Positions 1-64,000 of a stretch of 64,000 nucleotides of DNA are shown here, in pieces (within the stretch, counting starts at the first letter, position 1; every line of letters begins with the position of its first letter). This DNA comes from Pigmentiphaga sp. NML080357 (GTDB lineage: Bacteria > Pseudomonadota > Gammaproteobacteria > Burkholderiales > Burkholderiaceae_B). The notes below the pieces were generated by a model. That model saw only the letters and a program-made list of their open reading frames with translations. It made no database searches and was not told the DNA's origin. The stretch is from contig NZ_NINW01000008.1 of the NCBI RefSeq assembly GCF_002188465.1, positions 1-64,000 of the forward strand, in the 5' to 3' direction. The position numbers and the translations under genes were made by a program.

Positions 1-341
1 GGCTGCCCGGTCAGGGCCTGGCGGGCCGGGACGGCCTGCGGATTCTGCGGCGCGCGCGCGGTGTCGGCACCCTGGCGCGCGTCCCGCGCCATCGGCTGGG
101 CCACCTCGTTGAACGCCTTGACCGTCGGGTCGGCTTCCTCCAGGCCGGCGCCCCGGCCGGGCGTCGCGGGCACGCTGGCGCGCGCCTCGGGCGCGTCCCG
201 GTTCAGCGCGCTTTCGATGCCGAGCACCGCTTGGCGAATCGCGCGCACGTCGTCGCGGATGGCGGCCCAGTCGGCAACCGCCTTGCTCAGGTCGATGGGG
301 TCGCCTACCAGGAACCCCTGTGCGTCATGTTTCAGCGCCAT
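1..341 (-). CDS. Putative tail protein, N-terminal part (runs off the left edge)
   Basis: The frame opens with ATG at 341 and stays open to position 1, so only about 113 N-terminal residues are visible. The start overlaps the 3' end of the preceding tube-like gene by 10 bases. The visible part begins MALKHDAQGFLVGDPIDLSK, has a charged helix (KAVADWAAIRDDVRAIRQAV), then a low-complexity Ala/Pro/Arg-rich stretch. Such an N-terminus followed by flexible sequence suits a tape-measure or other large tail protein, and the neighbours are tail genes. No catalytic motif is visible and the assignment rests mostly on position. Confidence 0.55.
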   Translation of the reverse strand, partial: MALKHDAQGFLVGDPIDLSKAVADWAAIRDDVRAIRQAVLGIESALNRDAPEARASVPATPGRGAGLEEADPTVKAFNEVAQPMARDARQGADTARAPQNPQAVPARQALTGQ

Positions 342-1258
342 CGGGACCTCATGAAGGTGTCGAGCTGCGAGAACGTCATCTGCACCTCTTGCAAGCCGTC
401 CTCACGGCGGGAAAGGCTCACGTCGAGATTGACCGGGCGGAACAGGCCGATGTCCTCGTATCCGCCCCGGTTGCTCTCTGCCGTGATGAACGAATGCACC
501 ACGCGGATGGTGATGGCGAAGCTGTCAGGCACGCCGACGGTGCCATCGCGCGGCGCGGCGGCGCCGTGGTGCGCGGCAAACCACTTCTTCAGGGAGCCGG
601 CCTGGTCGTCCAGCGTCGTCATGCGCAGCTCGACCGGCTCCGCTCCCTGCACCGCGTCGATCACCGCGCCGCCGACGCGGTGCTTGTCCCCGGCGACGAT
701 GAAGGGCGCGTACTCGACCTCGGTGGCGAACAGGTTGAAGCGGTCGGGCATGTTCATGCCCCCACCGCCCAGCCGACTCGTCACCTCCAGCAGCCAGAGG
801 TTTTTCTTGGCGAGGCGTTCGTTGCGCACCTGGTCATAGATGCGCTTGGCTTCGCTCGCGCTGATGCCGCCAAGCAGCGGCGTGGCCGCGCCCCAGTACG
901 CCACCTGCGAGGCGACGCCGCCACCGAAGCCGGGCAGCAGTTCGTTCAGCAGGCCGGAATCCAGCACGCGCAGGCCCGCCGAGTTCCAATCCCCGTTCAT
1001 GAGGTCGCCCACGGCGCCCGCGCCCACGTTGATCGCACGCTGCGCCTGGATGGGGATGTGCTTGTTCACGGCGTTCATGCCGGCATTGACGGCTGCGCTC
1101 TTGCCCATGCCCACCACGGTCTGGGCCAGCTTGCCGCCGCCCAGGGCCTGGGTGGCCGAATCCGTCACGCCGCCCAGGGCCGCATTCAGCCCCGAGCGGA
1201 TGGAACCCAGCAGCCCGCTACTTGACAGACTTTCGGCGATGTTGTTGTAGAGGCTCAT
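332..1258 (-). CDS. Tail tube-like or baseplate-initiation structural protein
   Basis: 308 residues. The first 130 are Gly/Ala/Ser-rich and helical. The C-terminal half (about residues 160-308) alternates beta-strand-like segments (FATEVEYAPFIVAGDK, VELRMTTLDD, AITIRVVHSFI) and resembles the T4 gp19/gp48/gp54 tube fold used for tail tube and tube-initiation proteins. It lies downstream of the portal gene and overlaps the next tail gene by 10 bases. ATG at 1258 follows AAGGAT at normal spacing. The 116-base gap upstream (1259-1374) holds no gene and no convincing promoter. The structural role is inferred from fold impression and context. Confidence 0.55.
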   Translation of the reverse strand: MSLYNNIAESLSSSGLLGSIRSGLNAALGGVTDSATQALGGGKLAQTVVGMGKSAAVNAGMNAVNKHIPIQAQRAINVGAGAVGDLMNGDWNSAGLRVLDSGLLNELLPGFGGGVASQVAYWGAATPLLGGISASEAKRIYDQVRNERLAKKNLWLLEVTSRLGGGGMNMPDRFNLFATEVEYAPFIVAGDKHRVGGAVIDAVQGAEPVELRMTTLDDQAGSLKKWFAAHHGAAAPRDGTVGVPDSFAITIRVVHSFITAESNRGGYEDIGLFRPVNLDVSLSRREDGLQEVQMTFSQLDTFMRSRWR

Positions 1259-1374
1259 ACGCTATAAAATCCTTGTGTGCGCTTTGCGGCCCAGCCGGAG
1301 GGTTGGGTAATGTGGTTCCCTGGAACTGCACGGGCCATGAACGGCTTGCTCCGTGTCTGGCTTAGTGCGCGAAG

Positions 1375-3450
1375 CTATGACCTGTCGCCCAGCATCCGCA
1401 GATACTCGGCAACGGACAGCACTCCGGGGCGCATCGCTCCCGGCGCAAGGCGCGCAACCACCCTCTGTTTCTCCTTCATCTTCCCGGCGATCTGCCGCTT
1501 CCCGCTTTCATAGACGGAGCGCGCCACAAGGGCGCCGCCCACCACGTCCAGCTCGATGCGCACCAGCGGGATAGACCCGCTTCCCACGCGCTCCCTGAAG
1601 ATCGCCACGCGCGCCCCGCTATGGATGAACCAGTCGTCCGGGCGCTCCAGCACGAACTGGATGTCGGCCAGTACCTCGTCGGCGTCGCCGTGGTAATACT
1701 CGGGGTGCCGCTCGGCCAGGGCCTGCAAGTCGGCGCGCATGGTCATGGCGCCATCGAAGCCCAGCCACTCCACGGTGCGCCGGGGGATGGGCACGGGAAC
1801 CATCTGGCCCACGCCGTCGAGCGCGGCTGCGTCGAGCACGCTATCCAGCCCGCCGCCGTTTCCACCCCCGCCGAAGCCGCCGCCGCCAAACCCGCCACCA
1901 CCACCGAAGCCGCCGCCATCGTCCTGCGGCTTGGCATCGACGATGGCCGCGTACAGCTTCGCCTGGTCTTCGTCCAGCATCATCGTCTTGGCGAGGAACT
2001 CGGTCATGATGTCCTTGCTGGCGCCCATCTCCTTGAGCATTTGCATGGCCTGCACCAGCAGCATCCCGCCGTTCATCGAATCGGCGCGCGTGCGCTGCTT
2101 CTCCGCTTCCAGCGCAGAAATCGACCCGAAGAAGTTGATTTCCCAGGGGCGCTCCTTGACGTTGAACACGATGCCGTAGCGGCGGTAGGTGTGGATGTCG
2201 ATGACGTGGTTGAAGAACTCGGCCAGGGCCACGCGAATGACGCGCGCACGCTCGGCGGCCTGCGCCGACACGCGGAAGAACCCGCCTTCGCCCAGGCCGC
2301 CCGAGAGCTGATCGGCGAAGCCCAGCATGGAAAGATCGACGCCCAGCGCGCCGGACAGCAACCGAGCGTGCAGCAGCACGTCCTCAATGCTGATGGTCGC
2401 GGCCCGGCCGGTCTGGCCGCCGTTGCCGGGGCCGATGTTGGTCAGTTGCTTCTCGTTGAAGACCGGGATGATGTGCCGGATGCGCTCCATGATCGGGCGC
2501 CCGCGCTTGACGGCCTGCTCGGCGTAGTTCTTCGACGCCAGCAGCATCCCCTTGACGGACTCGACGAACCGCTCCTGCTGCTCCAGCGTCATCGACTCCA
2601 GATTGACGGCCACCATCTGCTCGTCGATGGAGTCCATCCACCGCTGGCCCACCAGGCCCAGCAGAGAGGCGGTGAGGTTGTCGTAGGGTTCCTCGGCGTT
2701 GTAGAGCAGCGAACCGCCCACCATGCTGGGCATGATCGGCAGGTTGTCGATGTCGTTTTCGGTGATCGCACCCTTCAAGGACTTCTCGACCACGCCGAAC
2801 TGCGGAATCCATTGCGTGCGCGGCATCTTCAGCCGGGCGAGCTGCGACACGTCCAGGCGCTCGAAGTTGCGTTCCCCGAGGGAGACGGCAAACCCGATCG
2901 TGCGGCTGCCGCGCTCGAAAGGCTGCACCAGTTGCGGGCGCACCATCTCGTCGGAGTGAAGATCGACCACGCCGCGCGCGTCGGTGTAGATGCGCGCGTA
3001 GGAGTCGCCGTAGGCGGCCCCGGTGTAGGCCATCTGGAACGCCACGCGGTTGAACAGCGGCGCCAGGTCGGCGGCGATTTCATCGGCGATGGCCGCGAGG
3101 CGCTTGTCCTTCTTCGCCTCGGCCGTCTTTTCGACGAACACCAAGTCGCCGCTGGTTTCGTGCCCGCCCAGGGCCGAAGTCACCAGAAGCTGGAGCGCGC
3201 TGGAGATGATCGGGTCGCCCTCCATCCGCATCCACTTCTCGTAGATGATCTGGCGCGAGCGAGCACCCCGGCTGCCGGAACCCAGCAGCGAGGCAACGGT
3301 GGTGATGCCGGCACCGTACAGATAGGTGTCGGACTGGTCGATTTCCTTGACCGGCGCGACGTGCGTAGAAGCCCATCGCTTGCGGGACAAGCCGAATCGG
3401 GCCAGGAAGCCTGGCTTGGTCGGAGCGGGGATGTTGGGAGTGTCGGCCAT
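1375..3450 (-). CDS. Portal protein with C-terminal PBECR-like nuclease domain
   Basis: 691 residues. Residues 1 to about 510 look like a T4/P1-type portal: a long mixed helical protein with a segment (YLYGAGITTVASLLG) before the body and no enzymatic motif. A Gly/Phe linker (about 510-534, GGGFGGGGGFGGGGFGGGG) separates an extra domain, about residues 570-665. That domain contains RADLQALAERHPEYYHGDAD, VLADIQFVLERPDDWF, IPLVRIELDV and ARSVYESGKRQIAGKMKEK. This layout resembles the PBECR nuclease domains described at the ends of phage MuF, portal and polyvalent proteins, but that identification is from memory of the family. The portal would form the head vertex through which DNA passes. It sits about 29 kb from the terminase, after the Dar block. 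Confidence 0.7.
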   Translation of the reverse strand: MADTPNIPAPTKPGFLARFGLSRKRWASTHVAPVKEIDQSDTYLYGAGITTVASLLGSGSRGARSRQIIYEKWMRMEGDPIISSALQLLVTSALGGHETSGDLVFVEKTAEAKKDKRLAAIADEIAADLAPLFNRVAFQMAYTGAAYGDSYARIYTDARGVVDLHSDEMVRPQLVQPFERGSRTIGFAVSLGERNFERLDVSQLARLKMPRTQWIPQFGVVEKSLKGAITENDIDNLPIMPSMVGGSLLYNAEEPYDNLTASLLGLVGQRWMDSIDEQMVAVNLESMTLEQQERFVESVKGMLLASKNYAEQAVKRGRPIMERIRHIIPVFNEKQLTNIGPGNGGQTGRAATISIEDVLLHARLLSGALGVDLSMLGFADQLSGGLGEGGFFRVSAQAAERARVIRVALAEFFNHVIDIHTYRRYGIVFNVKERPWEINFFGSISALEAEKQRTRADSMNGGMLLVQAMQMLKEMGASKDIMTEFLAKTMMLDEDQAKLYAAIVDAKPQDDGGGFGGGGGFGGGGFGGGGNGGGLDSVLDAAALDGVGQMVPVPIPRRTVEWLGFDGAMTMRADLQALAERHPEYYHGDADEVLADIQFVLERPDDWFIHSGARVAIFRERVGSGSIPLVRIELDVVGGALVARSVYESGKRQIAGKMKEKQRVVARLAPGAMRPGVLSVAEYLRMLGDRS

Positions 3451-3459
3451 ACGGGAAGG

Positions 3460-3498
3460 GTAGGCTTCCCGATATGGCCCCCTCTGGGCAGTTTTCCG
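3460..3498 (-). promoter_or_regulatory. Candidate late promoter element upstream of portal
   Basis: On the minus strand CGGAAAAC (3498-3491) is followed after exactly 25 bases by GCCTAC (3465-3460). It lies in the 66-base gap between the 137-residue gene and the portal start at 3450. This is one of seven related sites in late-gene gaps, and the spacing is the same in five of them. Function as a promoter is inferred. Confidence 0.45.
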
Positions 3499-3516
3499 CT
3501 ATAGGGCGCGCCCGCG

Positions 3517-3930
3517 CTACGCGGCGGGAAACTCCATGTCCGCGTCGTACAGCACCCAGAAGTCCGGGCTGGCCGCATCCAGCAGGAACTGGTTGGTGTA
3601 GATCATGTTCGCCTTCAAGTAGGCCGTGCGGAACTCGTCGGCCATGATGAGGGTTTCCACTTCGCTGTCGCCCCGGTACGCCTTCTTCACCAACGGGTCG
3701 GTCTGGCTGCCCAGGTTGTAGCCGCCGGCGATCATAGCGTCCTTCAGCGCCCACCAGTACGGGCCGTAGTCGCGGTAGCGGCGCGGGTCTTTGCCCAGCC
3801 GCTCGGCCACCACGCCCAGGCCGAAGGCCAGCAGGTTCGAGAACCCCCGGTTGGCGCGCAGCGCGGCCGCGCGCTCGGACACCAGGGCCTTGATGGCGTC
3901 CTTGTCGAACTTGTATTCGGTGTAGGCCAT
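3517..3930 (-). CDS. Conserved phage protein of unknown function, between darB and portal
   Basis: 137 residues, mainly helical, with an aromatic centre (RRYRDYGPYWWALKDAMIAGGY). ATG at 3930 is preceded by GGAAGGAAAC, a good ribosome-binding site, 10 bases after the darB stop. No signal peptide, membrane segment or known motif is visible. The position just after darB recalls the small internal-head proteins of the P1 dar region (Hdf, Ulx), but there is no sequence argument for equating it with either. Confidence 0.6.
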   Translation of the reverse strand: MAYTEYKFDKDAIKALVSERAAALRANRGFSNLLAFGLGVVAERLGKDPRRYRDYGPYWWALKDAMIAGGYNLGSQTDPLVKKAYRGDSEVETLIMADEFRTAYLKANMIYTNQFLLDAASPDFWVLYDADMEFPAA

Positions 3931-3940
3931 GTTTCCTTCC

Positions 3941-6900
3941 TTACAGGGAGCGGGTCGCGGCGGTCAGTTCGAGCTGATCGGCCGCCTGGGGATAGTTGGC
4001 GATGAGGTAGTCCCAGGTGGAACGGTACACGTTCCACGCCAGGGCATCCCTGTCCCACTTGTATTTGCCGAAGCCGGCCATGTTCGCGCACCGCTTGATG
4101 GTTTCCTTCCACACCTTGGTGTTGCCCCGGATGCCCACCACGTCCGACGGCGAAGGCCCGGCCGAACGGTCGTCACCGGCCACGACCTGGCGCACGGCGG
4201 CGGCGATAGCGGCCTTGAAGCCATACGGCAGGTAGTCGCTGGCCGGGTCTTTCTCCTGCCAGTCGAACCACGGCGAGGCCGCGCGCATGAACGCGGTGGC
4301 CTGTTCGATCACCTCCGGCTCGGTGCTGCCGGTCAGCGCCGCCTTCAGGTCATCCAGCGAAACCGTCTTCTCGATCTGCTTCTGCACCCAGAGGTCGGAG
4401 TCGTCGAGGTCGGCCACGGTCAGCTTCAGGCCGTTGGCCGTGGCGAACTCTCGCAGGGCGTCATGCCGAGCGGTGGAATCCTCGTTGCTGGCTCGGCGCG
4501 TCACCGGCGTGTCGCTGGGCACCACAAACTTCCCATCGTCGAACGACCGGATGATGGCCTTCTGGGCATCGAAGATGCGGCGCTTCACTTCGGACTTGCC
4601 CGCGTCCGTCGGCGAGATAGCGAAGGGGAAATGCGGCTGCGGCAGCCGGTAATCGTGGGTGCTGTATGCCGCCAGGGCTTCCACCTTGCGGCGCTGCGCC
4701 ACCTCGGGCACTACCGAGCTGAAGCCGTTTTCGACGGTGCCAGAGGCGTTGATGGTGTCCTCGATCTGGGCCGCGTCCGTCAGGCAGGCGTCGTAGCCGG
4801 CCGTGCCCTGGTAGAACCACTCGCCGGCCATGACGGCGGCCGTGTTCGCGGCCAGCGGGGTGCCGTCGAGGCTGCGGCCGAAGGCGCCAGGACGGCCGCT
4901 TTCCAGCTTCAGCACCGCCAAGCCGTCGGGCACGCGCACGAAGGTTCCGTGGATGAGCGGCTTGCCGTTGTAGATGATTCCCTCGCCGCGCGCGATGGCA
5001 TCAGCCACGCCGGCTGGGTAGCCGCCGGACTCCCCGGCTTGACGCGCGAACGCGGCCTTGGCCTCGTCGATCATCGACCGGGCCATATCCACCTCGGCCT
5101 GCCATTCGTTGCCGATGGGGCCGCCCTCGATGACGTTCAGCCCGAAGGACGGATACGACCGGCCCAACAGCATGGATTCGATGTCGTCGTCCTTCTGCTT
5201 CTTCCCGCCGCGCACTGCGGCAAAGAAGCTGTCCAAGGTGGCCGGCTCCGAGGTCGAGCCGCCGGCGCGCCATTCCGTGCGGAACAGGGTTGCGGACTGC
5301 TCGATCTGCCGGCGCAGGCCGCCGACGCTCGCCATCAGCTCGGCCAGCAGGCTTTCGTTCTTGGCGACGGCGGTTGCCGTGGCCTTCGGATTGCTGATGC
5401 GGTCGCGCAGCTTCTCGGCCTGCTTCTCCAGCCCCCACAGGCCGATGATCTTGCGGATGACGAAACTGGCCGCCGTCTGGTTGTCGTTCAGGAAGGCGTT
5501 TTGCTTGCGAATCGTGTCCAGGTTAATCATCTGCCTGTCGCGGTTGCTCGACGCGCGCGAGGCGGCTTCCTTGGCGGCGATGGTTTCCTGCATCCGGCGC
5601 ATGGCGTCGGCGTCGCCCACCACGTCGATCAGGGCCTCCATCTGCTCCTTGGACAGCCCACCGGTGACGGCCACGCTGTCGGAGCCATTCACGTCCATGA
5701 CCTGCCCAATCCAATCGGCCTTCTTGTTCACCATCGCCCGCTTGCTGGTGTCGAAAGTGCCGTCGGCGTCGTAGTAGTAGAGGCTCACGCGCGCGGTCAG
5801 GTTGCCCTGGCGCACGCCGCGCCCGTTGCGCTGCTCCAGGCTGTCCGGCGTCCAGCCGATGGTCAGGTGGTGGATGGCCTGGGTTCCCTTCTGGAGGTTG
5901 ATGCCCACCTCGGCCTTCTCGTTGGCGATGACGGTCTGGTACTTGTTGTCCTCGCCGGTGCCGTTGAACCCATCCTGCACGGCCAGGATTTCGTCGGGCG
6001 TGTTGTTGGTGCGGCCCGTGATGATGGCGATGGCGGCCGACGGCACGCCGGCGCGGCGGGTCAGCAGGCGCTTGATCTTGTTGTGCAGCGGCAGGATGTC
6101 GCAGAACACGATCTGCTTGACGATGGGCGAACGCTGGCCGTCGGCGTCGATGCCGCGCGGGCTGGCCTGCTCATGCTGGAAGTTTTCGAGCATGGCGGCC
6201 AGCTTCGGCGGCACGGACACGTCCAGATCAAGGCCCAATTTCTCCGCGATGGCCTCGAATGCGCTCTGCACGTCCGGGTCGATGGTGTCGATCACCACGC
6301 GGCCGCCGTCGATGGCCTTGGCGCGCACCTCGATCTTCAGCAACTCGGTTTCGTTGCCGCCGGAATCCTTGACCGTCTTGTGGCCGACGATGGCCGCCTC
6401 GTCGGTCATGGGGCCGGGCCGAGGGCGTTCTTCCGTGAATTTCCGGGCGTTGAACTGCTCGATGGCCGCCTTGGCCTTGTCGGCCTGGGTGGGAAGGTAG
6501 CTGTAGAAGGTGGCGCGCTGGTCGAGTTCGGGGTCGGCGATCAGCAGCGTCATCTTGTTGATGAGGTTGAACGGGTGCCCGATGAGGTTCAGTTCCTCGC
6601 CGAAGTGCTGCGCCACCTGCGCGTAGGCTTCCGGGTCGCCACGGTTCGGCGACTTCTCCGAAATCTCGTCGATGGCGTAGCGGAACGCGCTCTTGTAGAG
6701 CTTCAGGCGCTCCACCACGTCGGGCGGCAGCGCCACGGGCGCGGCCTTTTCCTCGCGGTCGGGCACCGCGATCTGCTCGCCCACGTCCTCGGCGCTCTTG
6801 ATCGTCGCCACCTCGCCGATGGCCTTGCGCAGCACGCCGACGTTGTTCAGGCCGACGAACACGTCCGTGGTGCGCGCCACGCCGTCCATCGTCACGTCGT

Positions 6901-9900
6901 CCTGGTTCTCCTTGGCGCACATCATCTCCATGAAGTCGTCGGCGCCACGGATGCCCAGGCAAACGTCATTCACGCGCTCATGGCCGACGGCCAGCGACAG
7001 CATCGCGTAGATTTCCAGCGGGCTATTGGTGATCGGCGTGGCGGTCAGCACCATCACGCCGTCTTTCAGCTCGGACTTGCCCCGGATGAACCACGCCTTG
7101 GCCTGGGCGTCGATGCCGCGCCGGGATGCCGGCGACAGGGACAGGAACTTGGCGCCCTTGAAATCCACCGTCTGGGCGGAGTTCTTGAAGACGTGCCCCT
7201 CGTCGAAAACGATGCTATCGACGCCCATGTCCTCCAGGTACGGCGCGCCGCCGCGCTTGTTGGACAGCACGGACAGCAGGCCGGCCTGCTTGCTCTTGGC
7301 CCGTTCGTCCTCCTTCTTGTCCATGCTCTCGGCGAAACTGGCGTCCGCCTGGCGCATGAACGCCTCGTAGGCACCGATGGTTTCGTCGCGCAAACGGATG
7401 CGCTCGAAGGCTTCCAGCGTCATGAACACCTTGCTGTGCCGGTTCTCCATCACGGCCGTCAGGTCGGCGTCGAAGTTGGTGGCGCTGATGGTGGCCTTGC
7501 CATCCTTGCCCACGCGCAGCCCTACGAACAGGCAATCGTCCGTGCTCGCGTAGGCGCGGGCAGCTTCCTTGCGCCAGTTCGACAGCACCGAATTGGGCAC
7601 CACAAAAAAGGTCTTGGACTTGACGCCGATGCTCTGGGCGTACTGGGTGGCCGCCAGGGCCGTGAAGGTCTTGCCCAGGCCCACGCCGAAGCCGTTGATG
7701 CCGCCGAACTCGCGGCTGGTCTTACGCACGTAGGCGTTCTGGTAGCCGTGCAGCGTCAGGCCGTCGTTCATGCCAGGGATGGGCATGGGTGCCTCATCCT
7801 CGACCTGGCGGAAACGCAGCTTCGCTGGGTCGGCCGCCACTGCCTCCAGGCGCGCGACGATGGGACGATTGCCGCGCACCCAGCCGTTGAACTGCTCGTT
7901 GGCGGTATTCACCATCCGGCGCAGCTCTTGAAGCGCCTTGGCGTCGTCCATGCCCAGCTTCACGCCGCCCAGCGTGATCGTGCCATTCTTCAGGTAGTCG
8001 CCGATGCGGTTCAGCAGCTTCTCGCGGTCGGTTAGGTTGCTGCCCGGCACGTCGATGTCCACGCGCTTCTCGCCCGTGCGCTCGTCGTAGATGACGGCGG
8101 CCGATGGATGCACGAACCGGCGCAGAAACTCGGCCTTTTCCTCCAGGGTGACATGCGGGCTGAACAGGTTGAAGGTCAGCTTCGACACATCCACCTTGTC
8201 GATGCGCGCGCCGGCGTCGAGCTTCTGGCGCAACAGCTTGGCCCGGATGTCGTCGCTGGCCGCGCTGGCAATGTCCGCATCCACGCGCCGCAGGAACTCG
8301 GCGTAGTTGCCCACGTAGTAGTCGTCGGCGCGCGTGACGCTCTTGCCGTCCGGCGACAGGCACCAGGCCGGGTCTGCGTAGGGGTCGAAGCCATCGCCGT
8401 AGATGCCCTTGGCGTCCTCCAGGCTCACCCAGGCGGATTTCGTCTTGTAGCGCAGGCCCTCGAAACTGGCGTCGGCCGTGATTTCGACCGTCGGGGCCTG
8501 CTGCTGCACGTCGCCGCGCCAGACGGCCGAAAGGCCCGTCTTCTTCTGGTAGTGGTTGCCGATGAGCACCAAGCCATCGCGCAGCTTGCCGCCCAGGGCC
8601 GCCGGCCGCTTCTTCGCCGTGGTGGCGACGCGCTGCATGGCATCGGTCAGCGCCGGATATTCCTCGGCGAAGTTCACGCCGGTTTCCTCGCCCAGGCGCT
8701 CTTGCAGCACCTGCGCGGCCGCCATGCCCACGATGCCGGCGTTCCAGAACTGAGCGCGGTCGCCTTCGTCCTTCAGGTGCCGGATTTCGGTCATCGCACC
8801 GCGCAGCCAGTCGGGAATGTCCAGCGACTGCGAGGTTTCAATCATGTAATCGACGCACCGCTCGGCGTCGGCCCACTGGATGCGGCCCTCGAAGGCCGCG
8901 TAGGGCGTCGTCAGCTTGCCCACCAACTCGGCCATGCTGGCGCTGTCCTCGCCGCGCGCCATCGGCACCCAGCGGCCATCCTGCATTTGCAGGGTCTGGC
9001 CGGCCTGTGTGATGGTGTCGCCGTCGCGGTAGGTGATGGGCGTGGTTTCGACCGTGCCCAGCATGTCCCAATCCACGCGCGAGCCGGGGAACTTCTTCAG
9101 CATCCGAGCGATTTCGTCAATGGGCCGGTCGGTCGTCACGCGATCAACGTCGCGGAATTTGTTGGGGTCTTTCGGCACGAACTCGCCCAAGATGAACCGC
9201 TTGCCTTCGCCGTCGAAGTAGCGCCCCTCGATGAAGGGCTGCCACTGCACATTGGCGTCGATCAGGGCCTTGGGCGACTGCTCGCGCAGCTCGGCGATCT
9301 TGTCCAGCGCCTCCCGCCCGTACTTGCGGAAGGCAATCACGTCCGTCATGGTGTCCGCGCTGGCCGTGCCGAACACGGAGTTCGGCAGGCGGTACGCGCC
9401 CAGGAACTCGGCCATGTAGCTGGCCTTCACGCGCAGTTCTTCCTCCTTGCCACCCTTGCCGGAGACGCAGCGCGGCGGCGTGATGAACACGGCCAGACCG
9501 CCCGGTTTCAGCTTCTCCAGCGTGCGCAGGATGAAGTAGTTTTGCAGCGGCTCCTTCTGATAGCGCCCGTCCAGCAGTTGGTTGCCGCCGCGATCTGCGA
9601 CGCCGCCGAACGGCACGTTGGTGACGACGGCATCGTATTGCTCGTCGGGCGTGGCGGCGGCCACGCGCTCGAAGGGCGCCACGGTGGCGGTGTAGCCAGG
9701 GCCGGCATTCACCAGGCCGTTGATGCGGCCGGAAGTTTCGTTCAGCTCCACAGCGTCGATGGCCGCGTTCAGCGGCGCGGTGGCGCCGAAGATGCCGACG
9801 CCAGCGCACGGGTCGAGCACCTTCCCGCCGGCGAAGCCCAACTCGGCCATCAAGTCCCAGATGCCCTCGGCGATGGGCTTGGGGGTGTAATACTCGTAGG

Positions 9901-10396
9901 CGCTTCCCTTCTTGCCGTCGGCCCCGATCAGCGCGCCGCCGGTGCCGGAATACTTCGCCAGCGCCAGCTTTTCCTCGGGAGACAGCCGGGCCGCATCGAC
10001 TTCGCCGGCGTCGATGCGCTTCAGCAGCGCCATCGCGGCGGCGTTGTCCTTCTTGCGCTGCGCAGGCTTGCGGTTCGGGTTGAACTCGTAATACTGCGCG
10101 GTCTGGTTGCGCGGGGCCACCGGCTCGTCGTCGCCCGAGGGCGGCTCGGGCGTCGTCGCCACCTGCGCCGGGTTCGGGCCGGCCGCCGGCGGGGTCGCCT
10201 TCGGCTGCGATGCAGCGCCCAGCGCGACGCGAATCTGGTTCGCGCGCGCCACCAGCTTCAGCCGCTTGACGGCAGCCAACGGGCCTTCGCCCGCGTCCTT
10301 CAGCCCAGCCTTGATGCGGGCCAGCTCGCCCACCAGCTTCAGGCGGGCCAGCGCGCCGCCGGCGGCCACGTCGTCGAGGGAGATACGGTTCTGCAT
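3941..10396 (-). CDS. darB: DarB-like antirestriction protein: N6-adenine methylase plus SNF2-type helicase
   Basis: 2151 residues from ATG at 10396, chosen because AAAGGGAAG lies just upstream. Residues about 190-270 form an Eco57I-type methylase core: motif I LDPCAGVGIFG and motif IV TNVPFGG, a variant of NPPY. The helicase half has Walker A GVGLGKT (near residue 900), an LHGYQ Q-motif before it, DEGH (near 1064), LTATPITNS (near 1115) and QRNGRGVRQGN as motif VI (near 1527). P1 DarB is a head-internal protein injected with DNA to protect against type I restriction. Length and domain order match. Residues about 64-84 are encoded by a 61-bp repeat shared with ddrB. Confidence 0.9.
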   Translation of the reverse strand: MQNRISLDDVAAGGALARLKLVGELARIKAGLKDAGEGPLAAVKRLKLVARANQIRVALGAASQPKATPPAAGPNPAQVATTPEPPSGDDEPVAPRNQTAQYYEFNPNRKPAQRKKDNAAAMALLKRIDAGEVDAARLSPEEKLALAKYSGTGGALIGADGKKGSAYEYYTPKPIAEGIWDLMAELGFAGGKVLDPCAGVGIFGATAPLNAAIDAVELNETSGRINGLVNAGPGYTATVAPFERVAAATPDEQYDAVVTNVPFGGVADRGGNQLLDGRYQKEPLQNYFILRTLEKLKPGGLAVFITPPRCVSGKGGKEEELRVKASYMAEFLGAYRLPNSVFGTASADTMTDVIAFRKYGREALDKIAELREQSPKALIDANVQWQPFIEGRYFDGEGKRFILGEFVPKDPNKFRDVDRVTTDRPIDEIARMLKKFPGSRVDWDMLGTVETTPITYRDGDTITQAGQTLQMQDGRWVPMARGEDSASMAELVGKLTTPYAAFEGRIQWADAERCVDYMIETSQSLDIPDWLRGAMTEIRHLKDEGDRAQFWNAGIVGMAAAQVLQERLGEETGVNFAEEYPALTDAMQRVATTAKKRPAALGGKLRDGLVLIGNHYQKKTGLSAVWRGDVQQQAPTVEITADASFEGLRYKTKSAWVSLEDAKGIYGDGFDPYADPAWCLSPDGKSVTRADDYYVGNYAEFLRRVDADIASAASDDIRAKLLRQKLDAGARIDKVDVSKLTFNLFSPHVTLEEKAEFLRRFVHPSAAVIYDERTGEKRVDIDVPGSNLTDREKLLNRIGDYLKNGTITLGGVKLGMDDAKALQELRRMVNTANEQFNGWVRGNRPIVARLEAVAADPAKLRFRQVEDEAPMPIPGMNDGLTLHGYQNAYVRKTSREFGGINGFGVGLGKTFTALAATQYAQSIGVKSKTFFVVPNSVLSNWRKEAARAYASTDDCLFVGLRVGKDGKATISATNFDADLTAVMENRHSKVFMTLEAFERIRLRDETIGAYEAFMRQADASFAESMDKKEDERAKSKQAGLLSVLSNKRGGAPYLEDMGVDSIVFDEGHVFKNSAQTVDFKGAKFLSLSPASRRGIDAQAKAWFIRGKSELKDGVMVLTATPITNSPLEIYAMLSLAVGHERVNDVCLGIRGADDFMEMMCAKENQDDVTMDGVARTTDVFVGLNNVGVLRKAIGEVATIKSAEDVGEQIAVPDREEKAAPVALPPDVVERLKLYKSAFRYAIDEISEKSPNRGDPEAYAQVAQHFGEELNLIGHPFNLINKMTLLIADPELDQRATFYSYLPTQADKAKAAIEQFNARKFTEERPRPGPMTDEAAIVGHKTVKDSGGNETELLKIEVRAKAIDGGRVVIDTIDPDVQSAFEAIAEKLGLDLDVSVPPKLAAMLENFQHEQASPRGIDADGQRSPIVKQIVFCDILPLHNKIKRLLTRRAGVPSAAIAIITGRTNNTPDEILAVQDGFNGTGEDNKYQTVIANEKAEVGINLQKGTQAIHHLTIGWTPDSLEQRNGRGVRQGNLTARVSLYYYDADGTFDTSKRAMVNKKADWIGQVMDVNGSDSVAVTGGLSKEQMEALIDVVGDADAMRRMQETIAAKEAASRASSNRDRQMINLDTIRKQNAFLNDNQTAASFVIRKIIGLWGLEKQAEKLRDRISNPKATATAVAKNESLLAELMASVGGLRRQIEQSATLFRTEWRAGGSTSEPATLDSFFAAVRGGKKQKDDDIESMLLGRSYPSFGLNVIEGGPIGNEWQAEVDMARSMIDEAKAAFARQAGESGGYPAGVADAIARGEGIIYNGKPLIHGTFVRVPDGLAVLKLESGRPGAFGRSLDGTPLAANTAAVMAGEWFYQGTAGYDACLTDAAQIEDTINASGTVENGFSSVVPEVAQRRKVEALAAYSTHDYRLPQPHFPFAISPTDAGKSEVKRRIFDAQKAIIRSFDDGKFVVPSDTPVTRRASNEDSTARHDALREFATANGLKLTVADLDDSDLWVQKQIEKTVSLDDLKAALTGSTEPEVIEQATAFMRAASPWFDWQEKDPASDYLPYGFKAAIAAAVRQVVAGDDRSAGPSPSDVVGIRGNTKVWKETIKRCANMAGFGKYKWDRDALAWNVYRSTWDYLIANYPQAADQLELTAATRSL
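10149..10209. repeat. 61-bp perfect direct repeat, copy 1 (inside darB)
   Basis: Sixty-one identical bases recur at 11124-11184 in the neighbouring ddrB gene. In darB they encode part of a Pro/Ala linker (QPKATPPAAGPNPAQVATTP). The flanking sequence differs at once on both sides. Confidence 0.9.
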
Positions 10397-10409
10397 GATC
10401 TTCCCTTTC

Positions 10410-13400
10410 TTACGCAAGGCTGGAGGTGGCGGCCATCATGGCGGCCTGGTAGGCGGCCACGGCCTGCTCGAACAGGGCCGCCAATTCGGCATCGCCCTGG
10501 TTGCGCGTGTAGGCGGCCTCCAGGTCGTCGGCCAGCTCGGGCGCTAGGATGTCGGCCACCGTGCCGTCGATGACGGACTGGAACAGGGCGCGGTCGGAGT
10601 CCTTCTGCGGGTCGGCTTGACTGTCGCCGGCGCCGCGTTTGGCGGCCTCGGCATCCGCCAGGGCGATAGCTGCGCCAACATCGGCCGTCCGGCCAATCTC
10701 GGTCGCCGCGCCCGTGATGCCGCCATTGAAGCCCACGGTCAGGCGCACGATGAACCCGTCTTCAGTCACCCGGACGTTGAACTGGAGCTTCTTGTCGCCG
10801 GCCTGCACCGCACGCACGTAGTCGTTGTTCAGCACGCGACGGAAGCCAGCGGCGATCAGCTCGGGCACGTCCGGCGGGGTATCGAGCGGCGCAGCCGTCG
10901 GCGCGGCGGACTGCGGCACCAACGTGGTTTGTCCCTCCAGCCCCGGAAGAATGGCCTCCACCAGCGGCTCGCCAAGCTGGGCCTCGACCTTCGCGCGCAG
11001 CTCGTCGGACAGGATTACCTCGTCCCCATCGACCGGGAACATGAAGTAAGGCAGGCCGCCCTTGATGTTCAGCCGCGCCAGCGTGCGCGACTGAACGGCA
11101 GCCAGGGCAACCGCTACAAGGTCGGCGTCGTCGCCACCTGCGCCGGGTTCGGGCCGGCCGCCGGCGGGGTCGCCTTCGGCTGCGGCCACCTCGGCCTGAG
11201 CCTTGACGGCTTCGGCGATGGCCTTGCCGTCGGCAGCGGTGGATTCCGTGGTGACGTTCGGTTCAATCATGATCTGCGCGCTCCCGACATTGACCCAGCC
11301 GTGGGGCGAAATCTCGACCTTCAGGCTCTTGCCGCCGTAGGCGATGCTGGTGTTGATGACCAGGTTTGCATCCACCTCGGCGTCCTGTACGGCCACCCCG
11401 AGAATCGAGGCAGCCTGCTTCACGGCCAGATACCCGGCGTCGCGCTTGTAGATGCCCGGCGCGTCCGGGTCGTTGCCGGCGTAGGGAACTGCCGGCGCGG
11501 GCGCTGCGGCATCGCGCATGGAGAACAGTGCATCGACCATGAGCACCGCGTCGTCGTCCGAATACATCGCGCGCGTGCCCGACGGGAACACCACGCGCTC
11601 GTCGCCGGCGGCGCCCACATACACCATCGCCTTGCCGTCGTCGGCAATGTCGATGCGGCCGATGGCCTCGCCGGCCAGCTTGATCGTGCCGACGTGCTCG
11701 GTTCCATCCAGGGACGGCACCGCGTCCAGCGCGGCCTGCTGCCCCAGGAACGAACGCAGGGACGCCAGCAGCGCCTTGACGGGCGGCTCGTTGGTGCTGT
11801 CCAGCGTGACGGCTTCGGCCTCGAAGGTGCCCCCGATGTCTTCTTCGCTAGGGGCGTAGTCGGCTTCTGTCAGCGTGGCGATGGCTTCGCGGATGCTCTT
11901 GGCCGTGTCCGTTTCCAGGTCGGCCTGCAAGATGTCGCCCTCGGCCCGGTTGATCGGGGCGTTGTTCTCGACCACCGCCAGGCTGGCCTCCAGCGAGGCC
12001 ACGGCATGGCCCACATCATCCAGGGCGGCCAGGGCCTTGTCCCATTCGACGGTCGCGCCGTGGCGCTTCACCGCCTCGTCCATCGCCTTCGCGGTGACGA
12101 ACGGCGAGTAGTCAGCCTTGTTCAGGGATTCGTGCAGCCACAGCTTGAAGCCGTCTGTCGCGCTCTCGAACGGGTAAGCCGCATCCACGGCCGCAATCTT
12201 GTCGGCGTCGCCCTGGGCCTCGGCGGCCTTGGGTTCGACCGCACCCACCAGCTCCAGTGCTTGGCGCAGCCCGCCGAAGGCGATGGCCGCCTTCAGGAAG
12301 TTGGTGAAGGTGCGGTTGTTCACGAACACCAGGTCGGTGCCCTTTTCCAGGCCATAGACCGTTGCTGCACCGCGCTTGAAGGAACCCACCGTGTCATAGC
12401 CACCAGCCACCTGTCCCAACAGGTACTGCTGGCCGTCCGACACGATGCCGGTGCCGTTGTTGCGCACGTTCATGGCCTTCAGGGCGTCCCAGGCGTCCTT
12501 GACCTTGCTCTCGCGCTGGCGCGCCAGCCAAGCCGCATCCTTCGCGGCATCCATCTCGGCGCGCTTCTCCGGGGTGATTCCGGCCCACTCGTCGATCTGC
12601 CGGCCGCGCTCGCGCTGGGTCTTCGCCAGCTTCACGCCGGTGGCGCGCTCGAACACCTCCATGCTGGCCTTGTTGCTGTCGCTGCCGACGCCGGCCAGGA
12701 TTTCGCGCAGGCCGTCGGCGTCCTTCGCCTCGACCTGCTGCGCGACACGGGCCACCCAGCCCTCACCGCGCGGGCCGATGTCGATGCCATGTTTGCGGAA
12801 CACGGCGCGCGCCACGTCTGCCAAAGGTGCGTCGTCAGGCAGCGCCGCCAGCTCGGCCTTGCCGGCCTCGATCAGCTTTTCCTTGGCGATGGCCTGAATC
12901 TTGTCCGTGGCCGCGCGATAGGCGTCCATCGCGTCGCCCTGGGCCTTGAATCCGGGGCTGTCGGTGACACTCGCCAAGCGGTCGTCCCAGGACTTGATGC
13001 CGACGGCCTCCAGGGCGTCGCGGGCCTTCACGATGAGGCGGTCGCTGTTCGCTGCGTCGCGCAGCTTCTGCATTTCGGCGGCGGCGCTGGCCGTGTCAGT
13101 GATGCCCTCCCAGTTGATCGCGGCCACGGCGGCGTTGATCTGCGCCGCTTCCTCGCCCCACGACTTGAAATAGGCGTCGATCAGCGCCTGTTCGTCGGGT
13201 TGCGGCGGCTCTTCCAGCGCAGCCGCCAGGGCGTCGGCTTCCTCGTCCGAGGTCGGGCCGCTGGTGTCCTCGGCAACGGTGTAGCCGGCGTCGCGGATTT
13301 GCTGGATGACGGCCTCGGTGTGTGCCGCCAGAATCTTGCCGCCCTCGCTGCCCTGGGTAGCGTTCATGGTGCGCCACGCCTTTTCACCCTCCGGGGTGTT

Positions 13401-15239
13401 GGGCAAGAACGTGGTGAAAAGCCCGTCGGCGCTGTGGCGGTAGCTCAGGTCGGGCACGACGGCGGCAGAGGCGGCGGCCGGAGCCGGATTCGCATAGCCG
13501 TTGGCGGCCTGGCGCTCCGCCACCCACGCCTCGACGCGCTCGTTCAGTTCGCGCGCCACGTCGGCCGGCTCGCGGTCGCGGCCGTCGATGTCGAAAAGCT
13601 GGTCGTCGCCGAAGATCGCCGCGATGTAACGCTTGCGCTCGTCGAAACGGTAGCCGGCGTAAATCTTCCGCGTGCCGTCCGGCACCATCTGGCCGCCCAG
13701 CGGGCCAACGCCGGGGAACGCCTTGACCACGCTGTCATTGCCCGTGTCTTCCCAGCCGTAGGAATCGACCAGGGCCTTCAGGGTCTGCGCTGAATAGTGC
13801 GGCCCATCCTCGGTAGCGGGCGCCGCCGGCGTCACGCCGTTGGCGATGTCGCGCAGGCGCTGTACCTCGACCGCTTGGCTGTCGATCTGGGCAGCCAGGG
13901 CCTCCTTGGTCTGCCCCGTCTTGGGGTCGGTGCCGCCGTTCTGGGTGGCGCGCAGGTAGGCGTCCTGCAAGGTACTGACCTGCTGCACCGCGTCGGCGTA
14001 GGCGCGGTTCTTCTTGTTCTGGGCGTCCTCGGCATCGACCTTCGCCACTTCCAGCTCATGCTGGGCGGCAGCCAGCTCGGCCTCCAGTCCGGCGATTTCG
14101 TCCTTCAGACCCTGGATGGCGCCCATGCGCTCGGCACGCTTCGCGTTGAGCCGCTGGAAGGCAGGGCTATTCTTCTCGGCCAGGCGCATGATGCGCCGCG
14201 CCACCTCACGGATGTTCAGGTCGGCGCCGCGCTCGGGTGCCACCACGATGGTGATGTCCTTCTTGTTGAGCAGCCACTTCCACGAAATCACCTCGTCGGT
14301 CGGCGCCATCTTGCCGGGCGTCACGTCCGGGTTGTGGAAGAAGATGGAGACGGTCTGGCCGTCGGACAGCTCGAAGATGGCCGCCACGTTGGCGACGCCG
14401 CGCTGCTTGAACGGCTCCGTGATCTGCATGGCGACGGGTTTCACCTTGTCCCCGGTGCGCCCCATGACGCCGCGCAGCAGCTCCATCTTGCGCTCCAGCT
14501 TCGCATAGGGCGACACCAGCGCGTCGAAGGCCAGCAGGCCATCGGCATCCTCGGTGATTTCCTGGGCCGTCACGGCATCCATCAGCAGGCCCTCGCCGGC
14601 GTCCGCGCAGCGGATTTCGTACAGGACGTGATCGAGGGTGTTGTCGTAGGGCAGCGCGTCGCTGTTCCACTGAACTTTTCGGGTCATGGTTTCCAGTCCT
14701 TCATGAGGGAGGTTGTCGGCGCGGAGCGGGCGGCGCAGGTCGCCGTTCTTGAGCCACCACTTGAGTTGAGAAATCGAGGCCGGCACCAGGCTGGCGAGGC
14801 CATTCCAGCCGCGCTCGTAGCTGTCCAGGTAGGCCCGGCGGGCCGTGTCCTCGTCGGGAAAGGCGAGCATTACCTTGTGCTCGTCGAAGCGGCCGCCCAC
14901 GTTCTGATTGATGACGTAGGCCGTCTCGCTTTGCGGGTAGAAGCCGATGAAACAATCCACGGCGTCGTCGTCGGCGCCTTTCGTGCCGCTGATGTAGCCG
15001 TAGTGGGCTGCCATGCGGCTTGCCCACCGCTTGCCGGTCTTGGCGTCAATGCCCGTGCGATAGCTGCCTCGCGGCTGTTCGATGGCGAGGGGCAGGCCGT
15101 AGAGATTGGCCCGGCCCACCTTGTAGTTGCCTGCGATGCACTGCGCCTCGGTGGGTTCGGGAATCGTGTTGTTCCCGAAGGCCCCGCCGTGCGCGGCATT
15201 CTCGATGTGGAGAAACGTGGAATCGCTCATGCAGGGCAT
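10410..15239 (-). CDS. ddrB: DdrB-like polyvalent protein with N-terminal inorganic-pyrophosphatase-like domain
   Basis: 1609 residues. Residues about 35-175 match the pyrophosphatase-like domain of phage polyvalent proteins: YGLPLAIEQPRGS, HYGYISGTKG, then a D-x-D-x-x-D acidic signature (D90, D92, D95) and GRFDEHKVMLAF. Residues 185 onward hold a further globular domain, a coiled coil (about 365-440) and long Ala/Glu-rich stretches. The C-terminus has a compact conserved-looking end (LFQSVIDGTVADILAPELAD). Internal ATG 14687 has its own GAAGGA. The start at 15239 has no clear ribosome-binding site; ATG 15230 is an alternative. It lies directly upstream of darB, as DAR components do in P1. 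Confidence 0.8.
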   Translation of the reverse strand: MPCMSDSTFLHIENAAHGGAFGNNTIPEPTEAQCIAGNYKVGRANLYGLPLAIEQPRGSYRTGIDAKTGKRWASRMAAHYGYISGTKGADDDAVDCFIGFYPQSETAYVINQNVGGRFDEHKVMLAFPDEDTARRAYLDSYERGWNGLASLVPASISQLKWWLKNGDLRRPLRADNLPHEGLETMTRKVQWNSDALPYDNTLDHVLYEIRCADAGEGLLMDAVTAQEITEDADGLLAFDALVSPYAKLERKMELLRGVMGRTGDKVKPVAMQITEPFKQRGVANVAAIFELSDGQTVSIFFHNPDVTPGKMAPTDEVISWKWLLNKKDITIVVAPERGADLNIREVARRIMRLAEKNSPAFQRLNAKRAERMGAIQGLKDEIAGLEAELAAAQHELEVAKVDAEDAQNKKNRAYADAVQQVSTLQDAYLRATQNGGTDPKTGQTKEALAAQIDSQAVEVQRLRDIANGVTPAAPATEDGPHYSAQTLKALVDSYGWEDTGNDSVVKAFPGVGPLGGQMVPDGTRKIYAGYRFDERKRYIAAIFGDDQLFDIDGRDREPADVARELNERVEAWVAERQAANGYANPAPAAASAAVVPDLSYRHSADGLFTTFLPNTPEGEKAWRTMNATQGSEGGKILAAHTEAVIQQIRDAGYTVAEDTSGPTSDEEADALAAALEEPPQPDEQALIDAYFKSWGEEAAQINAAVAAINWEGITDTASAAAEMQKLRDAANSDRLIVKARDALEAVGIKSWDDRLASVTDSPGFKAQGDAMDAYRAATDKIQAIAKEKLIEAGKAELAALPDDAPLADVARAVFRKHGIDIGPRGEGWVARVAQQVEAKDADGLREILAGVGSDSNKASMEVFERATGVKLAKTQRERGRQIDEWAGITPEKRAEMDAAKDAAWLARQRESKVKDAWDALKAMNVRNNGTGIVSDGQQYLLGQVAGGYDTVGSFKRGAATVYGLEKGTDLVFVNNRTFTNFLKAAIAFGGLRQALELVGAVEPKAAEAQGDADKIAAVDAAYPFESATDGFKLWLHESLNKADYSPFVTAKAMDEAVKRHGATVEWDKALAALDDVGHAVASLEASLAVVENNAPINRAEGDILQADLETDTAKSIREAIATLTEADYAPSEEDIGGTFEAEAVTLDSTNEPPVKALLASLRSFLGQQAALDAVPSLDGTEHVGTIKLAGEAIGRIDIADDGKAMVYVGAAGDERVVFPSGTRAMYSDDDAVLMVDALFSMRDAAAPAPAVPYAGNDPDAPGIYKRDAGYLAVKQAASILGVAVQDAEVDANLVINTSIAYGGKSLKVEISPHGWVNVGSAQIMIEPNVTTESTAADGKAIAEAVKAQAEVAAAEGDPAGGRPEPGAGGDDADLVAVALAAVQSRTLARLNIKGGLPYFMFPVDGDEVILSDELRAKVEAQLGEPLVEAILPGLEGQTTLVPQSAAPTAAPLDTPPDVPELIAAGFRRVLNNDYVRAVQAGDKKLQFNVRVTEDGFIVRLTVGFNGGITGAATEIGRTADVGAAIALADAEAAKRGAGDSQADPQKDSDRALFQSVIDGTVADILAPELADDLEAAYTRNQGDAELAALFEQAVAAYQAAMMAATSSLA
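11124..11184. repeat. 61-bp perfect direct repeat, copy 2 (inside ddrB)
   Basis: Identical to 10149-10209 but read in a different frame, giving the Gly/Asp-rich AAEGDPAGGRPEPGAGGDDA of DdrB (about residues 1352-1372). The same DNA therefore encodes two unrelated linkers in adjacent genes. Confidence 0.9.
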
Positions 15240-15240
15240 G

Positions 15241-15279
15241 GTATGGCCCGGCCTGGAGCGGAAATCGGGGCGTTTTCCG
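15241..15279 (-). promoter_or_regulatory. Candidate late promoter element upstream of ddrB
   Basis: Minus strand CGGAAAAC (15279-15272), 25 bases, then CCATAC (15246-15241). GGCCGGGCCATAC is shared exactly with the site at 19079-19117. The CCATAC end is one base from the annotated ddrB start, so a transcript starting here would be nearly leaderless. This may explain the missing ribosome-binding site. Confidence 0.5.
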
Positions 15280-15281
15280 CC

Positions 15282-15473
15282 CTATTGGGGTGGCGCTTCG
15301 GCCTCTATCTCGTCGGCCCACTCGCGGGCGATTCCGGCCGCCCCCACCATCTCGCGGCCGTGTTGCGTCATGCGCCCGTTGAAGCCGCCGAAGTAGTCCA
15401 TCGCCGCGCCCAGGGATTCCATGTCGGCGGCCACGGCGCGCAGGCGCGCGACGATTTCGGCAGGCGTCATCAA
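15282..15473 (-). CDS. Small protein of unknown function in the dar operon
   Basis: 63 residues, helical and acidic at the end (EWADEIEAEAPPQ). The start overlaps the stop of the darA-like gene (ATGATGA), so translation is probably coupled. No motif was recognised. Proteins of this size are common between DAR components; function unknown. Confidence 0.6.
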   Translation of the reverse strand: MMTPAEIVARLRAVAADMESLGAAMDYFGGFNGRMTQHGREMVGAAGIAREWADEIEAEAPPQ

Positions 15474-15964
15474 GCGGCCGCCGGTGCAGCGGTGCCCTTG
15501 ATGGCCTCGATCTGGCTGCGCACCTCGGCGATGGCGGCCTTCAGGGCGTCGCGCTTCTCGGTGAGCACCTGCTCCATCTTCGGCGCGGCGGTGCGGATGC
15601 CCGCCGGCGGGCGCGCCTGGGCGGCGGCCAGCAGTTTCTGGAAGCGGGAACGGCCCGCGTCCATCGCCTGCACGATTTCGGCGATGGCCTTCACATGGTC
15701 GTCCTGGTTCTTGATCGGCAGCACCTTGCCGTTGAGCAGCACCTGGAAGATGTCGCCCGATTGCTTGATACGCAGCACGACCTGCTGCGAGTCGGCGAAG
15801 GTCAGTGCCATTTCCCGGTAGGTGATGCCCGACGAACGCTTCACCGCCGTGGGCACGTCCTGCTGGACGACGTTCGCGCCGGCGCGCGAGAAATAGCGGG
15901 CGGCCTGCTTGGCCGCCTTGTCCTTGGCCGACAGGTCTTCAAAGCTGAAAAGCAGGTTCTTCAT
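15470..15964 (-). CDS. darA: DarA N-terminal-domain protein (defence against restriction)
   Basis: 164 residues from ATG 15964. An upstream in-frame ATG would invade the PAAR gene in a shadow frame and give Arg-rich nonsense. The protein begins MKNLLFSFEDLSAKDKAAKQ and contains SGITYREMALTFADSQQVVL, RIKQSGDIFQVLLNGKVLPI and KNQDDHVKAIAEIVQAMDAG. I recognise these blocks as typical of the DarA_N domain found in P1-like DAR loci. P1 DarA is far longer, so here the domain stands alone with a short helical tail. It lies upstream of ddrB and darB in one operon, supporting a role in packaged antirestriction. Confidence 0.7.
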   Translation of the reverse strand: MKNLLFSFEDLSAKDKAAKQAARYFSRAGANVVQQDVPTAVKRSSGITYREMALTFADSQQVVLRIKQSGDIFQVLLNGKVLPIKNQDDHVKAIAEIVQAMDAGRSRFQKLLAAAQARPPAGIRTAAPKMEQVLTEKRDALKAAIAEVRSQIEAIKGTAAPAAA

Positions 15965-16002
15965 GGTGGTGTCTTTCCCAGGGCGATCTAACTGCCTGCA
16001 TT

Positions 16003-16041
16003 GTGGAACCCGGCAGACGCGCGAGCGCGGCGGGTTTTCCG
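16003..16041 (-). promoter_or_regulatory. Candidate late promoter element upstream of darA
   Basis: Minus strand CGGAAAAC (16041-16034) immediately follows the PAAR stop codon. After 25 bases comes TTCCAC (16008-16003), then AATGCAGG, similar to the AGTGCAGG after the 19079 site. The downstream hexamer is the most divergent of the equally spaced group. Confidence 0.4.
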
Positions 16042-16329
16042 TCAGCCGCCGGCGAACACCGTGCCCGAGCCGCTGGCAACGGCGCTGCCGCACGCCACCG
16101 AATCTCCAATGCGGCCGAGAGGCTTCCCATTCACGAACACCGTGCCCGAGCCTGCGGCCAGGGTCGAGTCGTGACACGTCGGACCGCAGCAATGGGACTG
16201 CCAGTGATCGCCCTGGCGGTGCGCGCCCAGGCCATTCACGAACACGTCCTCGGAAGCCTGGTCGTTGGCCCGCGACGGGAAGCAGCCGTGGCCCGTGCAG
16301 GTATCCCCGAATCTAGCGACGGCGGGCAT
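16042..16329 (-). CDS. PAAR-domain spike-tip protein
   Basis: 95 residues from ATG 16329. Repeated short turns with Gly/His (CTGHGCFPSRA, GLGAHRQGDHW, HCCGPTCHDSTLAAGSGTVF, GKPLGRIGDSVACGSAVASG) are characteristic of PAAR proteins, which form the metal-stabilised needle on the tip of the gpV/VgrG spike. It overlaps the preceding tail gene by 17 bases and lies two genes after the spike protein, the usual place. Several Cys and His residues could bind the metal ion. Confidence 0.85.
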   Translation of the reverse strand: MPAVARFGDTCTGHGCFPSRANDQASEDVFVNGLGAHRQGDHWQSHCCGPTCHDSTLAAGSGTVFVNGKPLGRIGDSVACGSAVASGSGTVFAGG

Positions 16330-16810
16330 TGACGGCCTCCTTGAGTGCGTCGCGGCCAGGGTCGAAGTTGGCCCAGACGCGCAGGATGAAGTCGGCGGTG
16401 AAATCCTGGGCCGCCCCGGTGAGGGCATCTGCGCAATGCGCCGTCACCCGCAGCGTCCAGTCTTTCGTGTTGGCCGGGTTCGGCACGAAGCGGATTACCT
16501 CGTCGGCCTCGGCCGGCAACTCGTCGAACGCCGCGCAGTGCCCGGTGACGCCCTTGATCTGGTACTCGATGTCCAGCGGCGGAAATACGCCGGCCAGAGC
16601 CTTCGGCGCCGACGCGGTGACGCCGGCGGCGTCGGCCTGGACGAGCAGTCCCGGCAGCGGCTCCAGCCCGACGACTTCGCAGCTATACCCCGTCACCGTT
16701 AGCAGCGCCTCGGCATCGGCGGCCGTGATCGGGCCTTCTGTCCAAACCTCGTCGGCCTGCACGTCATGCCAGGGCACGGTAGCCGGGTCGGGCGTCCAGG
16801 TCAGGGGCAT
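16313..16810 (-). CDS. Baseplate-region protein of unknown function
   Basis: 165 residues, beginning MPLTWTPDPATVPWHDVQAD, probably beta-rich (YSCEVVGLEPLPGLLVQADA, WTLRVTAHCADALTGAAQDF). It sits between the spike and PAAR genes, overlapping the latter by 17 bases. The strand pattern resembles small phage immunoglobulin-like or adaptor proteins, but no family was recognised. Confidence 0.6.
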   Translation of the reverse strand: MPLTWTPDPATVPWHDVQADEVWTEGPITAADAEALLTVTGYSCEVVGLEPLPGLLVQADAAGVTASAPKALAGVFPPLDIEYQIKGVTGHCAAFDELPAEADEVIRFVPNPANTKDWTLRVTAHCADALTGAAQDFTADFILRVWANFDPGRDALKEAVNARRR

Positions 16811-16811
16811 G

Positions 16812-17231
16812 TCAGTTCAGGTCGATGCGTGGGCCACGGATGGCGATGCCGTCAGGCGTCAGCACGATTTCCGACGGGCCGACAGCCAGGCGCATGGTTC
16901 CGTCGGCCAGCAGCTCCATGTTCGGGTGGTGCCAGCGCCGCCAGTCCGCCGAGTTACCCGCCTGGGGGTTCCGGTAGCCGGTGATGATGGGGTAGCGCGG
17001 ATCGCCAGCGAGAAACGCAACCCAGACGGTATCGCCGGCCAGCATCTCGATTTCGGTGGTGTTCGCGCCCGCGCGCGACTTGTCGCCGATGGGGTACTCG
17101 ATTTCCGCCTCGGGCAGCACGTCGGCGCCGTCGGTCAGGCCGGGAATCTCGACGCGGCACGTCCGCCGGGCCTGGTTGTAGCTGCGCACGATGGCCGGGT
17201 AGCGGCCGGGCATGAGGCCGTAGTCCATCAT
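16812..17231 (-). CDS. Baseplate spike/assembly protein (gpV/gp5 OB-fold type)
   Basis: 139 residues if ATG 17231 is used, 138 from the adjacent ATG 17228. GGAGG lies just upstream and the start overlaps the hub gene stop as ATGATGA. The N-terminal half has an OB-fold pattern: YPAIVRSYNQARRTCRVEIP, then TTEIEMLAGDTVWVAFLAGD and PRYPIITGYRNP. The C-terminal part (MRLAVGPSEIVLTPDGIAIR) is the start of a beta-helical spike. This combination is typical of gpV-like central spikes that pierce the outer membrane. Confidence 0.8.
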   Translation of the reverse strand: MMDYGLMPGRYPAIVRSYNQARRTCRVEIPGLTDGADVLPEAEIEYPIGDKSRAGANTTEIEMLAGDTVWVAFLAGDPRYPIITGYRNPQAGNSADWRRWHHPNMELLADGTMRLAVGPSEIVLTPDGIAIRGPRIDLN

Positions 17232-18127
17232 TCCTCCAGCGCGCCCAGCCAGAGCCGGGTGTAGGTGTCGCTGGCACCGCCGTCGTCCGTGCCGCTGCCG
17301 AAGGCGTGCGCGGCCGTGACGACCACCAGCTTTTCGCCGCCGGCGAAGGCGATCAGGTCGCCCGCGCCGATGCGGCTGTCGTAGTCGATGCGAACCGTCT
17401 TGCGATGCACCAGGCAGCGCGTCATGTTGCGCAGGCGCTGGGCATCCTTGAACGGGGCGTAGCGCACCGTGCGCGGCTTCTCGCGGTTGCCGAACACGGC
17501 GGCGCCGTTCGCGTCCAGAGAGAAGAACCAGGGCACCTCGTGGCGCTCTAGAAAGCCGCCATCCACGTCGTCCGATGCGTTGTCGGGCAGCGTCTTCACG
17601 GGCGCCTGCTTGAATAGGTCGGGCAACCGGACGAACTGGAGCCGGCCGGCCTTCCAGCGCACCACGCCGCCTTCCTCTTGCAGCACGCGGGCGACGTGGA
17701 AGGTCGGCGTCTCGCCCACAGGGCAGTAGAAGCGCGGTACAGGAAAATCGGCATCCACCGCCTTGATGGTTGCGCCGGCCGCCTTGTAGATCGCCGACAG
17801 GGCGGCGCTTTCTTTGATGATGGCGCGGCTTCGCACGTAGGCGACGCCGAGGCAGGATTCCAGCAGCGCCGTGATACGGAAGCTCGCCATCTCGCGCGTG
17901 CCCTGGGTGCTGCGCTCGGCCACGCGCACGGACTTGACGATGTGCAGCGTATCGCCGCTGCTGATGGAGAGCTTCTGGCCCTCGGCCAGCAGCTTGTCGA
18001 GGCTGGCGTCGCCGGCCCGGATGTCCGCCTCCAGCGTCATCGGCACCGGTGCCAAGTCGGAGCGCAGCACGGCGGACTTGATGAGGTCGCCGCGAATCTG
18101 CTTGCCGTCGGCGAGAAAGAGAATCAC
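17228..18127 (-). CDS. Baseplate hub protein (gp27/gpD-like)
   Basis: 299 residues. Begins MILFLADGKQIRGDLIKSAV, with early segments typical of late-control gpD/hub proteins that encircle the spike (PVPMTLEADIRAG, KLLAEGQKLSI) and a terminal beta region (KTVRIDYDSRIGAGDLIAFA, KLVVVTAAHAF). It is immediately upstream of the gpV-like gene with a 4-base overlap, the normal hub-spike order. Assignment depends on motif impression and synteny. Confidence 0.7.
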   Translation of the reverse strand: MILFLADGKQIRGDLIKSAVLRSDLAPVPMTLEADIRAGDASLDKLLAEGQKLSISSGDTLHIVKSVRVAERSTQGTREMASFRITALLESCLGVAYVRSRAIIKESAALSAIYKAAGATIKAVDADFPVPRFYCPVGETPTFHVARVLQEEGGVVRWKAGRLQFVRLPDLFKQAPVKTLPDNASDDVDGGFLERHEVPWFFSLDANGAAVFGNREKPRTVRYAPFKDAQRLRNMTRCLVHRKTVRIDYDSRIGAGDLIAFAGGEKLVVVTAAHAFGSGTDDGGASDTYTRLWLGALEE

Positions 18128-18137
18128 GGCCCACCCT

Positions 18138-18521
18138 TCAGACGGTGATGATGGGCTGGAAGAACGCCCGGTGCGGCATGTCGGCCTCGGCCTGGGTGAT
18201 TTCGGCCGCGATTTCGCTGGCCGAACGCCCGAACGGGTCGATGCCCATGCCGCGCGACGCTTCCAGTTGCAGCGCGGTTTCCCGCTCCGCGTAGAGCAGG
18301 AACAGCGGGCGAATCAGCGCCCATTCGGACGTGGTGATGGCGGTGTCGCCGTCGATGTCCGGCACGGGCGTGACGCCCTCGTGCGCGCGCAATGCGGCGA
18401 ACCCAGCATAGAACCGGGTCGCCGCGACGGCCTGCGCCAGAACCGTTTCCTCGTCCAGCAGGTTGCCGGCCGGCCGCTCTTGCGTGGCGAAGGTCTGCGC
18501 CAGATCGGCCAGCTTCGCCAT
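18138..18521 (-). CDS. Small tail/baseplate protein of unknown function
   Basis: 127 residues from ATG 18521, starting MAKLADLAQTFATQERPAGN; helical, with SEWALIRPLFLLYAERETAL and a charged C-terminus. The start overlaps the stop of the upstream tube-like gene by one base (coupled), and the hub gene follows after 10 bases. No family was recognised. Confidence 0.6.
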   Translation of the reverse strand: MAKLADLAQTFATQERPAGNLLDEETVLAQAVAATRFYAGFAALRAHEGVTPVPDIDGDTAITTSEWALIRPLFLLYAERETALQLEASRGMGIDPFGRSASEIAAEITQAEADMPHRAFFQPIITV

Positions 18522-19042
18522 TAGCGGTAGTCGCCCGAGTTGCCGGCGATGATTTCGCCGAAGTAGTGGTAGAACAGCGTGCCGCTGAAGGTCAGCGGCT
18601 GCGAGCGGTTCTCCCAATCGCGGTCGGGCACGTCCATCTGGATGAACGCATCGACGATGCGCTTGGCGCGCAGGAACTTGGTGGGCGTGCCCTCGTAAAT
18701 CTTGGCGTTGAAGGTGGCCCCGCCGCTGGCGTAGGTGCCGCCGCGCGTGATGAGGTTCACCAGCATTTGGTCGATGGAGCCGGCAATCGTCTCGAACATC
18801 GAGATTTGCCCTTGCTGAGCAACCTTCAGTTGCTGCGGCTGCCACATGGTGGCGCCCAGCGGCGTCGGCACTTCGATTTCGCCAGCGGGCGAAAGCTCGG
18901 GCCAGGGAGCCTGCTTGCACAGCAGGTAGTTCCCCTCGAAACCTTCGATTTCAAAGGTGAAGTCGCTGGAAATGACCTTGGCGCCCAGGGCGCGGGTCGT
19001 GTCGTAGAAGCCCTTGAGATAGGCGGCATTGGAGACAGTCAT
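18521..19042 (-). CDS. Tail tube-like protein
   Basis: 173 residues with alternating strands and an end typical of tube-fold proteins: FLRAKRIVDAFIQMDVPDRD and SQPLTFSGTLFYHYFGEIIA. ATG 19042 follows GAAAGGACACGAA. A candidate late promoter element lies upstream, as expected for an abundant virion protein. It could be the tail tube or a gp48/gp54-like tube-initiation protein; the window holds other tube-like genes (18521, 21631 and 332), so which one is the main tube is uncertain. Confidence 0.55.
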   Translation of the reverse strand: MTVSNAAYLKGFYDTTRALGAKVISSDFTFEIEGFEGNYLLCKQAPWPELSPAGEIEVPTPLGATMWQPQQLKVAQQGQISMFETIAGSIDQMLVNLITRGGTYASGGATFNAKIYEGTPTKFLRAKRIVDAFIQMDVPDRDWENRSQPLTFSGTLFYHYFGEIIAGNSGDYR

Positions 19043-19078
19043 TTCGTGTCCTTTCGGTTGATGAAACTCCCCTGCACT

Positions 19079-19117
19079 GTATGGCCCGGCCGCCCGTGGA
19101 ACTGGCGCGGTTTTCCG
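19079..19117 (-). promoter_or_regulatory. Candidate late promoter element upstream of tube-like gene
   Basis: Minus strand CGGAAAAC (19117-19110), 25 bases, CCATAC (19084-19079), then AGTGCAGGGGAG. It lies in the 109-base gap between the holin stop and the tube-like gene. The last 13 bases match the ddrB site exactly. The distance to ATG 19042 leaves room for a short leader with a good ribosome-binding site. Confidence 0.5.
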
Positions 19118-19151
19118 GCTGCCGGCAGGGTTCGGCGCCGGATTTCCCCTG

Positions 19152-19751
19152 TTACTTCTGGCCCGGCGAATCCGCCGTCACCGTGCCCGGCGTCACCGCG
19201 AACTGGCGCACCTCGGCGTTGGCGCGCTGCGTCTCGCCGGTGGTGCCAAACCAGAACGCCAATACTTGCTTCAGCTCGTTGAACCAGTAGCCGACGATGG
19301 TGCCGATGGTCAGGCTGGCGGTGGCATCGCGCAGCAGCGTGTCGGCCATGCCGGAGAAAACGAAAAACACGATGCCGCCGGCGCCGAGCAGCAGCAGGAC
19401 GGTGATGGACGGGCGCACCCAGTCCTTGGGCTGCTGGGCCGCGAGCTTGCGCGCGCTGTCGCGGTCGGCCGCCTCGGCGGCGTACTGCGCGGCGGCCGCC
19501 TGGAGCCGGTTCTGTTCGGCGCTCACCGCGAGCTGCTGGAGCTGCACCCTGGAATTGACCTCCAGCTCCTTGAGCTTGACGGCCGCGTCCGGGTCGCCCA
19601 GCAGCGCGGTGGAAACCGCGTCGGGCGTGGCATCCGTGCCCAGCGCCGTAGCAACAAGGCTGCCCACGGCGGCGCCAGCCGGCCCGCCCAGGATGCCGCC
19701 CAGAATGGGGGCCGCCTTACCGACGACCCCGGCAACGTCTTTCCAGTCCAT
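19152..19751 (-). CDS. Holin of the GTA_holin_3TM type
   Basis: 199 residues. An N-terminal Gly/Ala hydrophobic region (GVVGKAAPILGGILGGPAG) is followed by a charged coiled coil rich in Gln/Ala/Glu (LKELEVNSRVQLQQLAVSAE), then two hydrophobic segments near residues 113-133 and 142-170. This arrangement and the phrase KDWVRPSITVLLLLG are typical of the three-TM holins that release endolysin. It overlaps the endolysin stop by one base, forming a lysis cassette inside the tail module. Confidence 0.8.
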   Translation of the reverse strand: MDWKDVAGVVGKAAPILGGILGGPAGAAVGSLVATALGTDATPDAVSTALLGDPDAAVKLKELEVNSRVQLQQLAVSAEQNRLQAAAAQYAAEAADRDSARKLAAQQPKDWVRPSITVLLLLGAGGIVFFVFSGMADTLLRDATASLTIGTIVGYWFNELKQVLAFWFGTTGETQRANAEVRQFAVTPGTVTADSPGQK

Positions 19752-20350
19752 TACGCAACCTCCGTGTCATGCCGCTCGAAAGCGGCGGCCATCTTGATGT
19801 CGTACTTGTTGGCCGCGTAGTTCGGCCCGTTGTAGTTCTTGGCGAACTTCGCCCAGTCCTGCGCCTTCAGCGCCGCCCAGATGGCCGGGTTGGCCTTCAC
19901 GAAGCGCACGAAGGCGTCCAGGTGCGCGGCCTCGTCGCGGTACATGGCGTTGATGAACGCCTGCACCGAAGCGAAGCCCAGCAGTTGCCAGTGAAAGCCC
20001 ATAATCTGGAACAGGCCCCAGCTCGCGGACTCCAGCGCACAGGCGCGGTTGATCTTGGCGGCCTCGTCCAGCCGGTCGCACTCGGCGACACCGCCCCGGT
20101 AGCCGCCGGCCGTCGGATTGACGACGCCAGGATTGCTTTTGGCGAAGGCGTCCGCACGCTGCTGGCCGATGGCATTCTTGAGTCGGCGGTACATGATGTG
20201 CCGCTCGAACAGGATCACCGGACGGCCATCGGCGTAGAAGCCGTTTCCACGGCTTTCCACCTCGGTGACTGCTTTCACCGCCGCAACGGGCACAGCAAGC
20301 GCCTTGGCCGCCGCCTCGAAGTCGCTTTCCTTCAAACTCTTGGTATCCAT
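19751..20350 (-). CDS. Endolysin, N-acetylmuramidase (DUF3380-type)
   Basis: 199 residues from ATG 20350, overlapping the upstream stop as TGATG. Typical blocks of the family are visible: VKAVTEVESRGNGF with the probable catalytic Glu, VILFERHIMYRRL, NPTAGGYRGG, ACALESASWGLFQIMGFHW and FAKNYNGPNYAANKYDIKM. No signal peptide, so export through the adjacent holin is expected. The family cleaves peptidoglycan between MurNAc and GlcNAc. Confidence 0.9.
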   Translation of the reverse strand: MDTKSLKESDFEAAAKALAVPVAAVKAVTEVESRGNGFYADGRPVILFERHIMYRRLKNAIGQQRADAFAKSNPGVVNPTAGGYRGGVAECDRLDEAAKINRACALESASWGLFQIMGFHWQLLGFASVQAFINAMYRDEAAHLDAFVRFVKANPAIWAALKAQDWAKFAKNYNGPNYAANKYDIKMAAAFERHDTEVA

Positions 20351-20625
20351 CACTTTCCCCCGGAAATATTCGAGACGATTCCGGCCCACACCGCAGCGGC
20401 CAGCGCTGCTGCTACCACACCGATGAAGGCCAGGGTTCCGTGGTCGGCGATCTTGCGCAGCTTCCTGCCGAAGCGAAGATCGGCGCGGAATTCCTCGACA
20501 CTCTCCGGCCTATCGACATCGACACCAAGAATGGCGAAGACCTTCTTCACTGCACGATCTGCCGCTTCAGCCGAAACCGTCTCAGGAGACAAGCAGTGCT
20601 CGTCGTACTTGGATTTCTCGGTCAT
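20350..20625 (-). CDS. Small tail-anchored membrane protein in the lysis cassette
   Basis: 91 residues: a soluble acidic N-terminus, FGRKLRKIADHG, then a single C-terminal hydrophobic segment (about 66-86). It overlaps both neighbours with TGATG junctions, so translation is tightly coupled to the endolysin. The motif FGRKLRKIADHGTLA is one I associate with small conserved phage membrane proteins (DUF6127-like). It could be a holin regulator; the topology does not fit an inner-membrane spanin, which has its anchor at the N-terminus. Confidence 0.65.
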   Translation of the reverse strand: MTEKSKYDEHCLSPETVSAEAADRAVKKVFAILGVDVDRPESVEEFRADLRFGRKLRKIADHGTLAFIGVVAAALAAAVWAGIVSNISGGK

Positions 20626-20849
20626 CAGCGAGTCCTCGCAATGGTCTTGGCGACGATGCCGCAGGCGCGGATAACGTCGTTAAGTCGGTTCACAATTGCC
20701 GCCTGCGTTTTCAATTCGGACTCCCTTCCTTTTTTCCAGTCGTCGAACGGCTTGCCCTCAAAGAATTTCCTGACCGTGCTGGGCTGCATCTGCATGGCGT
20801 CGGCCAGGGATGTCGAGGAATATAGGGTGAGGCTAGAGGCCAGATTCAT
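20625..20849 (-). CDS. Small protein of unknown function upstream of the lysis genes
   Basis: 74 residues, Ser/Thr-rich start (MNLASSLTLYSSTSLADAMQ) followed by QPSTVRKFFEGKPFDDWKKG, which could be a helix-turn-helix-like fragment. It overlaps the upstream tail gene by 17 bases and the next gene by one base. Coupling on both sides supports a real gene; no family was recognised. Confidence 0.5.
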   Translation of the reverse strand: MNLASSLTLYSSTSLADAMQMQPSTVRKFFEGKPFDDWKKGRESELKTQAAIVNRLNDVIRACGIVAKTIARTR

Positions 20850-21618
20850 CAGGTTTTCCGACCAGTTCGCGCGCCATTCGAGAGAGGCAGGTATGAACCG
20901 GAAATCGGGCCGGCGGCAGGTTCGCTGCCGCCCCTCCTTTGGGCATCGCCACGATGCCGTCCTTGCTGAACTCGGTCTTGAACAGGTGGTGCAGCTTCTC
21001 GCGGCCGGCGAAGTAGAGCGCCATCAGCGCGGAGAAGTCACTTTCGGGGAAGGCGCCCATGATCTTCATGCGCGCCACCATGAACTCGTCGAAGGCGCCC
21101 TCGGCCATGTCAGCGTCCGGCACGCTCTCATCCGAGCGCACCATCTGCGCGGCCATCGCGCCCAGAATCCAATGCAGGCGGCCGGACAGCGGCTTGCCCG
21201 AGGCGTCCTGCACCTCGCCAGTCATGCGCTCGATGGACTCGGCCATCGCGCCGGTCAGGTGCCGGATGTGCCAGGTGTCGCCGCCGACCTCGCCCACCTC
21301 GATCTGCGGGGCCTGGGTCTGGATGTCGGCCGCGCCGTCCAGGTAGTCCGAATAGTGGCCCTCACCCAGGGCGAAGTCGGGGCCGTCCTCGGCCGTCGCG
21401 GCCAGGTAGTGCGCCACGGCCAACATGCGCTCTTGCACCGTCCAGGCGGCGGGGTCGTCGATGCCCTGCGCAGACGCCACCGCCGCGCGCAGGAAGGCCG
21501 TGCAGGACGCTTCTTCCAGGTGCGTCGGCATCGACGCGATGGCGACGGACTCGGCGATGGACAGCTCGCGCAGTTGCACCGTCAGGCGGCGCGTGCGCAG
21601 CAGGGGAAAGTGAATCAT
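20833..21618 (-). CDS. Putative tail assembly or baseplate protein
   Basis: 261 residues. The N-terminus (TRRLTVQLRELSIAESVAIA, THLEEASCTAFLRAAV) and a middle segment (DTWHIRHLTGAMAESIERM) recall the T4 gp26/gp51-type baseplate or assembly-chaperone proteins encoded after sheath and tube genes. The C-terminus is basic and Pro-rich. I see no slippery frameshift site of the lambda G/GT type near its end. The assignment is by position. Confidence 0.5.
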   Translation of the reverse strand: MIHFPLLRTRRLTVQLRELSIAESVAIASMPTHLEEASCTAFLRAAVASAQGIDDPAAWTVQERMLAVAHYLAATAEDGPDFALGEGHYSDYLDGAADIQTQAPQIEVGEVGGDTWHIRHLTGAMAESIERMTGEVQDASGKPLSGRLHWILGAMAAQMVRSDESVPDADMAEGAFDEFMVARMKIMGAFPESDFSALMALYFAGREKLHHLFKTEFSKDGIVAMPKGGAAANLPPARFPVHTCLSRMARELVGKPDESGL

Positions 21619-21630
21619 CGTCTGGTGCTC

Positions 21631-22443
21631 CTACATGGAAACGATGGCCGCATTGCTCCAGTCCTTGCGGTCGAGCGCGGTCAGCGTGCAGAGGGTCATG
21701 GGAACGGCGAGCTGGACGAACCGCCCGCTAGCATCCACGGGGGAATTGAGGGGCATACCGATGGACTCGATCACCAGGGGTGAGAAGATGCGGCCCTTGT
21801 ATTTCAGGGCAACCCGCGTGGGCGCCTTCGAGGGCATCAGGGCCTCGACATAGCCCATGTCGCCCTTGGCCGTCTCGGCCGCGCGCGCGAGCACGGAGCC
21901 GTCCTTGGACAGCTCGATGGGCAAGGCCCACTCCATCAGCTTGTTGAATGGCGCCTCGACTTCGCTGGCGGAATCGCGCCAGGCCCGGAACAGCGCAGTC
22001 ACCGTGATCTTGACGGGCGGCATCCCGTTGAACACCTGCGTGCTGTTCAGCTTCGTGATGCCGGTGCGTCCCTCGAACTGCTTGAGGAACTCGTTGGACT
22101 TCTGCTGCGCGGAGCCTTCCTTGGACTTGCCCATGACCGCATCGACTACGGGCTGGAGCGCACCGGATTGCAGCATCGCCATCAGCGCCGGGGCCTTCGA
22201 CTCCGGGCCGGCTTGCTCGAACGGGCTTTGCCAGTTGAGCACCATTTCCAGATTGGCGTCGGTCAGCGGCGCCATGACCGCGATAGGGTCGGTCTTGCCC
22301 TCGATGCGACCCCAGGCGTCATCGCCCGTCTTCGCCACCTCGTAGAAGGTGGCGATCAGGTGCGGGGAAAGCCCGTCCCAGATGGAAGTCAGGGCGTTCG
22401 CGCCCAGCGTGGCCGCTTGGCCGATGGATGGAATGGTTGCCAT
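21631..22443 (-). CDS. Tail tube-fold structural protein
   Basis: 270 residues from ATG 22443; the frame is open much further upstream but only as a shadow of the sheath gene. The C-terminal half has tube-fold-like strands: PPVKITVTALFRAWRDSASE, YKGRIFSPLVIESIGMPLNS and FVQLAVPMTLCTLTALDRKD. It lies two genes after the sheath. It may be a gp48/gp54-like tube-baseplate adaptor rather than the main tube. Function in the tail is likely; exact role is inferred. Confidence 0.6.
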   Translation of the reverse strand: MATIPSIGQAATLGANALTSIWDGLSPHLIATFYEVAKTGDDAWGRIEGKTDPIAVMAPLTDANLEMVLNWQSPFEQAGPESKAPALMAMLQSGALQPVVDAVMGKSKEGSAQQKSNEFLKQFEGRTGITKLNSTQVFNGMPPVKITVTALFRAWRDSASEVEAPFNKLMEWALPIELSKDGSVLARAAETAKGDMGYVEALMPSKAPTRVALKYKGRIFSPLVIESIGMPLNSPVDASGRFVQLAVPMTLCTLTALDRKDWSNAAIVSM

Positions 22444-22505
22444 AGCAAAAAAATGGCGCCGCCGGCGGTAGCACAGCGGCGCCCAAGTCCCCCTCGGAGC
22501 AGCGG

Positions 22506-23180
22506 TTACAGGCCGGCCTTGCGGCGCAGGCGCATGGACTTCAGGCGGCGCATCATGGCGCCGGCGGAGTGGCTTTTCATACGGGCCTTGCGGATGGCGA
22601 CTTTCTGCTTGGCCGACAGGCGCACGGTGCCGGAGATGCGCTTGTTGATGCGCACCTTCTTGCCGTTGCGCACGGCCACCGTCTTGCGATACACCGCATC
22701 GAGGGCCGGCGCGTTGTCGTCGTCCGAAAACACGAAGCTGTCGATTTCGGCGCTGGCCGCGTCGTCGCCATCGGGCAGCACCGAAGCCACCAGGTCGCGC
22801 ACGCGGTCGGCCGCGTCGTCGTCCCAGTCGTTTAGCAGCGCACCGGCGTCTTCCTCGGTGACGCCAGCCTTGACCAGGTAGTCCCAGGCCGCGTTGAGCG
22901 CCACTTCCAGCACGCCCTGTTCGTCCTCGGTGACATCGCCGTCGTGGTTGGCGTCGGCGATGCCCACGAACATCGCCATCAGGCGGTCGGCATAGCTTTC
23001 GCCGTCGTCCAGGTCGTCGGTTTCCGCCCACTGCTGAACGACCGCGATGGCCGACAGCTTGATGTCGCGGAGGGTGTAGTCGTCGGCGCCGGACAGCGCC
23101 GGCTCGTCGCCGGTCGAGTCCAGCACCTTGACGGGTTCGCGGCGCTTCATCGCCCCGCGCAACAGTTCGCTCATGCTCAT
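22506..23180 (-). CDS. Tail-module protein with a canonical EF-hand loop and basic tail
   Basis: 224 residues. Residues 76-87 form a textbook calcium-binding EF-hand loop, D76-x-N78-x-D80-G-D82-x-T84-x-x-E87. The middle is strongly acidic (DDAADRV, DGDDAASAEID), whereas the last 60 residues are very basic (GKKVRINKRISGTVRLSAKQ, MRRLKSMRLRRKAGL). It sits between sheath and tube-like genes. A calcium-dependent structural or assembly role is possible; I do not recognise the family. Confidence 0.6.
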   Translation of the reverse strand: MSMSELLRGAMKRREPVKVLDSTGDEPALSGADDYTLRDIKLSAIAVVQQWAETDDLDDGESYADRLMAMFVGIADANHDGDVTEDEQGVLEVALNAAWDYLVKAGVTEEDAGALLNDWDDDAADRVRDLVASVLPDGDDAASAEIDSFVFSDDDNAPALDAVYRKTVAVRNGKKVRINKRISGTVRLSAKQKVAIRKARMKSHSAGAMMRRLKSMRLRRKAGL

Positions 23181-23204
23181 GTTGATGTCCTTCTCGGTGA
23201 TGGG

Positions 23205-24869
23205 TTACTTGGTCAGCGTCTGGGTGACGAAGGTCTGGCGGTTCGTGCCGTCGTAGCGGAGCCAGTAGGACACGTCCATCGCGTCGTAGGGGCGTTGCTC
23301 GTTCGGGCGCACGTCGTAGGCCCAGGCCGCACCGTTCATCTGCGGGTCGTTGGACGGCACCAGCCAGCCGGACGCCTGCGCACCCTCGAACAGGGTGGTC
23401 AGGAAGTCCCGCATCTTCTTCACGGACACGTCCATCGGAAGTTGCAGGAAGTCCTTGGCCGCGCGCGTCACGGACTCGTCGATGCTGGTGGACATATCCG
23501 CCACCGCGATCAGCTTCTTCAGGCTCGACTCGACCAGCGCGCAGGTCAGCGAATCGCGGAACACGTAGCGGCCGCCGCCGGTGTACGTCTCGTAGATCAC
23601 CGGGTTGATCTTCGCGCGCGCCAGCAGGTTGAGTTCCTGATTGGTCGGCGAGTAGGTCTGCACGATGCGCGTGCGCTGGAGCGGCCATTCCCGGCCCGCG
23701 ATGGGGTAGTTCTTCGGCGCGAAGCCCTTGGCGTTCTTCTGGGCGTTGCGGCCGCAGCCGTAGGCGATGTTCAGCGTCTCGGTGCCGAAGTAGCCGTGCG
23801 GATTGATGCCGGTCGGGTCGTCGGACTTCAGCGGCGCCCAGAATGCGTGCATCAGGTGCGCGGTCTGGCTGGCGCCCATGTTGAGCTGATTCACGAACGC
23901 GACGGCCGCCTCCGGCGCCAGGTTGCCCGGAATGCCGAAACGGAGCTGGCGGTTCGTGTCGAACGCGAGCTGGGCGAGCTGCGCCAGCAAGGCCGGGGCC
24001 TGCGTGCCACCGGACGAGATGTAGGCGTAGTCGAACTGCGTGTATTGCAGCTTGTCGCGCGCCGCCATGTAGTCCTGGGTGGTGTAGGCCGTGCCGCCCT
24101 CGACGAAGCACACCAGCGTGCCGGACTTCGCCCACTTCTGCTGCCCGTTGGTGTCGTAGCCGTAGGCCGCGGAATCGGAGCCGATCACAGCCGAGGCGCC
24201 GGTGACGCCCGTGGTGATTTCCACCGCGTCGGTCTGCGCCAGGGCCACGTCGGGCAGGTAGGCCGAGTTGCCGTAATCGTCCTTGGCGTCGCTTTTCAGC
24301 GAACCGTAGAACTCGTACAGCAGGTTGCCGTCCTTGTCCCGCAGGCGCAGGGTCAGCTTGTCATTGTCGGCCGGCAGGCCGCCAGAGGTGACTTCCTCGG
24401 CGCGGAACTCCAGCACGATGCCGTCGTTGAAGCACTCCAGGTGCTTGACGGCGAACAGATACGGCGTGGCCGGCAGGTTTTCGGACACGGTGAAGGTGAA
24501 ATTGCCGGTCGGAGCCGGGGTTTCATCCTCGCTCATCTCCGCTGCCACCACGGCGTACTTGATGACGGCAGCCGACGTGCTCAAACGCTGGACGATGGCT
24601 TGATAGGCGCCCTTGTTCAGGGCCTCCACCACATGCACCCACGCCTCGTTCAGCGCAGACAGGCGCACCTGCTCGCCGCTACCCAGCTTCTTGAACACGT
24701 TGCCGCGATCAACGGCGAACGGCTTGTCGATGCGGCCACGGGTAGCCCGCATCATGATGCCGAACACCTGATCGGAATTGTCGGTGGTCGGGATTTCGGA
24801 GTTGTCGCGCAGCGGGTTGAGCTGCACGCCGGATTCCGAACCCAGTTGTCGCACGAAAGCGGTACTCAT
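23205..24869 (-). CDS. Contractile tail sheath protein
   Basis: 554 residues, the usual size for phage sheaths. Begins MSTAFVRQLGSESGVQLNPL with the N-terminal arm. Sheath-like blocks include DQVFGIMMRATRGRIDKPFA near the start and, in the C-terminal subtilisin-like sheath fold, INPVIYETYTGGGRYVFRDS and ADMSTSIDESVTRAAKDFLQ. The end (MDVSYWLRYDGTNRQTFVTQ) resembles the strand-exchange C-terminal arm. The middle domain is probably an exposed insertion. It defines the phage as a myovirus. Confidence 0.85.
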   Translation of the reverse strand: MSTAFVRQLGSESGVQLNPLRDNSEIPTTDNSDQVFGIMMRATRGRIDKPFAVDRGNVFKKLGSGEQVRLSALNEAWVHVVEALNKGAYQAIVQRLSTSAAVIKYAVVAAEMSEDETPAPTGNFTFTVSENLPATPYLFAVKHLECFNDGIVLEFRAEEVTSGGLPADNDKLTLRLRDKDGNLLYEFYGSLKSDAKDDYGNSAYLPDVALAQTDAVEITTGVTGASAVIGSDSAAYGYDTNGQQKWAKSGTLVCFVEGGTAYTTQDYMAARDKLQYTQFDYAYISSGGTQAPALLAQLAQLAFDTNRQLRFGIPGNLAPEAAVAFVNQLNMGASQTAHLMHAFWAPLKSDDPTGINPHGYFGTETLNIAYGCGRNAQKNAKGFAPKNYPIAGREWPLQRTRIVQTYSPTNQELNLLARAKINPVIYETYTGGGRYVFRDSLTCALVESSLKKLIAVADMSTSIDESVTRAAKDFLQLPMDVSVKKMRDFLTTLFEGAQASGWLVPSNDPQMNGAAWAYDVRPNEQRPYDAMDVSYWLRYDGTNRQTFVTQTLTK

Positions 24870-24884
24870 GGCCTCTCCCCTCGA

Positions 24885-25415
24885 TTAAGCGTTCGCGGCG
24901 CCGGTGTCGGCAGCGCCTTCCGTGCCGTCGCCAGCGTCGGCGGGCGCGGCATCCAGCAGCGCAGCCAGGTCGGCCTTCTTGGCGTTGGCCGCGAACTCGA
25001 TGCCCTTGGCCTTCAGCGCGTCCTTGAGCTGGTCGTAGGTCAGGCCATCGGACGGCTTCTTGGCGGTTTCGGTGCTGTCGCCAGTGGGCGCGCCAGCGTC
25101 GGCGGCGGCCTCGGCCGCTTCCGAGATGGTCAGCGCCAACTCGCAGCGGCTCAGTTCGGCGATCTGCTCGACGCTCGACGCCAGGCGCTGGAACAGGTCG
25201 TGATCGGCGATCACCACCGTCTTCCGGCTGTCCTTGGGATTGGCGACGTGGCGGAGGAACAGGCCCTCGACCTCGGGGAACACCACGTCCTGGGGCATGT
25301 GGTTCTGCACCACCACCTTCAGGGGATACGCGGCATCGGCGAAAACCTCGGCTACGAGGTCGTTGGCGTCCTTCCCGGTCAGGGAAGGAGCGCCCAGTTC
25401 AACAGTGCGGGTCAT
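24885..25415 (-). CDS. Head/neck protein with C-terminal HeH/SAP-like domain
   Basis: 176 residues, between the major capsid and sheath genes. The N-terminal 100 residues are beta-rich (YPLKVVVQNHMPQDVVFPEV, FLRHVANPKDSRKTVVIADH). After an Ala-rich linker comes DGLTYDQLKDALKAKGIEFA then KKADLAALLDA, the helix-extension-helix pattern seen in LEM/SAP-like DNA-binding ends of many phage head proteins. Probably a virion component binding DNA or the capsid; inferred. Confidence 0.65.
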   Translation of the reverse strand: MTRTVELGAPSLTGKDANDLVAEVFADAAYPLKVVVQNHMPQDVVFPEVEGLFLRHVANPKDSRKTVVIADHDLFQRLASSVEQIAELSRCELALTISEAAEAAADAGAPTGDSTETAKKPSDGLTYDQLKDALKAKGIEFAANAKKADLAALLDAAPADAGDGTEGAADTGAANA

Positions 25416-25430
25416 GGCTCCATCCGTCCT

Positions 25431-27113
25431 TTACATGTTGGTGACGTTGATGAGGGCGAAGCCGCGAGCCGACGGGTCGTGCGGATTCACGGCGGTGAAG
25501 TTGCGGGCGTAGAAGCCGGCGCCCTGGCGCAGGTCGGCATTGACGGCCAGCGGGATGACGGTCGGCGGCACGGCGTCGCCCAGCACCACGGGGTTGCGCG
25601 TCACGTCGGTGGCGCGGCCCACGGCCAGAATCTGGGCGCTGGTCGCGGTTTCGTTCAAGCCCTTCGGCGTGTAGTACACGTCGTACTGGCCGAACAGGCG
25701 GCCCAGGCGATAGATGCCGGGGCGCGGGGCAATGCCCGAGGGCTGGAACAGCGTGCTGGGCAGGCCAAGGAACTGCGCGGCCACGCGCTTGGTGACGTAC
25801 AGATGGGTGACGCCATGATTCATGGTGTCCTCGGCCATCTTCTGCGACACGACACTCAGCGGGTAGGCCAGCTCGGGCCACACGCCGAAGCGGCCGCTAT
25901 CGACGTGCGCCTGCGCGGCGCCGAAGTCGAAGGTCGCGGTGTTCAGCGCGGCCAGGCGAACGCCCTTGCGCAGCACGTCGTAGTGGCGCTCGTTGGCGAA
26001 CTGCGCCTGGATGGCGATGACGCTTTCGCTGTACGGGTCGAGGCCCAGTTCGTTCGCCATCTGGGTGCGGCTGTCGATGGTCTGGTGCGTGGTGACGCGC
26101 CAGGGCTTGGCGAACAGCGAGAAGGTATTGACCGCCGAGATGATCGTCGGGGTCAGCTCGGGCGCACGCTCGAAGTCGATGAAGCCTTCGACCACCACGG
26201 GCACGGTAGCCGGCAGCGCGGGGGTCGTGGTCAGCGAGTAAGCGCCGGTGTCGGTGTTGATCGTGCCGCCGATGGCATAGCTGGTGCCGCCGACATTGAT
26301 GGTGCCGGACACGGCCGAGTTGCCGCTACCAGCGGAATCGACCTCGCGGGCAGCCACGCGGCCATCCACATAGACGATGGAGCGGCCACGCAGCAGCTTC
26401 AGGTTGGCGGCGTTCTGGTCGCAGGTGTCGGCGGTAGCCTGGATGGCGGTAATCTTGCCCGTTACCGCGCCAGGGGTGGCGTCGCCCGAGCCGGCCGGCA
26501 TGGAGGTATGCACGCGGCTGGAGCTGATGTAGGTGTCGCCGGAATCGACGCCATCCAGCAGCGCGCCTTGCGCATAGGCGCCGAACTCGCTGCCGGCTTG
26601 GTGCGTCATGATCGCCAAGCGCGCCTCGTTGGAGCCGATGTCCGCCGGCAGGTAGTGCGCGAACGGGATGGCTTCGCCCAGGGCAGCCAGAATCGCCACC
26701 ACGGCGCGGTTCGGTTGCAGCGAAATCTGGTCGTGGTGCGCCGAGGTCGCCGAGTCCAGACTGAACTTGCGGCGGGCGGCTTCGGTCGTGGCGTAGGCCG
26801 AGTGCAGCGCCAGCTCGATCACGTCGGCCGGGGCCGGGGTGCCGTGCTGGGCCTCATAGACGGAAACACCGTCCAGAACAGCGCGAGTAACGAGAGCGGC
26901 CGCATCGTCGCCCTTCGCCTCGTCCAGCACGGTCTGGAGGGTGTCGGGCACCTTGACGCCCGTGTTCTGGCTGGTGGCCGTCGCCAGGAAATCGGCGGCG
27001 GCGGCAGAATCGAAGGTGCCGCCCTTGGTGGCGTTGTCCTTCAGAGAATCGACGAATTGGGCTACTTCGGCAGTCTCGCGCTTGAAGTAATCCTGATGGA
27101 TGCGCTTGGTCAT
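25431..27113 (-). CDS. Major capsid protein
   Basis: 560 residues, starting MTKRIHQDYFKRETAEVAQF. Features expected of HK97-fold capsids: an N-terminal helical region, NRAVVAILAALGEAIPFAHY, a long insertion with repeated Gly/Thr (about residues 225-300), ELGLDPYSESVIAIQAQFAN (spine helix region) and a C-terminal domain ending SARGFALINVTNM. Size is close to T4 gp23/P1 gp23. Good ribosome-binding site (GAAAGGACACGAAACC). A candidate late promoter lies in the 129-base gap upstream. Confidence 0.8.
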   Translation of the reverse strand: MTKRIHQDYFKRETAEVAQFVDSLKDNATKGGTFDSAAAADFLATATSQNTGVKVPDTLQTVLDEAKGDDAAALVTRAVLDGVSVYEAQHGTPAPADVIELALHSAYATTEAARRKFSLDSATSAHHDQISLQPNRAVVAILAALGEAIPFAHYLPADIGSNEARLAIMTHQAGSEFGAYAQGALLDGVDSGDTYISSSRVHTSMPAGSGDATPGAVTGKITAIQATADTCDQNAANLKLLRGRSIVYVDGRVAAREVDSAGSGNSAVSGTINVGGTSYAIGGTINTDTGAYSLTTTPALPATVPVVVEGFIDFERAPELTPTIISAVNTFSLFAKPWRVTTHQTIDSRTQMANELGLDPYSESVIAIQAQFANERHYDVLRKGVRLAALNTATFDFGAAQAHVDSGRFGVWPELAYPLSVVSQKMAEDTMNHGVTHLYVTKRVAAQFLGLPSTLFQPSGIAPRPGIYRLGRLFGQYDVYYTPKGLNETATSAQILAVGRATDVTRNPVVLGDAVPPTVIPLAVNADLRQGAGFYARNFTAVNPHDPSARGFALINVTNM

Positions 27114-27179
27114 GGTTTCGTGTCCTTTCGGAGAAGTTCAAACACTGGAACGCCGGCTGGTAGCCGACTGCCAGCTATT

Positions 27180-27218
27180 CTCAAAGGCTCACGAACTCGC
27201 CAGACGGCGCTTTTTCCG
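27180..27218 (-). promoter_or_regulatory. Weak copy of the late promoter element upstream of the major capsid gene
   Basis: Minus strand CGGAAAAA (27218-27211) lies in the gap before the capsid gene. The hexamer 25 bases on is TTTGAG, which does not match; AATAGC a few bases further may substitute. Only the first half of the element is conserved here. Confidence 0.25.
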
Positions 27219-27242
27219 GGTTTGCTATCCGCCCGCGCTGGG

Positions 27243-27413
27243 CTACGAAGGGAGTCTTTCGCCGCTCTCGAACGCCTCGCGCCCATCCATCGCGCGATGC
27301 ACGATCAGGCCCGGCTCGTCATCGTCGGCAACGGGATGGCACCAACACGACAGGCTGGCCTCGTGCTCTCGGAAGTCGCCCAGAGGGATGACGTGGATGC
27401 GATCAGGGTTCAT
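27243..27413 (-). CDS. Small conserved phage protein with Cys-Trp-Cys-His motif
   Basis: 56 residues from ATG 27413, overlapping the upstream gene by 11 bases. It reads MNPDRIHVIPLGDFREHEAS then CWCHP and IVHRAMDGRE. I recognise this as a widespread tiny phage protein found in many proteobacterial phages, with no assigned function. The CWCHP core could bind zinc. Confidence 0.75.
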   Translation of the reverse strand: MNPDRIHVIPLGDFREHEASLSCWCHPVADDDEPGLIVHRAMDGREAFESGERLPS

Positions 27414-27945
27414 CCGGCGCCTCGTCCTGAGAGTTCGCGTAATCCTCTTGCGAAAACAAGTCCAAATCGTTCCGACGGTTTGTGATGTAGCGCGTGGTGA
27501 AAGGCGGGATGTTGGACGTGGTTTCGATGCCCACGACCTCGAAGGCCATTTTCGGCGGCGTGTCGCCAGTTCCAAGCAGCAGGTACATCACGTCATGGGT
27601 GCGCACGTCGAACCAGTCCTGGTGCCCGGAGGGTTCCTCCGGCTCGATCAGGAACCGGAATTCTTCGCCGGAGCCAATGTTGGCGTCTCCGCGCTTGACC
27701 ATCGGCGCGGGCGCGAAGCCCTCTGCCGGAAGAGCATGGCCGTAGCCAAGGAAGGCGTATTCGTACTGCTCTTCGTCCATCGAATCCAGCACGCCCAAGC
27801 CGCCCATCGTGGGCAAACCGCCAACCGTGTCTGGCGCCGCGCGGGTGACGGTTTTGCGGTACACCTCGCAATTCATGGCGTTCGGGTGGTTCATGACCAC
27901 GTTGCGCGCCATACGGTTGATCCCGGTCGGGACGTTGTTCAGCAT
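27403..27945 (-). CDS. Head-neck region structural protein
   Basis: 180 residues from ATG 27945, chosen because upstream in-frame sequence overlaps the SWIM-protein gene in a shadow frame. Beta-rich with a negatively charged end (NDLDLFSQEDYANSQDEAP). Blocks such as NAMNCEVYRKTVTRAAPD and HDVMYLLLGTGDTPPKMAFE suggest a head-completion or connector protein. The family was not recognised. Confidence 0.55.
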   Translation of the reverse strand: MLNNVPTGINRMARNVVMNHPNAMNCEVYRKTVTRAAPDTVGGLPTMGGLGVLDSMDEEQYEYAFLGYGHALPAEGFAPAPMVKRGDANIGSGEEFRFLIEPEEPSGHQDWFDVRTHDVMYLLLGTGDTPPKMAFEVVGIETTSNIPPFTTRYITNRRNDLDLFSQEDYANSQDEAPDEP

Positions 27946-27964
27946 GTCAGTTCCTCGCTGTTTC

Positions 27965-29059
27965 TCACTGAGCCACCCTGGAAATCTTCTTGTCATCCCA
28001 ACCCCAGGTGCGCATCTGCGCAACCTGATCGGGCATCAGCGCGCCACGCTTGAGCGCCGCGTCAATCCGGCGTGTGTAAGGGTCAATCTTCTTGGGCGGT
28101 CGAGCCTTCGGCCGGCTCGCCGAAGCCTTGGCGGCCCGCCTGTCACGAGCTTTATCCGCCTCGACCTTGCGCTGCTCGCTGGTCTTGATGCGTGCCGGCG
28201 CCTTGGATTGGATGGCTTCTTCGGCCTCCGTCTGCTTGAGCGTGGTATTCGCCTTGTAGGCCGACACGCCCTGCAAATGTCGCTCCAGAAAGCGCAGAAC
28301 GGTATTGGACGATTCCAACTCCGTCATGACACGCAGGACGTGCTTGCAGGCTACGCCCTTCAGTCCAGGGTTCCGAATCTTGGGAAAACCCGTTTCGTCG
28401 CGGCCGGCATTAAACCCGCCGATGGTCGCCACGTAACGCAGGAAGTACCTATGCCGGTCGCAACTGCAATCGAACTTCAGCCCGCCCTTGCGCATTTTGT
28501 TGGCTTCCCTGCGCACGGCGGCCTGGTCGCCACCAGAAGCGATGATGGCATCCACCGCGTTTCGGAATCCAACCAACTGAATCGTGACATGGTGCCGCGT
28601 CACGCCTGGCGTCGAGCCGCCAGCGTTCGTTATGAACCGCACGGAGTCGTGAAGCGCCGACACCGGCACACCCATCGTGATTTCCTTGCGCGCCCGGTCG
28701 ATGTCGCTTCTCGCCCCATCCGACCTGTCGGACAGATACACCAGTGGCTTCGCCGAAGCCAGGTCGATGACCTGCCGTGCTGTGATGCCCTTTCCGGTGG
28801 AAAACCCTGCCTGCTTCTTGGCGAGCTGCATGTTGTGGCGGAAAGCCGCAAGCTCGTTGGCAGTAATTTGCGTCAGCCCACCGTTCAGTGTGGTGAACAG
28901 AACCTTGCCGGAGTCCCACTGCCCCGACTGGAGCATCTTGTCAGTCAGGATCGTGGATTTCGCGGTGGCCTCGGCGTCCGCACGCTGCTTGGCGTCCGCC
29001 TCAAAGCGCCTCTTCGCTTCCCCGACGTGGCCTTTGACCTTGCCGAACCAATCAGCCAT
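27965..29059 (-). CDS. SWIM-type zinc-finger protein in the head module
   Basis: 364 residues. C198-x-C200 followed by C238-x-H240 (CSC ... GVACKHVLRVM) fits the SWIM consensus CxC-xn-CxH. The N-terminal half contains TKSTILTDK-like helices and LVYLSDRSDGARSDIDRARK; the C-terminal 100 residues are highly basic with Lys/Arg/Ala repeats (KARDRRAAKASASRPKARPP), ending PDQVAQMRTWGWDDKKISRV. SWIM fingers bind DNA or proteins. The location between the capsid and neck genes suggests a virion or packaging protein rather than a regulator; inferred. Confidence 0.65.
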   Translation of the reverse strand: MADWFGKVKGHVGEAKRRFEADAKQRADAEATAKSTILTDKMLQSGQWDSGKVLFTTLNGGLTQITANELAAFRHNMQLAKKQAGFSTGKGITARQVIDLASAKPLVYLSDRSDGARSDIDRARKEITMGVPVSALHDSVRFITNAGGSTPGVTRHHVTIQLVGFRNAVDAIIASGGDQAAVRREANKMRKGGLKFDCSCDRHRYFLRYVATIGGFNAGRDETGFPKIRNPGLKGVACKHVLRVMTELESSNTVLRFLERHLQGVSAYKANTTLKQTEAEEAIQSKAPARIKTSEQRKVEADKARDRRAAKASASRPKARPPKKIDPYTRRIDAALKRGALMPDQVAQMRTWGWDDKKISRVAQ

Positions 29060-29849
29060 TCAGGTACTCCCAGGTCAGTCCTGAGCGTGTCGGTAGTCCG
29101 CGAAGTTGCTTGCTGATGACCGATTCGCTGACACCTTTCGCCTTGGCGGCCGCGCCCCTGCTAGGGAAAACCTCTCCCGTGGTGATGCAGCGGATTTTCT
29201 TTTGGTGCCGAACCCTGGCCGCCTCGTTGCGCTTTCTCTGAAACTCAGGGTCTTGGCTCAACCGCTTCATGTTCTCCCGCATCCGTTCCGAATGCGCGGC
29301 GGCAAAAGAAGGGTCGGCGTGCAACTTTTTCAGGGTCGCCGCCGATGCCTCGGCTACGTTTCGATATGCCTGCCCGCGCTCCCTCATCACTCGACGACGG
29401 GAAGCTGCCGCCTTCTCCTTGGCCTCGTCTGTCTGCATGACCACGGCCCTTGCTCGCGCTTTCTCAACGAAAACAGGGTCGCTCCATCGCTCTTTGTTCT
29501 GTTTGGCTGCGCGTGCGGTGTTCCTGGCCCGGAAGCCGGGACGCTTCCACTGCTCAGTCAGCAGGTGCTCGGCAGTTGGAAGGACATTCAGCGCGGGCCG
29601 CAGCCGATCAATTGCCGCCTGTTCGCAGGCCCTCAAACCATCCCGAGCACACCGCAGCAGCAAGCGAAAGCGCAACGACTCCACGCCTGCGTCGGCAGCG
29701 ATCTGGGAAAGGATGGGGTTGTCGTGCCGCCTATGCCGAAGGCGCGACTTGTGTTCAGCCCATCGCTTATCTACATCCACAGACGAGCCGATATACAGCC
29801 GCCCGTCAGGGGCCTGGATGGCATAGACTCCAATGATTTTCTGTTTCAT
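29052..29849 (-). CDS. Free-standing GIY-YIG homing-type endonuclease
   Basis: 265 residues. N-terminal GIY-YIG catalytic domain: GVYAIQAPDGRLYIGSSVDV, with the later Glu in RACEQAAIDRLRPALN. The middle has repeated short basic helices (KKLHADPSFAAAHSERMREN, KRLSQDPEFQRKRNEA), like NUMOD3 repeats. The C-terminus (CITTGEVFPSRGAAAKAKGV, SVISKQLRG, LTWEYL) is a NUMOD1-like helix-turn-helix. It overlaps the SWIM gene by 8 bases. Such genes are mobile and spread into phage late regions; GC content is lower than its neighbours. Confidence 0.9.
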   Translation of the reverse strand: MKQKIIGVYAIQAPDGRLYIGSSVDVDKRWAEHKSRLRHRRHDNPILSQIAADAGVESLRFRLLLRCARDGLRACEQAAIDRLRPALNVLPTAEHLLTEQWKRPGFRARNTARAAKQNKERWSDPVFVEKARARAVVMQTDEAKEKAAASRRRVMRERGQAYRNVAEASAATLKKLHADPSFAAAHSERMRENMKRLSQDPEFQRKRNEAARVRHQKKIRCITTGEVFPSRGAAAKAKGVSESVISKQLRGLPTRSGLTWEYLNG

Positions 29850-29857
29850 TCAGCCAT

Positions 29858-29896
29858 CCTATGGAACTGAAAACGTCGATACCGTTACGTTTTCCG
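29858..29896 (-). promoter_or_regulatory. Candidate late promoter element upstream of the GIY-YIG gene
   Basis: Minus strand CGGAAAAC (29896-29889) with CCATAG starting after 24 rather than 25 bases. It lies in the 57-base gap between the 112-residue neck gene and the endonuclease, so it may have served the SWIM gene before the endonuclease was inserted. Confidence 0.4.
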
Positions 29897-29906
29897 ATAT
29901 TTGCGC

Positions 29907-30245
29907 CTACACCTCCGCCCAGGCGGGCGCGTAGTCTTCGCGCAGGTCGTCGATGGACTCGAAACCGGCCCGGCGCTTGATGTCGATGAGCTGCCCCTCG
30001 TTGGGGAGCACGATGCGCTTCTGCGGCAGAGGCTGATCGACCGTATCCAGGCCGGCGGCAGCCATCACGGCCAGGAACTCGTCACGCCGGCCATAGACGC
30101 GCTGGGAAACCAGCGTCAGGTCGTACATCTCGTCCGGCTTCGTCTCGTAGAAGATCGCCGTGGTGTCCCAGGGTTTGGTGTTCTCCGCGAACTTGCGCAC
30201 CTCGCGGTAGAAGGATTTGGCGGCGCGGGTGTCCTTGTCGAGCAT
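29907..30245 (-). CDS. Tail-X/gp53-like baseplate or neck protein
   Basis: 112 residues. After a charged N-terminus it reads ETKPDEMYDLTLVSQRVYGR then LPQKRIVLPNEGQLIDIKRR, resembling the short LysM-like gpX/T4 gp53 proteins in which a region contacting peptidoglycan follows an 'L-P' motif. It is followed downstream by a gap with a late promoter element. The assignment is tentative. Confidence 0.5.
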   Translation of the reverse strand: MLDKDTRAAKSFYREVRKFAENTKPWDTTAIFYETKPDEMYDLTLVSQRVYGRRDEFLAVMAAAGLDTVDQPLPQKRIVLPNEGQLIDIKRRAGFESIDDLREDYAPAWAEV

Positions 30246-30254
30246 GGCCGGCCC

Positions 30255-30743
30255 TCAGATGGTCATGATGCCGCCGCCCAGCAGGTGGCGGAACGATTCG
30301 GCCAGCTTGACGGTGCGCTCCACGGTGTCGGAGCGGGTCGCGTGCAGGCACGTCGCCAGCGCCGCGATCTGGCCGCAGGAGATACCCTCGGCCACCCGGT
30401 ACTTGGGGCCGCTGGTGTCGATACCGTCGCGCTCAATGGCTTGTTCGGGGTTCGCGCGCGCGGCGCGGTCAGCAAACACCAGCCGGGCACTCTTGCCGTC
30501 AGCCGCCACGCCCACCTTCAGCGAGTAGAAGGCAGCAATGGCCGGCATCAGGTCGGCGTCGGTGAAAAGGGCATCGCGGGCGATGTCCGGCACGTTGGTC
30601 AGGACGATGCAGCCCTCGCGGCGCTCGGCGCGGTAGTCGGCCTCGGCGCCCACCACCAGCACGCGCGCGTCCGGGTCGTAGGCGGAGAACAGGGAGCACG
30701 GCCGCCCGCCGTACCCGGTAAAGGTCGCCTGAATCTGAATCAT
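30255..30743 (-). CDS. Structural-region protein of unknown function
   Basis: 162 residues, starting MIQIQATFTGYGGRPCSLFS and ending FRHLLGGGIMTI. Mixed alpha/beta with no recognised motif. ATG 30743 overlaps the stop of the upstream gene (ATGA). It belongs to a block of four neck/tail-completion candidates between protease and capsid genes. Confidence 0.55.
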   Translation of the reverse strand: MIQIQATFTGYGGRPCSLFSAYDPDARVLVVGAEADYRAERREGCIVLTNVPDIARDALFTDADLMPAIAAFYSLKVGVAADGKSARLVFADRAARANPEQAIERDGIDTSGPKYRVAEGISCGQIAALATCLHATRSDTVERTVKLAESFRHLLGGGIMTI

Positions 30744-31525
30744 GGCGCGCCCCCGGCTTCGTCGGACACCTCGTAGGGTCGGATTTCGGCCGCGCCGCCC
30801 TGGCCGCCGGCCTCGGCGCTTTCCACATGCACTGTCTGCACCAGCGGATACCCTGCGGGGTCGTCCGTGCCAGGCTCGCCCTTACCGTCGTTCGGCTCGC
30901 CAGCCTTGGGAGCGTCGAACAGCGGGATTTCCGCGCGCAGGGTCAGGTCGATGGCAAGGATGGTCAGGTTCTTGGCGTCGGTGGCGATGGACATGGCCGG
31001 CATGTCCGGCGATTCGACCTGCACCGGCCAAGCCGTATCCAGCCCAGCGAAGCGGTAGGACGCCTCGAACCGGCGGTTATCCGTCTCGTCGAGGAACAGC
31101 AGGAACTGCGCCGCCAAGGAGTGCGCCGACGGCTCATCCGTGGCGAACACCACGACCTGCGCGCGCACGTCGCCCGCTACGGCACGCAGGCCGAACAGCC
31201 GCTCCTTGGGATCATCGGGAATCATGACCATCTGGCGGTCGGCCACCTGGCGGGTGTAGTCGCGGCCGGTCGGGGTGTAGTCCTTCGCCACGGCAACGAT
31301 GATCGCCGGCAGCTCGGGCGGCGTCGTGGGCGCGTTCTCCAGGTCGGAGCGCAGCCAGAGGGACAGCATTTCCTCGGCGGCGTCGATCATGCGCGCCGGC
31401 GCCCAGGCAATCGCCTTGGCGAGCGGGCGCGTGACGAACCCCTCCAGGGGCTTCGTGCTCGGCACGATGGTGGAGAAGTAGCGGCCCATGAACTGGCCGA
31501 GGGCGATCTTGACGGGCTGGAGCAT
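30740..31525 (-). CDS. Putative neck or tail-terminator protein
   Basis: 261 residues. The central part (RQMVMIPDDPKERLFGLRAV, DVRAQVVVFATDEPSAHSLA, FLLFLDETDNRRFEASYRFA) looks like an alpha/beta terminator fold; the last 50 residues are acidic, Gly/Pro-rich and probably disordered. It sits six bases upstream of the prohead-protease stop. Tail-terminator/neck identity is suggested only by position and fold impression. Confidence 0.45.
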   Translation of the reverse strand: MLQPVKIALGQFMGRYFSTIVPSTKPLEGFVTRPLAKAIAWAPARMIDAAEEMLSLWLRSDLENAPTTPPELPAIIVAVAKDYTPTGRDYTRQVADRQMVMIPDDPKERLFGLRAVAGDVRAQVVVFATDEPSAHSLAAQFLLFLDETDNRRFEASYRFAGLDTAWPVQVESPDMPAMSIATDAKNLTILAIDLTLRAEIPLFDAPKAGEPNDGKGEPGTDDPAGYPLVQTVHVESAEAGGQGGAAEIRPYEVSDEAGGAP

Positions 31526-31531
31526 GGGCGC

Positions 31532-32359
31532 TTACCGGCGGAGGAACTGGCCAAGCAAGCGGCCGTACAGGGGCACATGCTCGGCCGGGTCGGCGTTGCT
31601 TTGCGGCTCGACGAACTGCGGCAGGGACGCGGCGCCACGGAAGGCGGCGGCGTCCCGGCGCATCCGCTCCACCGGGTCGATGGAAACGGCGATGGGCGCC
31701 ACGGCCACGGCGTCCATCGCCGCGCCGGCGTCGATGCCCTTGGCGGCCAGCATGGACAGCAGTTGCTCGTTCTCCGCGCGCAGGTGCTCGATGACCTCGC
31801 TTGCCGTGTCGCGCTCCGCATTGGCCGAATCCAGCAGGCGCAACACGCCGCGCAGTTGCTCGTCGTAGATGGCCGCCTCGATGTCGTCCAGCGTCATGTC
31901 GCGCACGTCGTCAAGGGTGTAGCCCCGGTTCGTGCTGTAGTTCGGCTCCAGCACGTAGTCGAACCCGAAGAACTCGGGCCGGTGCTGGTCGATGGCCGAG
32001 CTGAATCCGCCCACACGGCCGGCGTACAGCTTCGCGGCCACCTGTCCGGGGTCGTTGTTCAGGAACTCGGCCTGGTGCTCTATGGTGCCGTCCGGGCTGG
32101 CCCGCAGCATGGTCGTGACAAGGGCCGGCTCCACCAGCGACGGGCGGCCGTCATCCAGGCCGCCTTCGGCCGGGTTCATGCCGAATTTGATGCGGGGCCA
32201 GTGCCCGTAGTAGCCCAGCATGTCGCGGTTCTTGACCCGCTCTTGGCAGGCCGGGCCGTTGATCGCGTCGCAGATGGCGCGGATGTTGAAATTCCGCTCC
32301 TTGCCTCGGAACTGGCGGCCCCGCTCCCGCAGGTTGTAGGTGATGACCTTGGTTTGCAT
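31532..32359 (-). CDS. Putative prohead protease / internal scaffold protein
   Basis: 275 residues. The N-terminal 150 residues resemble T4 gp21-like or P1 Pro-like head proteases: RDMLGYYGHWPRIKFGMNPA, VEPALVTTMLRASPDGTIEH (candidate catalytic His), then KLYAGRVGGFSSAIDQHRPE (candidate Ser). After residue 160 there is a long acidic coiled coil (AAIYDEQLRGVLRLLDSANA, IEHLRAENEQLLSMLAAKG), as expected for a fused scaffold. The ribosome-binding site GGAGG lies within a hairpin, and a candidate late promoter is just upstream. Confidence 0.6.
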   Translation of the reverse strand: MQTKVITYNLRERGRQFRGKERNFNIRAICDAINGPACQERVKNRDMLGYYGHWPRIKFGMNPAEGGLDDGRPSLVEPALVTTMLRASPDGTIEHQAEFLNNDPGQVAAKLYAGRVGGFSSAIDQHRPEFFGFDYVLEPNYSTNRGYTLDDVRDMTLDDIEAAIYDEQLRGVLRLLDSANAERDTASEVIEHLRAENEQLLSMLAAKGIDAGAAMDAVAVAPIAVSIDPVERMRRDAAAFRGAASLPQFVEPQSNADPAEHVPLYGRLLGQFLRR

Positions 32360-32364
32360 AGGAA

Positions 32365-32380
32365 CCTCCTTCTTCGGAGG
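32365..32380 (-). promoter_or_regulatory. Hairpin covering the ribosome-binding site of the protease gene
   Basis: On the minus strand CCTCC-GAAGAA-GGAGG forms a perfect 5-bp stem whose 3' arm is the only Shine-Dalgarno sequence of the gene starting at 32359. Translation may depend on opening this stem. Confidence 0.5.
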
Positions 32381-32383
32381 ATG

Positions 32384-32422
32384 GTAGGAGCCGCCCAGGG
32401 GGCGAAAGCGCGCCGTTTTCCG
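32384..32422 (-). promoter_or_regulatory. Candidate late promoter element upstream of the protease gene
   Basis: Minus strand CGGAAAAC (32422-32415), 25 bases, TCCTAC (32389-32384). It lies in the 76-base gap between the TerL stop and the protease start. It would allow head genes to be transcribed separately from the terminase genes. Confidence 0.45.
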
Positions 32423-32435
32423 GCCCTGGCCGTGG

Positions 32436-34010
32436 TCACACGTCGGCGAACAGCCCTTCGGCCTTCTCCAGCACCGTCTCGGTCAGGCTGGTGGCGACGC
32501 TGGCCGCACCACCGGCCACCATGTAGGTCGCGCCTTCCAAGAAGATGAAAGACATGGCGTCGATCATGTCGGGCGACTTGATGCCGTCGCGGCGCATGTT
32601 CTCCTTGCTCTCCATGACGTACCGCAGGCCGCCGGCCTCGCTGAAGTGGTACGGCAGCCTGGAACCCTGGTCGATGATCTTCTCGCGCAGCTTCTTGGAG
32701 ATGCCCTGGGGCAGCACCACGCGGCCCTGCCGGATGGCGTCGCGGAATCGCACCATCGCGCAGGCGCGCAGGTTGTAGAACCTGGACTTGTATTCGTTCT
32801 TGAAACACGGCGCGCCCCAGTTCACGCGCGTCACCGTGGCGCCCGAACGCTCGATCAGCTTGCAGACGGTCGCGCCGACGCCGCCAGCATCCACGTACAG
32901 CGTGGCGTTGGACAGCTTGCCCACCAGATTCACCAAGTCGCCGGCCAGGTCGATTTCGTTCTTGTCGTTCGCGCAGATAGGGATTTCGATGAACTCCACC
33001 CGCCGGGCGTCCGGGCCGTGGTCGGCGTCGCCGATCACCTTGGCGACGATGGCCACCGAGTCGTCCCGGTACTCGCCCAGGGCCACGTCGGACAGCACCA
33101 CCAGGCCGAAAGGCTCGTCGTCGCCGATGATCTTCCTGGGCTTGAACGCCGCCTCGATGTCGGCGCGCGTCATCAGGACGTTGCTGCTGCTCTGGGCGAA
33201 CAGGCCCAGCACCCGAATCTGGTACTCGACCGAGTGCCGGCCGCCGCTCTCCGATTCCCGCTCCCGCAGCCATTTCGTCGTGACGAACGGCGACAGCTCC
33301 GAATTGAAGCGTAGCGGCAGCCAGCTCCCGCCGTTCTCGATGCTCAGGGTATGGTGGGAGTCGTAGAAGCGCCCGGCGCTGCGCGCGCCCTGGGATGCCA
33401 TCAGCGTGCGGTTGCCCGGCTGGGTCTGGGTGCCGTCGATCACGTCGAAGTGCTCATCGGGCACGCCGGCGGCTTCGTCGATGATGATGAGCTGCCAGTA
33501 ACGGTGCTTGCCGGCCACGCCGATGGCCTCACCCTTCTTCATGGCGATCTGGGTGATGAACCACTGCTCCGCGTACCCATTCACATGCACGCGGGTCTTG
33601 GTGATCGTGAAGAAGTCGTTTATCCAGGCGTGCGGCCCGTTGGCAATGGCGATGCGGGCATCCTGCATCTCCTTCCAGATGCCGTCGGCCACCTGCTGAA
33701 TGAAGGGGGCGCCGATGTAGGTGTTGCTGCCCACCTCCACCTTGCCGTCATAGACCGCGACGGGGAAGCACAGTAGATGCCAGAGGGCGATGCGGGCGAA
33801 GCTGGCCGTCTTACCCGTACCCGTACCAGACACCACCGACACCTTGGCGTTTGGCGCGGTGATGGACTGGAACAAGGCCATCTGGTCGGCGCTGGGCATG
33901 AAGCCCGTCACCTCCACGGCGAATCGCAGCGGGTCAGCGTGGTAACGCTCGACGAACGCCTGGTAGCGCGGGTCTTCCAGCAGGTTCCGGTTTCGGCGGC
34001 GCTTCGTCAT
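32436..34010 (-). CDS. terL: Terminase large subunit
   Basis: 524 residues. The ATPase domain has Walker A SGTGTGKT (residues 61-68) and Walker B LIIIDEAAG (about 174-182). The RNase H-like nuclease domain shows acidic clusters near LSDVALGEYRDDS (around 305), LYVDAGGVGATVCKLIERSG and, near the end, KSPDMIDAMSFIF. It drives DNA packaging through the portal. It overlaps the upstream membrane-protein gene by ATGA. The order TerS, membrane protein, TerL is unusual because a gene is inserted between the two subunits. Confidence 0.9.
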   Translation of the reverse strand: MTKRRRNRNLLEDPRYQAFVERYHADPLRFAVEVTGFMPSADQMALFQSITAPNAKVSVVSGTGTGKTASFARIALWHLLCFPVAVYDGKVEVGSNTYIGAPFIQQVADGIWKEMQDARIAIANGPHAWINDFFTITKTRVHVNGYAEQWFITQIAMKKGEAIGVAGKHRYWQLIIIDEAAGVPDEHFDVIDGTQTQPGNRTLMASQGARSAGRFYDSHHTLSIENGGSWLPLRFNSELSPFVTTKWLRERESESGGRHSVEYQIRVLGLFAQSSSNVLMTRADIEAAFKPRKIIGDDEPFGLVVLSDVALGEYRDDSVAIVAKVIGDADHGPDARRVEFIEIPICANDKNEIDLAGDLVNLVGKLSNATLYVDAGGVGATVCKLIERSGATVTRVNWGAPCFKNEYKSRFYNLRACAMVRFRDAIRQGRVVLPQGISKKLREKIIDQGSRLPYHFSEAGGLRYVMESKENMRRDGIKSPDMIDAMSFIFLEGATYMVAGGAASVATSLTETVLEKAEGLFADV

Positions 34011-34864
34011 CCCCTTGCCATCCGCGCCTCAAGGCCGCGCAGCAGCCGCGCGGCCGTCTCGCTCTTGCACCCGCCGATGCGTCGGCAGATGTCCTCGGCG
34101 GTGGGGCTGATTTCGCTGTTCTCCAGTGCCTCGTACAGCAGCTCCACCAGCTCCGCGTCGCCCGGCCCGCGCTCCGCTGGCTCCAGAGCGCCCGCCGGCC
34201 CGTCTCCCAGCTCCGGCCCAAGCACGGCCGCCAGCCACAGCAGGGAACCCAGCACCTCAAGCAGCATGGCGATCAGCACGCCGGCCCAGACGTTGAGGGC
34301 CGCCACGGGCAGCCCGGTAATCTCGGTCAGGCCGGACACCACCGGGTCAGTCGTCGCGGCGGCGGCCTCCTGCCCGGATAGGGCCACGAGCTGGGCGCGC
34401 AGCTCGTTCGCGCGCTTTCCTTCGGTCAGCTCGATTTCCAGGGCGGCGCGGGCCTTGGGGTCTTTCGTTCGCGCCAGGATACCGGCCACGGTCGCGGCAC
34501 TGCGGGCCTTGTTCTCGGCCAGCGCCGCCTCGATGGTGCGGCGCTGCTCCTGCACGGCACGCACCTGGGCGGACGATGCGGCCCGGCCCTCGGCGGCCCC
34601 GTGGCTGGCATTGGCGAAGAACCAGATGTGCCCCCACAGGGCAGCCAGGAAGCACAGGCACCACACCGGCCACACGACCAGGCGCGACAGCCGGCCAAGC
34701 AGCGCGGGCATCAGATGGACAGCCAGCACGATCACGGCGGACAGGCCGGCCAGCAGCCAGCGGTCGGCCTCGGCGCCGGCGCGCTGCCAGGCGCTGGCAA
34801 CGGCCATAGAGACGGCCAAGCCGGTGACGACGAACGCGAACGCGCGGGTGATGGCGGCCTTCAC
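34007..34864 (-). CDS. Membrane protein between TerS and TerL, with coiled coil and C-terminal helical domain
   Basis: 285 residues. Hydrophobic segments lie at about 7-25, 37-56, 62-83 and 185-215. Between them is a charged coiled coil (RAVQEQRRTIEAALAENKAR). The last 60 residues look like a small winged-helix domain (ELVELLYEALENSEISPTAE, ICRRIGGCKSETAARLLRGL). Start and stop both overlap the terminase genes by ATGA, so all three are translated together. No family recognised; a membrane-linked host-sensing or packaging role is conceivable. Confidence 0.6.
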   Translation of the reverse strand: MKAAITRAFAFVVTGLAVSMAVASAWQRAGAEADRWLLAGLSAVIVLAVHLMPALLGRLSRLVVWPVWCLCFLAALWGHIWFFANASHGAAEGRAASSAQVRAVQEQRRTIEAALAENKARSAATVAGILARTKDPKARAALEIELTEGKRANELRAQLVALSGQEAAAATTDPVVSGLTEITGLPVAALNVWAGVLIAMLLEVLGSLLWLAAVLGPELGDGPAGALEPAERGPGDAELVELLYEALENSEISPTAEDICRRIGGCKSETAARLLRGLEARMARG

Positions 34865-36099
34865 GGGGATTCCTCCGGCTCCGGTTCGTCCGCGCCAGGC
34901 GCTGGCGGCCCGTCCTCGTCGGCGTCAATGACGATGCCGCGCTCGGACAGTACCAGGGCCTGCCGCTCGCGCGCCTGCTGCATCTTGTCCTCGTAGAGGC
35001 GGAACAGCTCGTCACCCGACACCATGTTGATGTTCACCTCGGTTTCCTTCTCCTTGAACAGGCCCAGGGCGCGCGCCAAGTTGTCGGCGGCCTTCTCCTT
35101 GCTCATGGTCAGGACTTCGATGCCATCCCGGCCTTCCTTCACGCCGGCATAGACCAGGCGGGCGGCCGGCGACAGGTTGCGGGTGTCCGCGAAGAACACC
35201 TCCACGACGCCCTCGCCGTGGCATTCCGGGCAGTCTTCCGCCGGCGGGCGGCGCTTGTCGTACCAAGCGTCGGTGTAGGCCGGGAACTCCCCGATGTCGT
35301 CGTTCTGGTCGGCCTTCAGGCGGCGCTGGCGCTCCCGCTCATGCTTCGTTCGGGCGGCCTCCAGGCTGGACGGGGTGTATTGCCGCTGGTGGTCGGCTCC
35401 CCAGCAGTACGGGCAGCACACCCGCCGAAGCTGGGAAATCTCGTTGGCATCCAGGGTGACGACCGCCGCCCACATCCGCATCAGCTCGTCGGCGTCGATG
35501 CCCAGCCGGCGCGCGCGGGCCGAGGCCAAGGTTTCTATCGCCTCCCGCACCGAAGGTTTCTGGAGTAGCTGGTAGGCGATTTCCCCCGCGCTCTTGGCAC
35601 TGTAGCCAGCCCGGATAGCTGCCTGCGTCCCGTTCCAATCCACCATGTATTCGCGGACGAAAACCTCTTGCATATCAGTCAGTTGCGCGAGGACGCCGAA
35701 CTGGTCGGGGTCGCGCTCCAGGGCTTCGGCCGTGGTCAGGGGCATGGTTTCGCCCGTGCTCATGGTTTCGCTGATGGTTTCTCGCTGATGGTTTTCGGAA
35801 ACCTTGGAAACCTTGCTGGTGCGCGGCGTGGCGTCGCCTTTCGGTTGGCCCTCCGCCTTCGTGCGGGCGGCCTTCTTCGGCTCCTTGGTGCCGGTCTTGG
35901 CCGGGGCCGGGGTGGCGTCATCCCCATGGGCGGAAACCTTGGCCCAGCCATCGCGCAGCGCGGTCTTGCGCACGCCCGGCGCGGACACGGGCAAGCCCAG
36001 CTCATCGACGAGCCAGGAATACCCATCGCGCGGGTCGTGCTCCCAGTGATTTCGGACATCCGCCCATTGCTCGGGCGTCAGCTTCGGTTTTGCCGCCAT
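34861..36099 (-). CDS. terS: Terminase small subunit with N-terminal gpP-like helix-turn-helix and zinc-ribbon cysteines
   Basis: 412 residues, long for the family. Residues 1-50 resemble a terminase ATPase-subunit HTH (LTPEQWADVRNHWEHDPRDG, APGVRKTALRDGW). After a Lys/Ala/Pro linker comes a Terminase_2-type core: LTDMQEVFVREYMVDWNGTQ, AIRAGYSAKSAGEIAYQLLQ. CPYC and CPEC pairs (about residues 226 and 283) suggest a zinc ribbon. The acidic C-terminus would contact TerL or the portal. Start ATG 36099, 20 bases after the XRE stop. Confidence 0.85.
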   Translation of the reverse strand: MAAKPKLTPEQWADVRNHWEHDPRDGYSWLVDELGLPVSAPGVRKTALRDGWAKVSAHGDDATPAPAKTGTKEPKKAARTKAEGQPKGDATPRTSKVSKVSENHQRETISETMSTGETMPLTTAEALERDPDQFGVLAQLTDMQEVFVREYMVDWNGTQAAIRAGYSAKSAGEIAYQLLQKPSVREAIETLASARARRLGIDADELMRMWAAVVTLDANEISQLRRVCCPYCWGADHQRQYTPSSLEAARTKHERERQRRLKADQNDDIGEFPAYTDAWYDKRRPPAEDCPECHGEGVVEVFFADTRNLSPAARLVYAGVKEGRDGIEVLTMSKEKAADNLARALGLFKEKETEVNINMVSGDELFRLYEDKMQQARERQALVLSERGIVIDADEDGPPAPGADEPEPEESP

Positions 36100-36118
36100 A
36101 TCCCACGTCTTCCCCGAT

Positions 36119-36739
36119 CTACAGGGCCAGGCTCAGTTGATGAGTGTCGGCAGCAGCCAGGACGCACTCCACACGGAACCGCGCCATCTTGGCCTTGGCG
36201 CCTTTGGCGGCGCCGGTGGCCCGCCCTACCGTGCTCAAGAGTCGGGCGCCTCCCGGCATGTCCTCAAAGCCGGGGTTCAGCTCCATGAAGCGCGCCAGGG
36301 CCGCGCCCACGTCGTCGGTGGTGGTGAGCATCAGCGCCACGGCCTCGGACATCGCCTCCACCTTGTCATGCAATTTTTTCAGAGCCGCCATGTCCCGCTG
36401 GCGGGCTTTTTCCCAGGTGTCGAACAGCCAGGCCGAGGTTTCCCGCTCGATGCTCATGCGGGCGCCGACTTCCCAGTCATCGGTGACGCCGAACAGGAAG
36501 TCGATGCTGACCTCGTACACCTTAGCCGCGCGCAGGATGAGCCACAGGGGCACGCTGTTGGTGTCCGTTGCCCCCTCGACCTTGGACAGCTTGGACGAGT
36601 TCGAGTAGCCCAGGCGCTTCGCCGCCGCGCTCTGGGACAGGTTGCACAGCTCGCGGGCCTGCCGCATCCGGGCGCCGATGGTCTTGACCGCCGCCGCCTG
36701 TTCCATGCGCGTGTTCGCCGCCGGTTTCTTCTCTGCCAT
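36119..36739 (-). CDS. XRE-family transcriptional regulator
   Basis: 206 residues. Residues about 20-80 are a Cro/CI-type helix-turn-helix: IGARMRQARELCNLSQSAAA, KRLGYSNSSKLSKVEGATDT and PLWLILRAAKVYEVSIDFLF. The C-terminal 120 residues are helical with no peptidase motif. It lies between early genes and the terminase genes, so it may regulate the early-to-late transition; the late promoter-like elements nearby are possible targets, but this is inference. Confidence 0.8.
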   Translation of the reverse strand: MAEKKPAANTRMEQAAAVKTIGARMRQARELCNLSQSAAAKRLGYSNSSKLSKVEGATDTNSVPLWLILRAAKVYEVSIDFLFGVTDDWEVGARMSIERETSAWLFDTWEKARQRDMAALKKLHDKVEAMSEAVALMLTTTDDVGAALARFMELNPGFEDMPGGARLLSTVGRATGAAKGAKAKMARFRVECVLAAADTHQLSLAL

Positions 36740-36742
36740 CGC

Positions 36743-37189
36743 CTATACCCCCTTGATCGACCAGCCGCCGCCGTCCTTCTTGGATGCCTTCTGGCACAGG
36801 AAGAACCGGAACGGGAACAATGCGGCGGCCACCTTCAGCTTCAGCCAGCCGTCCTCTCGAATGAAACCGCCCTTGGTTTCGTGAATCTCCAGCACCCCGT
36901 CCGGCAGCATCACCAGGAAGTCCGGCGTGTAGCGCGTGTTGTCGGCCAGCTTCAGGGTGATGGCCTCGTACCGCCACCAGGCCACCTCGCCGCGCAGGCG
37001 GCGTTCTTCCAGCATCCCGGCGTACTCGGCCTCGGTCTTGTTCATGGCCGGGTTCAGCTCAGGCGGGGCCACGGTGCCCACGGCCACCGGCAGCCGCTTG
37101 GCGGCGGGCTTCTGGGCCGGCTCCGCCTCGGGCGCGCGCCGCAGGTGGGCGGCCAGTTGTTCCTCGCTCCAGCGCAGGGTGTTCGCCAC
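36743..37189 (-). CDS. DUF1064-type PD-(D/E)XK nuclease
   Basis: 148 residues from GTG 37189, two bases after the previous stop; an ATG further upstream would overlap the preceding gene in a shadow frame. The C-terminal half shows TRYTPDFLVMLPDGVLEIHE then TKGGFIREDGWLKLKVAAAL: the PD, E-x-K signature of PD-(D/E)XK nucleases as in DUF1064. It may resolve branched DNA or process replication intermediates. It is part of the small-nuclease group (HNH, DUF1367) beside the replication genes. Confidence 0.7.
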   Translation of the reverse strand: MANTLRWSEEQLAAHLRRAPEAEPAQKPAAKRLPVAVGTVAPPELNPAMNKTEAEYAGMLEERRLRGEVAWWRYEAITLKLADNTRYTPDFLVMLPDGVLEIHETKGGFIREDGWLKLKVAAALFPFRFFLCQKASKKDGGGWSIKGV

Positions 37190-37191
37190 GG

Positions 37192-37416
37192 TCAGCCCTC
37201 CCCGCGCTTGTCGAGCCAGGCAGTCCGGGCCGCGCGCACGTCTGCGGCGGCCTCGCTGAACTTGTCGCACTGGCGGGGATAGACGGAAGACGGGAAGCTC
37301 GCCCGGCTCGGGGATAGCGCGCACAGGCCGAACCCCAGCCGGCCCATCGCGCCGGCGTCCTTGAGCCGGTAGTGGGCGCAGTCGATGCAGCGGACGGTCT
37401 TCTGGGCTACCGGCAT
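37192..37416 (-). CDS. Small cysteine-rich phage protein
   Basis: 74 residues with Cys at CIDCAHY, GLCALSP and RQCDKFS, a spacing seen in widespread small zinc-binding phage proteins. It overlaps the upstream HNH gene by 10 bases and is two bases from the next start. Function unknown. Confidence 0.7.
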   Translation of the reverse strand: MPVAQKTVRCIDCAHYRLKDAGAMGRLGFGLCALSPSRASFPSSVYPRQCDKFSEAAADVRAARTAWLDKRGEG

Positions 37417-37709
37417 CCGCCCTCCAGTCGTTCGAGGGTCAGGGCCAGCAGGTCGAGTTCGGAAAGGCCGTAGGTGCGCTCGAAGGCTCTGGTGCCCAGC
37501 CCGTGCAGGCCGGTCTTGCCCGTGTGGTGCTCAGGGCACAGGGGCACGGTCAGGTAGTTGCTGGCGCGCTGGGCGCCGCCCTGATCTTCGCGGACGTGAT
37601 GAACCTGCGCCGGCGTGGCGCCCAGGCCCAGGTGATCGCACAGGATGCAGCCCAGCGCGGCCACGCGGCCCATGTGGCGCTTCTCGGCGGCGGTGGCGGC
37701 GCGCTTCAT
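37407..37709 (-). CDS. HNH nuclease-like protein (Ref/recombination-enhancement type)
   Basis: 100 residues: GRVAALGCILCDHLG with a Cys pair, QVHHVREDQGGAQRASNYLT, PLCPEHHTGKTGLHGLGTRA. The Cys-x2-Cys, His-His and Cys-x2-His-His pattern is that of the P1 Ref C-terminal HNH-like domain, a RecA-dependent nuclease. The ATG overlaps the DUF1367 stop. Family assignment is from motif spacing. Confidence 0.75.
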   Translation of the reverse strand: MKRAATAAEKRHMGRVAALGCILCDHLGLGATPAQVHHVREDQGGAQRASNYLTVPLCPEHHTGKTGLHGLGTRAFERTYGLSELDLLALTLERLEGGCR

Positions 37710-38179
37710 TGGTCGAACCTCATCAGCTCATTGACGACGCGCTCGACTTCTTCCTCGCTGGCGTAGCCGGCGGCCTTCAGCACGCGGTTCCACACCACGG
37801 TCAGCACAGCCCGGAACACCGTCTCGAACCGCTCTTCGCTCATGGCGGCGAACGACAGGCTTTCCGCCTCCAGCCGCACCTCGCCGCGAGCGTTGTAAAC
37901 GGCCTTGTAGAAGCCGGCCAGGATGGTCATGTCCTTGCGGAAGCGGTCGAAGTCCTTGGCGACGGGCAAGCCCTGGTATTCCAGGGGTGTCACCGGCTCC
38001 CACACGTCGAACGCCAGCTTGAACAGGGCGAACGCCTTGCGGTGGAACTTGATGTTCCGGGTACGGCGGATGGTGGCGCGCACGCCCTGGCCGGCCTTCA
38101 GCTTCTCGATCAGCGCACGGGCTTCCTCGTCGGCCGGTGCCAGCGCGCCGTTCGGAGTCTTGACCAGAACCATGTCCAT
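37706..38179 (-). CDS. DUF1367 family protein
   Basis: 157 residues from ATG 38179, preceded by GAGGGCGACTG. Typical blocks: ATIRRTRNIKFHRKAFALFK, DFDRFRKDMTILAGFYKAVY and SLSFAAMSEERFETVFRAVL. The family occurs in replication/recombination regions of many proteobacterial phages, function unknown. It overlaps the upstream 41-residue membrane gene by TGATG. Confidence 0.8.
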   Translation of the reverse strand: MDMVLVKTPNGALAPADEEARALIEKLKAGQGVRATIRRTRNIKFHRKAFALFKLAFDVWEPVTPLEYQGLPVAKDFDRFRKDMTILAGFYKAVYNARGEVRLEAESLSFAAMSEERFETVFRAVLTVVWNRVLKAAGYASEEEVERVVNELMRFDQ

Positions 38180-38304
38180 CAGTCGCCCTCCCACTCGTCG
38201 CGCTCGCAGCGGTAGGCGTCGGCCAGCGAGGCCACGACAAGGCCGAACAGGCCCGCCACCAGCAGCAGGCCGCCCACGACCACCAGGAAGATCGTCTCGA
38301 TCAC
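38179..38304 (-). CDS. 41-residue single-span membrane protein (GTG start)
   Basis: GTG 38304 overlaps the DnaC-like stop (GTGA), and the stop overlaps the DUF1367 start (TGATG). The protein is mostly one hydrophobic helix (ETIFLVVVGGLLLVAGLFGL) followed by a charged tail (CERDEWEGD). Coupling at both ends supports it, although it is short and has a non-ATG start. Function unknown. Confidence 0.65.
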   Translation of the reverse strand: MIETIFLVVVGGLLLVAGLFGLVVASLADAYRCERDEWEGD

Positions 38305-39107
38305 GCCGCCCCCCCTTTGCCCCGGTGGCTTTCCCAGTCGAAATGCACCATCTGGCCGCCCCCCTCGCGCAGGCGGTCATAGGCGGCTTCGCCCAGGTAG
38401 GCGCGGATTTCCTCCGGCTCCTTGTTGCTGATGACGATGGTGGGCTTCATCAGCCGGTAGCGATGGTCGATGACGTGGAACAGGTGGATTTGCTCGCCCT
38501 CGGTGCCGTACTGGCGGCCCACCTCGTCGATCACCAGAAGATCAACGTCGCCCAGCGCGCGCGTCACGTCCTGCTCGGTCTGGTCGCCCGGCTGCCGGCG
38601 CCCCCACGTCTCGCGGATGCGGCAGACGATTTCGTAGGCCGTGGCGTGCAGCGCGGTGTGGCCCTGCGCCAGCACCTGCTTCGTGATGGCGACGGCCAGA
38701 TGGTTCTTCCCGGTGCCAGGGTTCCCGCGCAGGATGAGGCAGCGGCCAACCTTGAGGGCCTCGGCGAACGAATCAGCGTAGTCGCGGCAGACTTCGAGGG
38801 CCTGCACCTGGTCGGGGGTCGTCGCAGCGTAGCCATCGAACGTGCAGCCCTCGAATCGGGGCGAAATCTCGGCGCGACGCATGAGCTGGCGCACGGCCGA
38901 TTGCTTCGCGCAGGCCGGGCACACATCGGGCCGCCAGCGTTCGCGCCCCTCGCTGTCCAGGCTGTTCAGCGGGTACTGGCCGTGCTGCTCGCAGGTGCCG
39001 AACACCTGACGAAAGACCGGAAGGCTCGGCGCCTTGGCGCCGGTGTCGGGGGCCTTGTGGCGCTCCCCCAGGCTGGCAGGCAAAAGGTCAGATGCTCGTG
39101 ACAACAT
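38301..39107 (-). CDS. DnaC-like helicase loader (AAA+ ATPase)
   Basis: 268 residues. AAA+ core: Walker A LRGNPGTGKNHLAVAITKQV (GTGKN as in E. coli DnaC), Walker B DLLVIDEVGRQ and sensor I PTIVISNKEPEEIRAYLG. The N-terminus holds Cys/His pairs (CEQHGQYPL, CPACAKQ), a possible zinc finger. It follows the O-like gene with a 20-base overlap. It would load the host DnaB helicase at the phage origin. Confidence 0.88.
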   Translation of the reverse strand: MLSRASDLLPASLGERHKAPDTGAKAPSLPVFRQVFGTCEQHGQYPLNSLDSEGRERWRPDVCPACAKQSAVRQLMRRAEISPRFEGCTFDGYAATTPDQVQALEVCRDYADSFAEALKVGRCLILRGNPGTGKNHLAVAITKQVLAQGHTALHATAYEIVCRIRETWGRRQPGDQTEQDVTRALGDVDLLVIDEVGRQYGTEGEQIHLFHVIDHRYRLMKPTIVISNKEPEEIRAYLGEAAYDRLREGGGQMVHFDWESHRGKGGAA

Positions 39108-39993
39108 CGCGCGGCTCCTTCGGTTGTTGGGGGTGGGCAGGCGGGTTCATGCGGCCAGGACGCGCCGGCCCACCCTTGGGCAGCGGGCTGTCGGCGCGGC
39201 GAATCCAGTTGCGCCAGGTGGCCTCCCAGTCGGCCTTGCGCGCATCGGCACCGGCCTTGCCGTGCCAGTAGTCGGCAAAGCAGGCGGCTTGGTGCCGCAC
39301 GTCGGCGTCGGTCATGTCGGGGCGGTTCTCCAGCGCCCAGTCGCCCCAGCCCTTCGGCAGTCTCCAGTCCTCGGGCAAGCGGGTTCCCCGCTTGGTTTTC
39401 GGCGGAGCCGCAGGCGCAGCATCGGGGTTGGTTCCGTTGCCGTCGCCGCCATCGGTGCCGTCGGGCTGGCCGTCGCCCCCAAGACTCTTCTGTTCCTGCT
39501 CCTGTTCTTTCTCCTGTTCCTGTTCTTGGCTTCGGAGGGGCTTTGAAGGGGCTTCGTAGGGGCTTGTTTTCCCCCGGCAGGCCGACATGCAGAATGCCGC
39601 GCTGTACTTCTCGTAAAACCGCGCCAGATAAGGGTTTTCGGGCAGCGAGCCGTACTCGTTCTGCACCCCTTTGACGCGCAGGTCGTTGGGCTTGAGCGCC
39701 TCTCCGATCTGGTACGAGGCCATTTCGATCACCCAGACCACCTCGGAAGCCTCGTCGTACTCGCAAAATCCGGCTTCGATGGCGCTTTGAAGCCCCTTTG
39801 AAGCCCCTTCCAAGCCCAGCCCGGTTTCATGGGCAATGAACATGGTCGGGCAGTAGTAGAGGCCCAGCATGTTGGCGTGCGGGCTGGTCAGCAGGTACAT
39901 GGCGACGATCTGCGCCTCCATCCCTGCCGCGCGCAGGCGCTTACCCGTGGCACCAATCCAGAACTTCGGGCCGACTTTCGAGTAATCACGCAT
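39088..39993 (-). CDS. Phage replication initiator-like protein (lambda O/DnaD type)
   Basis: 301 residues from ATG 39993, overlapping the methyltransferase stop by 8 bases. The N-terminal part resembles a winged helix (SKVGPKFWIGATGKRLRAAG, IVAMYLLTSPHANMLGLYYC, SEVVWVIEMASYQIGEAL). The middle is a striking Glu/Gln/Lys tract (EQEQEKEQEQEQK) and Gly/Asp linker. The C-terminus (DVRHQAACFADYWHGKAGAD, KADWEATWRNWIRR) is the DnaD/O-like end that contacts the loader. The phage origin may lie in this gene, as in lambda, but no iterons are visible. Confidence 0.75.
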   Translation of the reverse strand: MRDYSKVGPKFWIGATGKRLRAAGMEAQIVAMYLLTSPHANMLGLYYCPTMFIAHETGLGLEGASKGLQSAIEAGFCEYDEASEVVWVIEMASYQIGEALKPNDLRVKGVQNEYGSLPENPYLARFYEKYSAAFCMSACRGKTSPYEAPSKPLRSQEQEQEKEQEQEQKSLGGDGQPDGTDGGDGNGTNPDAAPAAPPKTKRGTRLPEDWRLPKGWGDWALENRPDMTDADVRHQAACFADYWHGKAGADARKADWEATWRNWIRRADSPLPKGGPARPGRMNPPAHPQQPKEPRDVVTSI

Positions 39994-41209
39994 AGGTGCC
40001 CTCCATCGACGTTTCAAAACCGGGGGCACCCCGGAAGCGTTGCGCGGCCGCGATCAGGTACTCGCGGCATCGCTCGGTCACAAGCCAGCGCCGGCCGTGC
40101 AGCTCGGCACCGCGCCCCGTCGTGGCCCAGCCACCGAAGGGGTCAACAATCAGGTCGCCCACCTCGGACAGGAACCGGACGAAGTGCTCGGCCAAGCGCA
40201 CGGGCATCAGCGCCGGATGGGCCGGCAGGCCGTGCCGTGCCGCGAAGTCGCGCGCGGGTTGCTGGTCAGGGTCGCGGTGCGGGATGGTCAGCACGTTGCG
40301 GGCAATGGCGCCATCGGTGGGCGCGCTGAAGCTGCCCTCGCGGACGGTGTAGGCCCCGCCGGCGTAGCGGGCGTACTGCTGCACGCCGCCGGCGTCCATG
40401 AACCGCCGGTGCTTATCGGTGTGCTCGCGCAGGCAGCGGCGGTTGTCGGCTATGACCAGGGCCGGCTCGTTGGTGAACCACAGCACATGCTCGTAGGCCG
40501 TGTTGTGATGCACGCGGCGGATGGATGCCCATTGCACCGGGCCGGGCGGCTTCGTCGGGTTGTGCCAGACGAACCGCTCCATCAGGTGCAGGCCCAGCTT
40601 GTCGTGCAGCGCCAGGGTCAGCCGCTCCAGGTAAAGGGAGCGCGCCGGAGAACCCGGCTCGAAGATGTCATTGCCCAGGTTCAGCACCACGTTCCCGCCG
40701 GGCCGCAGGTGCGCCACGATGGGTTCGAGGATGGGCAGCAGCCAGTCGATGTAGCTGGCCTGGTCGGCGTTGCCGTAGGCGCGCTGCTTCGCCAGTGGGT
40801 ACGGCGGCGAGGTGAAGGCCAGGGTGATCTGCTCACCCAGACCGCTGAACACGTCCTCGGCGTTCGCCCACAGCGCGCAGCCCAGGTCGGTCGAGAATGC
40901 CAGCAGGACGGCGCGACGCGGCGCCGGCGTCAGCTCCTTCTTGGCCTCGCCGCTCAGGCGCCAGGTGCCACGCTCCACGCGCTCAAGCACGCCCAGATGC
41001 TTCAGGGTCTGCTGGTGCCAGCGCACGCGGCGCTCGAACAGGTTGTAGGCTTTGCCGGCCTTGCCCACGGGCGCGCGCGCTTCCAGCGCCGCCTCGGGGA
41101 TGTCCAGTTGCAGGGCGAGTTGCTGGAACAGCTCGCGGTTCGTGAGGGTGTCGCGGCCGACGAACGGCGCCATGACGGCTTCGGCGGACAGGTTCTTGAG
41201 GTCTTCCAT
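39986..41209 (-). CDS. DNA methyltransferase with N-terminal winged helix
   Basis: 407 residues from ATG 41209. Motif IV TSPPYPLAKQR (near residue 131) precedes motif I DPFGGWATTGRGAELHG (near residue 370), the order of beta-class amino-methyltransferases; TSPPY is most often seen in N4-cytosine enzymes. The first 100 residues (LTNRELFQQLALQLDIPEAA, HQQTLKHLGVLERVERG) form a winged-helix-like module. The gene overlaps its upstream partner by TGATG. No cognate restriction gene is visible, so self-protection is likely. Confidence 0.85.
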   Translation of the reverse strand: MEDLKNLSAEAVMAPFVGRDTLTNRELFQQLALQLDIPEAALEARAPVGKAGKAYNLFERRVRWHQQTLKHLGVLERVERGTWRLSGEAKKELTPAPRRAVLLAFSTDLGCALWANAEDVFSGLGEQITLAFTSPPYPLAKQRAYGNADQASYIDWLLPILEPIVAHLRPGGNVVLNLGNDIFEPGSPARSLYLERLTLALHDKLGLHLMERFVWHNPTKPPGPVQWASIRRVHHNTAYEHVLWFTNEPALVIADNRRCLREHTDKHRRFMDAGGVQQYARYAGGAYTVREGSFSAPTDGAIARNVLTIPHRDPDQQPARDFAARHGLPAHPALMPVRLAEHFVRFLSEVGDLIVDPFGGWATTGRGAELHGRRWLVTERCREYLIAAAQRFRGAPGFETSMEGTYA

Positions 41210-41472
41210 CAAACCTCTCCCAGGTCGCACAGGCCATAGGCCGAGGCGCACGCCGTCGGCTCGATCAGGTCGGCCGGCATGTCGAACTGGCGACCGCCGC
41301 GCGACGTGCGCGACCACTCCACGGCCTTCCAGATGTTGTTCCGGGCGAAGATGTCCGAGTCGATATCGCAGAAGATGGCGACGATACGGGCGCGCCCGAA
41401 GCGGGCAATAGCCATCAACAGGGTGGCGGCGCTGCCCTTGCCGCCGGAGACGCTGACGACGTGGAAAATCAT
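41209..41472 (-). CDS. Clipped PP-loop (PAPS reductase-like) protein
   Basis: 87 residues. The N-terminus has the PP-loop, VSVSGGKGSAATLLMAIARF, followed by the first strand/helix of the family (RIVAIFCDIDSDIFARN). In active PAPS reductase-like enzymes the loop is usually SGGKDS, so the Asp is replaced by Gly. Family members are about 200-300 residues; here the rest is absent and the frame ends at the methyltransferase start. Either a degenerate remnant or a short regulatory nucleotide-binding protein. Confidence 0.6.
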   Translation of the reverse strand: MIFHVVSVSGGKGSAATLLMAIARFGRARIVAIFCDIDSDIFARNNIWKAVEWSRTSRGGRQFDMPADLIEPTACASAYGLCDLGEV

Positions 41473-41846
41473 GCAGCAGCCTCCGTGCCGCTACCCGGCG
41501 CGTACAGGCGTCCGCCGGCCGTGCCGTGGCCGCGCACGCGGGCGCAGGCGCCCACCACGCGGATGTCACCCTGGCGGATGGCCTTGGCGTAGATCGCGCC
41601 GAAAGCGCGGTCGTCCTTCGGAGTGATGCCGGCGGCGCGGGCGGCCATCGTCACCTGTTCGCCGGGCACGCTGCCCAGCCGGGCGGATTGCTCGCGCACG
41701 TAGGCCACGATGAACGTGTAGGCCCGCGCGCTGAAACTCGGGTCGGTCGAGGTAGCCGCATCCAGGGCAAGCTGCATCTGTTCCTCGCCCAGGCGGCGGG
41801 CGGTCGCGGCGCGCTGCGCGTGCGGCGGGGCGATGACGGCGCTCAC
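41469..41846 (-). CDS. Conserved early protein of unknown function
   Basis: 125 residues, Ala/Arg-rich. The middle (FIVAYVREQSARLGSVPGEQ, TPKDDRAFGAIYAKAIRQGD) resembles a small winged-helix module often seen upstream of phage replication genes. It overlaps neighbouring genes by ATGA on both sides. Function unknown. Confidence 0.6.
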   Translation of the reverse strand: MSAVIAPPHAQRAATARRLGEEQMQLALDAATSTDPSFSARAYTFIVAYVREQSARLGSVPGEQVTMAARAAGITPKDDRAFGAIYAKAIRQGDIRVVGACARVRGHGTAGGRLYAPGSGTEAAA

Positions 41847-42307
41847 AAGGCACCTCCCCGGATGGATTGCAGCAGCTCGCCGGTCGCCTTCATCAGCGCC
41901 AGCAGCAGCGGTTCGAGGGCGCGGCGCTCGTCGGCGCAGAACCGGCCATCCTTCGCGGCCTCGGAACCCACGCCCAGCAACTCCGACGCCGACGACACCA
42001 GCGACAGGAACAGGCGCACAGCCTCGGCCGGCTCGCGCGGCTCCAGCTCGAAGTCCATCGGCACTTGGCCAACGAGGTGCGCCAGCGCGAACACGGTGCG
42101 CCGGGCCTGGGCCACGATGACGATTTCGAGGATGACGCCGAAGCTGGGCGGCGGCGCGTCGTGGTCGGGGTTGATGCCGTTCGCCAGCGTGTTCCCGTTC
42201 ATGCCCATCGCTTCCGCGATGGCACGAACGCCGCCGGGGTATTCCTTGGCATCCGCCTGAAGCGCCAGGAACAGCGCGCGATGGACTTGCTTGATGGGTT
42301 TACGCAT
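41843..42307 (-). CDS. CII-like regulator (CP76 family)
   Basis: 154 residues from ATG 42307, preceded by GAAAGGGCGTTCGTC. MRKPIKQVHRALFLALQADA, GGVRAIAEAMGMNGNTLANG and SFGVILEIVIVAQARRTVFA match the CP76/CII family that helps set lysis-lysogeny decisions in P2-like and other phages. It is the first gene after the cro cluster and HNH insertion. The 95-base leader upstream holds no other gene. Confidence 0.75.
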   Translation of the reverse strand: MRKPIKQVHRALFLALQADAKEYPGGVRAIAEAMGMNGNTLANGINPDHDAPPPSFGVILEIVIVAQARRTVFALAHLVGQVPMDFELEPREPAEAVRLFLSLVSSASELLGVGSEAAKDGRFCADERRALEPLLLALMKATGELLQSIRGGAL

Positions 42308-42402
42308 GACGAACGCCCTTTCAGATTCGCCTACCGCCAGCCCGGCGGACGGCGGAGACTTGCTGCATGGAAAAGTTGATGAAAACCACAGCGCGCTACC
42401 TT

Positions 42403-43002
42403 TCACGCACCGAGACTGGTGCGAAGGGAAGGCATGAACAGGCGGTCATTGACCGGCCAGCCGCTTCGAAGCCTGCAATGGACAAGGTGGGCGCTGACGC
42501 CGCGCTCCGCGCATACCTCGCCGAGAACGCGAGTGCGCCCGTCGATTTCGATGGTTGCGGTGATGCGGCGATTGCGCGTCTGCTCGACCGGCGTAGCCCA
42601 GCGGCAGTTGCCGGGTTCGTAGTTGCCGTTCGTGTTGTTGCGCTCCAGCGTCAGGCCGTCCGGGCACTCGCCCATGTCGGCCAGGAAGTTCTCGAAGCGG
42701 CTCCAGGCGTCGCAAACAGTGATGCTGCGCCCGCCGTAGTTCTCGTAATTGACGGCGCGCGGGTTGAAGCAGCGGCGGCGCATCGACTCCCACGCCTTGT
42801 AGGTGCGCGTCTTCTTCATGCCGTGGGTCTTGTTGCCCCGGCCCATGCTCGCCGTGCGCTCCCGAGCGAGACACCCGCAGCTACGGGTATTGCCGCTCCG
42901 AAGGGAGTAGATCGAGACGATGCGTTTGGTGCCGCAGGCGCAGGTGCAATGCACCTTGCTCCCTTCGACGGAATCAACGGTGAGACGACCGAATACCTGC
43001 AT
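42403..43002 (-). CDS. HNH homing-type endonuclease
   Basis: 199 residues from ATG 43002, preceded by AAAGGAGCGAGCC. N-terminal zinc-finger-like start (CTCACGTKRIVSIYSLRSGN, SCGC), then TYKAWESMRRRCFNPRAVNY, CDAWSRFENFLADMGECPDG and LTLERNNTNGNYEPGNCRWA with the HNH-like Asn/Arg core. The C-terminus is a small HTH. This composition is typical of mobile phage HNH proteins. It splits the cro-cII interval and is likely a late arrival. Confidence 0.85.
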   Translation of the reverse strand: MQVFGRLTVDSVEGSKVHCTCACGTKRIVSIYSLRSGNTRSCGCLARERTASMGRGNKTHGMKKTRTYKAWESMRRRCFNPRAVNYENYGGRSITVCDAWSRFENFLADMGECPDGLTLERNNTNGNYEPGNCRWATPVEQTRNRRITATIEIDGRTRVLGEVCAERGVSAHLVHCRLRSGWPVNDRLFMPSLRTSLGA

Positions 43003-43016
43003 GGCTCGCTCCTTTC

Positions 43017-43151
43017 TCAAACATCCAAGGGGCCGATCTGGATGCGCTCGTCCTTGGCGTCCTGTTCGGGCGCGGGCGCATGGCTTTCCTGGGCCGTATC
43101 CGGCTGCCGGGCGGTGCGTTCGGTTTGGCTGGTGGTCTTTGCTTCAGGCAT
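43017..43151 (-). CDS. 44-residue early protein of unknown function
   Basis: ATG 43151 overlaps the cro-like stop by 8 bases and the stop is 14 bases before the HNH start. MPEAKTTSQTERTARQPDTA is hydrophilic and the C-terminus is acidic (EQDAKDERIQIGPLDV). It may be a small early regulator; no family recognised. Confidence 0.5.
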   Translation of the reverse strand: MPEAKTTSQTERTARQPDTAQESHAPAPEQDAKDERIQIGPLDV

Positions 43152-43389
43152 CGGTTGCCTCCTTGGCCTTCGTGTTGGCACCGCGCAGGTACGCCCAATC
43201 CACGTCGGGGCGCAATTCCTCGCACGTCACCTCGCCGGAGGTGGCTTTCTCGATTGCAGGGCAGCGTTCAGCCGGGATGGGACGGCGGCCGTTGGCCCAC
43301 TGCGAGACGAGCACAGGGGTAACGCCAATGGCGCGCCCCAGGGATGCGGCCCGCCCGCGCTGCTTGTCGATGTAGGTTTTCAGGTTCAT
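43144..43389 (-). CDS. cro: Cro-like repressor (YdaS-type helix-turn-helix)
   Basis: 81 residues. MNLKTYIDKQRGRAASLGRA, IGVTPVLVSQWANGRRPIPA and RCPAIEKATSGEVTCEELRP are typical of small Cro/YdaS DNA-binding proteins. It is divergent from the LexA-like repressor, with three operator-like palindromes between them. ATG 43389 lies 30 bases from the predicted -10 box. It probably opposes CI and starts the left operon. Confidence 0.8.
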   Translation of the reverse strand: MNLKTYIDKQRGRAASLGRAIGVTPVLVSQWANGRRPIPAERCPAIEKATSGEVTCEELRPDVDWAYLRGANTKAKEATDA

Positions 43390-43419
43390 TCCGGTACATG
43401 CCTGTCTGACTCAGAATGA

Positions 43420-43447
43420 ATGATAGCACGGTGCTACGTAAACACAA
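43420..43447 (-). promoter_or_regulatory. Left-arm promoter (cro operon)
   Basis: Minus strand -35 TTGTGT (43447-43442), 16-base spacer, -10 TATCAT (43425-43420). Operator 1 covers the end of the spacer and the first bases of the -10 box, the same geometry as at the right-arm promoter. Its occupancy by CI would shut off the left operon. Confidence 0.6.
43424..43436. promoter_or_regulatory. Operator 1 of the switch region
   Basis: Perfect palindrome TAGCAC-G-GTGCTA overlapping the cro-operon -10 box. It serves as the consensus for the set of six. Confidence 0.75.
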
Positions 43448-43460
43448 TAGCTCCGTGCGT
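43448..43460. promoter_or_regulatory. Operator 2 of the switch region
   Basis: TAGCTCCGTGCGT matches the palindrome at 9 of 13 positions and starts exactly 24 bases after operator 1. Confidence 0.5.
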
Positions 43461-43471
43461 CTTCCAATTGT

Positions 43472-43484
43472 TAGCAATGCGCTA
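43472..43484. promoter_or_regulatory. Operator 3 of the switch region
   Basis: TAGCAATGCGCTA matches the palindrome at 10 of 13 positions and starts exactly 24 bases after operator 2. It lies just upstream of the cI start, where it could control the repressor's own promoter. Confidence 0.55.
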
Positions 43485-43497
43485 TGCAATGATCGCC

Positions 43498-44232
43498 ATG
43501 AAGACGATTGAAGAAATCCGGCACGACTGGCTATCCAGGCTCATCGAGAAGCACGGCACCGTGGCCGCACTGAATGAGGCGTTGGGCCGCGCGCGCACCG
43601 ATGCGACCCTGTTGCAGATCAAGAACCAAGCCCCGAACACGCGATCAGGGAAGCCCCGCAACATGGGGAGCGACCTGGCGCGCGAGATAGAGGAAAAGCT
43701 CGGCCTGGAGCGAGGGATGCTGGACAACCAGATCAGCGCCTTGCCGCCGGTCTTCACGGCCGCGCAATCAACGCCGGCGCCCGGATATGTCCGGTTCGAC
43801 CGGCTCGATGTTCAGGCCGCCGCCGGCGGCGGCCAGCTTGCGAATGAATACCCCGAAGTCGTAGAACAGATCGACGTTCTCGAACGATGGGCGCGAGAGC
43901 ACTTCGACGGGATGTTATTCAGTCGCATCCGCGTTATCTCGGCGCGCGGCACCTCAATGTCGGGCACCATCGAAAATGGCGATGTCCTATTTGTCGATGT
44001 GTCGGTAAATCACTACGACTCGGAGGCTGTTTATGTGATCGCCAGGCCAGATGTCGGGGTGCAGGTAAAGCGCCTCCAAATGATGGGAGGCGGCCGTCTC
44101 GCCATCCTTTCCGACAACCCCAAGAACATGCCGGAATACGTCGAAAAAGACGAAATGAACACCGTCAGGATATGCGGCCGCGTGCTGGCATCTTGGACGT
44201 TAAAACGACTTTGGATTGAATCGGCCGGCTAG
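43498..44232 (+). CDS. cI: CI/LexA-type phage repressor (S24 peptidase)
   Basis: 244 residues from ATG 43498; no ribosome-binding site is visible, so the transcript may be leaderless as in lambda PRM. The N-terminal DNA-binding part is RHDWLSRLIEKHGTVAALNE and TLLQIKNQAPNTRSG. Then A109-G110 in QAAAGGGQLA is a likely autocleavage bond. GTSMSGTIENGD carries catalytic Ser153, and VQVKRLQ carries Lys191. RecA-stimulated self-cleavage would induce the prophage. It is divergent from cro. Confidence 0.88.
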   Translation: MKTIEEIRHDWLSRLIEKHGTVAALNEALGRARTDATLLQIKNQAPNTRSGKPRNMGSDLAREIEEKLGLERGMLDNQISALPPVFTAAQSTPAPGYVRFDRLDVQAAAGGGQLANEYPEVVEQIDVLERWAREHFDGMLFSRIRVISARGTSMSGTIENGDVLFVDVSVNHYDSEAVYVIARPDVGVQVKRLQMMGGGRLAILSDNPKNMPEYVEKDEMNTVRICGRVLASWTLKRLWIESAG

Positions 44233-44281
44233 GGTCAGGTGCAAAATATAAAAACAACCGCACGCATCCTCTGGAGAAAAT

Positions 44282-44746
44282 ATGCTAATCGCTGTCACCA
44301 AAACCGCACGCTGGCTCTCTGTCGGCATCATCGCAGCCTTGACCCTTCCCGCCATAGCCCAGGCCGATACCACACTGCTGCCGGCGGATAGCATCTCCCA
44401 GATTGCCGGCGCCACCTTCCAGAACTACCAAATCGGCAACGTCAACCAAATGCTGGCCGAGGAAAACACATGCTGGGATGACGCCTCGCGTGAAAAGGGC
44501 AGCAACAAGCAAACCATCGTGGCAGCGTGCGCGTCGGCAGCGATGTCCGGGGCTTTCATTGAAGCAACCTACGCCAGAAGCCAGCGGCGCGGCAGCCACC
44601 CCCAATACACCGGCGACGCCGTGCGCGCCCGCATCCTGAAGAAGTCCGGCCTTTCAGAAGCTGAAACGCAGCGCATTTTAGAAACCACCGTGGAACCCAA
44701 CGTGCCCGCCATACTGGCCGGCCTCAAGGGCGCGGGAATGAGGTAG
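44282..44746 (+). CDS. Secreted protein of unknown function, cotranscribed with cI
   Basis: 154 residues with a clear signal peptide (KTARWLSVGIIAALTLPAIA then QA/D cleavage near residue 28). The mature part has two Cys (CWDD, ACASAAM) and a C-terminal TGDAVRARILKKSGLSEAE. ATG 44282 follows CTGGAGAAAAT. Its position in the repressor transcript suggests expression in the lysogen, as for lysogenic-conversion genes. Composition is less GC-rich than phage structural genes. Family not recognised. Confidence 0.7.
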   Translation: MLIAVTKTARWLSVGIIAALTLPAIAQADTTLLPADSISQIAGATFQNYQIGNVNQMLAEENTCWDDASREKGSNKQTIVAACASAAMSGAFIEATYARSQRRGSHPQYTGDAVRARILKKSGLSEAETQRILETTVEPNVPAILAGLKGAGMR

Positions 44747-44748
44747 AA

Positions 44749-45234
44749 ATGGTGAACCTGCCGCCCAACGAAGACGAGCCGCAAGACCGTTCCGACGAGC
44801 TTTTCAATCGCCTGCGCTTGCTGGGTTCGGCCGCTCGCACATGGCTCCAGTTCGACCGGGCGGAGCTGAAGCGTCGCGTGTGCGACAGGGTGATCGCGCA
44901 TTTCCGCGCCGCGCCGCCGCCAGAGCCGCGCGAGGGTATCGAAAACGGCTTGGCGTTCCTGGGGTTTCTCTTGCAGGAGGGCAGCGCGCACGGCCTATAC
45001 GACGCCACGATGCGGCAACTCGACAGGATGACCTTCAAGGCCGTCGCCGAGCTGGACGACGACGAGCAAGCGGTGTTGCTGCTGCCGATGGTGGACGTTG
45101 AAGACCTTGCCACCGATTGGGACGCGAGCGAATGGGCAAAGGTATTGCGCACGCGCCTTGTCCCCGAATGGGAAGATGAAATGCGCTCCATCGTCCTGCA
45201 CCGTGTTGAGCTGGCCCAAGCGCCGACCGCATGA
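44749..45234 (+). CDS. Lysogen-operon protein of unknown function
   Basis: 161 residues, acidic and helical: DELFNRLRLLGSAARTWLQF, RVCDRVIAHFRAAPPPEPRE, MTFKAVAELDDDEQAVLLLP. It starts two bases after the secreted-protein stop and overlaps the next gene by ATGA. Soluble, no known motif. Probably expressed with cI. Confidence 0.6.
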   Translation: MVNLPPNEDEPQDRSDELFNRLRLLGSAARTWLQFDRAELKRRVCDRVIAHFRAAPPPEPREGIENGLAFLGFLLQEGSAHGLYDATMRQLDRMTFKAVAELDDDEQAVLLLPMVDVEDLATDWDASEWAKVLRTRLVPEWEDEMRSIVLHRVELAQAPTA

Positions 45235-45476
45235 GGCGCTTCATGAAAAATGTGTGGGCCTACATTATCCGAGCGGTTCGCCGTTGCTATTACGGCCCGC
45301 AGCCAGATCGGCAAATCTTCAGGGGCATCGGCGTTCCAGATGGGATGCCGATCCCCCCTGCGCAGCGCCCCTCTGTGCTGCGTATAAAGCGGCTTTTACC
45401 TCGCTTGCTCCCCTTTCTGTTGGGTCTTTCTGCCATTGTGAGTGGCGTCGCTGCCGTGGTCGGCATGTTCCGGTAA
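45231..45476 (+). CDS. Small basic membrane protein, last gene of the cI operon
   Basis: 81 residues: a basic amphipathic start (MKNVWAYIIRAVRRCYYGPQ), a Pro-rich middle and a C-terminal hydrophobic helix (LLPFLLGLSAIVSGVAAVVG). Starts in an ATGA overlap. It overlaps the convergent gene 45396-45818 by 81 bases, so at most one of these two ends may be annotated correctly. Confidence 0.5.
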   Translation: MRRFMKNVWAYIIRAVRRCYYGPQPDRQIFRGIGVPDGMPIPPAQRPSVLRIKRLLPRLLPFLLGLSAIVSGVAAVVGMFR

Positions 45477-45818
45477 ATCCCCCCGAGAAACGACAATCAC
45501 CTTCTGCCCCCAATCGGGCATGACAATGAACTCGATGCCCCGCTCCCTGACGGGTTCGATCATCGCCTCCATCGAGGCGATCAGCGCAATCTGCTGATCG
45601 GCCGTCATGCCGTCCAGTGACGGTAGCATCAACACCGTATCCCCAGGCTGCAAGACCTCTACCTTGTCGGGTGGCAACAGCGGGCGCGCCCCCCAAGCCT
45701 CCCGATCTAGGCGCGCTTCCTTCCGCCTGTAGCGGATAGCCGCCGCCGAATTCCAGGCCCCAGCCACCAGGTTGAAGCCCAGGGCCACCAAGAGCGCCAA
45801 CGCCGTCCAGTCTTCCAT
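45396..45818 (-). CDS. Membrane-anchored protein of unknown function, opposite strand
   Basis: 140 residues from ATG 45818, preceded by GGAGATGGAAG. N-terminal hydrophobic segment (WTALALLVALGFNLVAGAWN), then a basic stretch and a soluble domain (VEVLQPGDTVLMLPSLDGMT, ERGIEFIVMPDWGQKVIVVS). It is isolated on the minus strand within the immunity region and faces the right-arm operators, which may also regulate it. The 3' end overlaps a convergent gene. Confidence 0.55.
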   Translation of the reverse strand: MEDWTALALLVALGFNLVAGAWNSAAAIRYRRKEARLDREAWGARPLLPPDKVEVLQPGDTVLMLPSLDGMTADQQIALIASMEAMIEPVRERGIEFIVMPDWGQKVIVVSRGDLPEHADHGSDATHNGRKTQQKGEQAR

Positions 45819-45831
45819 CTTCCATCTCCGC

Positions 45832-45861
45832 AAGCCCGGCACGTCGCCGGGCTTTTATTTT
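45832..45861 (+). terminator. Rho-independent terminator of the cI operon
   Basis: AAGCCCGGC-ACGTC-GCCGGGCTT followed by TTATTTT. The T-tract is on the plus strand, so it ends rightward transcription from cI before the right-arm promoter begins 25 bases later. Confidence 0.85.
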
Positions 45862-45872
45862 GCCTCGAAACT

Positions 45873-45885
45873 TAGCTTGGTGCTA
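45873..45885. promoter_or_regulatory. Right-arm operator A
   Basis: TAGCTTGGTGCTA, 11 of 13 matches to the switch-region palindrome, directly abutting the -35 box at 45886. Confidence 0.65.
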
Positions 45886-45913
45886 TTGACAAAAGAAAGC
45901 ACGGTGCTACTAT
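45886..45913 (+). promoter_or_regulatory. Right-arm promoter, sigma70 type
   Basis: TTGACA (45886-45891), 16-base spacer, TACTAT (45908-45913). This is the strongest consensus promoter in the window. Operators A and B bracket the -35 box and overlap the -10, so CI should repress it. Predicted start near 45920. Confidence 0.8.
45897..45909. promoter_or_regulatory. Right-arm operator B
   Basis: AAGCACGGTGCTA, 12 of 13 matches to the palindrome, exactly 24 bases after operator A and inside the promoter spacer. Confidence 0.7.
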
Positions 45914-45919
45914 TCATCT

Positions 45920-46449
45920 CACCAGAACACGCAACGACGCGCAGCGACATGCGCAGAAGTCGTAGCGTGGTGCTCTTTAACAACCTGCCGGATGAATAGA
46001 GGCGAGGCCCGCTCCCCGAGAGCGCGGCGCCAACCTCCTACGCCTGGGCGCGCGCCGTAGAAGCAAAAGCGCGCGAAATCCTGGCCTCCCTGGTGGAGCG
46101 GCCCGCGGGGGTCGTGACGAAGCCATAGGCCAGGTCGAAAGACGCCCACCCGTTCGTGGCGCAGGTAACGACGGGCAGAAAGACATGCAGTACCCCCGGC
46201 AGCCGGTCGAGGCAAGGCCAGAGCCGGCGCCCGTTTTCACGGGCAACGCGCAGGGGGCGCGGCGCGCGCACCGAGTCGCATCAATGCCGCAAAGAAGCCC
46301 GGTAGGTCGGGCCGGTTGGGCAGACGTAAGCCCCGCAATGGTGAGCCGAAAGCGCCATGACAGCCTGAGAGAAGGCACACCTCGAACAGCCGCGCACACC
46401 AGCGCGGCAACGCGGCCCGCGCCAGGGCAATCCCCCGAAGGACACCGAC
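45920..46449 (+). ncRNA. Gene-free, hairpin-rich leader RNA of the right-arm transcript
   Basis: Between the predicted transcription start and the first gene lie about 530 bases without a credible gene. Open frames here are short, arginine-rich and lack ribosome-binding sites. Local hairpins visible on the plus strand include CGCTC-CCCGA-GAGCG, CTACG...CGTAG, CCCGT-TTTC-ACGGG and GCCCG-GTAGGT-CGGGC, and a GAAA-capped stem (GTC-GAAA-GAC). This could be an antitermination leader, a regulatory or packaging RNA. It is described as a candidate only. Confidence 0.45.
45963..45975. promoter_or_regulatory. Right-arm operator C (distal)
   Basis: TAGCGTGGTGCTC, 10 of 13 matches, 66 bases after operator B and within the transcribed leader. 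It is out of the 24-base register, so it may be a looping or roadblock site, or chance. Confidence 0.4.
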
Positions 46450-46803
46450 ATGGACATCCAAATCCGCACTGCCGGTATCGGCAAGTGGCCTGTCGTTCGC
46501 GCGATGGGCCATGACGTGACGCTGAACCTGTACGGCAGAACGAGCCTGCTGCTCGACCTGCTGTACCGCGCCGGGATGCTGCCCAGCGTCTCGGCCTACG
46601 GCAAGGAAGGTTCCGACGCCCTGTTCATCAACGGCGAGAACCTGGGCACGACCGATCAGACCGTCCAGTTCGGTATCTGGCGGATGGTCGAGAGCTACCG
46701 CACAAGCGGCTACCTGTTCGACGACGACTTCGCGCTTGTCATGCGCGCCGTCGGCGTGGAGCCGGACGCCGACGAAGAACAGGCCGCCGCCGAGCCGGCG
46801 TAG
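46450..46803 (+). CDS. First right-arm gene, unknown function
   Basis: 117 residues from ATG 46450, preceded by GAAGGACACCGAC. Begins MDIQIRTAGIGKWPVVRAMG; VTLNLYGRTSLLLDLLYRAG and FGIWRMVESYRTSGYLFDDD follow, ending in a disordered acidic/Ala tail. It directly precedes the lectin-fold gene; it is not a recognisable DGR accessory (Avd-type) protein, which would be a four-helix bundle. Confidence 0.65.
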   Translation: MDIQIRTAGIGKWPVVRAMGHDVTLNLYGRTSLLLDLLYRAGMLPSVSAYGKEGSDALFINGENLGTTDQTVQFGIWRMVESYRTSGYLFDDDFALVMRAVGVEPDADEEQAAAEPA

Positions 46804-46838
46804 GCCACCCCTCCCAAGCAAGCAAGAAAGGAATCCTC

Positions 46839-47816
46839 ATGAGCCACATCATCGGCATCATCATCGGCAAGGCGCTGGGCAACTGGCAGCGCATCGACGC
46901 CGAGGGCAACAGCATCGCGCCGGCCGCCGGCGACTTCGACGCCCACCCGACCTACGCCGGCATCGCCGACGAGGTGATCGACGGCCAGCACCTGGTGCGC
47001 GTGCCGGCCTTCTACTACCGCGCCGGCGCCGTGCCCACCGGCGAGCACGCGGGCAAAAAGGCGCTGTGGGTCAGCCCCGAACCCGCGCCCGGCTTCGAGC
47101 TGCACCCCGCGTTCCGCCACCACGGAGCCGAGCTGGCCCAGTTCCACGTCGGGAAGTTCCAGGGCACGCCGGACGGCGACGACAAGCTGGGCAGCCAGCC
47201 CGGCCTGAAGCCGTTGGCCTCCATCAACTTCCCGACCATGCAGGCGCGCGCCGCCGCGCGTGGCGAGGGCTGGATGCTCTGGAGCATCTACCAGCTCGCG
47301 GCCATCCAGGCGCTGCTGCTGATCGAACTGGGCACGCCGGACGCGCAGCAGGCCATCGGCGACGGCAACGTGAATGGCGGCGGCGTACGTGCGGTCGATG
47401 ACGAAACTGTGGCCCAGGCCACCTGGCGCGGCATCGTCGGCCTGTGGGGCAACGTCTGGCAGATGGTCGATGGCTTGCAGACCAATGCCGACAGCGAATA
47501 CCGCATCTGGGCCACCGACGGCAGCCAGACCTACGTGGAAACCGATGTCGAGGCGCCGGGCGATGGCTGGTTCCGCCGCCGCGCCACCGACCGCGATGCC
47601 GGTTTCGACCTGGGCGCGGTGTTCTTGCCCGCCACGACGCGCGACGACCGCGACGAATCGGCCTTCGGCGACTACTTCTGGAGCTACCCGAACGCCGTGG
47701 CGTACCACGGCGGCCCTTGGGGCGACGGCCAGAACGCCGGCGCCTTCCTTCTCGACGTCAGCAACGACGCGGAGGTCTCGGCCTCCGACGTCGGTGGCCG
47801 CCTCGCAAAGGTGTAG
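46839..47816 (+). CDS. C-type-lectin/FGE-fold protein resembling DGR target proteins
   Basis: 325 residues from ATG 46839 (AAAGGAATCCTC). A phage-type N-terminus (VPAFYYRAGAVP, HAGKKALWVS) leads into the lectin fold: MLWSIYQLAAIQALLLIELG, GIVGLWGNVWQMVDGLQTNA. The C-terminus shows the layout of DGR-variable proteins such as BPP-1 Mtd: SAFGDYFWSYPNAVAYHGGP, then WGDGQNAGAFLLDVSNDAEV and SASDVGGRLAKV. The likely variable segment is about 47670-47810. No reverse transcriptase or template repeat is visible in the window. Likely receptor binding, but it lies in the early-arm operon, away from tail genes. Confidence 0.7.
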   Translation: MSHIIGIIIGKALGNWQRIDAEGNSIAPAAGDFDAHPTYAGIADEVIDGQHLVRVPAFYYRAGAVPTGEHAGKKALWVSPEPAPGFELHPAFRHHGAELAQFHVGKFQGTPDGDDKLGSQPGLKPLASINFPTMQARAAARGEGWMLWSIYQLAAIQALLLIELGTPDAQQAIGDGNVNGGGVRAVDDETVAQATWRGIVGLWGNVWQMVDGLQTNADSEYRIWATDGSQTYVETDVEAPGDGWFRRRATDRDAGFDLGAVFLPATTRDDRDESAFGDYFWSYPNAVAYHGGPWGDGQNAGAFLLDVSNDAEVSASDVGGRLAKV

Positions 47817-47848
47817 TGCCCTCTGTGGCTTGTGTCATGTCCGGGGCA

Positions 47849-47865
47849 GGCCCGCCGAGCGGGCC
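47849..47865 (+). promoter_or_regulatory. Hairpin 1 downstream of the lectin-fold gene
   Basis: GGCCCGC-CGA-GCGGGCC, a perfect 7-bp stem 33 bases after the stop codon and with no T-tract. In DGRs a hairpin downstream of the variable repeat supports retrohoming, so the position is suggestive. Confidence 0.5.
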
Positions 47866-47871
47866 GCCCCA

Positions 47872-47899
47872 AGCGCCCCGCCAGGGGCGCTTTCGATTT
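47872..47899 (+). terminator. Hairpin 2, terminator-like, downstream of the lectin-fold gene
   Basis: AGCGCCCC-GCCA-GGGGCGCT, a perfect 8-bp stem with a 4-base loop, followed by TTCGATTT. It could attenuate right-arm transcription after the lectin gene, or act as a DGR-type target hairpin. Confidence 0.55.
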
Positions 47900-47920
47900 C
47901 CCCCTGAAAGGAGCGCATCC

Positions 47921-48124
47921 ATGAGCGCATCGACAACTGCCTGCGCGGCGGCCACGCCTGCCGCGCGGCCGGCCCGGCTCGTCAAATGCCGGGTGAGCGT
48001 GAGAACGGCGACGGGCGAGCAGCACAGCTACACCGCCCTGTTCAAGAGCACCTGCGGGGCGGTCATGGATGCACTCGACCGCTTCGGGTTCTGCAAAGTC
48101 AGCGTGGAGGCGATGCGCGAATGA
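47921..48124 (+). CDS. Small conserved phage protein
   Basis: 67 residues from ATG 47921 (AAAGGAGCGCATCC). After an Ala-rich start: KCRVSVRTATGEQHSYTALF, KSTCGAVMDALDRFGFCKVS. This short beta-alpha form is common among small phage proteins. Its stop overlaps the next start. Function unknown. Confidence 0.7.
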   Translation: MSASTTACAAATPAARPARLVKCRVSVRTATGEQHSYTALFKSTCGAVMDALDRFGFCKVSVEAMRE

Positions 48125-48228
48125 AGGCCCTCAAACGCCTGAAGAAACGCCTCGCCGACTACCGCTACTACCGCGCACGCGGCTACGGCATCCGCCGGGC
48201 CTGGGAACTGGCCGGGGTGACGCTATGA
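48121..48228 (+). CDS. 35-residue basic peptide
   Basis: MKALKRLKKRLADYRYYRAR then GIRRAWELAGVTL. It overlaps both neighbours by ATGA, so it is translated by coupling. The phrase RRAWELAG resembles short conserved phage peptides. Function unknown. Confidence 0.65.
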   Translation: MKALKRLKKRLADYRYYRARGYGIRRAWELAGVTL

Positions 48229-48620
48229 ACCTCGCCACGCTCCCAGGCCCCGGCGACGAGGCCACCTGGCCGGCCTACACCGGCCACCCCAACGACCCCA
48301 GGGCACCCGACGACGAAGGCCGCGATACGGCCATCGACGAACGCGCCGCCGAGCTGCTGACCGCGCCCGGCTTCACGCCCTTCAACCCCGCCAACCTCTG
48401 CGAAGCCCTTTGCGAAACGGGCGACCCGCAGATCGAGCCGCTTTGCCGCCTTCTGGCCGAGGGCGACACGGCGGCGGCTGGCGAGGCGCTGGCGCGCTTG
48501 GCGCGCGGCTACTGGGAACCCATTGCCCGCAAGGAAGCGGAGCGCCAGATCGACGCCGAAGCGGACAGCGCGTGCCGCCGGTGCCGTGGGCGCGGCTGCC
48601 GCCGCTGCGAGGCCGACTGA
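48225..48620 (+). CDS. Early protein with C-terminal zinc-ribbon-like cysteines
   Basis: 131 residues. Acidic N-terminus (MNLATLPGPGDEATWPAYTG), a helical middle (EPLCRLLAEGDTAAAGEALA) and CRRCRGRGCRRCEAD at the end, which could bind zinc. Starts in an ATGA overlap. It precedes the recombination genes. Confidence 0.65.
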   Translation: MNLATLPGPGDEATWPAYTGHPNDPRAPDDEGRDTAIDERAAELLTAPGFTPFNPANLCEALCETGDPQIEPLCRLLAEGDTAAAGEALARLARGYWEPIARKEAERQIDAEADSACRRCRGRGCRRCEAD

Positions 48621-48646
48621 TCGAAACCTACCGGAGAACCCTTCTC

Positions 48647-49750
48647 ATGAACTCCCCCGTGAATCAGGCCCTGGCCGTGCGCCAGGACTTCGGCGGCACC
48701 AGCTCGACCCTGGCCGCCCAGGAAACCGCATCGGCCTACGTGGCCGCCCAGGCCAAGGCCGTTGTCGAGGCCCGCTACGTGATGGCGCTGCGCCGCCCGC
48801 GCCAGTGGGATCAGGTGCGCCAGGACTTGCTCAAGGAGTGCAAGCGCCCCAGCTTCGCCAACAACAAGTCCGCCTACTACCGCAAGCCCATCGGCGACGG
48901 CGTGGAGGGCCTGGGCATTCGCTTCGTCGAAGTGGCCCTGCGCTGCATGACGAACGTGCTGGTCGAAACCAGCATGATCTTCGAGGACGAGGGCAAGGAA
49001 ATCCACCGCGTCAGCGTCACCGACCTGGAATCGAACCTGACCTACCCGCTCGACGTGCGCGTCACGAAGACGGTGGAGCGGTCGAAGCCGTCCGACGACG
49101 GCACCTACATCAGCGTTCGCAAGAACAGCTACAACCGCAACGTCTATACGGTGCCCGCCACCGACGACGACCTGCTGAACAAGCGCGCCGCGCAGATTTC
49201 CAAGGCCATCCGCACCCTGGGCCTGCGCATCATCCCCGGCGACTTGCAGGACGAGGCCGAGGCCATCATCAAGGCCATCCGCCTTGACGAAGCCGCGCGC
49301 GACCCCGACACCGAGCGCAAGCGCATCGCCGATGCCTTCGGCGAAATCGGCGTCAAGGCCGCCGACCTGACCGAATACCTGGGCCACACGCTGGATACCT
49401 GCTCGCCGGCCGAGCTGGTCAATCTGCGCGGCATCTACGGTGCCATCCGCGACGGCGAATCCTCGTGGAAGAGCGTCATGGAGAACAAGGCCGAACAACA
49501 GGCCGGCAAGAGCGGCGGCGCGGGCAATGCCGGCGGCGGGGCTGGCGCCGGCAACGGCTCGAAGGGCGGCTCGCTGCCGACGTGCAGCGATGAAGCCTTC
49601 GAGAAGAAGAAAGCCGGGTGGCGCAAGGCCATCGAGGGCGGCAAGTCGGTGAACGACCTGATCGCAATGATTCAGACCAAGGAACTGCTCACCGACGACC
49701 AGAAGATGGAAATCGCGTCGTGGGCGACTGAAGGGGGTGCGCAGCAATGA
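48647..49750 (+). CDS. Putative phage recombination protein (single-strand annealing type)
   Basis: 367 residues from ATG 48647. The body (MALRRPRQWDQVRQDLLKEC, SAYYRKPIGDGVEGLGIRFV, EVALRCMTNVLVETSMIFED, HRVSVTDLESNLTYPLDVRV) belongs to a phage family usually found beside YqaJ exonucleases, which suggests annealing activity. A Gly/Ala-rich linker (AGKSGGAGNAGGGAGAGNG) separates a C-terminal Asp/Glu domain. The stop overlaps the exonuclease start. Role is inferred from synteny. Confidence 0.65.
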   Translation: MNSPVNQALAVRQDFGGTSSTLAAQETASAYVAAQAKAVVEARYVMALRRPRQWDQVRQDLLKECKRPSFANNKSAYYRKPIGDGVEGLGIRFVEVALRCMTNVLVETSMIFEDEGKEIHRVSVTDLESNLTYPLDVRVTKTVERSKPSDDGTYISVRKNSYNRNVYTVPATDDDLLNKRAAQISKAIRTLGLRIIPGDLQDEAEAIIKAIRLDEAARDPDTERKRIADAFGEIGVKAADLTEYLGHTLDTCSPAELVNLRGIYGAIRDGESSWKSVMENKAEQQAGKSGGAGNAGGGAGAGNGSKGGSLPTCSDEAFEKKKAGWRKAIEGGKSVNDLIAMIQTKELLTDDQKMEIASWATEGGAQQ

Positions 49751-51906
49751 AAATCCACGAACTTGTCCAGGGCAGCCCGGAATGGCAAGCCTTCCGCCTG
49801 ACCCACCACGGCGCCAGCGAAGCCGCCGCGATGCTGGGCCTGTCGAAGAAAACGACCCGCTCCGAGCTGCTGCGCATCAAGCACACCGGCACGCCGAAGG
49901 AGTTCTCCGACTGGGTGCAGGTGAACATCCTCGACTACGGGCACCAGGTCGAAGCCCTGGCCAGGCCGCTGGTCGAGGAAATCATCGGCGAAGACCTCTA
50001 CCCGGTGACGACCTCGAACGAGGACGAGGGCGGCAATCTGTCGGCATCGTGCGACGGGCTGACCATGCTCTACGACACAGCGTTCGAGCACAAGCAATGG
50101 AACGAGGCCCTGGCCGCATCGGTGCGCGCCGGCATCCTGCCCGAGGAACACATGCCGCAGTGCCAGCAGATCATGCTGGTGACGGGCGCCGCGCGCGTGA
50201 TCTTCGTCGTCTCCGACGGCACGCCCGGCAACCTCGTTTGGGTCGAAGTCCGGCCCGACCCGGAATGGTTCGACCGCATCCGCGCTGGCTGGGCGCAGTT
50301 CGACCGCGACCTGGCCGACTACGTGCTGCCCGAGGCCAAGCCGGCCATCGTCGCCGAACCCGTCCAGGCGCTGCCCGCCGTGTCGGTGCAGGTGTCCGGC
50401 GCGCTGACCGTGGCCGAGAACTTCACGGTGTTCGAGCAGGCTCTGCGCCAGTTTCTCGACGAGCGCCTGATACGTGAGCCGCAGACCGACCAGGACTTCG
50501 CCGACCTCGACCTGCAAATCAAGGCGCTGAAGCGCGCCGAGGATGCGCTCGACGCCGCCGAGGCGCAGATGCTGGCCCAGGTGTCCGGCGTCGATGCCGC
50601 GAAGCGCGCGAAGGATGCGCTGCACAAGCTGACGCGCGACAACCGCCTCATGGCAGAAAAACTGCTGGAGAGCGAGAAAAAGCGGCGGCGCGAGGAAAAG
50701 ATCGAGGCCGCCCGCAAGGCGTTCGCCGACCACCTGGCCGAACTCCAACGCGAAATTGCCGACCTGCGCCTGGACGTGCCGGCGCCGGACTTCGCGGCCG
50801 TCATCAAGGGCCTGAAGACCCTGGCGAGCGTTCAGGACAAGCTCGACACCGCACTGGCGAACGGCAAGATCGCCGCCGACCAGAAGGCCGCCGACCTGCG
50901 CACGAAACTGGCCTGGGTGGGCACCAATGCGGCCGAACACCGCGCGCTGCTGCCCGACCTGCAACAACTCGCGGCCAAGCCGCTGGACGACTTCAAGCTG
51001 GCGATCACGGCCCGCATCGACGCGCACAAGCGGGCCGAGGCCGAGCGACTGGAGGCCGACCGCGCGCGCATCCGCAAGGAAGAAGCCGAGCGCCTGGAGC
51101 GCGAGGCGAAGGACAAGCAGGAGCGCGAGGCGGCCGCCGCCCAGCAACGCTCGCTTGACGAGGCGGAAGACGCCGCCATCGTGCCGCTGCACCCGGCCAA
51201 TGCGGCGCTGGAGAACAACGGCCCCGACAGTTTCCCTGGCAACGCGGACGCATCGGCCTTCCTGGGAGTGGACATGGCAGCAACGCCGGCGGCGGAACTC
51301 GTCACGGCCAGCCCCCAGTGCGCGGCCCACAGCCGCCCGATGGGTGGCGACGGTGGCGGCAGCGTCTCCACCGCAACGCTGAAGCTGGGCCAGATCAACG
51401 AGCGCCTGGCGCCCATCGCACTGACCGCCGACGGGCTGGCGACGCTGGGCTTCCCGCACGTCGCCACCGACAAGTCGGCAAAGCTGTACCGCGAGCGCGA
51501 CTTCCCCCGCATCTGCGCCGCCCTGGTGCGGCACATCCAGACCGTGCAGGCCGGACAGCCGGCGCCGGCAACCCAGGCCGCCCCGGCCACAACCCGCAAC
51601 CCTGAAAGGACTACCGACATGGCAACCCGAGCACCCGCAGCAGCTTTTGACGACGCCGCCGACTACCAGCACATCCCCATGAAGGAAGTGGAGTCGCACA
51701 AGATCAAGGCCGTCGGCTACGACGAAGCCACGCGCACGCTGGCCGTGACGTTCCAGCGCGGCGCCGGTGCGATCTACCACTACCCGAACGTCGAGCCGCA
51801 GGTGTATGCGGACTTCATCGGCGCCGAGTCGCTGGGTTCCTTCTTCGGCGCGCACCTCCAGAGCCTGCCGTTCAAGAAGTTCCACCCCGAGCAGGTGGCC
51901 GCATGA
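49747..51906 (+). CDS. YqaJ-type exonuclease with long coiled coil and C-terminal KTSC domain
   Basis: 719 residues. Residues 1-210: YqaJ nuclease, QGSPEWQAFRLTHHGASEAA, YGHQVEALARPLVEEIIGED, LSASCDGLTMLYDTAFEHKQ (catalytic D/E-x-K). Residues about 220-480: helical, heavily charged (KRRREEKIEAARKAFADHLA). Residues 655-719: KTSC domain, VESHKIKAVGYDEATRTLAV, GAGAIYHYPNVEPQVYADFI. ATG 51619, with GAAAGGACTACCGAC ahead, would give the 95-residue KTSC domain alone. The protein would pair with the annealing protein for double-strand-break repair or replication. Confidence 0.8.
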   Translation: MKIHELVQGSPEWQAFRLTHHGASEAAAMLGLSKKTTRSELLRIKHTGTPKEFSDWVQVNILDYGHQVEALARPLVEEIIGEDLYPVTTSNEDEGGNLSASCDGLTMLYDTAFEHKQWNEALAASVRAGILPEEHMPQCQQIMLVTGAARVIFVVSDGTPGNLVWVEVRPDPEWFDRIRAGWAQFDRDLADYVLPEAKPAIVAEPVQALPAVSVQVSGALTVAENFTVFEQALRQFLDERLIREPQTDQDFADLDLQIKALKRAEDALDAAEAQMLAQVSGVDAAKRAKDALHKLTRDNRLMAEKLLESEKKRRREEKIEAARKAFADHLAELQREIADLRLDVPAPDFAAVIKGLKTLASVQDKLDTALANGKIAADQKAADLRTKLAWVGTNAAEHRALLPDLQQLAAKPLDDFKLAITARIDAHKRAEAERLEADRARIRKEEAERLEREAKDKQEREAAAAQQRSLDEAEDAAIVPLHPANAALENNGPDSFPGNADASAFLGVDMAATPAAELVTASPQCAAHSRPMGGDGGGSVSTATLKLGQINERLAPIALTADGLATLGFPHVATDKSAKLYRERDFPRICAALVRHIQTVQAGQPAPATQAAPATTRNPERTTDMATRAPAAAFDDAADYQHIPMKEVESHKIKAVGYDEATRTLAVTFQRGAGAIYHYPNVEPQVYADFIGAESLGSFFGAHLQSLPFKKFHPEQVAA
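51619..51906 (+). CDS. Possible separate KTSC-domain protein from an internal in-frame start
   Basis: 95 residues: MATRAPAAAFDDAADYQHIP onward. The start has a good ribosome-binding site inside the exonuclease gene, as if two cistrons were joined by loss of a stop. KTSC proteins normally occur alone at this size. Internal expression is inferred. Confidence 0.45.
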   Translation: MATRAPAAAFDDAADYQHIPMKEVESHKIKAVGYDEATRTLAVTFQRGAGAIYHYPNVEPQVYADFIGAESLGSFFGAHLQSLPFKKFHPEQVAA

Positions 51907-53486
51907 CCCACGCCGCCCACCATCCTGACGACGAAGCGGTAGATCGCTTCGCGGCCGAGCTGAAAGCCAAGCTGGCGGACGCTCGGGCGAAGGGGCGCGG
52001 CGGCTGGGAAGACAAGGCCCAGGTCAGCGCCCAGGCCCTGTCCGACATGCTGCTGGCGCACGTCTTCAAGGGTGACCCGCGCGACGTGGCGAATTTCGCT
52101 ATGTTCCTTCACCAGCGCGGAGAGAGCATCGCACTGGCCGACGGCCCGCGCATGGAACACGCCGTCGAGGTGTTCCAGATCGCCGAACAGCGGTGCGCGG
52201 AGCACCACGCCGGCGCCGGCCGCCTGATCGAACCCGGCATTGCCGTACAGGCCGGGCTGATCGCCGCCGCGCCGTTCCTGATCGGCGCGCCGCCCGCGCC
52301 CGTGGCCGGAGGCTATCGCGGCGTGTCGTGGCGCGCGAACGGCGAAGCCAACTCCTACCACCTACTGCGCGGCGGGCGATGGCTCGCCCACATCCTCATG
52401 AACGGCGAACTGTTCGTGGGGCAGCAGACCGACATGATGGAGCGCATCGTCATCGCGCTGGGCGGCCCGGCCCAGCACGGCGGCGCGGCCGAAACCGCGC
52501 TCCGCCAGGTGGCCGCCGTCATCCAGCGGTATCAGGCTCCGGCCGGCATCAGCAAGTACGACGCCATCAGCGAAATCATTGGCATCGTGCAATCGGTGCC
52601 GCTGCTCGACGATGGAGCGCAGCCGGAGGCGGCCCCGAACCAGTGGAAATGCAAGTCCTGCGGGTGCGATGCCGGCATTGCTGGCGAACCCTACTGGACG
52701 CATGGCCGCACCCAGCACGCGGCCGAGGCCATCTGGCGGTGCGACAGGTGCGACGCCACGCACGAGGTGAAGCTGTTCGAGCCGACCACCGAGGCCCAGA
52801 CCAGCGAGCCGCACGCCAGCCTCGAAGACCTGCGCACGCGGCTGCTGGCGCCGCGCGACATCGTGCGCGACCCGGATGGCTGGTTGAGCCACCCGGACAT
52901 GCCGGTTTGCGACGAGAGCGTGCGCTACGACGACCTGCTGGCGGTGTTCGGCATCGAAACCGCGTTCGTCTCCCTGGAGAGCCAGGACGAGAGACTGGCT
53001 GAACGCTACTTCGAGGAATCGGCCAGCATCGAGGACTGGAACCCGGAGCCGCCAGCCGGCGACGGCTGGGTGCTGCTGGAAATCTACGACACCGAGAACG
53101 GCCCCTACGCGATCTTTGGCCGGGCCATGCCATCCGAAGTCTGGCCGCGCCTCACCAGCGGCACGCCGTTCGACTTCCACGCCCATCTGGTGCGCCAGGC
53201 GAAGTTCTCGCGCAACACCTTCGGCCCCGGCCGTCGCACGCAAGGCGTCTCCGACCACATCCGCAAGGAGCTGGCGGAAATCGCCGAAGCGCCCGACGAC
53301 CTGGAGGAATGGATTGATGTCGTGATTCTGGCTCTCGACGGCGCTTGGCGCACTGGCGCGAGTCCCGAACAGATCATCGCCACGCTGAAGGCAAAGCAGG
53401 CCAAGAACGAGGCGAGGACGTGGCCGGACTGGCGCACGGCCGACCCCAACAAGGCCATCGAGCACAGCAAGGAGACGGCGCCATGA
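51903..53486 (+). CDS. Multidomain protein with zinc ribbon and dATP/dGTP pyrophosphohydrolase-like domain
   Basis: 527 residues. Residues 1-100: helical. Residues about 135-190: a beta-rich unit (GGYRGVSWRANGEANSYHLL). Residues about 250-295: CKSCGC ... CDRCDA zinc ribbon. Residues about 420-527: HLVRQAKFSRNTFGPGRRTQ, GVSDHIRKELAEIAEAPDDL, EEWIDVVILALDGAWRTGA, the DUF550/MazZ-like all-alpha NTP-pyrophosphohydrolase with Glu/Asp metal ligands. The domain normally stands alone. It could remove dNTPs or detect modified nucleotides; no PurZ is present. Confidence 0.7.
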   Translation: MTHAAHHPDDEAVDRFAAELKAKLADARAKGRGGWEDKAQVSAQALSDMLLAHVFKGDPRDVANFAMFLHQRGESIALADGPRMEHAVEVFQIAEQRCAEHHAGAGRLIEPGIAVQAGLIAAAPFLIGAPPAPVAGGYRGVSWRANGEANSYHLLRGGRWLAHILMNGELFVGQQTDMMERIVIALGGPAQHGGAAETALRQVAAVIQRYQAPAGISKYDAISEIIGIVQSVPLLDDGAQPEAAPNQWKCKSCGCDAGIAGEPYWTHGRTQHAAEAIWRCDRCDATHEVKLFEPTTEAQTSEPHASLEDLRTRLLAPRDIVRDPDGWLSHPDMPVCDESVRYDDLLAVFGIETAFVSLESQDERLAERYFEESASIEDWNPEPPAGDGWVLLEIYDTENGPYAIFGRAMPSEVWPRLTSGTPFDFHAHLVRQAKFSRNTFGPGRRTQGVSDHIRKELAEIAEAPDDLEEWIDVVILALDGAWRTGASPEQIIATLKAKQAKNEARTWPDWRTADPNKAIEHSKETAP

Positions 53487-53857
53487 ACAGCAAGGAGTTT
53501 CGCGCCGAGCTGGTCAAGATCATGCCGGGGTACGACTGGACGGTGCATCAGTCTCGCGTTGCTTGGCGACTGGAGGCCACCGGCATCCAGTCCAGCGGCT
53601 ACAACCGGCTTTCGACCCTCTCCGTCGTCCGGGTCGAGCGGGAAGGCCAGAAGCCGGTCTATGAAGCCAAGTCGACCGGATACGGACGGCGGGCCAGGTG
53701 GCTCCACACGCACAAGGACGGCACGCTCGCGCGCGCCTTGCGCGGGCTTCAGGACTACTACGAGGCCGTCGCCAGCACGCACTACAGCCACGCCGGAGCG
53801 CTGAAGCATGGGCGGAAAGCCAAGGACGCGCCGGCGGCGACGGAGGCCACCCCATGA
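53483..53857 (+). CDS. Early protein of unknown function
   Basis: 124 residues from ATG 53483 in an ATGA overlap. KIMPGYDWTVHQSRVAWRLE, TLSVVRVEREGQKPVYEAKS and LARALRGLQDYYEAVASTHY suggest an alpha/beta domain with a basic tail. Common small-protein type in phage early operons. Function unknown. Confidence 0.6.
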   Translation: MNSKEFRAELVKIMPGYDWTVHQSRVAWRLEATGIQSSGYNRLSTLSVVRVEREGQKPVYEAKSTGYGRRARWLHTHKDGTLARALRGLQDYYEAVASTHYSHAGALKHGRKAKDAPAATEATP

Positions 53858-54296
53858 AGCGCATCTACCCCAGGCCGATTTCGCCACCTGGCTGGAGGAC
53901 AACCTGCCCGACATCGCGGCCGTGCCCGGAATGCCCAGCGGCGCCGACATCCTCCAGATGGCCCTGGGCTTCGAGGCCAACGCCGAGAAGCGCCTGCGCA
54001 GCAAGATCAACCTGCAAAACGGCGGCGTGCAGTTCGAGTTCGTCGAGGACGAGGACAAGGACACCCGGACGAAGATGCAGGTGTTCGAGCGTTTCACGCT
54101 GGGCCTGCCGGTGTTCGACGGCAGCAGCAACGCCTACCCGCTGGAAGCCCGCCTCAAGTACCGCGAGCGCGAGGGCAAGGTGACGTTCTGGTACGAACTC
54201 ATCCGCCCCGACCGCGTGTTCAAGAGCGCCGTCACCGACGAGCTGACGCGCATCAAGGAAATCACCGGGTTCCCGGTCATTTCCGGCAAGCCGTAA
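53808..54296 (+). pseudogene. Truncated DUF2303 protein
   Basis: The reading frame encodes the C-terminal half of DUF2303: LPQADFATWLEDNLPDIAAV, SGADILQMALGFEANAEKRL, VQFEFVEDEDKDTRTKMQVF. Family proteins are about 270 residues; here only about 145 match, and no start codon lies at the right place. ATG 53854, right after the previous gene's stop, is out of this frame; a frameshift would be needed. The 5' half is probably deleted. Confidence 0.6.
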
Positions 54297-54303
54297 GCCA
54301 CGC

Positions 54304-54326
54304 CCTGGCCGGCCACACCGGCCAGG
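54304..54326 (+). other. Intergenic hairpin
   Basis: CCTGGCCGG-CCACA-CCGGCCAGG, a perfect 9-bp stem in the 123-base gap after the DUF2303 remnant, with no T-tract. It may slow transcription or protect the RNA end. Confidence 0.55.
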
Positions 54327-54419
54327 CAGGCAACGCGGCCGCATCACCACCCACGCGGCCGCGCCTTCGATGAAGGCCGCGCGCCGCGCTGCACATCAAC
54401 ATCGAAGGACTCCCCGACC

Positions 54420-55043
54420 ATGACGACCACCCCCGAGGCCGCCGGCCCAGCCGCCGGCGCATCCCAGCTCCTGAAGGGCATAGGCAAGATCGACGGCGAC
54501 GGCTTCAAGGACACGACGCGCAAGGGCGAAGTGGTGTTCGTCTATGCCAGGCCGCTCCCCGAACCCTACGCGCCCGGCCAGTACCCCCGCGTCGGCAACA
54601 CCGGCTACAGCGCCAGCACCCAGCAATACGACTTCGCGCCCGCCACCGTCGATGAGGCGCGCGAGCACATCGAGGCGCGCCTGGCCGCCGCAGCGGACGA
54701 GCTGGCCCGCGCGAAGAAGCTGACGAACGACCTGGGCAAGATCATCCACGACATGACCGTGGCCCAGCAGGCCGCGTGGATTGAATGGCAGCACGGCAAG
54801 GGAGCCGACGCGGCCATGACCTGGATTCACAACGGCCTGGCCGGCCCTGGCTTCATCCCCGACGAGGACGAACCCTACGGCAAGGAGGCGCAGGCATGGT
54901 ACGACGCCAACCGCGCCGACCCGTTCCCGACCTGCTTCTGCGGCCGCCCCTCGAACAGCCTCTGGATGGGAAAGGGCTTCTGCTCCAGCGCGCACTACGA
55001 ACAGCACCGCGCCGAGGTCGAGGCCCAGAAAAAGGAGGGCTGA
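54420..55043 (+). CDS. Early protein with C-terminal zinc-finger-like segment
   Basis: 207 residues. Ala-rich start, FVYARPLPEPYAPGQYPRVG, a coiled coil (EAREHIEARLAAAADELARA) and a C-terminal CFCGRPSNSLWMGKGFCSSA then HYEQH, a possible zinc-binding unit. Stop is two bases before the DUF5131 start. Function unknown. Confidence 0.6.
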   Translation: MTTTPEAAGPAAGASQLLKGIGKIDGDGFKDTTRKGEVVFVYARPLPEPYAPGQYPRVGNTGYSASTQQYDFAPATVDEAREHIEARLAAAADELARAKKLTNDLGKIIHDMTVAQQAAWIEWQHGKGADAAMTWIHNGLAGPGFIPDEDEPYGKEAQAWYDANRADPFPTCFCGRPSNSLWMGKGFCSSAHYEQHRAEVEAQKKEG

Positions 55044-55045
55044 CG

Positions 55046-56068
55046 ATGGCCGAGAACACCAAGATCGAGTGGGCGCACCACACGTTCAATCCCTGGTACG
55101 GCTGCCAGCGCGTCGGCCCCGGCTGCGACCATTGCTACGCCGAAGGCTGGGCCAAGCGCAGCGGCCTGGTGCAATGGGGCGCCGGCGCCGACCGCCGCCG
55201 CAGCAGCGATGCCATCTGGAAAAAGCCGCTGAAGTGGAATGCCGAGGCCGGGCGCCTGGGCGTTCGCTACCGCGTCTTCTGCGCCTCGCTGGCCGACGTT
55301 TTCGACAACGCCGTGCCGTCGTCCTGGCGCGCCGACCTGTTCCAGCTCATCGAGCGCACCCCGCACCTTGACTGGCTTCTCGTCACCAAGCGCGTTGGCA
55401 ACGTGGCCCCGATGATGCTGGAAGTTGCCCGGCAACTGTTCTGGCTCGACCACCTGGACGCGCCGCACCTTCCCTCGAACGTCTGGCTGGGTATCACCGT
55501 GGTGAACCAGCAGGAGGCCGACCGCGACATCCCCCGGCTGCTGGCACTGCCCGCGCGCGTTCGCTTCCTGAGCATCGAGCCGCTGCTGGGGCCGGTCGAT
55601 CTTCGGTTCCACATCTTCAGCGAGCCGACCGGCAACTTCCGCTCCCACGCCGGGAAACGACAGATGGAGTTGCGCAAGCCGGCCGACGGCGGGCTGCACT
55701 GGGTCATCGTCGGCGGCGAGAGCGGCCACGGCGCGCGTCCGATGCACCCGAACTGGGCGCGCCGTCTGCGCGACCAGTGCCTCTCGTCCGATGTCGCCTT
55801 TCTGTTCAAACAATGGGGAGAGTGGGCGCCGCGCTCCGGCCTCCTGACCGGCGGCGGAACCGACTTCGTGGCGCTCGACCCGGAATGCAAACGCTGGCCG
55901 CACGTCACGCGCCTGGGCGAGCACGGGCTGGACACCCGAACCTGCGAACACTGCACGCCGGATGCCGGCGAGGACATCTACATGCAGCGCGTCGGCAAGC
56001 AAGAGGCCGGGCGAAGCCTGGACGGCCTTCTGCACGACGGCTACCCGGAGGCGGCCTATGGGCTATGA
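55046..56068 (+). CDS. Phage Gp37/Gp68 (DUF5131) protein, possible iron-sulfur enzyme
   Basis: 340 residues from ATG 55046. The family signature is present: IEWAHHTFNPWYGCQRVGPG then CDHCYAE, three Cys near residues 18, 26 and 29. Further blocks: CASLADVFDNAVPSSWRADL, DWLLVTKRVGNVAPMMLEVA, VRFLSIEPLLGPVDL, HWVIVGGESGHGARPMHPNW, FLFKQWGEW. The fold resembles a radical-SAM barrel, and a 4Fe-4S cluster is plausible. Widely found in phages, function unknown. Confidence 0.85.
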   Translation: MAENTKIEWAHHTFNPWYGCQRVGPGCDHCYAEGWAKRSGLVQWGAGADRRRSSDAIWKKPLKWNAEAGRLGVRYRVFCASLADVFDNAVPSSWRADLFQLIERTPHLDWLLVTKRVGNVAPMMLEVARQLFWLDHLDAPHLPSNVWLGITVVNQQEADRDIPRLLALPARVRFLSIEPLLGPVDLRFHIFSEPTGNFRSHAGKRQMELRKPADGGLHWVIVGGESGHGARPMHPNWARRLRDQCLSSDVAFLFKQWGEWAPRSGLLTGGGTDFVALDPECKRWPHVTRLGEHGLDTRTCEHCTPDAGEDIYMQRVGKQEAGRSLDGLLHDGYPEAAYGL

Positions 56069-56291
56069 AAACCCGCTACTGAGACTGCCGGCGGGCCAGG
56101 CCCTGCGCCGCCTGCCAAAGGCCGACCGCGCGCGCATCGAGGCCGTGATGCGCGAGTTGCGCGATCAGGCCAACACCGAAGCCGAAAACGCCTGGCGCCG
56201 CAGGAAGGGGCCGATGGCCGCGTACTGGCGCGCCGTCGCCACCTACGCGCGCCACTTGGCCCACGCCCTGAGCAAGAAGATTCCCCAATGA
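56058..56291 (+). CDS. Small basic helical protein
   Basis: 77 residues: MGYENPLLRLPAGQALRRLP, KADRARIEAVMRELRDQANT, then AYWRAVATYARHLAHALSKK. It overlaps the preceding stop by 11 bases and the following start by ATGA. Function unknown. Confidence 0.65.
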   Translation: MGYENPLLRLPAGQALRRLPKADRARIEAVMRELRDQANTEAENAWRRRKGPMAAYWRAVATYARHLAHALSKKIPQ

Positions 56292-56587
56292 ACCCGTGCG
56301 ACAAAGCCGCAACCCCGGCGCAGGTCGAGGCGCTGCTTGCAGATCACGACCTGTCCGCCCTGAAGCGCCTCTATGAATGCCTGGAGGATGGCGAGGGCTT
56401 CGACGTTTCCAAGAAACGCATGGCGCGCCTTCTGGAGCTTGGCTTCGCCCGCCACAACGGATTCGGCCGCTACAGCATCACGGCCATCGGCCAGTACCTG
56501 CTGGGAGCCTGGACGAAGGTTCCGCTTCAGACCCACGCCGATGTCGATGCCGCATACCGGGCCGAGATGGAGGCGCGCAATGGCTGA
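56288..56587 (+). CDS. Small winged-helix-like protein
   Basis: 99 residues. TPAQVEALLADHDLSALKRL and SKKRMARLLELGFARHNGFG, RYSITAIGQYLLG resemble a winged helix with the wing near residue 60. Overlaps both neighbours. Could regulate early genes; inferred. Confidence 0.6.
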   Translation: MNPCDKAATPAQVEALLADHDLSALKRLYECLEDGEGFDVSKKRMARLLELGFARHNGFGRYSITAIGQYLLGAWTKVPLQTHADVDAAYRAEMEARNG

Positions 56588-57428
56588 CACACCGAAGCGC
56601 ATACAGCGCAGCCGGGCCAAGGGCTGGCGGATGCCCGCTGGCGCCGTGTTCGTCGGCCGGCCCACGAAGTGGGGGAACCCCTACAAGGTGGGCACTCCGG
56701 CCGCGCCTACCCCCGAGGCAGCCGTCGCACTGTTCCGCGACTATCTGGCCCGACGGACTGAAATCGTCGAGGAAGCCCGCGAAGAACTGAAGGGCCGCTC
56801 GCTGGCTTGCTGGTGCCCGCTCGGCCAGCCTTGCCATGCGGACGTGCTGCTGGAGCTGGCGAATCAGGGCCAGGCCATGACCTCGCAATGCACCCAACGG
56901 CAGGTCGAGCTGCTGCACCACACCCTGGGCCTGAGCATCGACCACCGCGACCCGTACCGCAATCACTTCGTCGCCGGCCCAGGCCATCACGACATGCCAG
57001 ACCTGGAGGCGCTGGAGGCCCTGGGCCTGATGGCCCGCTCGCCCACGCCGAAGTTCTGCGCCGACAGCGACATCGTGTTCCGCGTCACCGACGCCGGGCG
57101 CGCCGTGGCCCTCGACAGCCTTCCGCCGCCACCGAAGCCCACGCGCTATGGCGAATGGCTGGATGCCGACTGCTGCGAATCGTTCGGGGAGTTCCTGTGC
57201 GGCAGCAGGCTTCCCACGCTCGACGCCCGCCGCCAGTACGAGGGCGGCAAGGCCAGATGGCAATGGCGCATGTACCGCCGCGACAGCTTCGGCTACCGCG
57301 AAATCACCGGCGAGTGGGCCGACACCAAGAAGGCGGCGAAGGCCAGCTACAAGGCCGCACTCAAGGCGCATCAACAAGCACAACGCGCCCAGGCGATGCC
57401 GGGCGCAACCAAGGAGCCGCGCGCATGA
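56580..57428 (+). CDS. DUF4326-domain protein with additional C-terminal domain
   Basis: 282 residues. Residues 1-95 are DUF4326: RIQRSRAKGWRMPAGAVFVG, RPTKWGNPYKVGT, GRSLACWCPLGQPCHADVLL. Residues 100-180 resemble a separate small phage protein (MTSQCTQRQVELLHHTLGLS, CADSDIVFRVTDAGRAVALD). The tail is basic (KKAAKASYKAALKAHQQAQR). It looks like two cistrons joined in frame at about residue 99 (ATG 56874), where no clear ribosome-binding site remains. Confidence 0.7.
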   Translation: MADTPKRIQRSRAKGWRMPAGAVFVGRPTKWGNPYKVGTPAAPTPEAAVALFRDYLARRTEIVEEAREELKGRSLACWCPLGQPCHADVLLELANQGQAMTSQCTQRQVELLHHTLGLSIDHRDPYRNHFVAGPGHHDMPDLEALEALGLMARSPTPKFCADSDIVFRVTDAGRAVALDSLPPPPKPTRYGEWLDADCCESFGEFLCGSRLPTLDARRQYEGGKARWQWRMYRRDSFGYREITGEWADTKKAAKASYKAALKAHQQAQRAQAMPGATKEPRA

Positions 57429-57955
57429 CGCCCTCGAAGCTCAATTCCCTGCTCCAGGGGCAAACCAACCTCGCCCGCAAGGTGTTCGAGGTCGTCCCCA
57501 TCCGCGAAGCCTGGCCGGCCATCCAGATCAGGAACGCCCTCAAGGAGGTGGAGCGCAGCAACGCCGATCTTCGCGTGGTGCGCGGCTGCCTGGGTGCCTT
57601 GCGCGAAGCCGGCCTCGTGCGCGAGCCGGAAACGGGCATGTTCCAGCGCGCCGACATCCGAACCCCAACCCCTCGACCCAGAAAGGAAGCACCCATGCCC
57701 CAAGCAACACCCAGTCCCAGGCCCACCCTGACCGTCACCGCCCCGGCGCACCAGCCCGAGCCTTCGCCCATCGAAATCCTGGGCGAACTGTCCGGCGAGG
57801 TCGTGGCCCTGGCCGATGAGTTCGGCACGCGGCTCGAGAAGCTGGCCGCGAAGATCGAGGAAGCGGCGCTGACCATCGAGCAGGAGCGCGAGGCCAACGT
57901 GGAGAACCTGGGCAAGCTGCGGCAGCTCCAGTCCATCCTGAAAAGCCTGTCGTAG
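57425..57955 (+). CDS. Two-part protein: winged-helix-like N-terminus and coiled-coil C-terminus
   Basis: 176 residues from ATG 57425 (ATGA overlap). Residues 1-75 resemble a winged helix (NSLLQGQTNLARKVFEVVPI, NADLRVVRGCLGALREAGLV). A Pro-rich linker follows, then a coiled coil (EFGTRLEKLAAKIEEAALTI, EQEREANVENLGKLRQLQSI). ATG 57695 has AAAGGAAG ahead and would give the last 86 residues alone. Confidence 0.65.
   Translation: MTPSKLNSLLQGQTNLARKVFEVVPIREAWPAIQIRNALKEVERSNADLRVVRGCLGALREAGLVREPETGMFQRADIRTPTPRPRKEAPMPQATPSPRPTLTVTAPAHQPEPSPIEILGELSGEVVALADEFGTRLEKLAAKIEEAALTIEQEREANVENLGKLRQLQSILKSLS
57695..57955 (+). CDS. Possible separate coiled-coil protein from an internal in-frame start
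   Basis: 86 residues, MPQATPSPRPTLTVTAPAHQ onward, with its own ribosome-binding site inside the longer gene. This repeats the arrangement seen in the exonuclease gene. Expression is inferred. Confidence 0.4.
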   Translation: MPQATPSPRPTLTVTAPAHQPEPSPIEILGELSGEVVALADEFGTRLEKLAAKIEEAALTIEQEREANVENLGKLRQLQSILKSLS

Positions 57956-57973
57956 GCGCAAGGGGCTGGTCAC

Positions 57974-58231
57974 ATGAGCAACGCCATCAAGGACGAGATA
58001 GCCCGGCTACGCGCCGAGAAGAAGCACTTCCTGAAATTGGCCGCCCAGGCGCGCGAAACCGCGCGCGACCTGAGCGCCGCCCCCATTGGACGGAAAGACC
58101 CGATTGCCAGGCTGCGCGCGAAAGACCGGGAGGCGGAATACCGCGCCAGCGCGCGCCGATGCGACGAGCGCATCGCTGAATGGAAGGCCCAACTGGGCAT
58201 CACCTCAACCAAGGGGGTCAAGCATGGGTGA
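57974..58231 (+). CDS. Small coiled-coil protein
   Basis: 85 residues: MSNAIKDEIARLRAEKKHFL, KLAAQARETARDLSAAPIGR, ARLRAKDREAEYRASARRCD. Highly charged heptad-like pattern. Overlaps the next gene by 8 bases. Function unknown. Confidence 0.65.
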   Translation: MSNAIKDEIARLRAEKKHFLKLAAQARETARDLSAAPIGRKDPIARLRAKDREAEYRASARRCDERIAEWKAQLGITSTKGVKHG

Positions 58232-58535
58232 CATGGGCGACTACTGGCGCGACGTGAAGCCCGCGCTGAAGGAAGACAGCCAGCGCAAGCGCGCCGGAAA
58301 CCGCGACGCCTCGGCCCGGAACTTGACCGCCGCCGGCATTTCCTTCGAGGCCAAGAACGGCGGCGCGCACCTGGTCGTGTCGGCCGCTGACCTGATCGTC
58401 GATTTCTGGCCTGGCACGGGCCTGTGGGTTGTGCGCGGCACCGGCGAGCGCCGGCGCGGCGTGCGCCACCTGATTAAGCGACTCGGCGGCCAGTGGCCGC
58501 CACAAGGAAAGAGCGATGGAGAAATACACCCCTGA
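58224..58535 (+). CDS. Small conserved early protein
   Basis: 103 residues from ATG 58224. DYWRDVKPALKEDSQRKRAG, NRDASARNLTAAGISFEAKN and LIVDFWPGTGLWVVRGTGER suggest a beta-rich DNA-related protein, a type common in phage early regions. Overlaps the next gene by 20 bases. Confidence 0.65.
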   Translation: MGDMGDYWRDVKPALKEDSQRKRAGNRDASARNLTAAGISFEAKNGGAHLVVSAADLIVDFWPGTGLWVVRGTGERRRGVRHLIKRLGGQWPPQGKSDGEIHP

Positions 58536-58695
58536 ACTGCTGATCGGCCTGATGGTGATGGTCAAGAACATCGTCCTGATCGTCGCCTGCGCCTGGACGA
58601 CCACCAAGCTCTACCAGATGAGCGGGTCGTGGCATTGCCTGTGGGCGCTGCTGATGCTGCTGGCGATGGGTTCCTACAAGTTCGTGCGCGACTGA
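58516..58695 (+). CDS. 59-residue two-span membrane protein
   Basis: ATG 58516 follows GGAAAGAGCG. Hydrophobic segments LLIGLMVMVKNIVLIVACAW and GSWHCLWALLMLLAMGSYKF are separated by a short loop. Short early-expressed membrane peptides may act in superinfection exclusion, but nothing here proves it. Confidence 0.65.
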   Translation: MEKYTPELLIGLMVMVKNIVLIVACAWTTTKLYQMSGSWHCLWALLMLLAMGSYKFVRD

Positions 58696-58726
58696 GCGCC
58701 ATCACACCAACCCCAAGGAGAGAACC

Positions 58727-59089
58727 ATGCCCATTCTTCGATTCGAGGGCTACAGCGACGACACCTTCGGCGAAGTCGCCCACTTCAAGGACGACTACGA
58801 CAACTGCGCCAGCGGCAAGCCGATTGAATACCTGGTGCTCGGCCCGGCCATCGACGGCCAGCCGCAGCTCGGCGTGGTCGTCACCGGCCAGCACTGCCCT
58901 GGCAACAGCGGTAGCTGGCTGATCGGCGTCGCCAACTACGACCCGGACGCCGAAGACCGCGATTTCCCGCGCTGGCCCATGCACATCGAGGCTCAGGACT
59001 ACCGCAACGGCTTCCAGCCGGCCCTGGTCATCGACGCGCCCGAGGGCGTGACGCTGAAGTGCCTGCAACGGGGCAGCGATGACGACTAG
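58727..59089 (+). CDS. Early protein of unknown function
   Basis: 120 residues, acidic, beta-rich: MPILRFEGYSDDTFGEVAHF, KPIEYLVLGPAIDGQPQLGV, SGSWLIGVANYDPDAEDRDF. ATG 58727 follows AAGGAGAGAACC. Overlaps the next gene by 11 bases. Confidence 0.65.
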   Translation: MPILRFEGYSDDTFGEVAHFKDDYDNCASGKPIEYLVLGPAIDGQPQLGVVVTGQHCPGNSGSWLIGVANYDPDAEDRDFPRWPMHIEAQDYRNGFQPALVIDAPEGVTLKCLQRGSDDD

Positions 59090-59288
59090 CTGCCGGCCTG
59101 TCGCGGCCCCAGGCCCCATCGAACGGGCCGCGATACCCGGAGCCGACCTCGATCATGACGCGGTAGCAGTGCAGCTTTGCCTTTCGGCCGGCCTCGACCC
59201 GGCCACGACGGATGCACTGCTCTTTCGTCTGAAGCAAGAGCTGGCCGCGCGCTTCGTCGCGCCCTGCTGCGGGAGGCTGCCCAGATGA
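59079..59288 (+). CDS. Small protein of unknown function
   Basis: 69 residues: MTTSCRPVAAPGPIERAAIP, VQLCLSAGLDPATTDALLFR, LKQELAARF and a terminal CC. The start overlaps the previous gene and the stop overlaps the RMF-like start (ATGA), which supports it. Confidence 0.5.
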   Translation: MTTSCRPVAAPGPIERAAIPGADLDHDAVAVQLCLSAGLDPATTDALLFRLKQELAARFVAPCCGRLPR

Positions 59289-59518
59289 GCGAATACCAAC
59301 CCCTTTCAACCATCAACGAGCTGGCCGTCCTCGACGAGGGCGAATGCGTGGCCGGCTACCTCGCCGGCCTGCACGGCGCGCCGGAGCCGGGGAGCGACAA
59401 GAGCAAGTCCTACTGGCACGGCTGGCGCAACGGAATGATGGACACCGGGCGGCTTCCCCATGACGAGGCCGCCCGCAACCTGGCCGCCGAGGTCGTGCGC
59501 TGGCACCGCGCGCACTGA
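59285..59518 (+). CDS. Ribosome modulation factor-like protein
   Basis: 77 residues from ATG 59285. [20 protein letters not shown] then [20 protein letters not shown] follow the RMF pattern: G-Y-x-A-G-L-x-G, then a W-x-x-G-W-x-x-G motif near residue 46. RMF inactivates ribosomes as dimers in stationary phase. The C-terminal half differs ([17 protein letters not shown]). A phage RMF-like protein could tune translation, but residues beyond the core motif are weakly conserved. Confidence 0.55.
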
Positions 59519-59552
59519 AGGCGGCCGCCCATACGAGAAAAGGAAAGACAGC

Positions 59553-60071
59553 ATGGCATCAGTGAACAAGGTCATTTTGGTGGGCAACCTCGGGCGCGAC
59601 CCCGAGGTGCGCTACACGCCAGACGGTAGCGCGATCTGCAACGTGTCCATCGCCACCACCTCCACCTGGAAGGACAAGGCCACCGGCGAGCGGCGCGAAG
59701 ACACCGAATGGCACCGCGTCGTCTTCTACAACCGGCTGGCAGAAATCGCCGGCGAGTACCTGCGCAAGGGCAAGTCGGTCTATGTCGAGGGCCGCCTGAA
59801 GACCCGCAAGTGGCAGGACAAGGAAACCGGGGCCGACCGCTACAGCACGGACATCATCGCCGACCAGATGCAGATGCTCGGCGGGCGCGATGGTGGCGGC
59901 GAAGGCGGCCACTATGACGACGGCGGAGCGCCGCCGCGCCAGCAGGGCGGAGGCCGTCAGCAGGCGGCCAGGCCGGCCGCGCGCAACGCGGCGCCTGCGC
60001 AGCGCCCCACCCAGTCGGCGCCGCCGACGGGCAGCTTCGCCGACATGGACGACGACATCCCTTTTGATTGA
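59553..60071 (+). CDS. ssb: Single-stranded DNA-binding protein
   Basis: 172 residues from ATG 59553. OB fold: [80 protein letters not shown]. Gly/Gln/Ala-rich linker, then the acidic tip DMDDDIPFD that recruits partner proteins. It protects single-stranded DNA in replication and recombination. A terminator follows it. Confidence 0.97.
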
Positions 60072-60141
60072 GCGGCGCACGACCGCTTCATCAACGTGCC
60101 GGCCCGCCACGCGGGCCTATCCCGTCAATTCCAACACCCCA

Positions 60142-60169
60142 GGGGCGCCACCGAGCGCCCCTTGTTTTT
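60142..60169 (+). terminator. Rho-independent terminator after ssb
   Basis: GGGGCGC-CACCGA-GCGCCCC followed by TTGTTTTT in the 113-base gap before the cytosine methyltransferase. It should reduce transcription into the last genes. Confidence 0.85.
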
Positions 60170-60184
60170 GAAGGAGCCGCCCAG

Positions 60185-62623
60185 ATGCAGCGCCCGCAAC
60201 TCGCCTTGCCGTTCCCCGGCGAACTCATCATCGACAACTTCGCCGGCGGCGGCGGAACCTCGACCGGGCTGGAAGCCGCGTTCGGGCGCCCCGTGGACAT
60301 CGCCATCAACCACGACCCCGAGGCGCTTGCGATGCACGCGCTGAATCACCCCTACACCAAGCACCTGTGCGAAAGCGTGTGGGACATCGACCCCATCGAA
60401 GTGACGGGAAACCGCCCGGTGGGCCTGGTGTGGCTCAGTCCCGATTGCAAGCATTTCTCGAAGGCGAAGGGCGGGACGCCGGTTTCCAAGCACATCCGGG
60501 GACTGGCCTGGGTGGGGATGCGCTGGGTGGCGCTCACGAAACCCAGGGTGCTGATGCTGGAGAACGTCGAGGAATTTCAAACCTGGGGGCCGGTCATCGT
60601 CGGCGCCGACGGCAACCTCTACCCCGATCCGGCAAAGAAGGGCAAGACCTTCGAGAGCTTCGTCCGGCAGCTCCGCCAGCACGGCTACAAGGTGGATTGG
60701 CGCGAGCTGCGCGCGTGCGACAACGGCGCACCGACTATCCGAAAGCGGCTGTTCCTGGTGGCACGCCGCGACGGCCTGCCGATCATCTGGCCGGAGGCGA
60801 CGCACGGCGAGCCGACCTCGCGCGAGGTGCTGGCCGGGATGCTGGCTCCCTACAGAACGGCGGCCGAGTGCATCGACTTCGGGCTGCCCGCGACCAGCAT
60901 CTTCGACCGGCCGAAGCCGCTGGCGGCCAATACCCGCCGGCGCGTCGCCAAGGGCCTGTGGCGCCACGTCCTGAGCAGCGCGCGGCCCTTCATCGTGACG
61001 AACACCAGCGGCCACCCCGGCGCTGGCATCGACCAGCCCATGCCGACCGTCACCACTGGCAACCACCACATGCTGGGCCAGCCCGTGATCGCGCCGCTGG
61101 CCGCGAACCCGGAGCCGTGGCCGTTCGAGCCAATCTTCCCCACGCCGCCGGCGACGGCCGAGCGGCCGCACGATTTCTGCTGCACCACCTGCGGCAACAC
61201 GTTCCCGTCCTGGCGGCCGGAAGATGAGGGAATCCCTGGCGCGTGCCCGACCTGCGGCAACGAGGCCGGTATCCATCCCATCGACGCCATGCCGTCGATG
61301 CCGTTCCTCGTCGGCGCCGGTGGGCCGGCGTACTCGGGCAAGCCCACGGCAGCCAACCAGCCGCTGGGCACGCTGACCACGGAGAACCACCGCGCGGTCG
61401 TGATGCCTACGCTGGCGCCGTTCCTCACGGAGCACGCCAACGCGAGCAACCAGCGCACGATGCCGGCGGATGCTCCGCTGCGCACCGTCTGCGCCCAGGT
61501 CAAGGGCGGCCATTTCAGCGTCGTGGCCCCAACCCTGGCCCCGCTGCGCGGCACCAGCGACGCCCACATGGGCGGGCACAGCGTCGAGCAACCGCTTTCC
61601 ACCGTGGCGGCCAGCGGCACGCACCATGCGATGGTGGGCGCGCACCTCGTCACCATCGGCTACGGAGAGCGCGAAGGCCAGCAGCCGCGCGCGCAGGACA
61701 TCGAGACGCCGCTTGGCACCGTCGTGACGGCTAACAAGCACGCCCTGGTGGCCGCCCATCTGGCCCACCTGACGCACCACGGCGACCGCGCCGGCACCAC
61801 GCCGGCCGAACCGCTGCCGACGGTGACGGGGGCGAACCGGGGCGAACAGGCCCTGGTCGTCGCCAACCTCATCGACATGGGGCACGGGGAATCGTGCAGC
61901 ACAGGCGCGAAGCGGTGGAGCAGCGGCGTCCGCAGCCTGGAAACGCCGCTCAACTCGGTGACGGCCAGCAGCGTGCCCAGCGTACTCGCGTCGGCCTTCT
62001 TCGAACAGGCGAACGGCGGGTTCTACGACGGCGACGGGCGGCCGGCCAGCGCGCCCATCTCCACGATCACTGCATCGGGCAGCAATCAGCGCCTGGTGAC
62101 GGCCTACCTCGTCCAGTATTACAGCGAGGGCGGCCAGGATTCGGGCTGCGCCAAACCCATGCCCACGGTGACGACCAAGGCACGCATGGGGCTGGTGCAG
62201 TCCGTCCAGGTGCCCGCCGAGGCACTTTCCCCCGAACACCGAGAGAAGGCGCGCGCGTGCGCGGCGCTCCTGCACGAACATCTGCCCGATCTGTTCCCCG
62301 AGGCAGCCGAGCTGGTGCTGATGAGCTACGGCGGCATCTGGTGGGTGCTGGTAGACATCACGTTGCGGATGCTGAAGGCCCGCGAGCTGTACCGGGCGCA
62401 GTCGTTCCCCGACGACTACATCATCCACGAGATTCCCGACCCCAAGCTGCTGTTCAAGAACGGCGTGCAGGTGCCGGGCGACCCGCGCCTGATTCCCCGC
62501 ATCCCTCTTTCGATCACGGCCCAGGTGCGCATGTGCGGCAACTCCGTTTCGCCCGCGCAGGCCGAGGCCCTTGTCCGCGCCAACTTCCGCCACGAGGAAG
62601 CCTTCATGGAGCGGCGCGCCTGA
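60185..62623 (+). CDS. dcm: C5 cytosine DNA methyltransferase with a repetitive central region
   Basis: 812 residues from ATG 60185 (AAGGAGCCGCCCAG), longer than usual Dcm-type enzymes. Motif I FAGGGGTSTGLEAA, motif IV SPDCKHFSKAKGG with catalytic Cys88, motif VI ENVEEF, motif VIII RACDNGAPTIRKRLFLVARR. The central region (about 280-680) has many diverged copies of a P-x-x-T-V/I-T unit (QPMPTVTTGNHHMLG, QPLGTLTTENHRAVV, TPLGTVVTANKHALV, EPLPTVTGANRGEQ), with a CxxC pair (CCTTCG, ACPTCG). The end holds motif X-like CGNSVSPAQAEALVRAN. Confidence 0.9.
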   Translation: MQRPQLALPFPGELIIDNFAGGGGTSTGLEAAFGRPVDIAINHDPEALAMHALNHPYTKHLCESVWDIDPIEVTGNRPVGLVWLSPDCKHFSKAKGGTPVSKHIRGLAWVGMRWVALTKPRVLMLENVEEFQTWGPVIVGADGNLYPDPAKKGKTFESFVRQLRQHGYKVDWRELRACDNGAPTIRKRLFLVARRDGLPIIWPEATHGEPTSREVLAGMLAPYRTAAECIDFGLPATSIFDRPKPLAANTRRRVAKGLWRHVLSSARPFIVTNTSGHPGAGIDQPMPTVTTGNHHMLGQPVIAPLAANPEPWPFEPIFPTPPATAERPHDFCCTTCGNTFPSWRPEDEGIPGACPTCGNEAGIHPIDAMPSMPFLVGAGGPAYSGKPTAANQPLGTLTTENHRAVVMPTLAPFLTEHANASNQRTMPADAPLRTVCAQVKGGHFSVVAPTLAPLRGTSDAHMGGHSVEQPLSTVAASGTHHAMVGAHLVTIGYGEREGQQPRAQDIETPLGTVVTANKHALVAAHLAHLTHHGDRAGTTPAEPLPTVTGANRGEQALVVANLIDMGHGESCSTGAKRWSSGVRSLETPLNSVTASSVPSVLASAFFEQANGGFYDGDGRPASAPISTITASGSNQRLVTAYLVQYYSEGGQDSGCAKPMPTVTTKARMGLVQSVQVPAEALSPEHREKARACAALLHEHLPDLFPEAAELVLMSYGGIWWVLVDITLRMLKARELYRAQSFPDDYIIHEIPDPKLLFKNGVQVPGDPRLIPRIPLSITAQVRMCGNSVSPAQAEALVRANFRHEEAFMERRA

Positions 62624-62638
62624 TCGGAAATTTGAACC

Positions 62639-62713
62639 ATGCCGGCATCCGTGACATTGCAATCATGGGTGTCGGCGCGCAACCACGCGAACTACAAAAG
62701 GATTCCGACATGA
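62639..62713 (+). CDS. Possible 24-residue peptide
   Basis: ATG 62639 opens MPASVTLQSWVSARNHANYK then RIPT and stops in an overlap with the next start (ATGA). The ribosome-binding site is weak. Kept only as a candidate because of coupling. Confidence 0.3.
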   Translation: MPASVTLQSWVSARNHANYKRIPT

Positions 62714-62823
62714 CCGACGAACAAAACAAAGTCGCCGGCGCGAGCATTGAAAGCCGGCCGACCTCTGGCTATGGGCAGGCGCACGCGCGCCAAGCACGGC
62801 GTGATGGAGGGCATCATGGCTGA
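62710..62823 (+). CDS. 37-residue peptide before the excisionase
   Basis: MTDEQNKVAGASIESRPTSG then YGQAHARQARRDGGHHG. Preceded by AAAGGATTCCGAC, and its stop overlaps the AlpA-like start by 8 bases. Function unknown. Confidence 0.45.
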   Translation: MTDEQNKVAGASIESRPTSGYGQAHARQARRDGGHHG

Positions 62824-63097
62824 ACTGACCCTGCCCCCGATCTGCGTTGAACTGGAGCAATTGGAGAAGCTGACAACTCTTTCGGCCACCACCATCCAGA
62901 ACATGGTCGCGCGCAACGAGTTCCCGCCGCCGCGCGAGCTGTCCGCGCGCCGCGTGGGCTGGCTGTACCGTGAAATCGCGGAATGGGCTGAAAACCGCCC
63001 GGTTTCCAATATCCCGCCCCCGCCGAACACCGGGGCCAAAAAGCCACGCTCCGCTACCGCTTCGCCAGCTTCTCAAGGTAGTCCGACAGCTTCGTGA
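62816..63097 (+). CDS. AlpA-like excisionase/transcriptional regulator
   Basis: 93 residues from ATG 62816 (GGAGGGCATC). LEKLTTLSATTIQNMVARNE then PRELSARRVGWLYREIAEWA form the MerR/AlpA-type winged helix. It overlaps the convergent integrase 3' end by 44 bases. Such proteins bend att DNA for excision and can control the integrase. Confidence 0.8.
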   Translation: MAELTLPPICVELEQLEKLTTLSATTIQNMVARNEFPPPRELSARRVGWLYREIAEWAENRPVSNIPPPPNTGAKKPRSATASPASQGSPTAS

Positions 63098-64000
63098 GCC
63101 ACTTCCGCCGCTCCTTGTCAAAGGTGTAGCGGTTGTAGGTTCCTTCGTCCCCCTCCAGCATGTGCCCCAAGATCACCTCGCCCACGTCCCTTGGGCAGCC
63201 AAGCGACGCCAGGAACGTGCGCGAGGTGCGCCGCAGGTCGTGGGGCGCCCAGTTTTCGACCGGAAGCCGCATCCTCGGGCGATCTGGAGCCGTGCGGCAA
63301 TACGGCATATGGTGATACACCGCCACCCCCGCCGACTTCTGCGGGAAATACCCCTCTTTGCTGTCCGACGGGAACAGGTAGCCATCGCCATAGGCTTCCT
63401 TCCGCCGACGCACCACCTCGGCCGCACGCCCCACCAATGGCACCCGCTGATCGTCAGCATCGGGCCGATGGGCGTTCTTCGTCTTCGCCTTCGGGATTGT
63501 CCACCACAGGCCCGTGGGTTCCTCGGCCACCTCCTTCCCTTCCATTTTTTCGATTTCCGCCCCGCGCACCGCAGTCCATAGGTAGAGCGTCAGCATGTCA
63601 TCGACGTTCTTGGAAAAGTTCGGCAGCCACCGAATCACCTGGCCGGCCTCGGCCGGACTCAATACCCGCTTCCCGGCCCCCTTCTTGACGCCCAGCTTGT
63701 TGTGGCCCTTGGACTTCAGTTTGCCGCGCAGCACCAAGCGCCACCAGTTCGGCGTGTCTTCTGGAAGATCGCCAGAATCCAGGCAGTAATCCCAGGCCGC
63801 CCCCAACTCGCGCCGCAGGTTTCCAGCCTGCACCGGGGCATAGTCGTACTGCTTGATATGGTCGAACGCGATCTTTCGGGTAATAGCCACGGCCGGCGTT
63901 TCCTCGATGCCGGTCAGCATGGTCTTGAAGGTTCGGGCCACCTCGTCGCGCCCCTTCTTGGCCCGGTTCTTGATGTGCCCCTCAAGGTAGATGTCGCAGA
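63054..64000 (-). CDS. int: Tyrosine integrase (N-terminal part beyond the right edge)
   Basis: The frame is open to 64000, so the N-terminal arm-binding region is missing. Visible: core-binding domain (HIKNRAKKGRDEVARTF, LRRELGAAWDYCLDSGDLPE), Arg of TAVRGAEIE, PHDLRRTSRTFLASLG (H-x-x-R), VILGHMLEGDEGTYNRYTF with His and nucleophile Tyr. It integrates the phage by site-specific recombination. The att site is not visible and probably lies beyond the window. Confidence 0.93.
   Translation of the reverse strand, partial: CDIYLEGHIKNRAKKGRDEVARTFKTMLTGIEETPAVAITRKIAFDHIKQYDYAPVQAGNLRRELGAAWDYCLDSGDLPEDTPNWWRLVLRGKLKSKGHNKLGVKKGAGKRVLSPAEAGQVIRWLPNFSKNVDDMLTLYLWTAVRGAEIEKMEGKEVAEEPTGLWWTIPKAKTKNAHRPDADDQRVPLVGRAAEVVRRRKEAYGDGYLFPSDSKEGYFPQKSAGVAVYHHMPYCRTAPDRPRMRLPVENWAPHDLRRTSRTFLASLGCPRDVGEVILGHMLEGDEGTYNRYTFDKERRKWLTKLSDYLEKLAKR

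Follow-up and report, generated by a model that had tools for sequence, protein, structure and literature searches.

The window analysed here, the whole stretch of 64,000 bp from Pigmentiphaga sp. NML080357, carries the late genes of a P1-like phage on the minus strand. Ahead of the terminase genes, at the place that lpa occupies in P1, a protein of the XRE/HTH type is encoded. Table 1 gives an overview of the candidate late promoters and of nearby genes, including the capsid gene, which was used as the anchor for comparing relatives.

Table 1. Candidate late promoters and nearby genes (window coordinates)
Feature	Position	Strand	Remarks
Candidate late promoter 1	3457..3498	-	Octamer 3498-3491, -10 TACCCT 3462-3457; predicted +1 3450 = A of the ATG of a 691-aa late gene; predicted leaderless
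Candidate late promoter 2	15238..15279	-	Octamer 15279-15272, -10 TACCAT 15243-15238; predicted +1 15231, ATG 15230 of a 1606-aa gene; predicted leaderless or one-base leader
Candidate late promoter 3	16000..16041	-	Octamer 16041-16034, -10 CACAAT; gene start 15964
Candidate late promoter 4	19076..19117	-	Octamer 19117-19110, -10 TACAGT; gene start 19042
Candidate late promoter 5	20819..20860	-	Octamer 20860-20853, -10 TATATT, spacing 28; inside overlap of two coding frames
Candidate late promoter 6 (capsid)	27177..27218	-	Octamer 27218-27211, -10 GAGAAT 27182-27177; capsid ATG 27113
Candidate late promoter 7	29856..29896	-	Octamer 29896-29889, -10 TAGGAT, spacing 27; predicted +1 29849 = ATG of homing-endonuclease gene; predicted leaderless
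Candidate late promoter 8	32381..32422	-	Octamer 32422-32415, -10 TACCAT; gene start 32359
Major capsid protein	25431..27113	-	61% identical to Rb1 orthologue annotated as major capsid
Homing-endonuclease gene	29052..29849	-	265 aa; PHROG match E 3.5e-08; behind candidate late promoter 7
PacA-like small terminase gene	34861-36099		Adjoins XRE/HTH gene
XRE/HTH protein, candidate late activator	36119..36739	-	206 aa; directly upstream of PacA-like gene

The window contains eight copies of the octamer CGGAAAA[C/A], all of them on the strand of the late genes. Seven of these sites had been listed in a preliminary description; their positions and strand were confirmed, and the observation is stronger than was reported. 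The number of octamers is by itself only mildly unusual: shuffled versions of the window contained 3.43 on average (sd 1.98), and eight or more were found in 3 of 100 shuffles. What chance does not explain is their strand, their place and the coupled -10 box. The 35 late genes taken for gap statistics span 36,714 bp with gaps of 1,059 bp in total, and seven of the eight octamers lie wholly inside these gaps (binomial P = 4.7e-11, given eight octamers), which bears out the suspected preference for gaps over coding sequence. An octamer is present in seven of the nine late-gene gaps of at least 40 bp and absent from the other two (1259-1374 and 22444-22505). The eighth octamer, overlooked before, lies at 20853-20860 in the overlap of two genes, so the earlier statement that tightly packed regions lack the element is not strictly true. 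Among 25 distinct orthologues of this site GGAAAAC and the -10 box are retained together in 22 and both missing in three.

A hexamer at a fixed distance downstream of the octamer had also been proposed (N25-CCATAC). Such a partner exists, but its register was set three bases too far upstream. Once it is moved by +3, all eight octamers have a -10 box, which begins 28 nt after the octamer (27 nt at 29896), and this includes the site at 27218, for which no hexamer had been given and where GAGAAT is present. In the 14-33 kb part of the window no canonical promoter was found, and the 14 intrinsic terminators detected there, compared with 13.1 expected, give no terminator signal. A dyad CGGAA-N11-TTCCG, noticed by eye in some window sites, was gone in a profile of 89 sites (see below). 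A second phage of the same kind was considered on contig C8 of the same genome, which holds a second match of the 15.3-kb region. CGGAAAA is present in the 100 of 130 kb examined, but not with [TCG]ANNNT at 28, and C8 was therefore not taken as a second such phage.

The motif search also held in relatives. It covered 51 relatives, the window and the 43-kb part (L003) of Rb1; removal of duplicates and of matches near locus ends reduced the sense sites from 196 to 142 and the antisense sites from 45 to 43, and earlier totals of 182 sense and 44 antisense sites are a rough guide only. The pattern [TCG]ANNNT, which was picked after viewing the window sites and for which other spacings and the antisense strand served as controls, stands at spacing 28 in 76 of the 142 distinct sense sites and at 27 in 13 (other spacings 0-14), compared with 3 of 43 antisense sites at 28. 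Of 50 relatives, which as related sequences do not count as independent events, 40 have CGGAAAA ahead of the capsid gene at a distance of 96-156 bp. A -10-like hexamer follows at 27 or 28 in 36 of these 40, and the strict -10 pattern is absent from L028, L058, L061 and L067. The exact heptamer is missing from ten capsid orthologues, six of which have a changed first base. A weight matrix, trained on sites including those of the 11 phages scanned with it, detected 5-11 sites in ten of them (0.3-1.3 expected) and 2 sites in G030, the phage with the most diverged HTH protein (0.7 expected). Judged by sequence, a short control element, repeated ahead of the capsid, tail and other late genes of the window phage, is kept in many viruses related to it.

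For the profile, 89 sites were selected for CGGAAAA plus [TCG]ANNNT. The invariance of these letters is a consequence of that choice; only the flanks, -9/-8, +1/+2 and the ATG positions were free to vary. C is found at -36 in 73% of the sites and A at +1/+2 in 42-44%. No site of the 89 carries five of the six letters of TTGACA as a -35 box, and the mean match is below that of shuffled spacers. The octamer is predicted to lie at -48 to -41, at the fixed 28-nt spacing from the -10 box and in a class II-like location beside the -35 region, which suggests the activator site of a class II activator-dependent promoter. The window elements are most likely activator-dependent late promoters, their presumed lateness being judged from the genes that follow.

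As an alternative the A-tract could be an UP element with which the C-terminal domain of the alpha subunit of host RNA polymerase interacts without any activator, GGAAAA at -47 to -42 being close to the proximal UP-element position. We consider this very improbable: 46 of 50 capsid orthologues have GGAAAA unaltered, its GG included, whereas conservation of the A/T flank at -54 to -51 is incomplete in the 89-site profile; no -35 box stands beside the element, and the corresponding word of the Pseudomonas branch, GCGCAAAC, is no A-tract.

In 15 of the 89 sites an ATG follows 6-7 nt after the -10 box, i.e. at the predicted +1/+2, while each offset from 8 to 17 is found in at most three sites. The mRNAs would start at the ATG at these predicted leaderless sites, which, if true, is an unusual choice for virion proteins. 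This arrangement also bears on the notion that the repeats are RNA-level signals (antitermination or processing sites), which may take the form of repeated elements that keep to one strand and to gaps, or the -35/-10 pair of a phage sigma factor. Both versions are hardly credible: the spacing is locked to the -10 box and to A at +1/+2, and transcripts from the predicted leaderless sites would not include the octamer, which would lie upstream of their start. The -35/-10 pairs of the sigma70 family are closer together than 28, and a scan of 19 distinct window proteins, which represent part of the genes, found no sigma factor.

According to the annotated P1 record and passages of PMC10695390 and PMC8198154, the late promoters of P1 stand at eleven dispersed positions; they combine a normal -10 with a phage-specific element upstream and lack a -35, and the activator gene lpa is directly upstream of pacA-pacB. 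The window phage resembles P1 in having a -10 box, no -35 and many copies ahead of late genes. Nevertheless, the P1 element differs from the one described here at -48 to -41: its sequence is AAGTGACTT-like, its annotation reads -22 region, and it is located 4 nt before the -10 (9 nt at LPhot). The 89-site profile has no such -22 element (≤0.16 bit at -28 to -16). Lpa (150 aa) shows no detectable homology to the HTH protein (hhalign probability 0.6), and the HTH protein was thereby ruled out as an Lpa homologue. Tblastn with Lpa of P1 and D6 (E ≤ 0.01) gave no match in the window, Rb1, pKF715C, CP048608 and the examined part of pBVIE05. The near-identical prophage of Ideonella dechloratans CCUG 30977 carries HTH, not Lpa, at the lpa place (the window phage runs past the contig end). 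Lpa and HTH are mutually exclusive in the records searched, and the plasmid records matching Lpa number 792, 791 of them Enterobacterales by name and one Acinetobacter. The octamer is probably recognised by a phage-made protein of another type than that of P1. Fixed spacing, conservation at the capsid gene, lack of a -35, a non-P1 element and an XRE protein at the lpa place together support the proposal that the late promoters are specific to the phage and belong to a system akin to that of Lpa yet distinct from it. This suggests that a non-homologous late activator was exchanged for the other while the genomic place stayed the same.

The XRE/HTH protein has an HTH_31/HTH_3 domain (PF13560, E 6.3e-08, 33.3 bits vs. 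a cut-off of 27). Sequence profiles of this DNA-binding domain matched best to ImmR (E 2.6e-06) and SinR, and fold matches included the 434 repressor and SinR domains (E about 1e-2). Residues 93-197 are modelled as two long helices (AlphaFold pTM only 0.43), and the whole model found no match at E 0.001 in the PDB or the viral library. Likeness to 434 repressor, C.AhdI, C.BclI, ImmR and SinR is confined to the DNA-binding domain; the predicted helical part differs from all of them. A dimeric XRE protein should have a second half-site, but no clear one is seen: there is only the C at -36 and a CAAAA repeat that some AT-richer phages have about 10 bp further downstream.

The HTH protein is present in 27 of 43 relative records and in all 21 records of at least 56 kb. 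When 87 prophage proteins were compared with 11 phages (matches covering <35% of the query dropped; G030 and G033 without their last 2.6 and 1.8 kb), 19 occurred in all 11, namely 18 of the late block and HTH, which is the only one from outside it. Thirteen left-end proteins (L014) were bound to be missing from the window, whose contig starts at that point. From this co-occurrence and the co-variation described below, the XRE/HTH protein appears to be the best candidate activator of the late promoters, although common inheritance with the structural genes, rather than binding, could explain the co-occurrence.

XRE proteins are often repressors, and this one is encoded next to the terminase genes. 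It might therefore be employed otherwise, as repressor or packaging factor, while another phage or host protein, possibly one encoded within the late block, binds the octamer of the late promoters. This is unlikely in our view: among the 87 prophage proteins no second one outside the late block occurs in all 11 phages, the word shifts together with HTH in two further lineages, and a separate PacA-like small terminase is present. L063 and pBVIE05 both have Burkholderia hosts yet use different first bases, which makes a host factor less likely.

We regard it as very likely that these are sigma70-type late promoters without a -35, switched on by the phage XRE/HTH protein, which would bind the octamer and contact RNA polymerase. 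The promoter unit would consist of CGGAAAAC at about -48 to -41, no -35 and a -10 box 28 nt downstream, at eight sites in the window. Expressed ahead of the late genes, the HTH protein would occupy the octamer beside the -35 region, touch the polymerase like a class II activator and activate, not repress, the late units. The sequence-level basis comprises the element, its spacing, the absent -35, conservation, start-codon placement and the co-occurrence and co-variation of HTH.

A comparable position is known from gp6 of GIL01, a phage late-gene activator that binds promoter P3 at -43.5, overlapping the -35, which PMC6182141 gives as a typical class II location. Both would be phage-encoded DNA-binding late activators. 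GIL01, a Bacillus phage, has a single late promoter, a palindromic site and a LexA homologue, whereas the window phage has about eight promoters, an asymmetric octamer and a candidate XRE protein with a putative long helical C-terminus. Mor/C proteins form a separate family. Mor, an activator of phage Mu, binds around -43.5 on a sigma70 promoter, at inverted 5-bp repeats (PMC4390567).

HTH homologues of Burkholderia and Pseudomonas phage-plasmids accompany the altered words AGGAAAA and GCGCAAAC, respectively; those of pBVIE05 and pKF715C align with the window HTH family over 165 and 167 columns. In pBVIE05, AGGAAAA is present in 6 of 12 late gaps, and 7 of its 10 sense sites have a -10 at 28-29. 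In pKF715C, a -10 stands at 29 behind 7 of the 18 sense copies of GCAAAC and behind none of the 10 antisense copies. CP048608, tested with the same word, gave 10 of 33 sense and 0 of 13 antisense sites at 29, compared with 0 of 11 for CGGAAAA at 28 and 0 of 9 for AGGAAAA at 28-29. That low counts can also arise by chance is seen from its antisense GCAAAC sites, 3 of 13 of which have a -10 at spacing 30. The signal in G030 is weak ([TG]GGAAAA at 28 in 6 of 28 sense sites). P1 served as a control: a -10 at 28 followed none of 13 plus-strand and one of 7 minus-strand CGGAAAA sites, a -10 at 28 or 29 followed 2 of 12 plus-strand and none of 7 minus-strand AGGAAAA sites, and [TG]GGAAAA had one at 28 in 4 of 27 plus-strand sites, the last being a small cluster produced by chance.

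With somewhat less assurance, we think it likely that the XRE/HTH family replaces Lpa at the same locus throughout a widespread P1-like branch. The architecture would be constant (site at about -48, -10 box 28-29 nt downstream), the word would have changed with the HTH recognition helix (CGGAAAA, AGGAAAA, GCGCAAA), so that activator and promoter would form a natural series of orthogonal pairs, and some of the late genes would be expressed from leaderless mRNAs. The three words with their homologous regulators are candidate orthogonal pairs. Neither the element nor an XRE late activator of P1-like phages was described among the matches listed from the open PMC literature. Many P1-related phages and phage-plasmids, a broad group with Betaproteobacteria, Xanthomonas and Pseudomonas as named hosts, would thereby have a late-gene switch that can be tested, and late units in this group would become predictable from sequence.

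The 1606-aa gene behind candidate late promoter 2 is a putative DarA, a name taken from the preliminary description. In Rb1 the layout of this promoter is repeated ahead of the large syntenic gene. Candidate late promoter 7 and the homing-endonuclease gene lie within one insertion, which is missing from the Ideonella prophage.

The octamer CGGAAAAM (M = C or A) occurs eight times in the window, every time on the minus strand. Seven copies lie wholly within gaps, which total 1,059 of 36,714 bp (P = 4.7e-11); of the nine gaps of at least 40 bp, seven contain one. The eighth copy, at 20860, is located within the overlap of two genes. A −10-like hexamer starts 28 nt past the octamer at seven of the eight sites and 27 nt past it at the remaining one. 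The preliminary description had proposed a phage-specific late promoter with a CCATAC-like hexamer 25 bases after the octamer; it placed the hexamer at the right location but set its register three bases early.

The window is the beginning of contig C2 of a 5.73 Mb genome and covers part of a temperate phage carrying P1-like genes. A close relative, the Ideonella prophage, resides in a megaplasmid of Ideonella dechloratans (96.8% identity over 88% of window positions 10001-33000), with annotated integrase and excisionase genes on either side. The large terminase shows 32% identity to P1 PacB, and the capsid protein aligns with P1 gp23 over 61% of its length at 27% identity. Among the named phages in the collection, Xanthomonas phage Rb1 is the closest (PacB 71%, capsid 61%, XRE protein 59%). 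The long minus-strand block of terminase, capsid and tail genes is termed late in this analysis. Just past the window's end lies a frame that we take to be MutS-like (window about 63000-64000; sequence record L010 from about 600), which suggests that the prophage ends near 63 kb, beside mutS.

Capsid-anchored searches yielded 51 loci as relatives, 43 from viral contigs and 8 from genomes. The best CGGAAAA match, with mismatches allowed, was sought within 260 bp 5′ of the capsid gene in 50 loci (L049 has no upstream sequence). An exact match was found in 40 loci spanning 44-68% G+C, at −96 to −156; the first base alone was changed in six loci, and the site was absent in four. The −10-like hexamer followed at a spacing of 28 in 30 of the 40 exact loci and of 27 in six (22 and 4 of the 29 distinct ones). 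Pooling the 51 loci, window positions 1-37500 and part of Rb1 gave, after removal of near-duplicates, 142 sense-strand CGGAAAA sites with [TCG]ANNNT at spacing 28 in 76 and at 27 in 13. The remaining spacings from 8 to 49 gave 0 to 14 sites each, and the 14 sites at spacing 17 probably reflect coding sequence that is conserved in the 20860 family. On the antisense strand the pattern occurred at spacing 28 in 3 of 43 sites; the sequence sets share descent, and site counts are therefore not independent events. A weight matrix trained on sites including those of the 11 phages scanned detected 5-11 sites per phage in ten cases, against 0.3-1.3 expected, and most of these sites were on the late strand. 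Only two were detected in phage G030, which has the most diverged HTH of the 11, has nearly lost the CGGAAAA consensus and carries TGGAAAA upstream of its capsid gene (L116-L119; capsid locus L048).

A profile was built from the 89 sites whose spacing is 27 or 28; the letters on which they were selected are necessarily invariant in it. Here CGGAAAAC occupies −48 to −41, A is found at −52/−51 in about half of the sites, C at −36 in 73% and at −15/−14 in 51-58%, and A at +1/+2 in 42-44%; the −10 box is TAnAAT-like. None of the 89 sites matches five of the six letters of TTGACA at −35, and their mean TTGACA match is lower than in shuffled spacers. Furthermore, no canonical sigma70 promoter was found at 14-33 kb of the window. 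In late promoters of the AT-richer phages L061/G043 and G029, CAAAA often lies about 10 bp 3′ of GGAAAA, possibly a second subunit site.

The candidate activator consists of an XRE HTH followed by two long predicted helices. Its gene adjoins the small terminase gene on the upstream side, the position of lpa in P1. Relatives occur in 27 of the 43 viral records, and none of the 21 records that reach 56 kb lacks one; the 16 records without a match are all below 40 kb and probably fragments. The Ideonella prophage contributed 87 proteins to a comparison of 11 phages; 19 of them are present in all 11, namely 18 from the late block and the HTH protein, while PacA and every early gene tested are missing from at least one.

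Word and HTH protein were also compared in more distant elements. The HTH gene of pBVIE05 lies directly 5′ of PacA-PacB, and AGGAAAA is the commonest heptamer in its late gaps (6 of 12). Seven of the 10 sense AGGAAAA sites, including 5 of the 6 located in gaps, are followed by a −10 at spacing 28 or 29; neither of the two antisense sites is. In pKF715C the HTH is accompanied by GCGCAAAC; of the GCAAAC sites in its late region, 7/18 sense versus 0/10 antisense ones have the −10 at spacing 29. This word was subsequently tested in CP048608, where the −10 lies at 29 in 10 of 33 sense sites (other spacings 0-3) and in none of 13 antisense sites, three of which have it at 30; CGGAAAA and AGGAAAA gave no comparable spacing peak there. 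In the P1 control, one of the 20 CGGAAAA sites on the two strands together had a −10 at spacing 28. Lpa is present in P1 and D6; at E ≤ 0.01 it had no match in the window, Rb1, pKF715C, CP048608 and the portion of pBVIE05 searched, and the HTH protein had none in P1. Differences in the HTH helix region may determine the recognised word.

Features of the window and related elements
Feature	Sequence	Position	Strand	Details
XRE HTH protein, candidate activator	window	36119-36739	minus	206 aa; PF13560; helix region YSNSSKLSKVE
Homologous HTH	pBVIE05 (Burkholderia vietnamiensis G4)			hhalign probability 99.2; PacB 43%; helix region YANSTQLSLIE
Homologous HTH	pKF715C (P. putida)			hhalign probability 97.7; PacB 39.5%; helix region HKGVTQISLFE
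HTH	CP048608 (P. fluorescens DR133 plasmid)			42% identical to pKF715C HTH; helix region HSNLTMISLFE
Close-ATG gene	window	ATG 3450	minus	691 aa; predicted leaderless
Close-ATG gene	window	ATG 15230	minus	1606 aa; predicted leaderless
Close-ATG gene	window	ATG 29849	minus	homing endonuclease; predicted leaderless
Insertion	window	29052-29904		~0.85 kb
N4/N6 DNA methylase	window	39986-41569	minus	Mrr N-terminal domain
DnaA/IstB-like ATPase	window	38301-39107	minus	
Retroelement parts	L014 (Ideonella prophage)	28751-30775		NZ_CP088082.1 564750-566774

HTH protein and element are most likely to be read as a class II type activator with its site. The protein would bind at −48 to −41, stand in for the missing −35 contact and recruit sigma70 polymerase to the late promoters; judging from its gene's place, it would be made ahead of the late genes, like lpa in P1. 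Where P1 uses a −22 element and Lpa, this phage group has octamer and HTH. Positional precedents are GIL01 gp6 (PMC6182141) and Mu Mor (PMC4390567), both at −43.5. Systems of this kind, a phage activator with dispersed late promoters, are already known; no description of the activator family, the element or the word series was found among the matches listed in the open-access literature.

A conserved reading frame (W-S/A-E-N ... S-L-T-L-Y-S-S-T-S-L) runs across the 20860 site; its peptide served to locate 25 distinct orthologues. GGAAAAC is retained in 22 of them, 20 with the exact octamer and two (L045, L047) altered in its first base. All 22 have a correctly placed TANNNT, mostly via CTA, a codon used for 7 of the 601 leucines that 11 of the window's late genes encode; the other three (L029, L030, L066) lack both GGAAAAC and the TA. 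Given this joint retention and loss, the copy seems to be maintained as a promoter in addition to its coding role.

An ATG lies 6 or 7 nt past the −10 at 15 of the 89 sites. Each offset from 8 to 17 has at most three, and the count climbs again at 28-29 (6-7 sites), as expected of ordinary leaders. Ten of the 15 close ATGs open frames of at least 50 codons within the sequence examined, and comparable sites with an equally close ATG are present in Rb1, L021, L023, L035 and L066. The position of the −10 suggests that transcripts start at the ATG at these sites. Between two tightly packed late genes, the window has an insertion absent from the Ideonella prophage and made up of late promoter 7 and the homing-endonuclease gene; this gene arrived with its own late promoter copy.

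Upstream of the HTH gene, the methylase and ATPase genes form part of a minus-strand block. In the Ideonella prophage, parts of a diversity-generating retroelement (two avd genes and an RNA-directed DNA polymerase) are annotated outside the stretch covered by the window's contig, and similar proteins are found in G002, G010, G018 and G027. L066, a phage of this group, comes from a record titled MAG Alistipes senegalensis, probably a binning error; the other seven genome records carry proteobacterial titles.
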